Shown here: piece by piece, positions 1-36,100 of the stretch
How the letters are laid out: each line of letters starts with the position of its first letter
Numbering within the stretch: position 1 is the first letter of the stretch
DNA from: a virus
Strand: one strand, 5' to 3'
Length of the DNA: 36,100 bases
Virus record (IMG/VR): IMGVR_UViG_3300033997_000117
Location: 1-36,100 of that record
The notes under the pieces: model-generated
The model's database searches: none
The model's input: the letters and a program-made list of their open reading frames with translations, nothing else
Told to the model about the DNA's origin: nothing
Program-made: the position numbers and the translations under genes

Positions 1-40
1 GTGCTCGAGCGTGGAACCACTTAATTTTTCCGGAAATATG

Positions 41-63
41 AAAAAGGCGCCACAAGGGCGCCT
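41..63 (-). terminator. Rho-independent terminator downstream of the tRNA-Lys fragment
   Basis: On the minus strand the arms AGGCGCC and GGCGCCT enclose a 5-nt loop and are followed by a run of five T. It lies about 17 nt past the encoded CCA end of the tRNA fragment, so it is most simply the natural terminator of the host tRNA gene. That places the first ~80 bases in host chromosome rather than phage DNA (inference). Confidence 0.8.
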
Positions 64-79
64 AAGTCATTGATGCAAT

Positions 80-127
80 TGGTGGGCCGTGAAGGATTCG
101 AACCTTCGACCAAAAGATTAAAAGTCT
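80..127 (-). other. 3' part of a tRNA-Lys(UUU) gene: prophage attachment-site remnant
   Basis: The minus strand shows the anticodon loop CTTTTAA (anticodon TTT), a perfect T arm (GAAGG, loop, CCTTC on the plus strand), the 3' acceptor strand ACGGCCC, a discriminator A and an encoded CCA. The anticodon stem keeps three pairs and then fails. No D arm and no 5' acceptor strand GGGCCGT are found further upstream, so the gene is cut near the anticodon. Phages commonly use the 3' half of a tRNA gene as attachment core and restore the full gene at the opposite junction. I read this as the residual copy at the junction distal to the integrase. The intact tRNA would lie right of the window. Confidence 0.82.
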
Positions 128-169
128 GACGAAGAACCATTGCGGCGCAAGGCTTTCGCCCTGATTCCC

Positions 170-240
170 GCTCCGCAACACCATCTGCAACGGCGCCCTG
201 AAACCCTTGTGTGGCTTGGCGCCGTTTCTCGTTGCGGAGC
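170..240. repeat. Nested inverted repeat in the non-coding junction region
   Basis: Two inverted repeats are nested: an outer pair GCTCCGCAAC / GTTGCGGAGC (170-179 and 231-240) and an inner pair AACGGCGCC / GGCGCCGTT (189-197 and 218-226), around a 20-nt loop. The stretch lies between the tRNA remnant and the last phage gene and has no convincing coding frame. As minus-strand RNA it would fold into a long interrupted stem, without a T tract. It could end late transcription, bind integration proteins, or be a structured RNA; the sequence does not decide. Confidence 0.6.
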
Positions 241-252
241 GCCCCAAAGCCC

Positions 253-648
253 CTACCCGATCCAGCCGAAAGGCGGATCCTGGTCGGCCTTGGCCAGCCG
301 GTTCCCCCGGACCTTCTCCTGCCATGCCAGGATCTTGGCCACATCCTCCCGCAGCCTGTCCTCGTGCCTGGTCACCCACAGCTCGGCCCCTGCCCGGCCC
401 TGCTCGTAGCTGCTGCACCAGCGGAACGGCCCGCCGGGGCCATGCCGATGCCGGTCCAGCGAGGCGATCCAGATCCCGTCATTCACCCGCTGGGCCATAG
501 CCACCACCCACACGCTGTGGCAGGCGATCACGGTCAGCGGGTCATTGGGCAGGCTGGCGGACCTGGTCGTCCAGTAGAAGTCGGCGGGGAGCGGCATGGC
601 CGGAAGGATACGGCCGGCTGTCGCAGATCCTGCGAACGAGCCGGCCAC
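253..648 (-). CDS. Small phage protein of unknown function, last gene of the late region
   Basis: This frame encodes about 131 residues and follows the receptor-binding protein gene with a ~50-nt gap. The start given is a GTG preceded almost directly by AGGGAGG; the spacing is too short to be ideal, and an ATG at 597 is the alternative. The protein has no membrane segment or signal peptide. It is rich in W and R, with a central stretch around PLTVIACHSVWVVAMAQRVN and a charged C-terminal helix (RHEDRLREDVAKILAWQEKV). I do not recognise the family. Its position suggests a tail-associated protein or chaperone of the fibre (inference). Confidence 0.6.
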   Translation of the reverse strand: MAGSFAGSATAGRILPAMPLPADFYWTTRSASLPNDPLTVIACHSVWVVAMAQRVNDGIWIASLDRHRHGPGGPFRWCSSYEQGRAGAELWVTRHEDRLREDVAKILAWQEKVRGNRLAKADQDPPFGWIG

Positions 649-698
649 CTCCCTGAACCGTTCGGGCAGAGTCGAGTCTGGCTCGACCCTCCCGGCTG

Positions 699-2414
699 TT
701 ACAGCTCTGGCGCGTTTGTGAACAGGATCGCGTAGCCGTTGTTGGCGGAGATAAACACCAGCCGATCATCGCCATCCGCAACTGCGTTCCAAGAGGACAT
801 GAACGCCAGCGGGCTTCCGTCAGAAGCAACATCGACAACCTTCGTCCAAGCCCTGCCGTCGACGCTGGTATAGAGCCCGTACATGCTGATCAGCACGAAC
901 ATGCCAAGGCGGGAGGCATACACCACTTTCCCGTTGCCCTTGTTGTATCCGTTAGAACTTGGGGCCGGGAGGTTGATCGTCTCCCAGCTGGTGCCGTCGA
1001 AACGGCGAACAGTCGCGCCAATGCCATGAACGACTACAGCACGAGCGATGGGGCTATACGCTGGCGCCTCACTCACCGCGGCGCCACTGCCCATATTGAG
1101 GCCAGTATCGGTCCACGTAAGTGCGTCTGGGGATGTGGCAATGTTGTATGACGTGTTCACCGCAACCCACAAACCGGCCTCGGGGAACCAGCGAGCCGGC
1201 GAGGCCGAGTAGTCCATCTTCTGCCCGGCCAGGCCCGGAGTCCATGCCCCTGCGTATCCGGACGAGGCGTAGCTCCCTCCCATAGCAATGCACTTCCCAT
1301 TGCCGTACGACAAATTGCGGTATGCGTCCGCAGTATCGGGGGCGATCGTCGTCATTACATCAGGTGCCGACTCGAACACCATACGGGTACCGATCAGCCC
1401 CAAGAGCGCACCGGTATCCGTGTTGACGGCGCACGCCTCGTAATCAGCAGTCGAGGCAACCGTCCAGGTGACGCCATCCGCAGACGTCTGTCGGGTCGTT
1501 TTGCACGCGTGGAACTTCTTGCCAAGCCGGCTATAGGCCACCTGACCGATCTGGAAGCCCGAGCTGCTGGCAAGCGAGCCTTGGCGAACCACCCCGGTGA
1601 TATTCACCTTCTGGCAGGTGATGACACCGACCCACAGATACGAGCGACCAATGGAATCGCTGACCAGCAGCGAGACCTGGAAGGTCTTCTCGATGTTGAG
1701 CCCGGCCGCTGCGACCGTGTGATCCCACTCGAAGTCGTCGACGAACAGGATCTTGTTCTGCCGATACCGGATGCCGTTCGCCGCAATGTTGATGGTAGCC
1801 GCCCCGTCCGGGGCAGCTGCTGCCACGTTCGAATCGTAGACCCTGTTCTTGCTCGCGGACATGACCCGGTTTCCCTCCGGGGCCGAGATAACCTCGCCTG
1901 CTGCATTCCGGTACTCGAGCATGACGGATGCGCCGGCATTGCCCTCGGACGAGGCGCCCTGGCGCACCTTGCACTTCGCCTTGGTCACCTGCCCCGGAAA
2001 CACCGAGTAGCGAGCGTTGCTCGAAATGCGGGATTCGCCCCAGTTGTTGTAGTAGCCGGCTGCCCACGAACCACTCGGCGGGTTTTCAGTAGCGATCTTC
2101 CAGCCATTGCCCCCAGTCCATCCGGTGTCGCCGGACTCGAAGCCCGGATTCGGAATTGGTGCCTCACCGGGAAGGTAGGCCGGCCAGGTGACCACTACCT
2201 GTTTCGTTGCCTGGTCTACCGAGACCTGAGTGCCTTCCGGCAGGCGGTCGCCATCGATCTGGCGCACGGCGCAGTCGCCGATCCCGTTGACGATCTGCAG
2301 CCGGCCCTCATAGGCCATGAACGGCTCGGCAAAGGCAAACTTGCCCGTGACGAACAGGACAGGACGGGGCTGCTGCTGGTCGAGATCCGGGCGATCGTAG
2401 ATACGCGCGGTCAT
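699..2414 (-). CDS. Putative receptor-binding tail protein with propeller-like repeats
   Basis: The 571-residue product starts at the ATG two bases after the stop of the tail-fibre gene; the longer open frame upstream is out-of-frame overlap. Residues ~85-235 look like a carbohydrate-binding type beta-sandwich (NPGFESGDTGWTGG at its start). The C-terminal half carries three related segments near residues 310, 426 and 516 of the form TS-DG-(T/A)WT, as in BNR/sialidase-like beta-propellers. Together with its place after the T7-type fibre, this suggests the distal adhesin that contacts the host surface. No catalytic residues for a depolymerase are evident. Specific ligand unknown. Confidence 0.75.
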   Translation of the reverse strand: MTARIYDRPDLDQQQPRPVLFVTGKFAFAEPFMAYEGRLQIVNGIGDCAVRQIDGDRLPEGTQVSVDQATKQVVVTWPAYLPGEAPIPNPGFESGDTGWTGGNGWKIATENPPSGSWAAGYYNNWGESRISSNARYSVFPGQVTKAKCKVRQGASSEGNAGASVMLEYRNAAGEVISAPEGNRVMSASKNRVYDSNVAAAAPDGAATINIAANGIRYRQNKILFVDDFEWDHTVAAAGLNIEKTFQVSLLVSDSIGRSYLWVGVITCQKVNITGVVRQGSLASSSGFQIGQVAYSRLGKKFHACKTTRQTSADGVTWTVASTADYEACAVNTDTGALLGLIGTRMVFESAPDVMTTIAPDTADAYRNLSYGNGKCIAMGGSYASSGYAGAWTPGLAGQKMDYSASPARWFPEAGLWVAVNTSYNIATSPDALTWTDTGLNMGSGAAVSEAPAYSPIARAVVVHGIGATVRRFDGTSWETINLPAPSSNGYNKGNGKVVYASRLGMFVLISMYGLYTSVDGRAWTKVVDVASDGSPLAFMSSWNAVADGDDRLVFISANNGYAILFTNAPEL

Positions 2415-2415
2415 G

Positions 2416-3960
2416 TCAGCTGGCCCTCTGGCCGACCAGGTAGACCCGCAGGCCCTTGGCCAGGGCCGTACCCACCTGGTCCACGTCGATGCTGATCTCG
2501 TCTCCCTTGGCCAATACGTTGCCACCCGGCACCAGCACCGGTGGGATGGCCGCCGTCATGGTGGTGCGCTCGTTGTTGTCAAAGGTCAGCTTGGTCGACA
2601 GGATGCTGGTGCCGTTTCGGTTCACATCAACCGTGAGTACGACGCCGGCAGCCTGGGCGACGGCGAGCGTGGCATAGATGCCGCCGTTGGCCACGGTATC
2701 CAGCAACAGCCCGTAGGGCAGGATCAGGCTGTCCTTCCCGGTCCCGGTCCCGATGTTGGTTCCGATCAGCACAGATCGATCGACCAGGTCGAAGCACTGA
2801 AGATCGGGGGCGGACGCAATCCGCGACAGGTCACCTGCAGCCACCCACGCGTCGGCGTCAGGCGCAAGGCAGGTGCCGCTGATGATGCAGCCCTGTGCAC
2901 GGGTCTTGGCCTGGAAGCTCGGCGGCACGGTGAGCGGTCCACCGCCCTCGACGGCGAGCGTCACCTGGCCGGCGCCCACCTGCAATACCGAGAAGAACTG
3001 GCCTTCCTTCCAGTCGGCGCTGCCGCCGGTGTTCGCCCGCACGGTGAGCGTGATCGGCGTGGCCGAGTTGGCCAAGATCAGGGTGTTGTGCATGTCCCCG
3101 GCCAGCGTGGTGTTGCCGGTGACGCTGACGATCCGCGGCGCAACCGTGTAGACCGGCGGTTCACCGATCCACGGCCTGGCGTAGCCGCGCAGGGTCGTGA
3201 AGCCACGCACGCCATCGCCGAGGGGCGGGTTAAAGCGGATGGCCGGCGGCGCCCCTTCGGTGCCTGGCACGATCAGGAACTCACCTACCCCATCCGCGTC
3301 GACCGGGCGGGACACCTTGTAGTTGCCGGCACCCGCAGTGATCTCGACTGCGGTGTCGTAGAACAGCGGACTCAGAACATCGGCGCCAGCCAAGGGGAAG
3401 TCGGTCACTTCGCCATCGCCAGTGAACGTCCAGAGCTTCGGGGACACGCCGACGGTGCCGCCACCGTTCTGGATCTGCTCGATCAGCACGAGCGCGGTGC
3501 GCTTGTTCAGGGCGTCGGCATCGGCAATGGCGTCGCCAACGCGCACGATGCGGTTGTTCTTCGCATCCCACACCATGTCGCCGCTGCCATCGGGATCCGG
3601 TACCAGCAGCATCGCGTCCGCCGCGATCTGCTGGATCATCATCACCGGCGCATCCTGGTCCTCGTTGAGGGTCTGCGCCAGCAGGTCGCCAAGGTTCTCG
3701 TAGTTGATCACCCGGACCAGTGGCATATTCCGGTGCAGCACCACCTTGGCATTTGCTGCAGGCGGGGCCACGAACACGACATTGCCGCCGGCTGGATTGC
3801 CCACACCCTCGACGGTGTAGTGCGTGCCCAGGGTTCGGACAAGGCCGTTAACGGTGACCCGAATGTGGGCCGCCTCGAGGATGCGGAAGCTGTAGGGGAA
3901 CACCGTCGTCACGCCGTTGGCGATCGAGGTGTTGGGGCCGGTGTAGGCGGGGACGGTCAT
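2416..3960 (-). CDS. Tail fibre protein with T7-type N-terminal anchor domain
   Basis: The 514-residue protein opens with a phage T7 tail-fibre N-terminal domain: residues ~5-115, including YTGPNTSIANGVTTVFPYSF, a beta-rich first half and a helix with NYENLGDLLAQTLNEDQ. In T7 this domain attaches the fibre trimer to the tail tube. The rest (about 190-514) is beta-rich, with no recognised enzyme signature. The gene follows Rz1 after ~60 nt, and a copy of the repeated 20-bp late motif lies just upstream, so it probably begins its own transcription unit together with the next gene. The C-terminal part could be a short spike rather than a fibre shaft. Confidence 0.85.
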   Translation of the reverse strand: MTVPAYTGPNTSIANGVTTVFPYSFRILEAAHIRVTVNGLVRTLGTHYTVEGVGNPAGGNVVFVAPPAANAKVVLHRNMPLVRVINYENLGDLLAQTLNEDQDAPVMMIQQIAADAMLLVPDPDGSGDMVWDAKNNRIVRVGDAIADADALNKRTALVLIEQIQNGGGTVGVSPKLWTFTGDGEVTDFPLAGADVLSPLFYDTAVEITAGAGNYKVSRPVDADGVGEFLIVPGTEGAPPAIRFNPPLGDGVRGFTTLRGYARPWIGEPPVYTVAPRIVSVTGNTTLAGDMHNTLILANSATPITLTVRANTGGSADWKEGQFFSVLQVGAGQVTLAVEGGGPLTVPPSFQAKTRAQGCIISGTCLAPDADAWVAAGDLSRIASAPDLQCFDLVDRSVLIGTNIGTGTGKDSLILPYGLLLDTVANGGIYATLAVAQAAGVVLTVDVNRNGTSILSTKLTFDNNERTTMTAAIPPVLVPGGNVLAKGDEISIDVDQVGTALAKGLRVYLVGQRAS

Positions 3961-4008
3961 GGCGGCACCTGCGGGAGACTGCAGCAGATGGTCGGCCCGC
4001 GCCCCCTT

Positions 4009-4028
4009 CGGGTTCCCGACTATTTCCC
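4009..4028 (-). promoter_or_regulatory. Repeated late motif, copy D (upstream of tail fibre genes)
   Basis: On the minus strand this reads GGGAAATAGTCGGGAACCCG, one mismatch from copy A. Its TAG is the stop codon of the Rz1 gene, and it lies 49 bp upstream of the tail-fibre start. Conservation across coding and non-coding contexts argues for a DNA or RNA signal. Proposed role: late promoter or activator site for the tail-fibre unit. Confidence 0.6.
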
Positions 4029-4277
4029 GCGGTGCTGGTCCAGGCAGTCCGCGGTATGGGCGCGCTTGTTCTCGCTGTCCTCATAGGCGCCGACGGCGCC
4101 CACGTAGGCCGCAGCCCACTTCAGCCAGTCACGGCCCGTCGGCGGTGCCGGCGGTCGCTGGGCAATCGCTCGTTCGCTGCACCCGGCAGGAGGCACGTAT
4201 GGCTCGGTCGTGCGCCTCCCGAGCAATGCGCAGGACGTCAGCAGCAGCGGCAGGATCAGAATCGGAAGAAGTCGCAT
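4020..4277 (-). CDS. Rz1: Rz1-like outer-membrane spanin lipoprotein
   Basis: The 85-residue product has a hydrophobic signal (MRLLPILILPLLLTSC) ending in a lipobox with Cys16, followed by a proline-containing mature region. It starts inside the Rz gene in another frame and runs past its end, the usual Rz/Rz1 embedded-overlap arrangement. Rz1 sits in the outer membrane and pairs with Rz to fuse the two membranes in the last step of lysis. It is longer than lambda Rz1, with a C-terminal stretch WLKWAAAYVGAVGAYEDSEN. The last two codons and stop form part of late motif copy D. Confidence 0.87.
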   Translation of the reverse strand: MRLLPILILPLLLTSCALLGRRTTEPYVPPAGCSERAIAQRPPAPPTGRDWLKWAAAYVGAVGAYEDSENKRAHTADCLDQHRGK

Positions 4278-4512
4278 GGATGGCCTCCACCGCCTTGGCG
4301 GTGCGTTCGCGGGTTTCGTGGGCTTCCAGGTCGACGGCGGCGGCGGTGTCGCGGCTGATCTGGACGCTGGTGCTGGTGGCCCGGACCTGGGCCTGCAGTG
4401 CCTTGTTTTCGGCTGAGGTGGCGGCGTCCGTTCGCCCCTTCAGGTAGTAGCAGCCGCCGATCGATAGCAGCACCACCACCATTGCCATGGTGATTGCCTG
4501 TCGCGGGGTCAT
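4129..4512 (-). CDS. Rz: Rz-like inner-membrane spanin
   Basis: The 127-residue protein starts at the ATG overlapping the endolysin stop (TAATG), which implies translational coupling. Residues 7-24 form one transmembrane segment (ITMAMVVVLLSIGGCYYL). A periplasmic, helix-forming, charged domain follows (ENKALQAQVRATSTSVQ, then EAHETRERTAKAVEAI). This is the standard Rz layout. The Rz1 lipoprotein gene begins within its 3' half in another frame. The assignment rests on topology and gene order, since spanins diverge rapidly. Confidence 0.85.
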   Translation of the reverse strand: MTPRQAITMAMVVVLLSIGGCYYLKGRTDAATSAENKALQAQVRATSTSVQISRDTAAAVDLEAHETRERTAKAVEAIHATSSDSDPAAAADVLRIAREAHDRAIRASCRVQRTSDCPATAGTADGP

Positions 4513-5054
4513 TACAGGGTTCCTCTGCAGGTGGCCATTTCCCACTGCCGGCGGTCGATGATGCCGCCGCACTTCGAACGCCACTGCGGCAGGGAGCAGT
4601 CGCGTTTGGCGCCGTCGATGGTGACGAAGCGCCACTTCCAGATCTCATCGCAGGCGGCGGTGCGCTCGCCGGCGTTCAGGCGCTTGGCGGCGGTGCTGGC
4701 ACAGAATCCGTTGGTACCGATGTTGTAGGCAAAGTGGCCCCAGGCCTTCACCTCGTGGAACTCGAATTCCCCCCGGACACAGCGGCCCATGTTGTGCAGC
4801 ATGGCCTGCACATAGTCCTGCTCGAGCTTCCCGCACTCGGCGGGCGTGTAGCGGCGGCCAGGTACCACGGCCGGCCCGGTGATGCCGGCGCACACGGTCC
4901 AGATGCCGCCCGAATCTCGATAGGGGACGTACTTCCGGCCTTCGTGCGCGGAGTTGTCCTGGCCGAGCGCGGCCACCAGCGCCAGGATCAACGCTGCCGG
5001 CGCGGCTGCAAACCCGAACTTGCGGCCCTTGCCGCTCGGTGCCTGGTCAGCCAC
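4512..5054 (-). CDS. SAR endolysin, lysozyme family GH24
   Basis: The chosen GTG start overlaps the holin stop and has AAGGTGG six bases upstream; a TTG at 5072 would add six residues. The product is 180 residues. Residues 13-31 (FGFAAAPAALILALVAALG) form a weakly hydrophobic, Ala/Gly-rich signal-anchor-release segment, so export probably uses the host Sec system. The lysozyme triad is visible as Glu38, Asp47 and Thr53 in the spacing E-8-D-5-T, followed by VCAGIT, as in P21/P1-type endolysins. Eight cysteines (55 and seven further on) allow disulphide control of activity. It degrades peptidoglycan once the membrane is depolarised. Confidence 0.93.
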   Translation of the reverse strand: MADQAPSGKGRKFGFAAAPAALILALVAALGQDNSAHEGRKYVPYRDSGGIWTVCAGITGPAVVPGRRYTPAECGKLEQDYVQAMLHNMGRCVRGEFEFHEVKAWGHFAYNIGTNGFCASTAAKRLNAGERTAACDEIWKWRFVTIDGAKRDCSLPQWRSKCGGIIDRRQWEMATCRGTL

Positions 5055-5295
5055 GGCGGGCCACCTTGGCAATCACCCGCCGGACAGTGGCCCATCGGGC
5101 CATCCACCATGCGCTCCAATCGCCCCAGTTCTTCACCACGACGGTGAACGTCTGCGCCAGGGTGAAGACGATGGTGCAGACCACGGCCACGTCGCTGAGC
5201 GTGTACCCGGGGTTGTACGTGCCGACCGTGACGCCGGCGGCCGGGGCAATCTTCGCCGCGGCCACGGCAAGGTCTTGGGTGATCTGCTCTTTCAT
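5047..5295 (-). CDS. Putative holin
   Basis: This is an 82-residue protein with one clear hydrophobic segment at ~34-53 (SDVAVVCTIVFTLAQTFTVV) and an amphipathic helix before it (QDLAVAAAKIAP). A Trp-rich, strongly basic C-terminus (WWMARWATVRRVIAKVARRG) follows. GGAG lies 6 bases before the ATG. It sits between terminase and endolysin and overlaps the latter, so the lysis cassette is holin, endolysin, Rz, Rz1. With a SAR endolysin, a pinholin would suffice. Whether this forms large or small holes cannot be read from sequence. Confidence 0.82.
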   Translation of the reverse strand: MKEQITQDLAVAAAKIAPAAGVTVGTYNPGYTLSDVAVVCTIVFTLAQTFTVVVKNWGDWSAWWMARWATVRRVIAKVARRG

Positions 5296-5318
5296 CGAGG
5301 CTCCGAACGGGTGGACGT

Positions 5319-6962
5319 TCAGCGCTCGAACACAACCTCATGCTCCCCTGCGCTGTGGCGCCAATCGTCCCGCGCGGTGATGTTCGGATTCCCGACTATC
5401 TGCCCGACTCGTTCAGGTGTATCGGTCAGGGCACCGGCGCCGGCGTCCAGGTAGTCGTCCTTCTGGTTCGGTGCCGTGGGGATCCACTCCTTCATCTGAT
5501 CCCACAGCGGGCCGCGTAGAACGTTCACGTGCGCCCACAGCTGGCCACCCGATTCCAGCAGCGGCTCCCAGGCCTCGAGGATCCGGCGGCTCTTATTGGC
5601 CACCGCCTGCTCCACCGCCACGCCACAGCGTAGCCGGCGCTGCTTCAGCGCGGCCTTCAGCACCGCCGGCGCGAAGGCACCGATGCCATTGGTTTCCACC
5701 ACCACGCGCGGCAGGTTCAGCGCCTCCACCAGATCGCACAGCTGCCACACCTGGCCGCCGGTGATGACCTTCCCGGTGTCGTCGAACTCGGCGACTTCGC
5801 CGGTCAGCTGCTCCATGCGATGCAGGTAGCGCCGGCCGATCAGGTCCTGCAGCACCACCGCGACCGCCGACACGTCGGAATTGAGCTTGCCGCTGGCCGG
5901 ATCCCAGCGCACCGACGCCATGGCGATCTGCACGCTGCCCAGGAACATGGCCGCCGTACCGTTGGCCTTCCTGATGACCGCCTCGACGGCGTAGGGGGTG
6001 ATCCGCTCCGGGTCCAGGCGGATCTCTTCGATGGGCTTGGCTTCGAGCATGTACTGGCTGTCCCATGCGTTGAGGGTGCGCGTTTCCTTCCGGCGCAGCT
6101 CGATCTCGTTCCGGTCGAACCGCTCCGGCCAGGCGCAGCCGCTGTAGAGATCCAGCACCGCGCCTGGCGGCTTGGCGAAAACCACATCACCAGCATCCAC
6201 CCGGTAGTCGGTGCCCTCGACCAGCACGCGGGCGTGCTTGTGGATGCCGACCACCACATACAGCCCATCCTCGGCCGGGGTGAACTTGATTGGGTACCGG
6301 GTCTTGCTGTCGGTCTGTTTGTACCGGGTCGCATGCGCGAACAGGGGAATGATCAGCGTGGACGCACCGGCGGCGATGCGCTCGGGATAGATGCTGTCGT
6401 GGGTGTGCGGGGTGCCGATGAAGGTCTTCTGTGCACCGGGCACCGCAATGTGCGTCGATTCGCTGATGCGCTGGCGCAGCTTCAGCCGGGCCTCTGGCGT
6501 CTCGATGTTGCCGGGCACCTCGATATCGTCGAAGTCCACGGCGTCGGCGCGTGCGCCAGTGGCGTTCGAGGTGACGCCCACCGCGCGCATGCTGGCGTTA
6601 CGGGCATCCCTCGAGCCCAGCACCGAGAAGCGCTTTGCACCCGGCTTGCGGGGCAGCATGCCGATGCACAGCGGGTGGTTGCGCAGCACGTTGATGGTGT
6701 CGGCGGTCAGCATGCCGGCCGTGTCGTTGTCGGCTGACCACACCAGGGAGCGGTGCGCGCGGTTGCGGTACAGGGTCCAGGCCTTGAACACCGCGTAGAT
6801 GGTCGACTTCGCAGCGCCGCGAAACACCATCAGCACGCGCTCTGGATCCGTGCAGGTTTCCAGCCACGTGCAGATGCGCACATGCAGCAGGGGCACGGTC
6901 CACCCCTGGACACGTGCCCACATCATGAAGAACGTCAGGAAAGAGACCTCACGGCTTGCCAT
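5319..6962 (-). CDS. terL: Terminase large subunit, T7 gp19 type
   Basis: The 547-residue packaging motor has a deviant Walker A at ~46-54 (VFRGAAKST, compare FRG-GKS in T7 gp19) and a Walker B near 140-150 (ADAVDFDDIEVP). A C-terminal nuclease domain shows acidic clusters in RWDPASG, VVVETNGIG and KDDYLDAGAGAL. It translocates DNA into the prohead and cuts concatemers. The ATG overlaps the end of the upstream small-subunit gene. Odd: the last ~25 codons contain late motif copy C, in a frame different from that in which the motif gives a stop codon elsewhere. Confidence 0.95.
   Translation of the reverse strand: MASREVSFLTFFMMWARVQGWTVPLLHVRICTWLETCTDPERVLMVFRGAAKSTIYAVFKAWTLYRNRAHRSLVWSADNDTAGMLTADTINVLRNHPLCIGMLPRKPGAKRFSVLGSRDARNASMRAVGVTSNATGARADAVDFDDIEVPGNIETPEARLKLRQRISESTHIAVPGAQKTFIGTPHTHDSIYPERIAAGASTLIIPLFAHATRYKQTDSKTRYPIKFTPAEDGLYVVVGIHKHARVLVEGTDYRVDAGDVVFAKPPGAVLDLYSGCAWPERFDRNEIELRRKETRTLNAWDSQYMLEAKPIEEIRLDPERITPYAVEAVIRKANGTAAMFLGSVQIAMASVRWDPASGKLNSDVSAVAVVLQDLIGRRYLHRMEQLTGEVAEFDDTGKVITGGQVWQLCDLVEALNLPRVVVETNGIGAFAPAVLKAALKQRRLRCGVAVEQAVANKSRRILEAWEPLLESGGQLWAHVNVLRGPLWDQMKEWIPTAPNQKDDYLDAGAGALTDTPERVGQIVGNPNITARDDWRHSAGEHEVVFER
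5385..5404 (-). promoter_or_regulatory. Repeated late motif, copy C (upstream of the lysis cassette)
   Basis: The minus strand reads GGCAGATAGTCGGGAATCCG, two changes from copy A. It lies inside the 3' end of the terminase gene and 90 bp upstream of the holin start. A second TCGGG lies 12 bp before the central one, giving a direct half-repeat. Proposed role: late promoter or activator site for the lysis genes. Confidence 0.58.
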
Positions 6963-7344
6963 GGATCTTCGCCACTTCGTCGGCGCGGCGCTGCTGCTTC
7001 AGCACCTGGTCGAGCAGCCGGCTGCCTTCCTTCTCCGCCGCTGCGACCTCCGCTTCCAGGCCGCCGTCGCCCTCCTGATCTTCGGTAGCACCCACCTCAC
7101 CGGCACCACCGTTGCCGCTGCTGTCACGCTGGATCATCGAGACCAGCGAGCCAACGCGCAGCAGCAGCCCACCAGTGGCCGCCGCATTGCGCTTGCACCA
7201 GTAGCGGTCGCCGCGCTCGGCCTTGTCCATCTCGCTGGGCGCCTTGCCGGCGCCGGTCCACGTGGCCGGGTCGGCTTCCTCGATGAAGGCCTCGGCCAGC
7301 TTCTCGCTCAGGGCCTGCAGCCGCAGGTACTGGTCTTCGCGCAT
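6949..7344 (-). CDS. Putative terminase small subunit
   Basis: The 131-residue product starts at an ATG two bases after the stop of the preceding virion gene and overlaps the terminase large gene. It is acidic and largely helical, with a central KAERGDRYWCKRNAAATGGLLLRVGSL and a charged C-terminal helix (EAEVAAAEKEGSRLLDQVLKQQRRADEVAKIH). No sequence motif proves the function. The call rests on its position directly before terL and on a size and helical make-up like T7 gp18-type DNA-recognition subunits, though it is longer than gp18. Confidence 0.68.
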   Translation of the reverse strand: MREDQYLRLQALSEKLAEAFIEEADPATWTGAGKAPSEMDKAERGDRYWCKRNAAATGGLLLRVGSLVSMIQRDSSGNGGAGEVGATEDQEGDGGLEAEVAAAEKEGSRLLDQVLKQQRRADEVAKIHGKP

Positions 7345-7345
7345 G

Positions 7346-9796
7346 TCACTCTCCCGCTGCAGCTGCGACGTTGGGCGCACGCTCTGGCACGGCCTCGCCC
7401 GGTTCCCACCAGTATTGCTGGTTCCAGTCCTTCTGCGCGCGCTTGCGCATGCGTCGCAGATACCCCGGACTCAGCTGCTCCTGCAGGTCATGGAACACCA
7501 TGTGGTCGGTGGCGCCGCGGAGATACCACAGGTTGATGAAGGGGGTGTTCCCCTTTGCGAACCGCAGCGCCTCGGCGCCCAGGTCGTCCAGCTTGTCGTC
7601 GGCCTTGTTTTCGTCGGCGATCGCCCAGCCAGCGCCCTTGCGCGCGATGCTGAAACCATCCATCGCGGTGCCGAACACCGGGCCGAGCATCGACGTCCAG
7701 TTGGCCTGGCCGCCGCGGCTGTCGCCGCCCATGCCGGTGTAGAGAATGTCGCCGAAGATGCCCAGCCCGCCGCCCTGCGCAGCCGCCGCCAGCCAGAATT
7801 TCCCGGTCGTCATGTCGCGCGGATCTTTGCCGTCGCGCAGATCCTTCAGCTGCAGCGCCACCGCACCGAACAGCTGCAGGCTCGTCAGCATCGCCGCGCT
7901 GTAGGCGACCTTACCCTGTGTGGTCGGGATGTTGCGCAGCCTACGCAGGTGCTTGTCGACGATCGCCAGCGGGAACGCCTTAAACAGCATCAGGGATCGC
8001 AGCGCTTCACCGCCCAGCGTACCGGCCTTGGTTCCCTGCTGCAGGCTCGCGCGGGTGGTCAGGTCCGGCGCCAGGATCGCAGTGCGGGCCTCACTGTCCA
8101 GGTAGCCCAGCAGCCGAGCGGTGGCCCGGTTCAGATCCGCCTCGCTGGCGTCGACGGCGCGGATACCGTCCTTGGTCAGCATGCCGTCCTGTGCCGGCGC
8201 CTGCTGCCAGATCTTCCAATCGGCCTCAGTTACGCCGGCTGAAGCCATGCGACGGAGTGAGCCCTCATCGAGATCAGCCCATGCTGTCTGCCGATTCCGT
8301 TCAAGAACGCGCGACAGAATCAGCGCGTACCCGCGGCGCAGGCTGTTGGTCCAGCCTTCAACGAGGGTCAGCTTCATGGTGCTGTTGGCCAGTTTCGCCG
8401 ACCACCCCTGCGCGAGGTTGTCCTGATGCCAGCGGGTCATTTCCCCGGCGATCTCGTCCATGCCGATGGCCAGGTCGTGCGCCATGTCCCGCTTTCCCTT
8501 CCCGAACCCGGAGAACAGCGACTTCATCGCGCCCCCCGTCGGCACACCGGCGGAACGGGCGACCAGCACCTGCAGCGGGGCGTCGGTGATTGAGGACAGC
8601 ATCACGCTCTGCAGCTTCGCCGCCACGGTGAAGTTGCGCACGCCCTGGAAGAACTGCGCCATCGCTGGGCTTACTGGCTGTGCGGTCACGCCCGTGAGCG
8701 TGTCCCAGGTCATGTCGAGGGTCGCCAGCTCGTGCCAGGCCGCGCGGGCGCCGGTCACGTTGTCGGCCTTCTCGGCAGTGTCCTTCAGCAGACGATAGGT
8801 GCTGTTCGGGTTGGCGCCGAACTCTTCCATCAAGCCGATGTTCTTGGCCATGCCGCCGACGTGGCCCAGGATCGCGTCCATCATCGAGCCGCGGCCGAAG
8901 TCGGCCAGGTAATCCAGATGGCTGTCGGCGTCCTTGAAGTGCAGCACGCGGTGCGCGTCGTCGAACCGGCTGGCGCGCGATCCCTGTCCGACAGCGCCAG
9001 GCACGCGCTTGTTGCGGCCCTCGGTGGCAATCGTGTCGTATGCCTTGCGCAGCAGGTCCAGCACCTCGGCATCGCCCATGGCCTCGCCGTCCTCGCGCAG
9101 GTACTGCTCGCGGCGCAGGCGCGGGAACACGTAGTCGACCCACGCATCCTTGCCGGCCTTGGCGATGCGACCCACGTCGTGCGGCTGCGGCAGGTAGCCG
9201 TAGTCGAGCCGGCCAATGTCGGTACCGGCAGCGTTCGAGCGTAGGCGCATGTCCTCGAGCGCGGCGATGTACGTGGCCGCGGCCTTGGCCATCTTCGGGT
9301 CGCTGGTGTCACCGTCGACCACCGCGCGGGCGAAGGCTCGAACCGAATCCGGGTCGTGCATCAGGCCCAGGAACTTCGGTTCCACTGCCTGCACAGCATC
9401 GACCAGCTCCGACAGGTACTCGTTGCGCACGCCGGAAACGTAGTCGTCTGCCTGGCGCATACGCTCGAACAGCGCGGAATGCTGCGGGTTCTTCGCTCCC
9501 TGGGCGGCCAGCTGCGCCGCACGCGCGGCCTGACGCTCAGTTTCCCGAACCTGCGCCGTCAGCCGCGATGCCCGGCGGAACGCGGCCTTCTCAGCATCTG
9601 CGATGGCCTCAGCCTGCGCGGCCTCCGCTGCACGCTGCAGGCGCTGCTCGTGCGACAACGTGCGCCACTGGTCATCGGTGCGCGCCAGCTGGCGCATGTG
9701 CCTGGCCAGATCCGTCTCGATCCGGGCCACTTCGGTGGTGGTGGGCTCGCGGCCAATGGCGGCGGCCACTTCTTGAACGCATGCAGGCTGCATCAT
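7346..9796 (-). CDS. Large inner-core (ejection) virion protein
   Basis: The 816-residue protein starts at one of two adjacent ATGs; the second (9793) has the better spacing to GGAGG. Residues ~30-110 form a long charged coiled coil (EQRLQRAAEAAQAEAIADAEKAAFRRAS), followed by mixed helical regions. Gly/Ala-rich, hydrophobic stretches appear late (~655-690, SAAMLTSLQLFGAVALQL and FWLAAAAQGGGLGIFG). It stands last in a run of four virion proteins, in the place occupied by the largest internal core protein of T7-like phages. Such proteins leave the head with the DNA and help form the trans-envelope channel. No enzymatic motif seen. Confidence 0.75.
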   Translation of the reverse strand: MMQPACVQEVAAAIGREPTTTEVARIETDLARHMRQLARTDDQWRTLSHEQRLQRAAEAAQAEAIADAEKAAFRRASRLTAQVRETERQAARAAQLAAQGAKNPQHSALFERMRQADDYVSGVRNEYLSELVDAVQAVEPKFLGLMHDPDSVRAFARAVVDGDTSDPKMAKAAATYIAALEDMRLRSNAAGTDIGRLDYGYLPQPHDVGRIAKAGKDAWVDYVFPRLRREQYLREDGEAMGDAEVLDLLRKAYDTIATEGRNKRVPGAVGQGSRASRFDDAHRVLHFKDADSHLDYLADFGRGSMMDAILGHVGGMAKNIGLMEEFGANPNSTYRLLKDTAEKADNVTGARAAWHELATLDMTWDTLTGVTAQPVSPAMAQFFQGVRNFTVAAKLQSVMLSSITDAPLQVLVARSAGVPTGGAMKSLFSGFGKGKRDMAHDLAIGMDEIAGEMTRWHQDNLAQGWSAKLANSTMKLTLVEGWTNSLRRGYALILSRVLERNRQTAWADLDEGSLRRMASAGVTEADWKIWQQAPAQDGMLTKDGIRAVDASEADLNRATARLLGYLDSEARTAILAPDLTTRASLQQGTKAGTLGGEALRSLMLFKAFPLAIVDKHLRRLRNIPTTQGKVAYSAAMLTSLQLFGAVALQLKDLRDGKDPRDMTTGKFWLAAAAQGGGLGIFGDILYTGMGGDSRGGQANWTSMLGPVFGTAMDGFSIARKGAGWAIADENKADDKLDDLGAEALRFAKGNTPFINLWYLRGATDHMVFHDLQEQLSPGYLRRMRKRAQKDWNQQYWWEPGEAVPERAPNVAAAAGE

Positions 9797-12399
9797 CCCC
9801 TCCGCAGGAAGCAGTTGACGGCCGCCTGGAAGGCGGTGGCATCGGTGGTTGCTCGGGCCAGATCGGCCTCGATATCGGCGAACTCGTCAGCGACAGTGCG
9901 GTGCACAGCGCCGCCATCGGCATCGGCGCCGACTACGATCGAGGCATCAGGGTTTTGCGCCGCCAGCTGTCGGGCGGCATCGAGAGGCGTTTCGGGAGCG
10001 GGGGTTACTTCGCCGCGGCTGCCGGCTTCGCGGCCAGGCGAGCCTTGCGCTCGGCCTTGGCTTGGGCCATTTCCAGCCCGATCTCCCGCCAGCGCTGCTG
10101 GTGCGCCGCGTCCAGGGCCGCTGAATCCTCGGTAGAGGTCTTCTGCGAGTCCGCCGGTACGGGCTTGGTCGAGGGCGTCTTGGAGGCTGCCATGGAGACT
10201 ATCTTCCTCCACTCGGGGGAGGCTTGCAAGATCGACAACTTTCTGCTTGCCCTTGCCCTGGCTGTTGTCGATGGCGGTCACCTTCACGCGGGGGTCGTCC
10301 GCATAGCGAGCCGCGATCGCTTCGATGGTCGGCCGGACGCCGGAATGAGTCCTGGCATGCTCCCGCAGGGGCACGGTACGGCCAGAGCCGAAGCGCTCGG
10401 CCTGGCGCTGAGCGCGGGGGATAGCCCCGTTGACCAGGGCGTCTACCGGATCCCGGTACACATAGACGATATCCACATCACGGCCGGCGGCCAGGGCCTG
10501 CTCGATCTTGTCCACCGCTGAGGACAGGGTGTTCATGTTGGTGTCGTAGATGATCTCCGGCTTCCCGATGGAGTCGCCCAACGCCCTCATGCCTGTGGTT
10601 TTGCCAGCCCCGGTGCCGCCGGCGGTGAACATCACAGTCGAATCGAAGCCATCTGGGGTGGGCTGGGCTAGTTTCTGCTCGTAGAGCAGCTTGATGGTGT
10701 CGCTGGCCGCCTCGTGCACGTCGGCGCTGCGAGTGCGGTCGGCCAGGTATTCCGGCGACAGCTCGCGGGCGGTGTCAGTGTTCAGCACCCGGCCGCCGTC
10801 GGACTCTTCCAGAGCGGCGTATTCGCGGAGCAGCTTGTCCGGGTTGCTCACCAGGCGCTCGCGCAGGGCCTGCCCGGCCGGGTTGGTGTCGACCGGCCCA
10901 CCGTCAGGCAGCACGCCGGCGCGCTTGGCGCGCTGGTTCCAATTGGCGATAGCCTCGTCCTTGGTCAGGCCCCGCAGGTAGGGATTGGCCTCGAGCTGCC
11001 CACGGCTCAGGATCCGCTCCATCGGGGTGGCACCGTCGGAGCGGGCGAAGCGCCGGCCACCGGCCAGGCCGAAGTGATGCGCGGCGTACAGGGTGTAGGC
11101 GTCGACCGGCAGCCCCTCCGCCTGCAATCCTGCGGTGTTCTCGGCATCGAGCGCCGCCACCATTTCCGTAGAGCGCGCCGGATCCGTTCGCATCGCCAGC
11201 AGCTGCGCGTCGTCCAACCCCTGCGCCCATTCCGGCTTGGTCTTGGCCACCATTCGGCGCCAGGTGCCGGCGGTGAACTGGTCGATGCCCAGCGCGGTGG
11301 ATTCGGGGTTGCGCGCGTTGGCCTGGCCACCGGATTCAAGCGCCCGACGGAATGCCGAGTAGCCGGCCAACGACGTCGCGGGAGCATCGGCGGTATCGCC
11401 CAGAGGCAACAGGAAGTCCGACGGCCGGATGGTGTCGACCACGTTCACCGGCTCGCCGCGCGCCAGCTGCTCGAGGGCATCCTGCAGCGCGTCCTGGCCA
11501 CGGATGGCCGCGCCCTCGTCTGCCACCAGCGGGTCGGTGGCAGTGCGCTGGAAGCGGTCGGCGTTGCGCGCGGTCAGCAGCGCATCGCGCTGATCGAGCG
11601 GGACGCGCGGGGCCATGGCATGGGCGAGCGCACCGAATGCCACACCGGTCAGCAGGTCGACCGTGCGCGCCTCCGCATCGAGCGGATCGAAGGCTTTGGC
11701 CTGTTCGTCGTTGCCGCCGGCCTTCAGCGCCGCGTACTGCGCGCCGGACATGCCCGCTCCCAGCAGCAGGTTGCCGGCCGCACCGGTGGCCAGCCGCTGG
11801 GTGAGCGTGGATCCGAACGCTGCCGGCAGCTTGAACCCTGCCAGCGTGCCCACCGAACCGGCCAGGCCAACCGCCTGTGCAGTGCCTGCGCCGACGCCCT
11901 GCTTGACCAGTGACGCCGGCCGCTCGAGGCCTTCATTCGCGGCCAGCAGTGCTGGATTGCCGCCAGCCGCTGCCAGCGGCAGCACGATCTCGGCCAAGCC
12001 ACCCAACACTCGCCCAGCGGTGCCGGTTTCGGTGGGGTCCGGCGTCCATGCGTCGACTGCGCGCTGTCCGATCCCCTCCACCACGTCGGCGAAATAGGCA
12101 TCCTGGCCTGCCGTGGTGGCGCCGCGCGCAGGGTTGGCCACGCCCTGCGCCTGCAGGAAGTCGGCCACGTCGTCGGTCATGAAGGATGAAAGGTAGTCGT
12201 CACGTGCCACCACCGGCACCGCGCCGGCAGTCAGCACAGCGGTGCCGGTTCGGGCACCGCCGCGCATGGTGCCGCTGAAAACGGACGAACCCAGGCCTTC
12301 GAAGAACCCGGGCTTCATCTTCGACAGGTCCAGGGGATTGGCCACCGCCTGTTCGTCGAGCTGCTTGCGGCCCTGCTCGTCCAGATCGAAAACGCTCAT
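9793..12399 (-). CDS. Ejection protein with transglycosylase-like and zeta-toxin-like kinase domains
   Basis: The 868-residue protein has, in order: an Ala/Gly-rich helical N-terminus (~1-260); a lytic-transglycosylase-like region at ~345-450 with candidate catalytic Glu355 (ALESGG) and GIDQFTAGTW; and a P-loop domain at ~586-715. The P-loop domain has Walker A GGTGAGKTT (594-602), then IIYDTNMN, a strand VDIVYVYRDP, and the sequence GSGRTVPLREHARTH. This layout fits zeta toxin/UDP-GlcNAc kinase-type enzymes. A low-complexity linker (~745-800) and a C-terminal segment ending CFLRRG follow. It overlaps both neighbouring virion genes by ATGA, so it should be packaged. The peptidoglycan domain would aid DNA entry; delivery of a kinase into the cell is inference. 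Confidence 0.83.
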   Translation of the reverse strand: MSVFDLDEQGRKQLDEQAVANPLDLSKMKPGFFEGLGSSVFSGTMRGGARTGTAVLTAGAVPVVARDDYLSSFMTDDVADFLQAQGVANPARGATTAGQDAYFADVVEGIGQRAVDAWTPDPTETGTAGRVLGGLAEIVLPLAAAGGNPALLAANEGLERPASLVKQGVGAGTAQAVGLAGSVGTLAGFKLPAAFGSTLTQRLATGAAGNLLLGAGMSGAQYAALKAGGNDEQAKAFDPLDAEARTVDLLTGVAFGALAHAMAPRVPLDQRDALLTARNADRFQRTATDPLVADEGAAIRGQDALQDALEQLARGEPVNVVDTIRPSDFLLPLGDTADAPATSLAGYSAFRRALESGGQANARNPESTALGIDQFTAGTWRRMVAKTKPEWAQGLDDAQLLAMRTDPARSTEMVAALDAENTAGLQAEGLPVDAYTLYAAHHFGLAGGRRFARSDGATPMERILSRGQLEANPYLRGLTKDEAIANWNQRAKRAGVLPDGGPVDTNPAGQALRERLVSNPDKLLREYAALEESDGGRVLNTDTARELSPEYLADRTRSADVHEAASDTIKLLYEQKLAQPTPDGFDSTVMFTAGGTGAGKTTGMRALGDSIGKPEIIYDTNMNTLSSAVDKIEQALAAGRDVDIVYVYRDPVDALVNGAIPRAQRQAERFGSGRTVPLREHARTHSGVRPTIEAIAARYADDPRVKVTAIDNSQGKGKQKVVDLASLPRVEEDSLHGSLQDALDQARTGGLAEDLYRGFSGPGRGAPAALAGDRAGNGPSQGRAQGSPGREAGSRGEVTPAPETPLDAARQLAAQNPDASIVVGADADGGAVHRTVADEFADIEADLARATTDATAFQAAVNCFLRRG
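10005..10193 (-). CDS. Candidate nested gene inside the zeta-like protein gene
   Basis: A 62-codon frame from ATG to TAA lies inside the larger gene, in another frame. GGAGGAAG precedes the ATG, at somewhat long spacing. The product is hydrophilic, opening MAASKTPSTKPVPADSQ and ending in a basic Ala/Lys helix (EMAQAKAERKARLAAK). By my hand count about 85% of its third codon positions are G or C, against roughly 55% for the host gene's frame over the same bases. In a GC-rich genome that favours this frame as the one under codon selection here. No family recognised. An antitoxin to the adjoining kinase is an attractive but unproven idea. Confidence 0.42.
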   Translation of the reverse strand: MAASKTPSTKPVPADSQKTSTEDSAALDAAHQQRWREIGLEMAQAKAERKARLAAKPAAAAK

Positions 12400-14474
12400 C
12401 GGCCGCTCCCGGTGATGGTGATGGTCAGGGGCTTGCCGTCCTTGGTGGTCAGGAACTCGCGCCCCCGGGTCACGTAGTAGGTGCGTTCGCTCTGCTGCCG
12501 CAGGCCGTACTTGCTGAAGCCACCGACCACGGCATCAGGCAGACCGGCCGCCTTCGCTGACTCGGTGAATGCCTGCTCCGCCTGGTCTTCGAAGGTGTCC
12601 GAGCCCATGCCCCACGGGGCCAGCACCTCACCCCGCCCGTTGACGTCGACGACCTCCCCGAGCGATGCCGTGATCGCCTTCTTCATGCGATCGCTGTTGA
12701 CCTCGGCCGAGTGATCACCGTCGGCTGCCGACTGACCGGTGTAGAACGCGCGCACGGCCTGCATGGCCAGGTCCGCAGCACCTGGACGGCCAGCAAACAG
12801 CGCGCCCGTGTCGCGGGTGAACTGGTCGCGGAACTCCTTTTCCGGTGGCAGCGGGAACTTGGAATCGCCCTTGCCCTGCAGCAGGCGGTTGCCCTCGAGC
12901 ATGGTGGCGGCAACGTCCCGACCGTTGGCCGCCTCGTCCGCCTTGAACAGGTGCTTCTGCAGCGTCACCTGCGCACGCTCTCGCGTGGCCAGCATGCCGG
13001 CATAGGCGACCACCGGCTGTTCCGGTGCCAGCTGCTTCATGGCGGCGTTGAACACCTTGTCATCCATCGTCGCCGTGCGCAGCTGCGACAGCATTTCTGC
13101 CTGCTGCCGGCTCGTCCCCTGCTTCAGCTGCTCACCGAGCGCCTGCACCTCCTGCGGCAGCAACACAGCCATCTGCACCTGCGTGCCGTAGCGCTTACGC
13201 ATGCCATCGATCGTGGCGGCGCGGTTCTGCAGTTGCGCGCCCACCTCCCACGCATCGGCCGGGTTGGCCAGCGCAGCCAGGTTCAGGGGCTCCACCTCCC
13301 CGCCCTCGCGCGAGGCATTGAACAGCAGCGGCGCCTCGTCCAGCTGCTTCTGCGCCGCCTCGATCGCCGAGCGCGTGCGCGCCAGGTTTTCCTTGCGCTG
13401 CACGGTGCCGCCGGCGGTGGCCAGTTCGGCCTCGGCCTTCTGCAGATAGGTCTGCTGCTGGGCCGTCGGCATGCGCAGCACCTTCTGGACCTCCTTTTCC
13501 TCGGACACGCGCTGTTCGAACTCCGCGCGCACGTCGGGGCTGGCCCCTTGCATCGAGTCAGCCCAGGCCGTCCACATTTCCGGCGTGGCCGGTACGGCGC
13601 TGGCGATCTGGCGATCGATCTGCCCCAGCACGCGCTGCGCCTTCGCGTCGATGCGGTCGGCTGCACGCTCAGCCCGGTCCACCAGCGTCTGCTGCCGGGT
13701 CATCACCTGCGACAGCAGCGCATTGCGCTTCTCGGGATCCAGCTTGTCGGCATAGAACCCGTCGCTGCTGGACAGATCCGTTTCCAGCGTCTTCAATCCA
13801 GCCGGATCCTCACGGTTGAAGATGGCACGTTGGGTGGCCTGCGACGTCCAGGTGCGGTCGTAGAAGTCCTGCAGGGCCTTGCCCACCGCCGCATCGCTCA
13901 GACCTGCCTGCTTGGCCAGTGGCGCGAACGCTGCTGCGCGCTGGTTGACCGCGGCGATATCGGCGCCGGGCATGCCGGCGATCTTGCCGAGTTTGTCCAG
14001 GGCAGCGTCGAACTGCCCGCGGAAATCGGCGCGCTTGGCCGTGCGCGCCACCCGATCGACGCCCAGCTGCCCGGCGGTGACCGTGCGCTGCAGGCCGCGG
14101 TCGTAGGCCAGCTGCAAATCGGGGGTGAGCCCGGCAACGGCCGGCTTTTCGATCTTGCCGACGGCCTCCTGGTAGCGGCTGGGCGCTTCGGCATACGGCA
14201 CCGTGCCGGTGGCCACGTCGTCCTCGAGCTTGCGCTGGACGTCGCCCACCTGCAGCTCGTAGTCGAGCTGGGCGTTCGCCGCCTTCGCGCGCGCCAGGCC
14301 CTCATCCTCCCGTGCTTCCTCGGCGGCCATGGATGCGCCAAGCTGCGCGGCCACACCGCCAAGCTGTCCCACCGCCTGCGCCACCTCCCCTACCCCCGCG
14401 CCACTGACACGGGAGCGAACCAGCGGTGCGGTGCCACCGCCCAGGCCGAACTGACCGATATCGATGCGTGCCAT
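12396..14474 (-). CDS. Inner-core virion protein, T7 gp15-like position
   Basis: The 692-residue protein is almost entirely helical, with long charged Gln/Ala/Glu-rich coiled-coil segments (for example ~265-330 and ~330-380). It has no membrane segment and no catalytic motif. It starts two bases after the stop of the gp14-like gene and overlaps the next gene by ATGA. Size, composition and order (14-like, then 15-like, then transglycosylase-bearing protein) match the internal core stack of T7-like virions, which is ejected to extend the tail through the periplasm. The assignment is by synteny and composition. Confidence 0.78.
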   Translation of the reverse strand: MARIDIGQFGLGGGTAPLVRSRVSGAGVGEVAQAVGQLGGVAAQLGASMAAEEAREDEGLARAKAANAQLDYELQVGDVQRKLEDDVATGTVPYAEAPSRYQEAVGKIEKPAVAGLTPDLQLAYDRGLQRTVTAGQLGVDRVARTAKRADFRGQFDAALDKLGKIAGMPGADIAAVNQRAAAFAPLAKQAGLSDAAVGKALQDFYDRTWTSQATQRAIFNREDPAGLKTLETDLSSSDGFYADKLDPEKRNALLSQVMTRQQTLVDRAERAADRIDAKAQRVLGQIDRQIASAVPATPEMWTAWADSMQGASPDVRAEFEQRVSEEKEVQKVLRMPTAQQQTYLQKAEAELATAGGTVQRKENLARTRSAIEAAQKQLDEAPLLFNASREGGEVEPLNLAALANPADAWEVGAQLQNRAATIDGMRKRYGTQVQMAVLLPQEVQALGEQLKQGTSRQQAEMLSQLRTATMDDKVFNAAMKQLAPEQPVVAYAGMLATRERAQVTLQKHLFKADEAANGRDVAATMLEGNRLLQGKGDSKFPLPPEKEFRDQFTRDTGALFAGRPGAADLAMQAVRAFYTGQSAADGDHSAEVNSDRMKKAITASLGEVVDVNGRGEVLAPWGMGSDTFEDQAEQAFTESAKAAGLPDAVVGGFSKYGLRQQSERTYYVTRGREFLTTKDGKPLTITITGSGR

Positions 14475-14475
14475 A

Positions 14476-14958
14476 TCAGCGGCCCCCGCTCAGATTGCTG
14501 GTGCGCTTCCAGCCGCGGGCGATGCTCGAGCCGGTGCTGAGCAGGGACGACCCTGCATTGATGTAGCCGGCGGTCCGCGCCTGCTGGCCGGCATAGCGTG
14601 CGCCGGCACCCTCGGCATCGAGCCGCGCGGCGCGATCGTTGCCGCCAGTCAGGGTCAGGAACGCGTCTTCGGAAGCGCCGCGGGAGATCTCTTCGTCGAT
14701 CTTCAGCGCGGTGGAGCTATTCACGTCGACACCGGATGCGGCCAGCGCTGCCACCGCTTCGCTGCGCTGTCGCTTCGATGCTTTCAGGATGCGCTCGGCT
14801 TCCACCTGCGCGGCCCCGCGCTCGGCGCGCGAGTCGGCCTCTGCCTGCGCCGCCAGGTAGTTGTTGTATTTGCTCTGTTGCTCGCCCTGATAGACGGCGG
14901 CGCCAGCAGTGAGCGCCAGGGCGCCCCATTGGATGATTGGGATCGCGGCAACACCCAT
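14476..14958 (-). CDS. Internal virion protein, T7 gp14-like
   Basis: The 160-residue protein begins with a hydrophobic helix (IIQWGALALTAGAAVYQG, ~8-25). A long charged helix (YNNYLAAQAEADSRAERGAAQVEAERILKASKRQR) follows, then a Gly/Ser/Ala-rich C-terminus. Short Ala-rich proteins of this pattern precede the large core proteins in many podoviruses and form an outer-membrane pore after ejection in T7. GGAG lies 9 bases before the ATG. Confidence 0.8.
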   Translation of the reverse strand: MGVAAIPIIQWGALALTAGAAVYQGEQQSKYNNYLAAQAEADSRAERGAAQVEAERILKASKRQRSEAVAALAASGVDVNSSTALKIDEEISRGASEDAFLTLTGGNDRAARLDAEGAGARYAGQQARTAGYINAGSSLLSTGSSIARGWKRTSNLSGGR

Positions 14959-14961
14959 GGG

Positions 14962-15408
14962 TCAGTCTCCTTCGTACTCGAAAACAATGCCGGTGCGGCG
15001 GAAGCCCAGCTTTTCGTACAGCTGGGCCGTGCGGTCAGTGGTCACCCCGGTGGTGACGCCCACCTGGATCAGATCGGCGCCCTGCTCCTTCGCCCAGGCG
15101 CAGAAGGCGCGCACCAGCCCTGCGGCCAGCGCAGCGCCCCGGGCGCCGGGCTCGACGAACACGCCGTATTCGCCAGCCACCTTCGCGGGGGTGAACCAGC
15201 TCTCTTCGCAGTAGCCCGCCATGACGCCGACCACGCGGTCGGCCTGCTCGGCCACCAGCACCACGCCGGCGCCGTCCATCAGGCCCTGAAACAGGCGCGC
15301 CATCTTGTCGATGGCGAAGGGATACCGACGGTAGTCCGATTCGGCGTGCATCTGCTCCGCCAGGATCAGTAGCGCGCCCATGTCGTCGTCGGTTGCGAAC
15401 CGGATCAT
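14962..15408 (-). CDS. GNAT-family acetyltransferase-like virion-module protein
   Basis: The 148-residue protein has the GNAT fold signature: an N-terminal MIRFATDDDMGALLILAEQM, a strand VVLVAEQADRVVGVMAG, the acetyl-CoA loop region GVFVEPGARGAALAAGLVRAF, and the C-terminal AQLYEKLGFRRTG. It overlaps the tail tubular B gene and precedes the gp14-like gene, the position of T7 gp13. GNAT-like proteins are recurrent there in podoviruses; their substrate is not established. It may be an assembly factor, or it may modify a virion or host protein. The pyrophosphate-binding loop is recognisable but not the canonical QxxGxG/A. Confidence 0.85.
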   Translation of the reverse strand: MIRFATDDDMGALLILAEQMHAESDYRRYPFAIDKMARLFQGLMDGAGVVLVAEQADRVVGVMAGYCEESWFTPAKVAGEYGVFVEPGARGAALAAGLVRAFCAWAKEQGADLIQVGVTTGVTTDRTAQLYEKLGFRRTGIVFEYEGD

Positions 15409-17612
15409 TTGTTCACCGTCATGGTTGTAATCACTGCCTGCAGGTGGAAGGGATACGGCTGCGGCTGGGTGATCTCCATGCGGAAGTCGCCCAGCTCCCA
15501 GCCCAGCTGTTCAATGCGCTGATCGCCGGTCAGCAGCGGCGGCGGCTGGTCCAGCACGCCGAGGCCGGTTTGGCGCGCAAACATCACCTGGTCATTGACG
15601 ACCAGGCCTGTGGAGTTGAGGACGCGCACCACGATCTCGGAAACGCGGATGTTGCTGCTCTGCGCCGATCCCGAATCGCTGTACATTTCCGGGCGCAGCA
15701 GCTTCACGCGGGGCGAGTAGCCCAGCCCGATCTCGATCTGCTTGGCCGGCCGATCGATGGTGATCTGCCCACCGGTCACGACACGGTCATTCAGCACTAC
15801 GCCGTCGGCCTTGACCTTGACCGTCTTCCCCTCGAGGTGCCCCAGGCCAAGCCAGGTGGTGTCGCCGGCCACGCTGGTGGCGGTGACACAGGAATCCGTC
15901 ATCACGTCGCGGTCGAAGCGCTCGACATAGCGCCTTTCCACACCGTTGATGATTCGGCTGACGATCGCCCACACCTGATCACCATCTTCCAGCGGCAGCG
16001 TGGCCACGGCGATGAACCGCCCGTCGGTGATCTGCCTCGACCAGCCAACCACTTCCTGGTCGCGGTCTAGCGCGCAGGTTGCCAGCTGGCCGTCGGTGCG
16101 GACGCAATGCAGCAGCGAGTCCGGCTCGGCCTCGTAGGCGCTGCCGGTGATGCCGCCGACCGTCATGTGATCGGCCAGCACAGTCAGCTCGGGGGCGCCG
16201 TACTGCGCGGTGTCGATGCGGTCGGCCGACAGTGCGCGCAGCTTGCGGTTGGCGCGCTGGGTAAACACCAGCTCCCGGCCCACGCGCTCGGGCGAGACGT
16301 CGCCGCAGCCAAAGCTGGACTGGTTGCGGATCTGCACGTTCGTGGGCGTGATCGGCTTGTCCAGGCTGCCCTGCAGGGTGAACTCGCCGCCATTGGTCAG
16401 CGCCACGAGGGCGTTTACCTGGGTCAGGTGCCGGATCAGGTTCTGCCGGTCGCTGGCCAGGTCGAACGACACCGCATCGTCGTCGTTGGTGCCCAACTCG
16501 AAGTTGAGGTATTCCCCGATGCGTGAGCCCCACACGGTCTGCGGGAAGGCGCGCGAGCCGGCCAGCCACAGGCGCTGCTCGAAGAACGTTCCCGTGCCCG
16601 GGTAGCCGTTGCGGCCGCCCCACACCGTGCCCTTCAGCACCCACGCCAGCGCCGGCACCGCAACCAACGCGGTGAGCGCACGCCGCACCGTCGCCGTGGC
16701 CACCGTCGACGAGGTGACAGCATCGATCTGCACGAGCCCGGCATTCAGTTCGACCCACTTGCCCACGTCCACTGAGCGCCAGCCTGGCGCGTCCAGGGTC
16801 AAGGTCACCGATGCACCCACCGGCGGCAGGTCGGTACCGGTACCGCCCGGATAGGTTGGGGTCAGCACGGCCAGCGGGCTGCCGGTGATCACCCACTGCC
16901 CAGCGGCGATGGTCAGGGACGGGAATGGCGTCTGAGTGTCTACCGTGGCCGTGGTCGCGCTGGTTACCGCGGTGATGACGGCCAGGCCGCCAAGGCCTTC
17001 GATCTCGCGGCCAACGTCCGCAGCCAGGAACGCCGCACCGCTGGTGGTGACGGTGCGCCCCGGGCCAAGAGCCAGGCTGTCCAGCGTCATGCTCTCCGGC
17101 GGGGCATAGCCCACCTCGCCGAAGGGCTCTTCCACCCACGGCACCGCTTCGAGGATCCATGAGGCATCGCCGAAACGGCGCAGGCGCCGAGTCACGTAGC
17201 CAGTGTGGAACAGGAACATCGTGTCCCCGCTCTGCACGTAGTCGATGGCTGACAGATCAGCCTCGGCATAGTCGGTGGCGATTTCGAAAGGCACGAACAC
17301 GCCCGGGGTCGATTCCACCAGCACCTCGGCGCCGTTCTGTAGGAACACTCGGATATAGGCGTCCCCTACTTCCAGCATGTAAGCCTGCGAGCGGTTGAAC
17401 ACGTAGGGGATCAGCTCGGCATACTTATCCTCATGCTTCGCTGGTGCGCTGTGGCGCAGGCCTGGCCGGCGCTGCACGCCGCCCTGCACCATGATGATGA
17501 CGTTCTCGAGGATCTCCGCCGCATTGCGGTAGCGGTCGATATCGCTGCGCCCGTAGAGCTTCGGGCTGATCTCGCCGGCGGTGAAGTTGGTTTGAGCGGG
17601 GGTCAGGCGCAT
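15405..17612 (-). CDS. Tail tubular protein B-like (tail tube nozzle)
   Basis: The 735-residue protein starts at the ATG three bases after the stop of the tubular A gene; an upstream extension of the open frame is Arg-rich out-of-frame overlap. The N-terminus has the typical signature FTAGEISPKLYGRSDIDRYRNAAEILENV followed by GGVQRRPGLR, shared by podoviral nozzle or 'stabilisation' proteins. The rest is beta-rich. With tubular protein A it makes the short tail through which DNA exits and to which fibres attach. Confidence 0.92.
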   Translation of the reverse strand: MRLTPAQTNFTAGEISPKLYGRSDIDRYRNAAEILENVIIMVQGGVQRRPGLRHSAPAKHEDKYAELIPYVFNRSQAYMLEVGDAYIRVFLQNGAEVLVESTPGVFVPFEIATDYAEADLSAIDYVQSGDTMFLFHTGYVTRRLRRFGDASWILEAVPWVEEPFGEVGYAPPESMTLDSLALGPGRTVTTSGAAFLAADVGREIEGLGGLAVITAVTSATTATVDTQTPFPSLTIAAGQWVITGSPLAVLTPTYPGGTGTDLPPVGASVTLTLDAPGWRSVDVGKWVELNAGLVQIDAVTSSTVATATVRRALTALVAVPALAWVLKGTVWGGRNGYPGTGTFFEQRLWLAGSRAFPQTVWGSRIGEYLNFELGTNDDDAVSFDLASDRQNLIRHLTQVNALVALTNGGEFTLQGSLDKPITPTNVQIRNQSSFGCGDVSPERVGRELVFTQRANRKLRALSADRIDTAQYGAPELTVLADHMTVGGITGSAYEAEPDSLLHCVRTDGQLATCALDRDQEVVGWSRQITDGRFIAVATLPLEDGDQVWAIVSRIINGVERRYVERFDRDVMTDSCVTATSVAGDTTWLGLGHLEGKTVKVKADGVVLNDRVVTGGQITIDRPAKQIEIGLGYSPRVKLLRPEMYSDSGSAQSSNIRVSEIVVRVLNSTGLVVNDQVMFARQTGLGVLDQPPPLLTGDQRIEQLGWELGDFRMEITQPQPYPFHLQAVITTMTVNK

Positions 17613-17614
17613 GG

Positions 17615-18205
17615 TCAGCCCCTCATCCGGCTCTGCAGCAGCGGGAAGTCGCCGAACGTCTCCGGCGGGTCGTCCTGGCCATCGGTGGCCCTGGCCTCGC
17701 GCAGCAGGTCGCGCAGCTCGATCTTCTTGGCTTCCTCCACGCTGGTGCTGGCGGTGATCGGGTACGCCAGGCGCGCAGCCATTGCGACCGTCATCACGTC
17801 CACCAACAGCGTGTCCCACTGGTCTTCGGGAACATCGGCGCCGTAGTGCAGCGGCAGCACCGGCTCGTCGCACAACAGGTAACGCCCTTCGCTGCGGTAG
17901 TCGATGCGGCCCCGGGTGTTGCGGTCGCCTACGCCCCAGGTGCGCAGCCAGTCGCCCGGCAGCAGGAAGCGGTAGGCGTAGCCGAAGGCCGGCTTCTGCT
18001 CGTCCGGCGACAACAGCACGCGGCGCGCGCAGGTGTTCCAGTAGTGGCCGCGCAGGATGGCCAGCCGCAGGCCCGGGTACAGACCGGCGCAGAGCTTGGC
18101 TCGGTCGAGGTTGGAGCCCATGCCTTCGGACTCGCTGAAGCTGGCGATCGGCTTTGCGCCGAGCATCATCAGCGCGTTGGAGCAGATCTTGATGGGGTCA
18201 GTCAT
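17615..18205 (-). CDS. Tail tubular protein A-like (adaptor)
   Basis: The 196-residue protein begins MTDPIKICSNALMMLGAKPI and continues with AKLCAGLYPGLRLAILRGHYWNTCARR. This matches the T7 gp11 family, which forms the ring joining portal and tail nozzle. Its start lies only 15 bases from the T tract of a strong terminator, leaving no room for a separate promoter. Expression of this and all genes down to the lysis region must therefore rely on readthrough (inference). GAGGG lies about 9 bases upstream of the ATG. Confidence 0.9.
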   Translation of the reverse strand: MTDPIKICSNALMMLGAKPIASFSESEGMGSNLDRAKLCAGLYPGLRLAILRGHYWNTCARRVLLSPDEQKPAFGYAYRFLLPGDWLRTWGVGDRNTRGRIDYRSEGRYLLCDEPVLPLHYGADVPEDQWDTLLVDVMTVAMAARLAYPITASTSVEEAKKIELRDLLREARATDGQDDPPETFGDFPLLQSRMRG

Positions 18206-18219
18206 GGTGCGCGGCCCTC

Positions 18220-18248
18220 AAAAAAAGCCGGGCGCACTCGGCGCCCGG
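18220..18248 (-). terminator. Rho-independent terminator after the capsid unit
   Basis: In the minus strand the perfect 8-bp arms CCGGGCGC and GCGCCCGG flank a 5-nt loop and are followed by C and seven T. It separates the capsid/decoration pair from the tail genes. Its position matches the leaky T-phi terminator that follows the capsid gene in T7. Confidence 0.88.
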
Positions 18249-18285
18249 ATGGTTTCCCTGTTGCTATCCGGGTTGGGAACCTGGA

Positions 18286-18804
18286 TCAGTTGCCGTCGAT
18301 GAAGTGGCCCTTCAGGCCGACGAAGCCCGCGGCGGTGGCCGCGCCGGTCAGGGTGGCCGCAACGTCGTAGTACAGGCCCGGGTCAGCGGGCAGGCCCAGC
18401 AAGCGCCAGATCGGCCATTCCAGCTTTTCCACGGTGACCAGGCCCGACTCGCGCAGCACGTTGGTGCCGTCCAGCGCCGCCGACAGGTCCTGAGCCGAGG
18501 CGAAGAAATCGGCATCCACCACCGCGCCGGCGTTGCGGGTCGGCAGGTCGTACAGACCGATATCCGCGGCACCCGTGGTGATGGCAGTGCAGAAGGCCAG
18601 CACCGCGCCAACGCGCCAGCTCGAATGCACCGAGAAGAAGCGCAGCACACTGCCGATGCTGTCTCCGTTGGCCACGGCAATCACGCCGATGGATTCCTTG
18701 ACGCGGCCGGTTGCCAGCTTGGTCGGCGCCGCGTTGCTGTTGAGTTGGGAGGGGACGCCGTCGCGCTGGGCGAGTGCGGCGGAAAGCTTGTTCACGACTG
18801 CCAT
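18286..18804 (-). CDS. Probable head decoration or minor structural protein
   Basis: The 172-residue protein lies 64 nt downstream of the major capsid gene and upstream of a terminator, so the two form a capsid transcription unit. It has a beta-rich middle (GRVKESIGVIAVANGDSIGSVLRFF, then WRVGAVLAFCTAI) and ends in GFVGLKGHFIDGN. There is no signal peptide or catalytic motif. GAGG lies 8 bases before the ATG. I do not recognise a named family. Placement directly after the capsid gene and inferred high expression suggest an abundant head-surface protein. Confidence 0.72.
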   Translation of the reverse strand: MAVVNKLSAALAQRDGVPSQLNSNAAPTKLATGRVKESIGVIAVANGDSIGSVLRFFSVHSSWRVGAVLAFCTAITTGAADIGLYDLPTRNAGAVVDADFFASAQDLSAALDGTNVLRESGLVTVEKLEWPIWRLLGLPADPGLYYDVAATLTGAATAAGFVGLKGHFIDGN

Positions 18805-18868
18805 GGTGGCTACCTCGTATGCGAATGGATTGGGTGGAGCAGCGGCCGAAACCGCTGCGCCGAATGGA

Positions 18869-19732
18869 TCAGGCTTCCTGGCAGGCGATTTCGACGACCT
18901 TCACTTCCTCGGAGCGCACAGCACCGATGGCCTGCTTGCCGTACACGCGGGTGTTGAAGCCCTTGCCCGGGTCCTTGCCGACTTCGGTGGTGGTGTCCTT
19001 GCCGATGCCGAGGGTGAGGCCGGACTTCGCCCAGGCCAGGCCGTAACGGGTGGTGCCGACCTTGTCCAGGCGCTCGGTCGGGATCCAGTTGAAGCCCATC
19101 CACTTACCCTTCAGCGAGCCGTTCTGCAGCATCTGCACGGCCAGGAAGTCGGCGGAGGTCAGGGTGGTGTCGCTCAGCACGTCCTGCAGCATCTGAGCGG
19201 TGTAGGCCATGTACAGCTCTTCGCCGTTCTCTTCGTCCGCCTCGTTACGGCGGAACATGCCCTTCGCCTGGATGATCTTGGCCTTGCTCAGGCCAACACC
19301 ACCGACGGCGATCTTCTGCGAGGCCGGCAGGATGACGTTGCCGGCGGTGGCGCGCGAGTTGCCACGGGCAGCGGCAATGATCACGTCGTCCTTCGAACGG
19401 TTGAAGGCCGACACCATGGCCTTGACGTAGTCGCTGGTCGGGTCGACCAACATGCGGACCTTGTCGAGGTCGTCGATCATGTCGCCGTCTTCCCAGTCGT
19501 ACAGGTCGACGAAACGGGTACCGTGCTGCTGGTCGTTGATCGGGGTGTCACCGTGGCGGACCAGGCGACGCTGGGCGGTGCGCTGGCCCAGGAAGTTGAT
19601 GGACTTGGACATGCCGACGATGCCCGACTCGATGGTCACACAGGACTCGAGGCGGGACGGCATCTGCTGGGCCACGTGGCGGAAGTTGTCCGCGAACTGC
19701 TGCACGAAGGCTTCGGTAATCTGCTGGCTCAT
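18869..19732 (-). CDS. Major capsid protein
   Basis: The 287-residue protein follows the scaffold gene. It shows features of podoviral HK97-fold capsid proteins: an N-terminal helix (ITEAFVQQFADNFRHVAQQ), a region RRLVRHGDTPINDQQHGTRFVDLYDWEDGDMID, and a C-terminal domain with GLAWAKSGLTLGIG. It starts at the ATG with GGAG 8 bases upstream. It is preceded by a ~150-nt leader, a copy of the late motif and a terminator insulating it from the scaffold gene, which is the arrangement expected for a gene needing very high expression. Confidence 0.9.
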   Translation of the reverse strand: MSQQITEAFVQQFADNFRHVAQQMPSRLESCVTIESGIVGMSKSINFLGQRTAQRRLVRHGDTPINDQQHGTRFVDLYDWEDGDMIDDLDKVRMLVDPTSDYVKAMVSAFNRSKDDVIIAAARGNSRATAGNVILPASQKIAVGGVGLSKAKIIQAKGMFRRNEADEENGEELYMAYTAQMLQDVLSDTTLTSADFLAVQMLQNGSLKGKWMGFNWIPTERLDKVGTTRYGLAWAKSGLTLGIGKDTTTEVGKDPGKGFNTRVYGKQAIGAVRSEEVKVVEIACQEA

Positions 19733-19881
19733 ATAGGGCTCCGAAGGGTTTGAAGGGGGCTCGTGCCTGCCCGGGTGTCCCTCTCGGGGCCGTGCGGTTC
19801 GCGTGGCAACGTCGCGGGCTTACGCGGGTATCCGGGTGCCACCCCGGGCCGATGGCTGGCAGGATGGCTGTGCGGCCGATT

Positions 19882-19901
19882 CGGAATCCCGACTATTTGC
19901 A
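19882..19901 (-). promoter_or_regulatory. Repeated late motif, copy B (upstream of the capsid gene)
   Basis: The minus strand reads TGCAAATAGTCGGGATTCCG. It lies in a non-coding gap, seven bases downstream of the T tract of a terminator and ~150 bp upstream of the capsid start. This terminator-then-motif-then-capsid order is the best single argument that the motif starts transcription. The region between it and the capsid gene (19733-19881) has no gene and contains GC-rich short inverted repeats. Confidence 0.65.
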
Positions 19902-19908
19902 CGGGCAC

Positions 19909-19934
19909 AAAAAAGCCCCGCGCTGGGCGGGGCT
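19909..19934 (-). terminator. Rho-independent terminator after the scaffold gene
   Basis: In the minus strand the arms AGCCCCGC and GCGGGGCT surround a 5-nt loop and are followed by a run of six T. It lies 20 nt past the scaffold stop and just before late motif copy B. Confidence 0.9.
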
Positions 19935-19953
19935 CTTTCGGATCGGGTTGCGA

Positions 19954-20844
19954 TCAGCGAACGGCTGATGCGCCGAGCTGGCGCTGCTGGGTGCCGTAGC
20001 GCTTCTGGTACAGCTCGCCGACCTGTCGCACCACGCTGGCGTGCTTCGGGTTGCTCTTGTCCATGTAGGCCGGGTCGGCCTTCAGGGTGTCGACCTGCTC
20101 CTGCCAGTCGGCTGCGGCCACCGGATCCGAACTGATCGGCTTGTCCTCGCCCATTTCCTTGCCGATGCTGGCCATCAGCGCCAGGAAGTCGGGGTCGTTG
20201 CCGAACTTCTGCATCACGTTTTCGTAGTTGCCGGGCTGGCCGGCAGGAGCTGCGAAGCCCTGGGCGGCACGGGCGGCGCTCGCCAGGCCCGCCTTCATGG
20301 CTGCGTCATCCTTCCACACTGCCGACAGGGTCTGCCGGGCCTCATCGGCGCCCAGCTGCAGGTTGGCCTCGAACAGCTTCGGTGCCATCTGCAGGTACTC
20401 GCCGATGACCACGTTCATCTGCTCGTTGCTGATGCCGGCTGCGTGCGCCTTCGCGGCAAATTCCTTGTACATCGGGTCGCCGATGAAGTCCTGCAGGTCG
20501 ACGCCTTCAACCAGGGCCTTTCCGTCGGCATCGGTGGGCACGGTCAGCTGGTAGCCGTCGGCGCTGTCCGGCACGGTGCCAGTGGCGCCGCTGCCAAGCT
20601 TCGCCTCGAGGGACTTGTAACCCTCACCCAGCTTCCGGGCCGATGCCTGGAAGTCGATCTCGTCCTTGCCCTCGACCTTTACACGGTACTTCTCCGGCAG
20701 CCACGCGGCTTCCTCTCCCGCGCCTTGTTGGAGTAGCGAGGCAGCGTCTCCCGCGCCCGCCGCGCCGGCAGCTGCTGCGGCTGCTGCATCCGCACCAACA
20801 GCACCTGCGGCCGAGGTGTCTTCATGGCTGTGACTCATGTTCAT
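19954..20844 (-). CDS. Capsid scaffolding protein
   Basis: The 296-residue acidic protein has a low-complexity Ala/Gly N-terminus (~1-45) and a conserved-type segment WLPEKYRVKVEGKDEIDFQASARKL. Helical, charged regions follow. The C-terminus ends in a mixed-charge helix with KRYGTQQRQLG, as expected for capsid contact. It lies directly upstream of the capsid gene, as in T7 (gp9/gp10). GGAG precedes the chosen ATG by 9 bases; a second ATG two codons later is possible. It guides procapsid assembly and is lost on maturation. Confidence 0.87.
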   Translation of the reverse strand: MNMSHSHEDTSAAGAVGADAAAAAAAGAAGAGDAASLLQQGAGEEAAWLPEKYRVKVEGKDEIDFQASARKLGEGYKSLEAKLGSGATGTVPDSADGYQLTVPTDADGKALVEGVDLQDFIGDPMYKEFAAKAHAAGISNEQMNVVIGEYLQMAPKLFEANLQLGADEARQTLSAVWKDDAAMKAGLASAARAAQGFAAPAGQPGNYENVMQKFGNDPDFLALMASIGKEMGEDKPISSDPVAAADWQEQVDTLKADPAYMDKSNPKHASVVRQVGELYQKRYGTQQRQLGASAVR

Positions 20845-21070
20845 CGGTGTTTACTCCGTTCGCTCGGTTGATTTGGGTAACGATGTGATCCACCACGGAG
20901 CGCGCGCCCTCGCGGTGGTAGGTGGACAGGACGGCGTCGATGCCGCCCTGCATGACGGCGCCCTTGTGGAAGCGCCGCACCAGGTCCTCGAGGATCAGCA
21001 CGCCCTCGGCGTGGTTCTCGAACACCCGGGCGTACATTTCCGGCGTCACTCGCTCGCGCTGGTCGGTCAT
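20822..21070 (-). CDS. Bbp19-like small structural protein
   Basis: The 82-residue protein resembles the Bbp19 family of podoviruses (named for Bordetella phage BPP-1): a single helical domain with EGVLILEDLVRRF, a short linker, and HREGARSVVDHIVTQI. It overlaps the portal stop (ATGA) and the scaffold start, so the three genes are translationally coupled. Members are encoded between portal and scaffold or capsid. Exact role unknown. Confidence 0.75.
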   Translation of the reverse strand: MTDQRERVTPEMYARVFENHAEGVLILEDLVRRFHKGAVMQGGIDAVLSTYHREGARSVVDHIVTQINRANGVNTDEHESQP

Positions 21071-22665
21071 GCGGCGGCCTGCTCGCCCATGGCCTGCTGT
21101 GCTGCACCCATGGCCATCTGCTCAGCGGCAGCTGCCTGTCGCTGCTGGTCGGCGGCCTGCTGCTTGGCCTGCTGGACTTCCAGCACCTCGTCCTGGCTGC
21201 GCAGCACACCCTGCGGGACGCCCAAGCCTTCAGCGGTGATGCGGATGGCCTCGGCCGAATCCAGCTGGTCGAACACGCTGCTATCGCCGGTGGCCTGCGC
21301 CAGAGCGCCCATGTTGAGCACCAGGCGCTCGATTGCGGTCACTTCCTCGAGGCGCTGCGCGCGGGCCAGCGGCGAGACGTACTTCACCGTGTACTCGCGG
21401 TCTGCCAGGGACTCAGGCGGCTGGCCCAGCACGCCGGCGCGGGCGGCGATGCCGAAGCAGCGGGTAACCATCGGCCGCAGGTACTCGGCCTGCAGGCGGC
21501 CGTAGATCGGGCCCAGCAGCTGGCGGATCAGCTCCACCCGAACGTGCACCTCGGTGGCCGTCATGGCCGGGCCGTCCTGCGGCTGCAGCTGGTCGGCCAT
21601 GAACACCTTGCGGATGGCGGCCTGCAGGTGGCTCACCAGGTACTCGCCCATTTCGAAGTCGCTGCCGTTCTTCAGCTCCTTCATCGAGTCGACGGAGTTG
21701 GCGACGATGATCTTGCGGGCGCCGACCTTGACCGTGCGGGGATTCAGGACACCGTCGTCCTCAGCAATCCACATGCCGGCGATGTTGATATCCGCCGCGG
21801 CCAGCGTCATCGCCTTCAGCTCGTTGAGCATGCGCATGTCGGGCAGCGCTTCGAAGGCCGGGCCGACGCCGTAGGCGCTGTTCGGCAGGCGCATCCAGCG
21901 CGGCACCACACACGGGAACTCGTGGTAGCCGGACTCGCGCACCAGGTGCTTCGTGTTGGCCTCGACCACACAGGAAGCGAAGGGCAGGTTCCTGGCCAGG
22001 CGGGCGCCGACCACGTGCATGGGCCGCGGCTCGATGCAGGTGATGAAGCTCACCATTTCCAGCGGCTTGTCCTTCACCAGCTTCTGCAGCGGATCGCTCA
22101 GGTTCTCGATGCCGAACTGCGCGGCCGCAGCCTCGGCCGAAAGCCTGTGTTCCCGGTAGATGGTGTCGACCAGGCCATCGGCGCGGGTGCTGGCCACGTA
22201 GCAGGTGGCGATCGGCCACTGCTGGAAGCTGAAACCACCGTCGGGCGCCTCGTCGATGTACAGGACGAACCAGCCAGCGGCGACGGCATCCAGACAGCTC
22301 TCGTAGCCCTCAGCGTCGAAGTTGGATTGATGGATGTTGGTCCAGACCGTGTCGGCTGCCTCGCCGAGCCAGGCCTTCTCATCGTCGCTGGCCTGCTCCA
22401 CCGAAAGCTCGAACCAACGGGAGTTGGCCGGGGTCAGGCCGGACATGATCCCCGAAGCCAGGGTGCGGCAGCCGTCGGTGCCGGTGCTGTCCAGGATCTC
22501 GCCCTGCTTGCGCATGCCCTGCTGGGCGTCCAGCTGCTGGCCATCGAAGCCATCAGCGCGCAGCGGGTACGTCAGTTCGAAGCAGTGCCGCCAAACCTGC
22601 TCATGGGGCTGCCGGCGCGACTTCAGCTCGCCGAGACGCTTGTGGATGCGGGCACCGGCGCTCAT
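21067..22665 (-). CDS. Portal (head-tail connector) protein, T7 gp8 type
   Basis: The 532-residue protein begins with the connector-family helix (RIHKRLGELKSRRQPHEQVWRHCFELTYP). It continues with STGTDGCRTLASGIMSGLTPANSRWFELS, then YGVGPAFEALPDMRMLNELK and, near the end, TATEVHVRVELIRQLLGPIYGRLQAEYL. The last ~50 residues are Gln/Ala-rich (QQAKQQAADQQRQAAAAEQM). Twelve copies would form the dodecameric channel at the capsid vertex that binds terminase and tail. Its ATG overlaps the stop of the preceding small gene. Confidence 0.94.
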   Translation of the reverse strand: MSAGARIHKRLGELKSRRQPHEQVWRHCFELTYPLRADGFDGQQLDAQQGMRKQGEILDSTGTDGCRTLASGIMSGLTPANSRWFELSVEQASDDEKAWLGEAADTVWTNIHQSNFDAEGYESCLDAVAAGWFVLYIDEAPDGGFSFQQWPIATCYVASTRADGLVDTIYREHRLSAEAAAAQFGIENLSDPLQKLVKDKPLEMVSFITCIEPRPMHVVGARLARNLPFASCVVEANTKHLVRESGYHEFPCVVPRWMRLPNSAYGVGPAFEALPDMRMLNELKAMTLAAADINIAGMWIAEDDGVLNPRTVKVGARKIIVANSVDSMKELKNGSDFEMGEYLVSHLQAAIRKVFMADQLQPQDGPAMTATEVHVRVELIRQLLGPIYGRLQAEYLRPMVTRCFGIAARAGVLGQPPESLADREYTVKYVSPLARAQRLEEVTAIERLVLNMGALAQATGDSSVFDQLDSAEAIRITAEGLGVPQGVLRSQDEVLEVQQAKQQAADQQRQAAAAEQMAMGAAQQAMGEQAAA

Positions 22666-22895
22666 CAGGCACCGCCCAGGGTGGACTTGCCCACAGCGCT
22701 GGCCAGCAGCGAGCGGCCACCGCCGCCACCGACCAAGCCCTGAGCCCCCAGCGTCAGCAGCGACGACTCACGGCGGCGGCGGCGGCGCGATGCCAGCTCG
22801 AGGTTGGATTGGGTCGTGGCCTGCGCCTCAGCGGCGCGCTGGTCGGCCACGGGGTCGCGTTCAACGACCTTGGGTGCCTTGGGTTTCCCACACAT
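22665..22895 (-). CDS. Small head-region protein with Met-Cys start
   Basis: The 76-residue protein begins MCGKPKAPKVVERDP and carries a run of six Arg followed by ESSLLTLGAQGLVGGGG. AGGAGG lies 8 bases before the ATG. The next upstream gene product also begins Met-Cys and ends in a comparable basic-then-SSxxxxLGxxG tail, so the two may be related. T7 gp7.3 and gp6.7, minor ejected virion proteins near the connector gene, have a loosely similar basic-plus-Gly/Ser end. That is suggestive only. Confidence 0.7.
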   Translation of the reverse strand: MCGKPKAPKVVERDPVADQRAAEAQATTQSNLELASRRRRRRESSLLTLGAQGLVGGGGGRSLLASAVGKSTLGGA

Positions 22896-22899
22896 GTGG

Positions 22900-23211
22900 T
22901 CAGCCTCCTGCAGAGCCCAGCAGGCTGACGGCGAAGGAACTACGCCGCTTCAGTCGCTGGTTGAGGGTGGATTCAGTGGACTGCGCGGCCAGGCGGCGGG
23001 CATCGGCCAGGGCATTCGGCAGGACGTTCTTGGCGTCGTCCTGCGCCTTGCGGTCGGCAGCAGCCTGGGCGGCGACCTTCGCTCGTTCCTTGCGGATATC
23101 TCCCGTCGGGTCGCCGATGGCCGTCTTCGTGACGCCGAGCGGGTCCGCCCACTTGGCGTTCTTGCCGGTCAACAGCCCGGCCGGGTCCATGATCTTGGCC
23201 TTGCTGCACAT
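22900..23211 (-). CDS. Small head-region protein, possible paralogue of its neighbour
   Basis: The 103-residue protein begins MCSKAKIMDPAGLLTGKNAKW. A charged helix follows (RKERAKVAAQAAADRKAQDDAKN), and the C-terminus is LKRRSSFAVSLLGSAGG. The N-terminal MC(G/S)K and the basic/Ser/Gly tail recall the following gene. There are no membrane segments. It probably is a minor virion protein. It sits between the first late gene and the portal with only a few bases on either side. Confidence 0.7.
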   Translation of the reverse strand: MCSKAKIMDPAGLLTGKNAKWADPLGVTKTAIGDPTGDIRKERAKVAAQAAADRKAQDDAKNVLPNALADARRLAAQSTESTLNQRLKRRSSFAVSLLGSAGG

Positions 23212-23214
23212 GGC

Positions 23215-23856
23215 TCAGGCCTTCGGCTGCGGCTCGGGGACGACCCAGCCCGCGTCAGTCAGCACTGCCTGGCCGGTTGTGCGCGGCGCATTCACTTCCG
23301 CTTTCGGCAGATCTGCAACCGGAATCGGGGGTTGTGCTGCCGCTTCGACCAGATCCACACCCAGCTCGCGCCAGCCACCTACGGCAGCCTCATCGAGCGA
23401 CAGCCCACGGGTAGCGGCCCATTCCTCGATCGCTTCAACGGCTGCGCCAGCTTCTTCGGATGCGCCCAGGTTGATCACCTTGACGCGGGAGGTGAGAAAG
23501 CCGGCGAAGTCGAACAGTGCGCCGGCGATGACCACGCACAGGTCGGCAGGCAGCGGGTCGGCTGGGGCAATCGGGTCAGCAGAGCCCAGCTCGGCACGGC
23601 GCTTGTCCTCGGCCTCGATGGCTTCCAGCACGCCCTTGCGGTTGCTGCCGGCCACTTCGAGGTCGCGCAGGGCGATCAGGTCGCCCGCCACCAGGCTGGG
23701 CAGAGCCTCGGTGATGACCGCAACGGTCTGCTTGGACAGGGTGAGGACAGCGGCCAGGCGCTCGTCCGGCGGCGCGGTGCTGGTGGTGCCGGCGGCTGCG
23801 GCGCTGGTGTCGGCGGTTTCGCCGGGGACTTTCACGGTCAGTTCGGGCGCGGGCAT
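23215..23856 (-). CDS. Acidic hypothetical protein, first gene of the late unit
   Basis: The start chosen has AGGAG 6 bases upstream (CTCCT at 23863-23867 on the plus strand), giving 213 residues; a longer frame upstream would run through a hairpin and late motif copy A. The protein is acidic and Ala-rich, with helical segments (ERLAAVLTLSKQTVAVITEAL) and a central hydrophobic stretch (DLCVVIAGALFDFAGFL), and a Pro-rich C-terminus. I do not recognise a family. As the first gene behind the motif and hairpin, it would lead the head-assembly transcript. Confidence 0.72.
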   Translation of the reverse strand: MPAPELTVKVPGETADTSAAAAGTTSTAPPDERLAAVLTLSKQTVAVITEALPSLVAGDLIALRDLEVAGSNRKGVLEAIEAEDKRRAELGSADPIAPADPLPADLCVVIAGALFDFAGFLTSRVKVINLGASEEAGAAVEAIEEWAATRGLSLDEAAVGGWRELGVDLVEAAAQPPIPVADLPKAEVNAPRTTGQAVLTDAGWVVPEPQPKA

Positions 23857-23878
23857 GTGCTGCTCCTGTGGGCTGCAT

Positions 23879-23910
23879 GGGTGGCGAACAGCCCGGAGTG
23901 TTCGCCACCC
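23879..23910 (-). promoter_or_regulatory. 12-bp hairpin in the leader of the first late transcript
   Basis: A perfect 12-bp inverted repeat, arms GGGTGGCGAACA and TGTTCGCCACCC, encloses an 8-nt loop. It has no T tract, so it is not a normal terminator. It lies just after late motif copy A and 12 nt before the AGGAG of the first late gene. A transcript starting at the motif would therefore carry a stable 5' stem-loop. Confidence 0.75.
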
Positions 23911-23917
23911 GCCCATG

Positions 23918-23937
23918 CGGATTCCCGACTATTTCCC
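23918..23937 (-). promoter_or_regulatory. Repeated late motif, copy A (upstream of head genes)
   Basis: The minus strand reads GGGAAATAGTCGGGAATCCG. It covers the end of the HTH gene, whose stop codon is the TAG of the motif, and precedes the first head-module gene. The four copies share the core ATAGTCGGGA exactly. They are all in the same orientation and each precedes a functional block. Confidence 0.62.
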
Positions 23938-24165
23938 CATGCGAGGCAGCTGCTCGATCGGGCGATCAGTCAGGCCAAGCCACAGCGCCACCAGCCGCTC
24001 GCCGTCCGCGAACTTCGGCTCCGCGCCCTGCTTCCATCCCAGGATCGTGGACTGAGGCACGCCGATGGCTGACGACACGGCCAGCACCGGCACGCCCTTC
24101 CGGCCCAGGTCGGTCAGCACCTGGAACCAGTCGACGCGATCAGGGTCCGTCGCCAGCCGCCGCAT
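23929..24165 (-). CDS. Small HTH DNA-binding protein, candidate late regulator
   Basis: The 78-residue product starts three bases after the resolvase stop. A helix-turn-helix is seen in VLAVSSAIGVPQSTILGWKQG, followed by GERLVALWLGLT. Proteins of this kind bind DNA as small repressors or activators. It is the last gene of the replication module and abuts the first late motif, the place occupied by late regulators in lambdoid phages. That makes it a candidate for the protein acting on the four repeats (inference). Autoregulation is possible, since copy A overlaps its own stop. Confidence 0.75.
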   Translation of the reverse strand: MRRLATDPDRVDWFQVLTDLGRKGVPVLAVSSAIGVPQSTILGWKQGAEPKFADGERLVALWLGLTDRPIEQLPRMGK

Positions 24166-24167
24166 GC

Positions 24168-24764
24168 TCAGGCCGCCGCTTCGTCGCAAACGCGCGCGCG
24201 CACGCGAGACGCAGCAGGGGCAGATTCCCCCTCCCCTCCCAGCAGATGGCTTCCGAGCTGGGTGTTCTCGTGCCACAGACCGATGAGCAGCGCATCGGCT
24301 CGGCCGCTGTCCTTCTTCCTGCTCAGGGAGCGGCCTGCACTGGGGAAGCGGGCCAGGGCGAGGACTCGCGCCGCGTCCTTCGCAGTTCCCAGCAGGTGGA
24401 AGTGACGCTTCCACGTGGCCGGAGCCACCAGTTCCAGCGGGATGCCAAGCACCCGGATGGTTGCCTTCAGCTGGCCATAGCCCTCAGCGAGGCTGTGCCT
24501 GGCCTTGCCGCCCTCTGTCGGCTTGCCGTCTTTGTCGCGCATGGGTCGTGCGTGGATCCTTTCCATCGCCGCGGATACGTGGGCGCCGGGATGTGCGGTG
24601 CGCTGCTCGCGGATGAAGATGGCCACAGCGCGGGCGTCCACCTCGCTGCCCTGCCCCACGTCCATGGTCGGCATGTCCAGCACCGGGCCGGGTTCGCCGT
24701 CGATCAGGGTAAAGATCGAGCCGGTCAGGCCCGGGTCAATGCCGAAAGTGAGGCGCATGGTCAT
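24168..24764 (-). CDS. RuvC-like Holliday-junction resolvase
   Basis: The 198-residue product starts at the ATG overlapping the stop of the Ref-like gene; AAGGGGGA lies upstream. RNase H-fold nuclease residues are visible: Asp10 in GIDPGLTGS, Glu68 in AMERI, and Asp152/Asp157 in KKDSGRADALLIGLW. The segment ARHSLAEGYGQLKATIRVLGI is typical of phage RuvC-like resolvases. It would resolve branched DNA made during replication and recombination before packaging. The protein ends in a basic tail (RVRARVCDEAAA). Confidence 0.9.
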   Translation of the reverse strand: MTMRLTFGIDPGLTGSIFTLIDGEPGPVLDMPTMDVGQGSEVDARAVAIFIREQRTAHPGAHVSAAMERIHARPMRDKDGKPTEGGKARHSLAEGYGQLKATIRVLGIPLELVAPATWKRHFHLLGTAKDAARVLALARFPSAGRSLSRKKDSGRADALLIGLWHENTQLGSHLLGGEGESAPAASRVRARVCDEAAA

Positions 24765-25054
24765 CGAATCCCCCTTGTGCTGAGTAGCAGCAGTACGTTG
24801 CGAATGGTTTCGTTCAGGGCGCCTACTTCGTCGATCTTGTAGATGCGCCACATGGTGCGGCGGCCGTGCAGGCCGTTCTCGCTGCCGGTGTGGCAGTCCT
24901 GACACAGCGCCACGGTCGTGAAGTGGTCGCCCTGGTTGATGTGGTGGGCTTCCGACGGAGCCGCGCGGCCGCAGACACTGCAGGGGCAGAGCTTCACCAG
25001 CTCCATGTGCGCGCGCTCGGCGGCCGTGATGGCCTTGGCGTTCTTGGTCCTCAT
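24761..25054 (-). CDS. Ref-like HNH nuclease
   Basis: The 97-residue protein has paired zinc-binding motifs, CPCSVCG near residue 25 and CQDCH near 52. An HHINQGDHF motif lies between them, and GSENGLHGRR follows. This pattern fits the phage Ref / recombination-enhancement family, whose P1 member is a RecA-dependent nuclease. Its neighbours are NinB and a RuvC-like resolvase, with ATGA overlaps on both sides, which supports a recombination role. It is short for Ref and could be a zinc-binding relative without nuclease activity. Confidence 0.78.
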   Translation of the reverse strand: MRTKNAKAITAAERAHMELVKLCPCSVCGRAAPSEAHHINQGDHFTTVALCQDCHTGSENGLHGRRTMWRIYKIDEVGALNETIRNVLLLLSTRGIR

Positions 25055-25509
25055 GCGGCCTGCTCTGCCAGCCGCTGGTCACGCAGCGGCGCCACGTCGC
25101 GCAGCTTCACGTCGTTGTCGGTGGCCCACCACTGGGCGAAGGTGATCAGGTCGGCCATGTCGGAGACGGTCATGCGCCGGGTCTGCATGGCCAGGTTCAC
25201 GATGCTGGCGCCGTCGAGGGATGGCACGACGTCGCCCTGCTGCCGGTTGGATTCACGGGCCCAGGCATCCACGAGCAGACGCTTCCAGCCCTCCGCATCG
25301 ATGTGGCGGCCGGCCCACTTCTTCTGGTGGGCGATCTCGCCGCAGATGGCGTGGAACATCGCGTTCTGCTCGCGGCTGCGGCTTGGCTTGTGCTGTTTCA
25401 CGGTTACGCACACGTCCTGGCCCAGTTCCAGGAACGAGCAGGCGAAGTGCCAGGCTGCAGCCATGCGGGCCCGGGCATCGCCGGCGCGAAGAATGAAGGT
25501 TCCGAGCAT
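25051..25509 (-). CDS. ninB: NinB family recombination protein
   Basis: The 152-residue protein carries the NinB signature: VKQHKPSRSREQNAMFHAICGEIA, then GWKRLLVDAWARE, PSLDG, TRRMTVSDMADLITFAQWWATDNDV. Lambda NinB (Orf) binds single-stranded DNA and works with SSB as a recombination mediator. GGAGG at the end of the helicase gene lies 8 bases before the ATG. With the plus-strand RecT and exonuclease, the phage seems fully equipped for its own recombination. Confidence 0.92.
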   Translation of the reverse strand: MLGTFILRAGDARARMAAAWHFACSFLELGQDVCVTVKQHKPSRSREQNAMFHAICGEIAHQKKWAGRHIDAEGWKRLLVDAWARESNRQQGDVVPSLDGASIVNLAMQTRRMTVSDMADLITFAQWWATDNDVKLRDVAPLRDQRLAEQAA

Positions 25510-25512
25510 CGT

Positions 25513-26958
25513 TCAGTCCTCCTGCTGTCGTGCTGCAGCAACGCCGGCGAAGCCGCGCTTCTGCCTCGGGGCGGTGCCGGCGGCGGGTGCGCTGGCGCTG
25601 GTCTGCTTGGGCTCCCAGTACTCGGGAAGCGGCGAGAACCGGAAGTACTCGGGCTGGTACAGCTGCCGGACCATGCCGGGGGCGCCGTTGCGCTGGATGG
25701 CCACGATCAGCTCGGCAGTTCCCACCCAGCGGCTGTCGGGGTGATAGATCTCGTCGCGGTAGATGAAGATCACCGCGTCCGCGTCCTGCTCGATCGAGCC
25801 CGAGTCGCGCAGATCGGCGACGATGGGCCGCTTGTCCGTCCGCTTTTCCAGCTCGCGGTTGAGCTGGCTCAGCAGCAGGAACGGCACCCCGAGCTCGCTG
25901 GCGGTGAGCTTCAGCGTCCGGGTGATATCGCCAATGCCGGCCGCGCGGTTGTCGCCCTTCACTTCCATGAGCTGCAGGTAGTCGATGACGACCAGGCCCA
26001 GCGGATCGCGCGCGTGCATGCGGCGGATCTGCGCGCACACGTGTTCGACCCTGGCGCGCTTCGGCCGGCTCACGAAGATGGGCGCCTGCGACAGCCTGCG
26101 GGTCGCCTCGGATGCGTTGGCCCAATCGACGTCGTCCAGCTTGCCAGTGCGGATCCGGGTGCCGTTGATGCCTGCCTGGTTGGCCAGCATGCGGTCGCCC
26201 AGCTCTTCGGGCTGCATTTCGAAGGTGAACACCGCCACCGGCTTACGCAGGCGCAGCGCCACATGCTCGGCGATGTTGATTGCCTTGGTGGTCTTACCCA
26301 TCTTCGGGCGAGCGGCCAGGACGTACAGGCCGCCGGGCTGCAGGCCACCCAGCAGCTCGTCCAGGTCGTGGTCGCCGGTGGTCAGGCCGCTGATGCCGCC
26401 CTCGTTGTTCGCCCTCTCTCCCAGCCGGTGGAACACACGCTCCATCACCGGCGCCACCGATTCCAGGTCGCAGGGCTCGCTGTCCAGCAGGCCGCCGATG
26501 CGGGTCTGCGCGGAGCCGATCAGGTCCAGCGCGCTGCGTCCCTCGGGACTGTAGGCGGCGTCGATCAGCTCCTGGCCAGCGTCGATCAGGGCGCGGCGCT
26601 TGGCCGTCTCAGCCACAATCTCGGCATAGCCACGGACGTTGGCCGACGACGGCGTGGTGGCCGACAGCTCGATCAGGTAGGCGCCATCGCCAACCAGTTC
26701 CAGCTTGCCGCGCGATTCGAACCACTCGCCGATGGTGACGGCGTCGGCCTCGCGGCCCTTCTTCAGCACGTCCTCGATGGCCTGCCAGATCAGCTGGTGA
26801 TCGCGGCGGTAGAACTGATGCGCGGTCAGCACGTCCTGCACGTCCATCCAGGCCTGCGGCCGCAGCATCAGCCCGCCCAGCACCGCCTGTTCGGCCTCGA
26901 TGGCCTGCGGCAGCATGCGCAGCCCTTCCTCGCGGTAGAAGTCCGGCAGCGCGTTCAT
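25513..26958 (-). CDS. Replicative DNA helicase, DnaB family
   Basis: The 481-residue protein has an N-terminal DnaB domain (~12-120, LPQAIEAEQAVLGGLML). The RecA-like ATPase follows: Walker A ARPKMGKTT (216-224), catalytic Glu247 in FTFEMQ, and Walker B LVVIDYLQLM (322-331). The motif LLLSQLNRELEKR and the arginine-finger region DLRDSGSIEQDADAV come next. The C-terminal tail is low-complexity. It overlaps the initiator gene by ATGA, giving an O/P-like pair in which the initiator would load this phage-encoded helicase rather than the host's. Confidence 0.96.
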   Translation of the reverse strand: MNALPDFYREEGLRMLPQAIEAEQAVLGGLMLRPQAWMDVQDVLTAHQFYRRDHQLIWQAIEDVLKKGREADAVTIGEWFESRGKLELVGDGAYLIELSATTPSSANVRGYAEIVAETAKRRALIDAGQELIDAAYSPEGRSALDLIGSAQTRIGGLLDSEPCDLESVAPVMERVFHRLGERANNEGGISGLTTGDHDLDELLGGLQPGGLYVLAARPKMGKTTKAINIAEHVALRLRKPVAVFTFEMQPEELGDRMLANQAGINGTRIRTGKLDDVDWANASEATRRLSQAPIFVSRPKRARVEHVCAQIRRMHARDPLGLVVIDYLQLMEVKGDNRAAGIGDITRTLKLTASELGVPFLLLSQLNRELEKRTDKRPIVADLRDSGSIEQDADAVIFIYRDEIYHPDSRWVGTAELIVAIQRNGAPGMVRQLYQPEYFRFSPLPEYWEPKQTSASAPAAGTAPRQKRGFAGVAAARQQED

Positions 26959-27797
26959 TGGGTCACCTCGGACAGCGCACGGTCGGCCAGCTTGGCGATC
27001 ACCGTTTCACGCAGCAGGTACTCGAAGTCCGGTTTCCAGTTCTCGTGCCCGACACCGCCCGGCTGCCGGCCGGCGTGGAAGTCGTCATCGGCGGCCGTCT
27101 CGAAATACAGGGTCCAAAACTGCGGCGTGACCTTCTCGCTGCCAAACAGCCGCAGGCACAGCTGGCGCACGGTGGGCAGGGCCTTCTCCACGGCCTTGAT
27201 CCGTGGCTTGTTCAGCACTGTGCAGGCCGCGAGCAGCCCGTGGGGCTTGGCCATCGTGGCGTTGTACGCAGCCTGTGCGTCCTCGGCTATCTGGCGGATG
27301 CGTTCGGCCTTGGTGACCTTCGCTGCCGGCGGTGCCTGGTTGTCGCCGGTCAGCGCCAGCTGCGGCGACGAATCCGAGCGAAGCGAGGATTGTTCTTTCT
27401 CCTTTCCCTTCCCTTCCCTTCCATTCCCTTCCGGGGGTGAGGGCTCGCCGAGGCCTCGACGATCATCATCCGAATAAGCCGGATGTTTGAACGTCGGACG
27501 GTCGATTTTCTGATGCTTCTTCCATCCAGTGACGTGCAGATAGTCCTTGTCGCCCTTGGTATAGAAGGCGATCAGGGAATTCGACGACAGCTCGTCGAGC
27601 ATTCGCTGCACATCCGACGAGGAAATATCGTCAGCGGGGAAAATTTCAGCCTTGACGGTCTTCGCACTGGCAACGTGGTTGCCGGCGTCGTCGCAGAAAT
27701 TCCACAGGCCGATGAACAGCAGTCGAGCCATCGGCGAGCATTCCATCACCTGCTCGCTGGACCAAAACTCAGGCTTCACGGTACGGATTCGGGCCAT
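26955..27797 (-). CDS. Phage replication initiator (O-like)
   Basis: The 280-residue protein starts MARIRTVKPEFWSSEQV. A winged-helix-type N-terminal domain continues with ARLLFIGLWNFCDDAGN, AEIFPADDISSSDVQRMLDELSSNSLIAFY and YLHVTGWKKHQKIDRPTFKHP. This is characteristic of phage replisome organisers. A charged low-complexity linker (~105-140) is encoded by a purine-rich tract. The C-terminal domain ends in WKPDFEYLLRETVIAKLADRAL. In lambda the origin lies inside gene O; the linker tract here is the obvious place to look. The start overlaps a 27-codon gene (TGATG). Confidence 0.85.
   Translation of the reverse strand: MARIRTVKPEFWSSEQVMECSPMARLLFIGLWNFCDDAGNHVASAKTVKAEIFPADDISSSDVQRMLDELSSNSLIAFYTKGDKDYLHVTGWKKHQKIDRPTFKHPAYSDDDRRGLGEPSPPEGNGREGKGKEKEQSSLRSDSSPQLALTGDNQAPPAAKVTKAERIRQIAEDAQAAYNATMAKPHGLLAACTVLNKPRIKAVEKALPTVRQLCLRLFGSEKVTPQFWTLYFETAADDDFHAGRQPGGVGHENWKPDFEYLLRETVIAKLADRALSEVTQ
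27391..27432. repeat. Homopurine/homopyrimidine tract within the initiator gene
   Basis: On the plus strand the stretch is nearly all pyrimidine, with repeated CCCTT units. The minus strand is G-rich, with four GGG runs separated by loops of 2, 2 and 7 bases, a G-quadruplex-compatible pattern. It encodes the charged linker of the initiator. Position and unusual composition make it a candidate origin element. Protein-coding low complexity alone is the alternative. Confidence 0.55.
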
Positions 27798-27880
27798 CAC
27801 GCACCCCGCAGCAGTTGAAGCAGGGCGGCGGTGTGCCACAGCACACGCACGGCCAGCAGCGCCTTTTCAGTGGCGTCCAT
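27797..27880 (-). CDS. Very small coupled ORF (27 codons)
   Basis: MDATEKALLAVRVLWHTAAL begins a 27-residue peptide with a hydrophobic or amphipathic helix. Both ends overlap the neighbouring genes as TGATG, which is strong positional evidence that it is translated. It might be a small regulatory peptide, or simply a coupling device between the HTH gene and the initiator. No family recognised. Confidence 0.5.
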   Translation of the reverse strand: MDATEKALLAVRVLWHTAALLQLLRGA

Positions 27881-28242
27881 CAGGCGGACCTCAGCATCCC
27901 CGCCAGGCGCGCAATCTCCGAGCGCGGGTCGGGCTGTTCCAGGGCCGCCTGCAGGTCCATGTACTGGCGGATGAGATTCGAGCCGGTGGCGGCGCACAGC
28001 GACAGCACCAGGCGGGCCGGGATAGGCCGTTCACCGGTGCGCATGCGCGACACGTAGCTTTCCGACTTGCCAACGGCCGCGGCGATCGTCGCCAGCTTGT
28101 GGCCACCGGCCTGCATCGATACCGCCAGGGCCTGAGCGGCCGATTCGATCTGGCGGAGCAGCTTCTGCGGGGCATCCTTCGGCGCGCTGTGCACACCGAA
28201 TACAAGGCGGAGGTTGTCCTGTTGCTTGCCAATGCTTTCCAT
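27880..28242 (-). CDS. HTH protein in the replication operon, CII-like position
   Basis: The 120-residue protein starts MESIGKQQDNLRLVFGVHS; the upstream extension lacks a ribosome site. It contains a helix-turn-helix (LATIAAAVGKSESYVSRMRTG) followed by PARLVLSLCAATGSNLIRQY. It lies between the Cro-like gene and the replication initiator, the place of cII in lambdoid phages. A role as activator of repressor or integrase promoters is possible. Confidence is moderate for DNA binding and low for CII function. Confidence 0.72.
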   Translation of the reverse strand: MESIGKQQDNLRLVFGVHSAPKDAPQKLLRQIESAAQALAVSMQAGGHKLATIAAAVGKSESYVSRMRTGERPIPARLVLSLCAATGSNLIRQYMDLQAALEQPDPRSEIARLAGMLRSA

Positions 28243-28315
28243 GATTTGCCTTTTATTGCCAAGGGTTTGCGGGCGAAAAAGAAGGCCTCTCAGATGGAAG
28301 CCTTGAATGCCCAGG

Positions 28316-28504
28316 TCAGTTCGTAAGCCGCGATCCAACGTCGTGGATCTGAAATTCCAGTGGATCAGCGGGAAGTGCTTCGCCCTCATCCGTCAGGGTC
28401 GAAGGGTCGATGTGCGCCCATACCCCCGTAAGCGCCGTGAGCCACCGCTGCCCGGCACGGGCACCGTGGTGCCCTTCCCCGCCAAGGCGCGGTGAGGTGG
28501 TCAC
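28316..28504 (-). CDS. Possible small gene between cro-like and cII-like genes
   Basis: A GTG two bases after the Cro-like stop opens a 62-codon frame with CAGG nearby. The middle looks protein-like (RWLTALTGVWAHIDPSTLTDEG, DPLEFQIHDVGSRL). By hand count about two thirds of third positions are G/C, lower than in its neighbours. The opposite strand has an equally long ATG frame (28307-28495) ending VVPFPAKAR, with slightly better third-position GC. Operon direction favours this strand. Only one of the two is probably real. Confidence 0.42.
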   Translation of the reverse strand: MTTSPRLGGEGHHGARAGQRWLTALTGVWAHIDPSTLTDEGEALPADPLEFQIHDVGSRLTN

Positions 28505-28505
28505 G

Positions 28506-28742
28506 TCAGCCTGCCGTTTCTTGCGTTGCTTCTTCCGGCCACAGGTCAGGGCGCAGTGACTGACGTCGTACGGCCCCCTCCGTAGCGCGCTCGATTTCAA
28601 CCACGCGCTCGGCGGGGATCGTTGCCCCCTTCTCCCATTGGGAGACAAGACCCTGCGTGGCGGGTGAACCCGATGCCGTCAGCAGATCGGCGAAAGCCGA
28701 CTGCGACAGCCCCTTTTCTCGTCGGTAGGTGGCGATGTCCAT
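28506..28742 (-). CDS. Cro-like repressor (XRE/YdaS type)
   Basis: The chosen start is MDIATYRREKG, giving 78 residues; an ATG three codons upstream is possible but would lie inside the predicted -10 box. A single HTH domain is seen: EKGLSQSAFADLLTASGSPATQGLVSQWEKG. An Arg-rich RRQSLRPDLWPEE follows. It is transcribed divergently from the S24 repressor and is the first gene of the replication operon. By analogy with Cro it should bind the same operators and favour lytic growth. The predicted transcript would begin at or within a few bases of the ATG. Confidence 0.87.
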   Translation of the reverse strand: MDIATYRREKGLSQSAFADLLTASGSPATQGLVSQWEKGATIPAERVVEIERATEGAVRRQSLRPDLWPEEATQETAG

Positions 28743-28750
28743 GGGCGTCA

Positions 28751-28779
28751 TTATTAGCGCCCCTGATGTGAAAGATCAA
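28751..28779 (-). promoter_or_regulatory. Leftward lytic promoter (sigma70-like)
   Basis: The minus strand has -35 TTGATC and -10 TAATAA with a 17-bp spacer. Operators O1 and O2 overlap the -10/spacer and the -35 respectively. The start point would fall near 28744, so the Cro-like mRNA would be leaderless or nearly so. Confidence 0.7.
28753..28767. promoter_or_regulatory. Operator O1 (ATTAGCGCCCCTGAT)
   Basis: A 15-bp pseudo-palindrome with half-sites ATTAG/CTGAT around a 5-bp centre CGCCC. It overlaps the spacer and -10 of the leftward promoter. The start of O2 is 25 bp away, the same spacing as O4-O5. Confidence 0.75.
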
Positions 28780-28792
28780 TAGCGCCCCTCAT
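28778..28792. promoter_or_regulatory. Operator O2 (AATAGCGCCCCTCAT)
   Basis: Same 15-bp motif as O1 with two changes. It overlaps the -35 of the leftward promoter, just as O4 overlaps the -35 of the rightward promoter. Confidence 0.7.
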
Positions 28793-28812
28793 GGATTACT
28801 GAACCCGCCGCA

Positions 28813-28827
28813 ATTAGCGTTCCTGAT
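28813..28827. promoter_or_regulatory. Operator O3 (ATTAGCGTTCCTGAT)
   Basis: The motif has two changes in the central bases only. It ends at the base before the repressor ATG. Binding here would directly block transcription or translation start of the repressor, so it probably serves autoregulation or Cro control. Confidence 0.7.
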
Positions 28828-29553
28828 ATGGAAAACAGCCGTAAATCGAAGCCCACCCCTGCCGACGTGGCAGCTGCCGCCAGGCTGAAACTTGAATGGC
28901 AAGCACGCGCTCGAGCGCTGGGGCTCACGCAGGACCAGGTAGCCGACGAGCTGGGCATCACCCAGGGAGCCGTCAGTCAGTATCTGAACGGCAAGATCCC
29001 GATGAACTACCGGACATTGGTGGTCTTCTGCCGGCTGCTTGGCATCAACGACACGGACGTGCGAAACGATCTGCCCGAGCAGCAGCTGGTGTCACAGCCC
29101 TCCGACGCCGGTGACTGGGCGGACATCAAGGGCTATGCGCAGGCCATGGGCCTGGGCGGTGGTCCTGAAGCTCAGGAGTACGCCGAAACTCACCGCCTGA
29201 AGTTCCGCAGCGAGTCGTTGGCGAGAAAGCGCCTTCGCCCGGATGCCCTGGCCGTCATGTATGGGCGTGGCGACAGCATGGAACCACGCATTCACAGCGG
29301 GGACGCGGTTCTGTTCGACACAACAGACACTCGCCCCCGCGATGGTCACCTGTATGTAGTCATGGTCGATGGCGGCGGCGCGGCGAAGGAGTACCAGGTG
29401 AAGCGGTGCGAGGTGATCGACGACCTCGTGTTCTTCAAGGCCGATAACCCCCGCGGCGATCACAACTGGCGCAAGCCGAAGCGCATGGACAGCCCAAGGC
29501 ACCCCATCCAGGTAATTGGCCGCGTCCGCTGGATTGGGAGCTGGGAGGAATGA
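28828..29553 (+). CDS. CI-like repressor with S24 peptidase-type C-terminal domain
   Basis: The 241-residue protein has an N-terminal XRE HTH (~20-72: LGLTQDQVADELGITQGAVS). Its LexA/S24-type C-terminal domain has the catalytic Ser150 in GRGDSMEP and a candidate Lys187 (AAKEYQ), 37 residues apart as in LexA. It maintains lysogeny and is expected to respond to DNA damage through RecA. No Ala-Gly bond lies at the usual ~35 residues before the serine; the nearest is Ala94-Gly95, and the expected region reads GLGGGPEA. There is no ribosome-binding site, because an operator fills the bases before the ATG, suggesting a leaderless message as for lambda cI. Confidence 0.93.
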   Translation: MENSRKSKPTPADVAAAARLKLEWQARARALGLTQDQVADELGITQGAVSQYLNGKIPMNYRTLVVFCRLLGINDTDVRNDLPEQQLVSQPSDAGDWADIKGYAQAMGLGGGPEAQEYAETHRLKFRSESLARKRLRPDALAVMYGRGDSMEPRIHSGDAVLFDTTDTRPRDGHLYVVMVDGGGAAKEYQVKRCEVIDDLVFFKADNPRGDHNWRKPKRMDSPRHPIQVIGRVRWIGSWEE

Positions 29554-29849
29554 TTCGGGCTCTCGCCACGCGTCTTCGAGCTTGGCAGCATCGGAAGATG
29601 CTTCGGGCTGCCATTTCGGAAGTGTCTGCAGCCTGGGTCGTATGGCCAGAACAAGCCGATGCGCCGCTCGTAGAACGCGTGGGGGACTTCACAGCCGCGG
29701 CGGTTGGTGCGCTCTCGAACCGATACCCGGTCATTGCGCAGCGAAGCAGCTGGCTTGAGTTCGTGTTGGTGGCGGGAATACTTGCCGGGGGTAACCTGCC
29801 CCCCGCCCGAAGGGCTGAGGTACAGCTGGGCGTGCTGTCCTCCCTGTAA
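29550..29849 (+). CDS. Small protein co-expressed with the repressor
   Basis: The 99-residue product starts at an ATG overlapping the repressor stop (ATGA), so it should be made in the lysogen. The N-terminus is basic and helical (RALATRLRAWQHRKMLRAA). The second half has a moderately hydrophobic stretch (WLEFVLVAGILAGGNLP) that could be a membrane segment or a buried helix. No family recognised. Genes in this position often provide superinfection exclusion or other lysogenic traits; that role here is inference. There is no terminator between it and the rightward promoter. Confidence 0.7.
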   Translation: MIRALATRLRAWQHRKMLRAAISEVSAAWVVWPEQADAPLVERVGDFTAAAVGALSNRYPVIAQRSSWLEFVLVAGILAGGNLPPARRAEVQLGVLSSL

Positions 29850-29884
29850 CGGTTCCGCCGAGGTTTCAGCTCTCGCCGCGAAAT

Positions 29885-29899
29885 ATAAGCGCCCCTATT
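29885..29899. promoter_or_regulatory. Operator O4 (ATAAGCGCCCCTATT)
   Basis: Same motif as O1 with four changes in the half-sites and an identical centre. Its last two bases form the start of the TTGACA -35 box of the rightward promoter. Confidence 0.68.
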
Positions 29900-29926
29900 G
29901 ACACTGAAGATTAGCGCCCCTAATCT
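29898..29926 (+). promoter_or_regulatory. Rightward early promoter (sigma70-like)
   Basis: A consensus -35 TTGACA, a 17-bp spacer and -10 TAATCT. O4 overlaps the -35 and O5 covers the spacer and -10, so repressor binding would silence it. It would start the early operon from about 29933, leaving a ~35-nt leader. The rest of the gap (29850-29968) holds nothing else I can identify. Confidence 0.82.
29910..29924. promoter_or_regulatory. Operator O5 (ATTAGCGCCCCTAAT)
   Basis: The most symmetric copy: AAGATTAG and CTAATCTT form perfect 8-bp arms around CGCCC when flanking bases are included. This copy defines the palindrome, and probably the highest-affinity site. Confidence 0.78.
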
Positions 29927-29968
29927 TACCCCGTCGGCCCTCTTGGGCCATCCCAAACGGGGTTCACC

Positions 29969-30187
29969 ATGGAACTGCAGAACGGCAACATCGACCTGGC
30001 AGCGATCCGTTTCCAGGCCATCGCCCGCAATGAGGGCATCGTCGCCGAGGGCCGCGACGTCTTCGGCATCAACCTGACCCGCGAGCAGGCCGCTCAGCGG
30101 GTACTGGAAGCGCGCTGGGGGCACCTGCCGGAGAGGCAGGCTCACGAAGCCGCCATCCGCCACTACGAAATCGAAGTGGGGGCCTGA
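29969..30187 (+). CDS. Early small protein, first gene of the rightward operon
   Basis: The 72-residue product has GGGG 6 bases before the ATG. It has a mixed alpha/beta look (DLAAIRFQAIARNEGIVAEG, then LTREQAAQRVLEARWGHLP) and no membrane segment. First genes of early operons often encode host-takeover or regulatory proteins. No family recognised. Confidence 0.72.
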   Translation: MELQNGNIDLAAIRFQAIARNEGIVAEGRDVFGINLTREQAAQRVLEARWGHLPERQAHEAAIRHYEIEVGA

Positions 30188-30190
30188 GCC

Positions 30191-30541
30191 ATGGCCTTCC
30201 ACACTCCCTCCGATGTGGCCCGCAACGCCCAGCGCAGCTGGGACGACCAGGAAGATCCGCGCCTTGAACAGGAACACCGCGCCGAGCAGGCAGCGGACCT
30301 TGCCAAGGCCTACCGCACCGACCCGGCGAAGCTGCGCGAGGCCGAGGAACTGACGGCCGGCACCTTCAGCGACACCCACTACACCGAGGTGTCGCTGGCG
30401 CTGCACCGGCTGCACCACACGGACCCGGCCGACCTGATGGGCTCGGGCGTACTGCTGGACCTTTACCGGCTGGCCCGCGACGAGGCCGCCGCGATAGATG
30501 CACAGCTGCTGGAAATGGCGCTGCAGCAGGTGGCGGCATGA
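30191..30541 (+). CDS. Early hypothetical protein
   Basis: The 116-residue protein is helical and acidic, with EQEHRAEQAADLAKAYRTDPAKLREAEEL early on and DLYRLARDEAAAIDAQLLEMALQQ near the C-terminus. It is soluble by appearance. It begins four bases after the previous stop. The next gene's ATG overlaps its TGA. Unknown function. Confidence 0.72.
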   Translation: MAFHTPSDVARNAQRSWDDQEDPRLEQEHRAEQAADLAKAYRTDPAKLREAEELTAGTFSDTHYTEVSLALHRLHHTDPADLMGSGVLLDLYRLARDEAAAIDAQLLEMALQQVAA

Positions 30542-30717
30542 GCGCCCCTGTCGATGTGCTGTGGCCTGTGCGCGTCCACGCAGCAGGGCGTGGCCAGTGG
30601 GCATTCGTCGCCGGACCGCGCAGCGGGACGGGATACGCCTCGAAGAAGGCCGCGCAGGAAGCTGGTGAGCTTGCCCGCTCCAGGGCCCTCGCCCGCGTCA
30701 AAGGCGGTGCCGCATGA
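30538..30717 (+). CDS. Early small protein, 59 residues
   Basis: The frame starts MSAPVDVLWPVRVHAAGRGQ and ends ALARVKGGAA. ATGA overlaps link it to the genes on both sides, which is good evidence for translation. The pattern WAFVAGPRSGTGYASKKAAQ suggests a small basic fold. It would be missed by a 60-residue cutoff. Unknown function. Confidence 0.7.
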   Translation: MSAPVDVLWPVRVHAAGRGQWAFVAGPRSGTGYASKKAAQEAGELARSRALARVKGGAA

Positions 30718-31046
30718 GCCGGGCCAACGAGCGCGAAGCTCGCCGCCTGTCCTTCGATGCCATCGGGGAAACCTGCCCGAAGCTGGACAAGTTGAGGGAC
30801 AAGGCTATCGAGGCCATCCCATCTGCGATCGAGGATGTGCTGAAGGATCTGGTTGAGAGCATCAAGGACGAAGCGACCATCCCGCTGCGCGAGGCATTGG
30901 ACAACGCCTACCTCGAACTGATCCAGGCCCAGCAGACCATCGCCGAGCTGGAAGAGAGCATCGCGGAGAAGAACCAGCACATCGAATCGCTGGAAACGGA
31001 ACTGGAAGAAGCAACCAAGGCGCTCGACGCCATGGAGGCCGCATGA
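30714..31046 (+). CDS. Early coiled-coil protein
   Basis: The 110-residue acidic protein has a long predicted coiled coil in its second half (~65-108: LIQAQQTIAELEESIAEKNQ, then Glu/Leu heptads). The first half is helical (CPKLDKLRDKAIEAIPSAIE). No enzymatic motif is seen. It is coupled by ATGA to both neighbours. Role unknown; protein-protein contact is the likely activity. Confidence 0.74.
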   Translation: MSRANEREARRLSFDAIGETCPKLDKLRDKAIEAIPSAIEDVLKDLVESIKDEATIPLREALDNAYLELIQAQQTIAELEESIAEKNQHIESLETELEEATKALDAMEAA

Positions 31047-31159
31047 CCGCCGCCGAACGCGAGCAGCGCCACCACGTGGTCGCCACGGTCGTCGCCAATG
31101 CCCTGTCGTTCTGCCTGGGCGTGCTGGCCACCGTGCTGCTGCAGGCGGTGCTTTCGTGA
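31043..31159 (+). CDS. Early single-span membrane peptide, 38 residues
   Basis: MTAAEREQRHHVVATVVANA opens a 38-residue peptide whose second half (NALSFCLGVLATVLLQAVLS) forms one transmembrane helix. It overlaps both neighbours (ATGA and GTGA), which supports translation despite the length. It would be too short for most gene finders. Inner-membrane location with cytoplasmic N-terminus is inferred from the charged N-terminal part. Confidence 0.65.
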   Translation: MTAAEREQRHHVVATVVANALSFCLGVLATVLLQAVLS

Positions 31160-31434
31160 CCGCCGGTCTGCTGGACGCGCTGGAACACGCGATCGCGATG
31201 GCTACCAATCGCGCCGAGATTCGCGAGTTCGAAGTTCTGCGCGATGCCCATGACTTGGCAACCGAGCTTCTTTCTGCCGCCCACGCCTCGCTGACCGCCC
31301 GGGACCTGGCCGACCAGCTGGCCGCCGACGACCGCCTGCGCGCCGCTCTGGCCGCCTGCGCACCCACCGACCCACACAACGAGCGCGAGGCCGTGGACGG
31401 CCTGTGCGTGGAGGAAAACGACGATGCGCGCTGA
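31156..31434 (+). CDS. Early hypothetical protein with GTG start
   Basis: The 92-residue protein starts at GTG overlapping the previous stop (GTGA). It is helical and rich in Ala, Asp and Leu (NRAEIREFEVLRDAHDLATE, LTARDLADQLAADDRLRAAL), and ends acidic. No motif recognised. Its end overlaps the next gene by 11 bases. Confidence 0.7.
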   Translation: MTAGLLDALEHAIAMATNRAEIREFEVLRDAHDLATELLSAAHASLTARDLADQLAADDRLRAALAACAPTDPHNEREAVDGLCVEENDDAR

Positions 31435-31714
31435 CCGCTATGGCGTCTTCTCCGTCTGCCCTGTTACCCGCACCGAGCAGCTGGTGACCGTCCACCGCTG
31501 GGCGTGGCTCGCCTCGCTGTGGGCTGTGCAGCTCAACCACGTGGGGGTGCTGTTCGTGCACCTGGTGCGGCCGGTGCGCGTCCCCGTCCGTCGGCGTCGC
31601 CTGCTCGCGCGCATTGGCTGCCGCAACGCAGCCGACTTCCTCGCCTTCCTGGGCTGCGTCGCCATCGTCCTCGGCCTTGGCTGGGCGATGTGCTGGCCGC
31701 TGGCCTGGTCCTGA
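31424..31714 (+). CDS. Early membrane-associated small protein
   Basis: The 96-residue protein has a C-terminal hydrophobic segment (~70-94: FLAFLGCVAIVLGLGWAMCW). A weaker hydrophobic region lies near 28-48 (ASLWAVQLNHVGVLFVHLV), and a cluster of Arg sits between them (RPVRVPVRRRRLLARIG), so it may cross the membrane once or twice. Function unknown. A phage protein acting on the host envelope during early infection is conceivable. Confidence 0.66.
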   Translation: MRADRYGVFSVCPVTRTEQLVTVHRWAWLASLWAVQLNHVGVLFVHLVRPVRVPVRRRRLLARIGCRNAADFLAFLGCVAIVLGLGWAMCWPLAWS

Positions 31715-31755
31715 CTTCCCGCCGGCGCGGCCGGCTCCTACGAGAGGCACCACCG

Positions 31756-32271
31756 ATGTTCCAGCTTGAAAAGCATGATGCGGAGTTCTCGCATCTGAAC
31801 CTGCGGAAAGAGAGCCACGGCGAGAGCAGGGTTCCGGCCGCCACCATCACGTTCACCGCGGCATCCAGCTCGCTGATCCTGGACATCATCGACAAGAAGC
31901 TGCGCCCGTCGTTCTACGAAGAGCCGTCCAGCGGCTCGCAGCAGAACCTGCCGATCGACGGCAACTACCTCACCGCTCTGAAGTTCCCGTACCTGAAGGA
32001 ACAGAAGATCGGCATGAAGATCAAAGGCTACGAGTTGGAGATTCACAGTCTCCTGGAACACATCGATCCGCTGTTCTTCGCCGATGCGGAACTGGTAATC
32101 GAGAAGGTGTCGTTCATCGAAGGCGGCAGCGTCGAGCTGACCCTGAAGGTCAACACCACGATCGAGTCCGACGACTTCGCGCCGCTGCTCGAAGCCTGGG
32201 ATCGCGGGTCCGTGAGCGTCAGCCTCACGCCGCCGAGCGCCGCCCAGCAACAGGCCGACCTGGCCGCGTAA
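31756..32271 (+). CDS. Hypothetical protein near RecT, possible DNA-metabolism accessory
   Basis: The 171-residue product begins MFQLEKHDAEFSHLNLRKES, with GAGAGG upstream; the longer open frame 5' of it lacks a ribosome site. It is mixed alpha/beta with charged strands (YLKEQKIGMKIKGYELEIHS, FADAELVIEKVSF, VELTLKVNTTIES) and ends in a Gln/Ala tail. Size and position two genes before recT would suit a single-strand-binding or recombination accessory protein. I see no OB-fold signature that proves it. Confidence 0.75.
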   Translation: MFQLEKHDAEFSHLNLRKESHGESRVPAATITFTAASSSLILDIIDKKLRPSFYEEPSSGSQQNLPIDGNYLTALKFPYLKEQKIGMKIKGYELEIHSLLEHIDPLFFADAELVIEKVSFIEGGSVELTLKVNTTIESDDFAPLLEAWDRGSVSVSLTPPSAAQQQADLAA

Positions 32272-32355
32272 CGGAATTCCCCCGCCCTCACGGGCCCCGC
32301 GCCGGCCGGGATTCCACGACGCCGGCATTCATTCCCCGAGACCAAGGACAGACCC

Positions 32356-32778
32356 ATGAAGATCAAGATCACCGTCGGCGGCAACGACCGTATCGCCATC
32401 ATCCTGCCCAGCGACTGCGCCGGGCTGGCCGCCGAACTGATGGCGCGCGCAACCATCTTCGAACGCGACGGCTACTACAGCACCAGCGGTTGGAAGCGCG
32501 CCGAGGAAGGCGTTCGCATCGAGTACACCGAAGGCGGCGAGCTGGAGCCGACCCATCCGCTGGTCGAGCAGGCACAGAAGGACGCCGCCGAGAAGAACAG
32601 CATGTGGGCCAAGGAATACACGAAGAACCAAGCCCTCACCAAGGAACTGGACGAACTGAAGGCGCAGCTTGCCGGCATCCAGTCGGTGACCAGCTGCACG
32701 GTAACCCCCGTTCTGCACGACGCCGAGGCCGTCAGCGAAGAAGCCACCGCTGCGGACGCCGAGGAAATTGTGTTCTGA
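32356..32778 (+). CDS. Hypothetical protein preceding RecT
   Basis: The 140-residue protein has AAGGA 8 bases before the ATG. It starts with a beta-rich MKIKITVGGNDRIAIILPSD and has GWKRAEEGVRIEYTEGGELE. A charged helix follows (EKNSMWAKEYTKNQALTKEL), and the C-terminus is acidic. It lies 77 bases before recT. Unknown function; the 32272-32355 gap before it holds no gene I can support. Confidence 0.75.
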   Translation: MKIKITVGGNDRIAIILPSDCAGLAAELMARATIFERDGYYSTSGWKRAEEGVRIEYTEGGELEPTHPLVEQAQKDAAEKNSMWAKEYTKNQALTKELDELKAQLAGIQSVTSCTVTPVLHDAEAVSEEATAADAEEIVF

Positions 32779-32855
32779 CCCCGCAGGGAAGCACCCGCCC
32801 GCCCGGCGGCGGCTCCGAGAGCCGGGCACCTATTCCACCTACCAGCAGAGCAGCC

Positions 32856-33785
32856 ATGAACCAGATCGTCACCATCGAGGATTCGGTCTACGGCACCAAG
32901 GACTCCTTCGTCTCGGTGCTGTCCGACCGGTCCATCAATTTCGACCGCGAGGCGGAATTCGCCCTGCAGACGCTGTACGGCAACGACTACGCGATGAAGA
33001 TCGCGATGCAGAACCGGGCGTCGGTCGTCGCTGCGGTCGTCAACATCGCAGCCATCGGCATCAGCCTCAATCCGGCGAAGAAGCAGGCCTACCTGGTCCC
33101 GCGCGACGGCAAGATCTGCCTCGACATCAGCTACATGGGCTTGATGGATCTGGCCATCGACTCGGGGTCGATCCGCTGGGGGCAGGCCGAGTTGGTCTAC
33201 GAGAGTGACCTGTTCGAGCTGGTCGGAGTGGACAAGGAGCCAATCCACAAGCGGGCCCCGTTCAGCCGCAACCGCGGCGAGATTGTGGGCGCCTATGTGG
33301 TGGTGAAGACGCCCGAAGGCGATTACCTGACCACCGCAATGTCCGTGGATGAAATCAACGAAATCAGGGATCGCTCGTCGGCATGGAAGGCGTGGATCTC
33401 GAAAAAGAAGTCCTGCCCGTGGCTGACCGATTGGGGCGAGATGGCGAAAAAGACCGTCGTGAAGCGCGCCTACAAGTACTGGCCGAAGACCGAGCGCCTG
33501 GACACCGCGATCCACCACCTGAACACCGATGGCGGCGAAGGCTTGGCCGTGCTGGCCGGACAGCAGGTTCAGCAGCAGGCGCTGCCCGCCCCGCTGTCGG
33601 AAGATCAGGAGGCAGAGCGCAACGCGCTGTATGCCAGCCTGCAGGACATTGCCATGGCTGGCCTGGAAGCTCTGGGCGAGGCGTGGTCGAAGCTCACTCC
33701 GCAGCAGCGCAAGCTGATCGGCGGCTCGGGACTGGAAGCGCTGAAGGCTGAGGCAGAACGTGCCGCAGCGGAGGTGGTGGAATGA
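32856..33785 (+). CDS. recT: RecT family single-strand annealing protein
   Basis: The 309-residue protein starts MNQIVTIEDSVYGTKDSF. It shows RecT hallmarks: FALQTLYGNDYAMKIAMQN, VVAAVVNIAAIGISLNPAKK, AYLVPRDGKICLDISYMGLM, then KAWISKKKSCPWLTDWGEMAKKT and VVKRAYKYWPK. RecT binds single-stranded DNA left by its partner exonuclease and anneals it to complementary strands. The exonuclease gene overlaps its stop. The C-terminal ~60 residues are a less conserved helical tail. Good length for the family. Confidence 0.95.
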   Translation: MNQIVTIEDSVYGTKDSFVSVLSDRSINFDREAEFALQTLYGNDYAMKIAMQNRASVVAAVVNIAAIGISLNPAKKQAYLVPRDGKICLDISYMGLMDLAIDSGSIRWGQAELVYESDLFELVGVDKEPIHKRAPFSRNRGEIVGAYVVVKTPEGDYLTTAMSVDEINEIRDRSSAWKAWISKKKSCPWLTDWGEMAKKTVVKRAYKYWPKTERLDTAIHHLNTDGGEGLAVLAGQQVQQQALPAPLSEDQEAERNALYASLQDIAMAGLEALGEAWSKLTPQQRKLIGGSGLEALKAEAERAAAEVVE

Positions 33786-34564
33786 GGCTTATCCACTGCG
33801 ACCAAGGCAGCGACGCCTGGCACAACGCCCGCGCCGGGGTCATAACCGCCAGCATGTTCGCCACCGCGCGCTCGCGCGTGGGCGAGCTGAGCGACCAGCA
33901 GCGCACCTATGTGGACGCGGTGCTGTCCGGCCTGGCCGAGAAAACCGCCATGGAGCGCGCCGGCTACAAGGCCGTGCCGCGCTCGGCCATCATCGAGAAG
34001 GCGCTGGCCGGCGAGCCCATCGGCGACTTCAGCGAGGCCTCGAAGAACTACGCGTTCCGGCTGGCGATCGAGCGCATCAGCGGTCAACCGCTGGACGAGG
34101 GTTTCGAGACGTTCGCCATGCGCCGCGGCCATGAGCTGGAACCCTTCGCGCGCGCCGAGCATGAGGTGCAGTCCGGCCTGCTGGTGAAGCGCGCCGGGTT
34201 CGTCCTGAGCGATTGCGGCGACTACGGCTGTTCGGCGGATGGCTTCATCAACGACGACGGCGGCAGTGAGTACAAGGCCTTCATCAACCCGGAGAAGCTG
34301 CGCGCCTTCCACATCGACGGCAATGCCAGCGAGGTGTTCGAGCAGGCGCAGGGCTGCATGTGGCTGACCGACCGGAAGTGGTGGCACATCGGCCTGTACT
34401 GCCCGGCGCTTACCGCCGTCGGCAAACAGCTGTGGTGGCGCCGCTTCGACCGCGACGAGGCGTTCATCGCAAAGCTGCGCGCCGACCTGGAACCGTTCCG
34501 CCAGATGGTCGTCGGGTTCGAGCAGAGCCTGCGCGCTGGCGATCACCAGCAGGTGGCCGCCTGA
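33782..34564 (+). CDS. YqaJ-like phage exonuclease, RecT partner
   Basis: The 260-residue protein opens MRLIHCDQGSDAWHNARAGV, the typical YqaJ/lambda exonuclease start (Q-x-W-x-x-R-x-G). It continues with RRGHELEPFARAEHE and the nuclease core CSADGFIN, then GSEYKAF, which supplies the D...E-x-K metal site. It would digest one strand of a duplex 5'-3' to expose DNA for RecT. GGAGG at the end of recT acts as its ribosome site. Paired with the gene before it, this forms a complete two-component recombinase. Confidence 0.9.
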   Translation: MRLIHCDQGSDAWHNARAGVITASMFATARSRVGELSDQQRTYVDAVLSGLAEKTAMERAGYKAVPRSAIIEKALAGEPIGDFSEASKNYAFRLAIERISGQPLDEGFETFAMRRGHELEPFARAEHEVQSGLLVKRAGFVLSDCGDYGCSADGFINDDGGSEYKAFINPEKLRAFHIDGNASEVFEQAQGCMWLTDRKWWHIGLYCPALTAVGKQLWWRRFDRDEAFIAKLRADLEPFRQMVVGFEQSLRAGDHQQVAA

Positions 34565-34779
34565 TGGACGTCGCCCTGTACCCCTGCCACGCCAAGAGCC
34601 TGCGCCGTGGCGGCCAGGCCCGCGCGCAGCTGTTCGCCCACGTCATCGAGGGCAAGCGCTACACGACCGCGCAGGTGGCCGAGATCCTGGACATATCCCA
34701 CAGCGCCGCGTACGAGCGGATCAAGCGCCGCCCTCACCCGCTCACCTGGGCCGACCTGCAGAAGGTGCGCCTGCCATGA
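34564..34779 (+). CDS. Small HTH protein
   Basis: The 71-residue product overlaps the exonuclease stop (TGATG). A helix-turn-helix is visible in YTTAQVAEILDISHSAAYER, followed by IKRRPHPLTWADLQK. It may be a transcription factor of the early operon or an excisionase-like protein; the basic N-terminus (HAKSLRRGGQARAQLF) suits DNA binding. Its end overlaps the HNH gene. Confidence 0.72.
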   Translation: MDVALYPCHAKSLRRGGQARAQLFAHVIEGKRYTTAQVAEILDISHSAAYERIKRRPHPLTWADLQKVRLP

Positions 34780-35387
34780 ACCGTAAGCGCGACATCACCG
34801 GCCAGCGATTCCATCGTTTGACCGCCATTCGACAGGTCGGGAACGACCGATCCGGCAGTGCCCGTTGGCTGTTCGCGTGTGACTGCGGCGGAGAGACAAC
34901 CACTCTGGCCACCCATGCTCGGTCAGGGCACACGCGGTCCTGCGGCTGCCTGTGGCGGGAAGCCACCACCAAGCACGGCGAGAGCCGGTCGACCGAGCAC
35001 CAGACCTGGCGGGGCATGCATGCCCGTTGCACCGAACCATCCGCAACCGGGTGGGCGCAGTACGGCGCTCGCGGGATCAAGGTTTGCGACAGGTGGAACT
35101 CGTTCGAGAACTTCCTGGCCGACATGGGCCGGAAGCCGTCGCCTGAACTCTCCCTGGATCGGATCGACAGCAACGGCGACTACGAGCCCAGCAACTGCCG
35201 CTGGGCAACGCTCGAGCAGCAGTCCACCAACCGCCGCGACAACCTGCACCTGACCTACCAGGGCCGCACGCAGACGTTGTCGCAGTGGGCACGCGAGATC
35301 GGCATCACCCGGTCCGGCCTGCACTACCGCCTGAAGCGTCACCCGGTCGCGGTAGCAATCGGCGCCGGCAAGAGGATGTCCCGATGA
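34776..35387 (+). CDS. HNH-type endonuclease with zinc-ribbon N-terminus
   Basis: The 203-residue protein has an N-terminal module with paired Cys (CDCGG at ~35, then SCGCL at ~55). A central HNH-like region, YGARGIKVCDRW and SLDRIDSNGDYEPSNCRWAT, is followed by TNRRDN. The C-terminal HTH-like segment is LSQWAREIGITRSGLHYRLK. This arrangement is common in free-standing phage homing-type endonucleases, with the HTH recognising DNA. It sits in frame with the operon by ATGA overlaps, so it is either well integrated or has a phage role. Confidence 0.82.
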   Translation: MNRKRDITGQRFHRLTAIRQVGNDRSGSARWLFACDCGGETTTLATHARSGHTRSCGCLWREATTKHGESRSTEHQTWRGMHARCTEPSATGWAQYGARGIKVCDRWNSFENFLADMGRKPSPELSLDRIDSNGDYEPSNCRWATLEQQSTNRRDNLHLTYQGRTQTLSQWAREIGITRSGLHYRLKRHPVAVAIGAGKRMSR

Positions 35388-35449
35388 ATTCAAACCACAA
35401 TCTGTGGCACGGGCCGGTGCGCCGCGTGCTGCTGAGGAGCCACGCATGA
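35384..35449 (+). CDS. Possible 21-codon coupling ORF
   Basis: A frame MNSNHNLWHGPVRRVLLRSH(A) runs between ATGA overlaps with the genes on both sides. The overlaps make it likely that ribosomes traverse it. Whether the peptide has a function is unknown, and it could simply keep translation coupled. Confidence 0.4.
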   Translation: MNSNHNLWHGPVRRVLLRSHA

Positions 35450-35640
35450 ACCGTTCCGCACAACAGGAAGCCATCGGCCAGTACCTGAAGACCCGCGCCG
35501 AGCTGGGCAAGGTCCACAGCAACGACCGCGTATCGCAGGACAAGATGTGGGCCGACGCGAAGTTGCGCGGCCAGCTGGGCACCCGGGCAGGAAACGAGGT
35601 GATCGCAGCGATCGATAACCTGCGGATGCGGGGTTACTGA
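35446..35640 (+). CDS. Early small protein
   Basis: The 64-residue soluble helical protein (SAQQEAIGQYLKTRAELGKV, RAGNEVIAAIDNLRMRGY) is linked by overlapping start and stop to the next gene. No family recognised. Confidence 0.68.
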   Translation: MNRSAQQEAIGQYLKTRAELGKVHSNDRVSQDKMWADAKLRGQLGTRAGNEVIAAIDNLRMRGY

Positions 35641-35930
35641 TGACCCACCACCGCTACGACCGCCGGCTGCCGAAGCGCACCGAGGGCTTCGCCTGGGGCC
35701 GGTCCATCGACAAGGTGCTGGGCGGCCACGTCCTCACCTACCGCCTGTTCCGCCGCGACCTGGCCGGAAAGCTGCACATCGAGACGCGGACGTTCCAGCT
35801 CAACGACCACCGCCGGCACATCGCGCTGCAGCTGCTGATCGCACGCCGCCAGCTGCGCGAACGAGTCGACCGAATCGGCTATGCCCTGATCGAGGCCGAA
35901 CAGGCCTCCCAACTGCAGGAGGTTGCATGA
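35640..35930 (+). CDS. Early basic hypothetical protein
   Basis: The 96-residue, Arg-rich protein has a beta-like centre (GGHVLTYRLFRRDLAGKLHI) and a C-terminal helix (LLIARRQLRERVDRIGYALI). Its charge suggests nucleic-acid binding, but no motif is recognised. It starts at the last base of the preceding stop and overlaps the next gene by ATGA. Confidence 0.68.
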   Translation: MTHHRYDRRLPKRTEGFAWGRSIDKVLGGHVLTYRLFRRDLAGKLHIETRTFQLNDHRRHIALQLLIARRQLRERVDRIGYALIEAEQASQLQEVA

Positions 35931-36100
35931 ATACCAAGAAGACCCTGGCGGACGCGCAGCCCGGTGGGAGGGTGAGGCTGGGGGATCAGCTCCCGCCGCT
36001 GCCGTACCCGAATTACCCGGTTAGCAAGACCGGCTTGCAGAACAACGCCTACACAGCCTCGCAGATGTGGGACTACGCACGGGCCGCCCTCTCCGCCCAG
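35927..36100 (+). CDS. Early gene, truncated by the window end
   Basis: An open frame beginning MNTKKTLADAQPGGRVRLGD runs for 58 codons to the edge without a stop, after an ATGA overlap. The part seen (LPPLPYPNYPVSKTGLQNNA, then YTASQMWDYARAALSAQ) resembles small phage proteins of unknown function. Only the N-terminal part is visible. Confidence 0.68.
   Translation, partial: MNTKKTLADAQPGGRVRLGDQLPPLPYPNYPVSKTGLQNNAYTASQMWDYARAALSAQ

Follow-up and report, generated by a model that had tools for sequence, protein, structure and literature searches.

Probable late promoters in the window

Four copies of a repeat in the 36,100-nucleotide stretch analysed here (the window, covering positions 1 to 36,100 of IMG/VR virus record IMGVR_UViG_3300033997_000117) are very probably sigma70 late promoters that depend on an activator and together form a single regulon, served by a 78-aa HTH protein of the same phage, as judged from sequence comparison. 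The core of the repeat, ATAGTCGGGA on the minus strand, was present exactly four times in the window (in plus-strand reading TCCCGACTAT, at 4014–4023, 5390–5399, 19887–19896 and 23923–23932), while 100 dinucleotide shuffles gave an expectation of zero. The 15-mer ATAGTCGGGAATCCG with up to 3 mismatches recovered only these four sites, against a mean of 0.5 in the shuffles, none of which attained four, and in a profile scan of the window the four copies scored 34.5–37.8 and the runner-up site 4.8. This bore out the original prediction of four copies with a shared exact core and a single orientation, there being no other close site. The same prediction had offered a late-activator site with direct half-repeats as one candidate. 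The activator site has gained strong support, but the half-repeat geometry was wrong: direct CGGGA repeats 11–12 bp apart were unconserved in relatives, whereas an inverted repeat, GTCGG-N4-CCGAC, was conserved and makes up the architecture of the box. The four boxes and the terminator next to one of them are:

23914..23935, minus strand: box D, putative operator of the promoter that opens the late genes (portal block); core matches, alignment, profile scan
19909..19933, minus strand: predicted intrinsic terminator, GCCCCGCCCAGCGCGGGGC followed by TTTTTT, immediately preceding box C; sequence
19878..19899, minus strand: box C, putative operator of the major-capsid promoter; core matches, alignment, profile scan, relatives
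5381..5402, minus strand: box B, putative operator of the lysis promoter, within the 3' end of terL; core matches, profile scan, relatives
4005..4026, minus strand: box A, putative operator of the tail-fibre promoter, overlapping the stop of an Rz1-like ORF; core matches, profile scan

The positional details predicted for the copies also held. The TAG within ATAGTC is the stop codon of the HTH gene at box D (23929) and of the Rz1-like ORF at box A (4020), one copy (5385–5404) lies inside terL (5319–6962), and the copy at 19882–19901 directly follows a hairpin with a T-run.

Proposed promoter geometry

The copies had been thought to share no sigma70 -10. This was incorrect, since a sigma70-like hexamer (nAnnnT) is located 13 bp beyond the box in all four of them:

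23897..23902, minus strand: -10 hexamer AACACT of promoter D, expected start site near 23889
ATG 23856, minus strand, AGGAG ahead: inferred first gene of the portal block
19861..19866, minus strand: -10 hexamer CATCCT of promoter C, expected start site near 19853; capsid gene start 19732
5364..5369, minus strand: -10 hexamer GACGAT of promoter B, expected start site near 5356; holin start 5295
3988..3993, minus strand: -10 hexamer GACCAT of promoter A, expected start site near 3980; tail fibre start 3960

Alignment of 121 non-redundant copies revealed near-invariant A (+31) and T (+35) columns, equivalent to the -11 and -7 positions of sigma70 promoters. The nAnnnT pattern stood in exactly this register in 109 of the 121 copies (best unrelated offset only 18), the exceptions being mostly 1-bp shifts. 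The -10 is weak, with the T at -12 absent in most copies, and no -35 was found at any standard spacing in the 121 copies, where its position reads GGAANC and not TTGACA. Because the -10 register is fixed, the centre of the box can be placed approximately 33 bp above the expected start site, at the usual place of a -35. The combination of a fixed-register -10 with an absent -35 makes activator-dependent sigma70 late promoters the most likely identity of these sites, rather than promoters of a single-subunit polymerase.

The HTH protein and the proposed mechanism

The window belongs to a temperate podovirus with Stenotrophomonas relatives. It has genes for a CI-like repressor, a Cro/YdaS-like protein, an O-like initiator, DnaB, NinB and a RuvC-like resolvase, followed by the HTH gene, after which come a T7-like portal, capsid, tail tubes and internal virion proteins; further genes are those for lysis and, both of T7 type, terL and the tail fibre. 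The HTH gene, placed after the replication/ninB/RuvC-like genes and ahead of the late genes, occupies the slot of lambda's Q:

23929..24165, minus strand: gene of the 78-aa HTH protein, proposed late-gene activator, its TAG stop forming part of box D; PHROG, fold, linkage

Profiles of PHROG 16553 ("transcriptional repressor") and PHROG 17493 (unknown) matched in 40 of 40 members examined. The predicted structure (pLDDT 89.5) consists of four helices plus a tail and is lambda-repressor-like, with C.BclI, SinR, C.AhdI, P22 c2 and lambda repressor as the best structural matches of the model in Foldseek (probability near 1, TM about 0.6). As the E values of these matches were 0.05–0.3, the modelled protein is related to them at the fold level only. 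No Pfam or NCBIfam family fitted the HTH protein of the window (Pfam to E 5), and a sequence search with it against solved structures gave nothing significant. The original prediction had singled out this protein for binding tests, a choice now strongly supported by gene linkage and by the covariation of its recognition helix with the operator, and it is likely to be the activator of the late promoters.

According to the mechanism proposed, the HTH gene closes the early right operon, and its protein would be made after the lytic switch. Its dimer would bind GTCGG-N4-CCGAC, centred about 33 bp above the start site in place of a -35, and recruit the host sigma70 RNA polymerase to the weak -10 lying 13 bp past the box; all four late blocks (portal, capsid, lysis, tail fibre) would thereby start together. 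The box, the -10 register, the orientation and positions of the copies, the linkage to the HTH gene, the covariation and the absence of a T7-type polymerase can be read directly in the sequences, while we infer dimer binding, activation over repression, sigma70 as the factor and the start sites.

The HTH protein might instead repress the late promoters from the same operators, until late infection or in the lysogen. Such a role would agree with the "transcriptional repressor" label of PHROG 16553, with the lambda-repressor-like fold, and with the site covering the -35 region, a classic position for a repressor. Yet a bare promoter with GGAANC in place of a -35 should be near-silent and in need of no repressor, and a gene standing last in the early operon, just ahead of the late genes, suits a Q-like activator. 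Moreover, two loci that are devoid of the HTH gene (L228 and L380) have a near-consensus sigma70 promoter, TTGATA-16-TATTCT, at the place of the box before the capsid gene. Activation is favored and repression considered unlikely, given that the -35 is missing and the -10 is weak, and in view of the gene position and these two loci.

Distribution among related phages

The proposed activator and its boxes were followed in other phages; a motif search in relatives had been suggested along with the original prediction. A scan of IMG/VR with the 15-mer produced 53 stretches, with the related contigs containing 2–5 boxes per phage, all on one strand, and a reversed-pattern control giving 0. IMG/VR relatives with proteins 30–60% identical carry the box ahead of the same blocks. 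The repeats recur at the same gene-block boundaries: between the HTH gene and the portal block, in front of the capsid gene, within the 3' end of terL where lysis or fibre genes follow (19 boxes inside terL among relatives), and between the Rz1-like ORF and the fibre. Some relatives also have one preceding an internal virion protein. An HTH homologue adjoins the boxes in nearly all relatives. In the 84 loci picked by the HTH protein alone, all 175 boxes were located downstream of the HTH gene and co-oriented with it, with 0 reversed; the reversed control in these loci gave 14 matches over both strands. Taken at the level of sequence, considerably more than a hundred related phage sequences show the same arrangement.

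Among the hosts named in the genome set are Pseudomonas, Stenotrophomonas and a Rhodocyclaceae bacterium; in the locus of the latter the HTH gene was present and a clear box was not found. The Yersinia enterocolitica phages YeP4-6, described as inducible podovirus prophages (PMC6548840), were matched via the HTH protein. Boxes were read directly in YeP5, where the copies obey the same -10 rule and one of them is positioned directly after a terminator, before the capsid gene. The box was absent from Piluca and TPWB-05, which are related through their capsid protein and gave no match in the HTH search. Single-copy matches in large unrelated contigs (e.g., G020, G024 and G014) were treated as chance. 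In a subclade of HTH proteins (L118, L142, L145, L177 and L179) the gene context differs and no recognisable box was found; these proteins may act on some other target or exert their regulation from elsewhere.

No box of this kind was found in the group with capsids of 52–58% identity (L229, L230, L233, L235 and L242-L246). Distant HTH homologues occur in several of these loci, and repeated ACAACCGG/ACAACCCG motifs replace the box ahead of their capsid gene.

Covariation of operator and recognition helix

A capsid-selected set of 214 loci, 149 of them with an HTH homologue, was searched for paired palindromes by comparing the stretch after the HTH gene with the stretch before the capsid gene, never using ATAGTC. 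The paired palindrome exceeded the shuffle maximum in 79 of 119 distinct loci, and nAnnnT was in exact register in 150 of 158 paired copies against a background of 2.7%. About one third of the HTH/capsid pairs had no automatically detected paired site; many of them show diverged sites by eye. A T-run just before the capsid copy was found in 23 of 79 cases, as compared to 1.3% of random stretches.

Most of the paired boxes were GTCGG..CCGAC. The variants, i.e., GGCGG..CCGCC, GGTGG..CCACC, GTCAG..CTGAC and GTCGA..TCGAC, with GCCGG..CCGGC seen by eye, had arms changed symmetrically and identically in both copies of a phage with the -10 register kept, and a few box pairs were asymmetric. The mean number of arm mismatches was 0.16 per 10 within a phage versus 1.33 between phages. 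These changes were paralleled in the HTH protein: GTCGG boxes pair with the recognition helix (S/T)TLLG(W/Y), GGCGG or GGTGG boxes, in which G replaces T at the second base of the half-site, with LRDW/MRDW/LRGW, GTCAG with PSIMNY and GTCGA with STLMSY. With the remainder of the HTH protein allowed for, helix distance still predicted operator distance (partial r 0.35, 0 of 500 permutations, with shared ancestry not fully removed); the reverse did not hold (-0.07).

Symmetric arm changes would preserve an RNA hairpin as well, and the box could be read as such an element, GUCGG-GAAN-CCGAC, acting in processing or antitermination like the Q/put sites; GAAA is indeed present in some loops. However, many loops are non-GNRA, a DNA -10 stands in fixed register past the box, specificity follows a DNA-binding helix, and several copies are situated just behind a terminator, where an antitermination site gains little, leaving this explanation a slim chance. 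An even slighter one is given to AATAGT within the box serving as the -10, which would put the start site in GGGA: it has 4 of the 6 TATAAT bases (mean 3.84 matches), but relatives differ at this point (ATTTGGTCGGG, AAGGTCGGG, ACGGGTGGG, TCAGGCGGG) and keep the downstream nAnnnT. Finally, T7-type promoters read by a phage single-subunit RNA polymerase, another candidate of the original prediction, would fit a conserved 20–22 bp box in several copies of single orientation among T7-like virion genes, but have next to no probability considering the conserved -10 at fixed spacing, a box sequence that tracks the HTH recognition helix, and the absence of PF00940 from the window, YeP5 and relatives in a search that detected the T7 polymerase as positive control, in line with the earlier remark that no such polymerase was visible.

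Comparison with known systems and significance

The late promoters proposed here can be compared with several known systems. Mu C is a small phage activator of four late promoters (lys, I, P and mom) that works with the host RNA polymerase (PMC4461284). Similarly, in the phage of the window the predicted activator would be made before late transcription and its sites are at or near -35 of promoters with a non-consensus -10; in contrast to Mu C, the HTH protein is lambda-repressor-like without any Pfam match, Mor/C included, its operator has another sequence and another spacing, and one recurrent copy is found within terL. Lambda CII is a small HTH activator binding around -35 at promoters without a good -35, where it recognizes direct TTGC repeats and drives lysogeny genes. 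The present box differs from the CII site in being an inverted repeat, not TTGC-N6-TTGC, and would drive late lytic genes.

The C proteins of restriction-modification systems are activators of sigma70 promoters, and their binding sites are palindromic boxes near -35 (PMC4824078). Those represented by C.AhdI, C.BclI and C.Esp1396I resemble the HTH protein in size (approximately 80 aa) and lambda-repressor-like fold, and are among its best structural matches. Unlike for the C proteins, no restriction-modification genes are present, the neighbours being phage replication and portal genes, an autogenous tandem box is lacking, with the nearest box downstream of the HTH gene, and the regulon comprises phage late genes. 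Lambda Q acts by antitermination at one late promoter. It has in common with the HTH protein the gene position and the task of switching on late genes, but here there are several late promoters, some directly behind terminators. Judging by these comparisons, the HTH system would work like Mu C, lambda CII and the C proteins without belonging to any of them, its fold being shared with the C proteins.

No description of late regulation in such phages was found in the open-access papers searched, and searching paper text for the motif letters returned unrelated sequences only. It is probable that a widespread clade of temperate T7-like podoviruses lacking an RNA polymerase uses a hitherto undescribed late-transcription system, consisting of a small activator of lambda-repressor fold and fixed-geometry promoters, which has diversified by paired helix and arm changes into a natural set of probably orthogonal pairs. 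This would offer an answer to how the common RNA-polymerase-less T7-like prophages of Pseudomonas, Stenotrophomonas, Yersinia and others switch on their virion genes, propose a function for a protein family whose present labels are "repressor" and "unknown", and make late promoters readable from sequence alone. The helix-operator pairs suggest a stepwise change of specificity with constant promoter geometry and could become orthogonal expression switches.

Capsid leader and other elements

The leader of the capsid mRNA (19733–19853 in the window, minus strand) contains a predicted bulged RNA hairpin in one or two copies before the capsid gene, of the type CAGG-C-CCGC..GCGG-ACAC-CCTG. At least one copy was detected in 134 of 156 distinct leaders and two in 85, compared to 4 of 214 in the reversed control. 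Both stems covaried in 40 aligned relatives (score 0.285 versus 0.084 shuffled, 0 of 500; slid controls ≤0.033), and RNAalifold on the leader alignment called the outer stem alone. Rfam had no match to the leader hairpin, and neither a known RNA family nor a tRNA was found; the hairpin is possibly a new structured leader RNA.

The CI gene is flanked, at 28752–28792 and 29884–29924 of the window, by AT-rich repeats containing TAGCGCCCCT units; they differ from the late box and are probably operators of the lysogeny switch. Furthermore, a probable internal virion protein (9793–12399, minus strand) includes a zeta-toxin-like region (PF06414, E 2e-9) at residues 614–707.

What the first reader, a model, noticed from the sequence alone, without database searches (positions are those of the whole stretch)
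10255..10644. Zeta-toxin-like kinase domain built into a virion ejection protein
The 868-residue protein has a transglycosylase-like segment (Glu355) and then a P-loop domain with Walker A GGTGAGKTT and a downstream layout like zeta toxins and UDP-GlcNAc kinases. Zeta enzymes phosphorylate UDP-N-acetylglucosamine and poison wall synthesis. Its operon position (gp13-, gp14- and gp15-like genes just upstream) implies that it enters the cell with the DNA. A phage could then interfere with wall precursors, or with a competing phage's or host's metabolism, from the first minute. One polypeptide joining wall cutting and wall-precursor kinase activity is a striking design.
Basis: partly seen in the sequence, partly recalled or inferred. 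Interest (0 to 1): 0.85.

Follow-up and report, generated by a model that had tools for sequence, protein, structure and literature searches.

The report
Wall-precursor kinase inside phage injection protein
A short-tailed bacterial virus appears to carry, inside one of the proteins it pushes into its host along with its DNA, an enzyme domain built like a bacterial toxin that spoils cell-wall building blocks, and relatives of this virus carry other enzymes in the same slot.

Summary
The 868-aa protein (9793-12399, minus) has a gp144-like lytic transglycosylase (Glu355) and a complete zeta-type kinase domain (about residues 500-765). It is not the classic UDP-GlcNAc 3'-kinase type: it belongs with the circularly permuted ng_zeta1 subclass (structure Z 26.7, 2.5 A over 249 residues), a UDP-MurNAc/UDP-sugar 4'-kinase. 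The catalytic Asp (D542) lies before the P-loop. D542, K600, R662 and R674 are invariant in 48 of 48 relatives; two substrate contacts differ (K59 to R, N75 to S). The protein is the positional and sequence homologue of epsilon15 gp16, in a conserved ejection operon. An N-terminal module and a C-terminal 'CFLR' tail frame a variable slot: permuted zeta, canonical zeta, GGDEF, PBECR3 nuclease, ART-like, or almost nothing. Best reading: the protein is ejected, the transglycosylase acts in the periplasm, and the kinase phosphorylates UDP-sugars in the cytoplasm. Substrate, virion presence and timing are inferred. Zeta-like kinases in phage-injected proteins were proposed in 2017 (PMC5512222), so this is a new variant of a known kind.

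The parts
9793..12399 (-). 868-aa ejection-type protein, epsilon15 gp16 homologue
   Evidence: ORF; phmmer to epsilon15 gp16 5e-17 and same gene order; phrog_1145 4.8e-34
11410..12399 (-). N-terminal helical delivery module, residues 1-330
   Evidence: phrog_1145; profile found in epsilon15 gp16, phiV10 p19, BcepC6B gp16, YeP5; all-helical, low-confidence model
10921..11367 (-). gp144-like lytic transglycosylase, residues 345-493, Glu355 at 11335-11337
   Evidence: phrog_4067 and PDB 3bkh match; Foldseek 3bkh rmsd 2.8 A over 125 columns, but E 0.09
10105..10902 (-). permuted zeta-type kinase domain, residues 500-765
   Evidence: AF2 pLDDT 93.6; VIA-align Z 26.7 to 6eph_B, 2.5 A, 249 aligned; profile E 2.9e-20
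10774..10776 (-). D542, equivalent of catalytic Asp56 of ng_zeta1, before the P-loop
   Evidence: alignment; invariant 48 of 48
10597..10620 (-). Walker A GGTGAGKT, residues 594-601, Lys600 = ng_zeta1 Lys115
10378..10416 (-). R662 to R674, equivalents of ng_zeta1 Arg175 and Arg181 (phosphate patch)
   Evidence: profile alignment; each invariant 48 of 48
9796..9990 (-). C-terminal tail, residues 804-868, ends AAVNCFLRRG
   Evidence: tail profile found in 76 of 76 complete relatives from the N-terminal scan
7346..9796 (-). 816-aa virion structural protein, epsilon15 gp17 homologue
   Evidence: phrog_684 2.8e-203; phmmer 1.8e-66 to epsilon15 gp17
12396..14474 (-). 692-aa protein, epsilon15 gp15 homologue
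   Evidence: phrog_992; phmmer 6e-16
14476..14958 (-). 160-aa internal virion protein, epsilon15 gp14 homologue
   Evidence: phrog_418 internal virion protein; phmmer 8.5e-7
14962..15408 (-). GNAT acetyltransferase in the epsilon15 gp13 position
   Evidence: Pfam Acetyltransf_1 9e-12; YeP5 homologue 3e-37
15405..17873 (-). tail tube/nozzle protein, epsilon15 gp12 homologue
   Evidence: phrog_376; phmmer 6.8e-90

Best explanation
The protein is the gp16-type ejection protein of an epsilon15-like, probably temperate, podovirus. Its N-terminal helices and C-terminal tail place it in the virion core and bring it through the envelope (inferred from homologues). The transglycosylase opens peptidoglycan in the periplasm, and the permuted zeta domain reaches the cytoplasm, where D542 and K600 transfer phosphate from ATP to a UDP-activated sugar, probably UDP-MurNAc or a related UDP-sugar, at the 4' hydroxyl. 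Phosphorylated precursors are dead ends for Mur enzymes, so wall (and perhaps LPS) synthesis stalls locally or briefly around DNA entry. Shown here: the fold, the subclass, conserved active-site residues, purifying selection, operon position and homology to epsilon15 gp16, slot swapping. Inferred: virion presence, cytoplasmic delivery, substrate, biological purpose.
For: Model of the domain overlays ng_zeta1 at Z 26.7, 2.5 A, 249 residues; next best Z 11.4. D542, K600, R662, R674 invariant in 48 of 48. dN/dS of the domain 0.09-0.27 in 7 of 7 comparisons with the window, against 0.39-1.34 for the linker in the 5 of 7 where it is defined. Operon matches epsilon15, phiV10, BcepC6B and YeP5. Literature: ng_zeta1 chemistry (PMC5923241, Results parts 1-2); epsilon15 injection device said to include gp15 and gp17/16 (PMC12391199, passage); T7 gp16 spans periplasm to cytoplasm (PMC8954989, passages); zeta-like kinases fused to MuF in phages (PMC5512222, section 25).
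Against: No biochemistry. K59 and N75 of ng_zeta1, the contacts to the lactoyl group of UDP-MurNAc, are R (47 of 48) and S (42 of 48) here. AvrRxo1 shows that a zeta-like fold can use NAD instead (PMC5087710, title and abstract start in the listing, passages). Relatives work with little or nothing in the slot (YeP5 430 aa; 57 of 80 loci with a slot under 200 aa), so the domain is not needed for ejection. The one standalone copy whose neighbourhood was annotated (L063) sits by packaging genes with no sign of virion delivery. The N-terminal module model is low confidence. A review credits the epsilon15 core to gp17 alone (PMC5850374, passage).
Confidence: 0.55

Rival explanations
1. The kinase acts late in the cell that makes the phage, not in the next host: bulk late expression drains wall precursors and helps lysis, and packaging of the domain is incidental.
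For: It lies among structural genes; genes on both sides overlap it by 4 bases, so no separate antitoxin gene stands between them. A few ejected copies with UDP-GlcNAc-type turnover (1.7 per s) would be too slow to matter. ng_zeta1 expression lyses E. coli within 30 min (PMC5923241). The standalone copy in L063 lies just upstream of terminase genes.
Against: The domain is repeatedly placed inside the ejection protein between conserved delivery parts, and other slot contents are known effectors of polyvalent proteins (PMC5512222). A separate Rz-like spanin gene is present, so the phage has its own lysis gene.
Confidence: 0.2
2. It is an injected kinase but its substrate is not a UDP-sugar, for example NAD (as in AvrRxo1) or a nucleotide, serving host takeover or counter-defence.
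For: Substrate contacts K59 and N75 are not kept; AvrRxo1 and classical zeta score alike as second-best folds, Z 11.4; AvrRxo1 lacks the UDP-GlcNAc motif and forms 3'-NADP (PMC5087710).
Against: Sequence and structure are much closer to ng_zeta1 (profile 2.9e-20, Z 26.7); Asp56, R175 and R181 equivalents invariant.
Confidence: 0.2
3. The domain is a structural or regulatory remnant without catalysis.
For: Relatives lack it without losing the rest of the operon.
Against: Catalytic residues invariant 48 of 48, strong purifying selection, intact frame.
Confidence: 0.05

Closest known systems
ng_zeta1 toxin of Neisseria gonorrhoeae (PDB 6EPG/6EPH/6EPI)
   Same: Permuted zeta topology with catalytic Asp before the P-loop; Asp56, Lys115, Arg175, Arg181 equivalents; fold Z 26.7
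   Different: Here inside a phage ejection protein, no adjacent antitoxin gene, no OB domain matched; K59 is R and N75 is S
Polyvalent proteins with zeta-toxin-like kinase (Iyer et al. 2017, PMC5512222)
   Same: Zeta-like kinase in a multi-domain protein thought to be injected; wall weakening proposed; relatives of this domain occur with LPD22, InPase, LPD38, ddrB-ParB
   Different: The paper's passage names MuF fusions and conjugative elements; here the carrier is an epsilon15 gp16-type podoviral ejection protein with a transglycosylase, and the kinase is the permuted subclass
Epsilon15 gp16 (and phiV10 p19, BcepC6B gp16, YeP5 28101-29393)
   Same: Gene position, N-terminal module, C-terminal tail
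   Different: No zeta domain and no gp144-like transglycosylase; BcepC6B gp16 has an SLT domain instead
T7 gp16
   Same: Ejection protein joining a transglycosylase to a part that reaches the cytoplasm (PMC8954989)
   Different: T7 transglycosylase is N-terminal and the C-terminal part binds DNA (same source); sequence homology to T7 gp16 was not tested

Membership tests
permuted zeta (ng_zeta1) UDP-sugar 4'-kinase subclass | kinase fold of ng_zeta1 | tested here: met
   Z 26.7, rmsd 2.5 A, 249 aligned, 15 Z units above the next fold
permuted zeta (ng_zeta1) UDP-sugar 4'-kinase subclass | catalytic Asp before the P-loop; Lys115, Arg175, Arg181 equivalents | tested here: met
   D542, K600, R662, R674, 48 of 48 each
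permuted zeta (ng_zeta1) UDP-sugar 4'-kinase subclass | UDP-MurNAc contacts Lys59 and Asn75 | tested here: not met
   R in 47 of 48 and S in 42 of 48; so membership is claimed for fold and catalytic site, not for UDP-MurNAc preference
permuted zeta (ng_zeta1) UDP-sugar 4'-kinase subclass | 4' phosphorylation of UDP-sugars | not testable with these tools
   needs an assay
canonical zeta / PezT UDP-GlcNAc 3'-kinase | linear order P-loop, then catalytic Asp block | tested here: not met
   Pfam match starts only at profile position 96, about 13 residues after K600, and the Asp block lies upstream
epsilon/zeta toxin-antitoxin system | antitoxin gene next to the toxin | tested here: not met
   4-base overlaps with both neighbours, which are epsilon15 gp15 and gp17 homologues; an antitoxin elsewhere or in an overlapping frame was not excluded
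AvrRxo1-type NAD kinase | NAD 3' phosphorylation | not testable with these tools
   fold similarity Z 11.4 only
epsilon15 gp16-type ejection protein | place in the gp12-gp17 operon and sequence homology | tested here: met
   phmmer 5e-17; N-module 1e-52 and tail 3.5e-13 on epsilon15 gp16
epsilon15 gp16-type ejection protein | presence in virions and ejection | not testable with these tools
   inferred from homologues and operon
gp144-like lytic transglycosylase | gp144 fold with catalytic Glu | tested here: met
   PDB 3bkh phmmer 4.3e-4; E355 opposite Glu115 (alignment shown for the gp144 chain 9xps_S); Foldseek prob 1.00, rmsd 2.8 A, though E 0.09
polyvalent protein | several disparate effector domains in one protein likely injected with DNA | tested here: inconclusive
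   transglycosylase plus kinase in an ejection-type protein; injection itself not tested

The most novel reading that the evidence does not exclude
The gp16 protein of epsilon15-like podoviruses is a delivery vehicle with an exchangeable effector slot, a short-tailed-phage counterpart of polymorphic toxins: a fixed N-terminal module and a fixed CFLR-type tail carry whichever enzyme the lineage has acquired (UDP-sugar kinase of two differently ordered zeta types, diguanylate-cyclase-like GGDEF, PBECR nuclease, ADP-ribosyltransferase-like) into the cytoplasm at the moment of DNA entry, before any phage gene is expressed.
Probability: 0.5. Interest if true: 0.72.

Novelty: new variant of a known kind. 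Interest (0 to 1): 0.52.

Why it matters
It names a specific, testable enzyme in a tractable class of phage, with known chemistry in its nearest relative and four predicted essential residues. It also points to a slot in podoviral ejection proteins where lineages exchange enzymes, so reading that slot in sequenced phages would be a direct way to list what short-tailed phages inject in the first seconds.

Tried and rejected
Classical UDP-GlcNAc 3'-kinase reading: rejected on topology. Defence-system reading: no PADLOC match at 0.01 for 6 of 6 proteins, window and relatives. Solved structure for the upstream 692-aa protein: no PDB match at E 1. tRNA genes in the window: none. Phage collection: the kinase domain matches 1 of 50,697 records at 1e-3, MW202577, there named thymidylate kinase. 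Literature: searches for zeta toxin with ejection protein, internal virion protein (19), polyvalent protein (16), virion and UDP-GlcNAc (67), ejection protein with GNAT and transglycosylase (62), polymorphic toxin with ejection proteins (92), MuF and polyvalent (101) showed, in listings and abstracts, no paper on this architecture beyond PMC5512222; only open-licence papers are held. Virion proteomics of epsilon15: two papers not held. In one search four rows cut at contig ends (L125, L126, L129, L130) were dropped before counting.

Full report
What is there. The minus-strand ORF 9793-12399 encodes 868 residues. Pfam finds Zeta_toxin at residues 614-707 (2.4e-9). PHROGs finds phrog_1145 over residues 1-329 and a transglycosylase family over 353-492. 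Against solved structures the best match is the Zeta_1 toxin of Neisseria gonorrhoeae (residues 518-649, 3.6e-5), then the phiKZ gp144 transglycosylase, where E355 faces Glu115.

Which zeta. The N. gonorrhoeae toxin ng_zeta1 is a permuted zeta enzyme: two sequence blocks have swapped place, so catalytic Asp56, Lys59 and Asn75 precede the P-loop Lys115, and Arg175 and Arg181 follow it; it phosphorylates UDP-MurNAc best, at the 4' hydroxyl (PMC5923241, Results parts 1 and 2). A profile of 48 relatives of the window domain (the window included) matches ng_zeta1 over 259 positions at 2.9e-20 and pairs Asp56 with D542, Lys115 with K600, Arg175 with R662 and Arg181 with R674. Each is invariant in 48 of 48 rows; the Lys59 position is R in 47 of 48 and the Asn75 position S in 42 of 48, A in 5, V in 1 (the pairing of Lys59 and Asn75 is read from the alignments). 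The AlphaFold2 model has mean pLDDT 93.6 and pTM 0.90. VIA-align gives Z 26.7, 2.5 A over 249 residues to 6eph_B; AvrRxo1 and classical zeta follow at Z 11.4. So fold and catalytic site are those of ng_zeta1, while two substrate contacts differ. That leaves the exact substrate open, and AvrRxo1 is a warning: a zeta-like fold that makes 3'-NADP (PMC5087710, title and abstract start in the listing, passages).

Selection. Against 7 other copies, dN/dS of the kinase region is 0.09-0.27; the disordered linker behind it is 0.39-1.34 in the 5 of 7 comparisons where it can be computed. The kinase is kept under constraint.

The carrier. The gene order tail protein, GNAT, 160 aa, 692 aa, 868 aa, 816 aa is that of epsilon15 gp12-gp17, phiV10, BcepC6B and Yersinia phage YeP5. 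By phmmer the 868-aa protein matches epsilon15 gp16 at 5e-17, the 692 gp15 at 6e-16, the 816 gp17 at 1.8e-66, the 160 gp14 at 8.5e-7. The GNAT matches the YeP5 one but not epsilon15 gp13 at E 0.1. BcepC6B gp16 is found by the N-module and tail profiles but not by single-sequence phmmer at E 0.1. The window also has a CI-like repressor (28828-29553), so the phage is probably temperate; no integrase turned up among the proteins scanned. Reviews describe the ejection core of epsilon15 and of T7 (PMC5850374 passages, which credit the epsilon15 core to gp17; PMC12391199 passage, which names gp15 and gp17/16; PMC8954989 passages and figure/table section). No source seen here shows gp16 of epsilon15 in virions directly.

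A slot. Starting from the N-terminal module alone, 80 loci were kept of 123 relatives. Of the 80: 11 have the permuted zeta domain, 1 a canonical zeta with a ddrB-ParB domain, 2 a GGDEF domain (one of the two below the Pfam cut-off), 1 PBECR3, 1 an ART-PolyVal match below its cut-off, 3 an unassigned slot of 200 aa or more, 57 a slot under 200 aa, and 4 are cut by contig ends; the C-terminal tail profile is found in 76 of 76 uncut proteins. Many of the 57 are near copies, L121 and L122 look like the same phage, and the 57 were not scanned with Pfam except L123 and L124. YeP5, epsilon15 and phiV10 have no Pfam domain at 0.01; BcepC6B has an SLT domain. On a tree of 37 N-terminal modules the permuted zeta label needs 8 changes, at least 5 forced by starred branches; rows came from both zeta-led and N-terminal-led scans, so frequencies are not fair samples, but L116 (another slot content) inside the window's clade and L144 (GGDEF) inside a zeta clade are clear swaps. 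The transglycosylase is likewise optional.

Elsewhere. A scan with the domain found 257 relatives in viral contigs, 80 kept. They occur as ejection proteins, as giant multi-domain proteins (with LPD22, Glucosaminidase, InPase, LPD38 or ddrB-ParB) and as about 300-aa standalone proteins; the one standalone neighbourhood annotated, L063, has NinB before it and terminase, portal, scaffold and major head genes after it. On the kinase tree the three contexts need 7 changes (L005, cut at its 5' end, was counted there as standalone by length, so the true number may be lower).

Mechanism. The kinase needs ATP and nucleotide sugars, so it must reach the cytoplasm, while the transglycosylase works in the periplasm; T7 gp16 is a precedent for one protein spanning both (PMC8954989). 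Rough arithmetic, an inference: 4-12 ejected copies at the UDP-MurNAc rate of ng_zeta1 (200 per s) would convert about 800-2400 molecules per s, near the wall-precursor flux of a growing cell (recalled, of order 1000-3000 per s); at its UDP-GlcNAc rate (1.7 per s) the effect would be trivial. So early action is plausible only with a fast substrate; otherwise late bulk expression is the better reading.

Novelty. PMC5512222 (section 25, read; passages) already proposed that zeta-toxin-like kinases fused to MuF and in conjugative elements weaken the wall during delivery, and lists GGDEF and PBECR as polyvalent effectors. New here, as far as the searches show: the epsilon15 gp16 carrier, the permuted subclass with its active-site map, the transglycosylase pairing, and the slot framed by a conserved tail.

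Noticed in passing
L144:7653-9809 and L131:7578-10211: Same ejection-protein frame with a GGDEF domain in the slot (GGDEF and GGDEL motifs); Pfam 2.3e-11 and 6.4e-4 (the latter below cut-off). A possibly phage-injected diguanylate-cyclase-like enzyme.
   Followed up: partly
L139:7929-11489: Canonical Zeta_toxin (2.2e-31) plus ddrB-ParB in the same slot: a second, differently ordered zeta type in the same carrier.
   Followed up: partly
L134:3037-5085 and L127:1-2253: PBECR3 nuclease (3.7e-22) and an ART-PolyVal match (1.4e-5, below cut-off) in the same slot.
   Followed up: no
L116:7755-10418, L117:7944-10418: Close relatives of the window protein with the transglycosylase but an unassigned domain of about 250 aa in place of the kinase.
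   Followed up: partly
14962-15408: GNAT acetyltransferase in the internal-virion-protein position of epsilon15 gp13; possibly another ejected enzyme.
   Followed up: no
9811-9813 and tails of 76 relatives: Conserved C-terminal AA-x-CFLR-type tail with a near-invariant Cys, kept whatever the slot holds; function unknown, perhaps docking to another core protein.
   Followed up: partly
L027, L028, L029, L031, L032: Diverged standalone relatives (30-39% identity) in Acidobacteria genomes and MAGs.
   Followed up: no
BFVD A0A2R8FDL0 (Brazilian cedratvirus): A giant-virus protein of 279 aa has a similar predicted fold (TM 0.77, E 8.7e-15).
   Followed up: no
L192:5099-7735 (MW202577): Annotated thymidylate kinase, but its C-terminal part matches this kinase family over 80% of the domain at 33% identity; likely a misannotation.
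   Followed up: partly
PMC8954989 Table 1 versus NC_004775: The epsilon15 row of that table (gp11, gp12, gp13; 229, 499, 708 aa) does not fit the sizes in the epsilon15 record.
   Followed up: no
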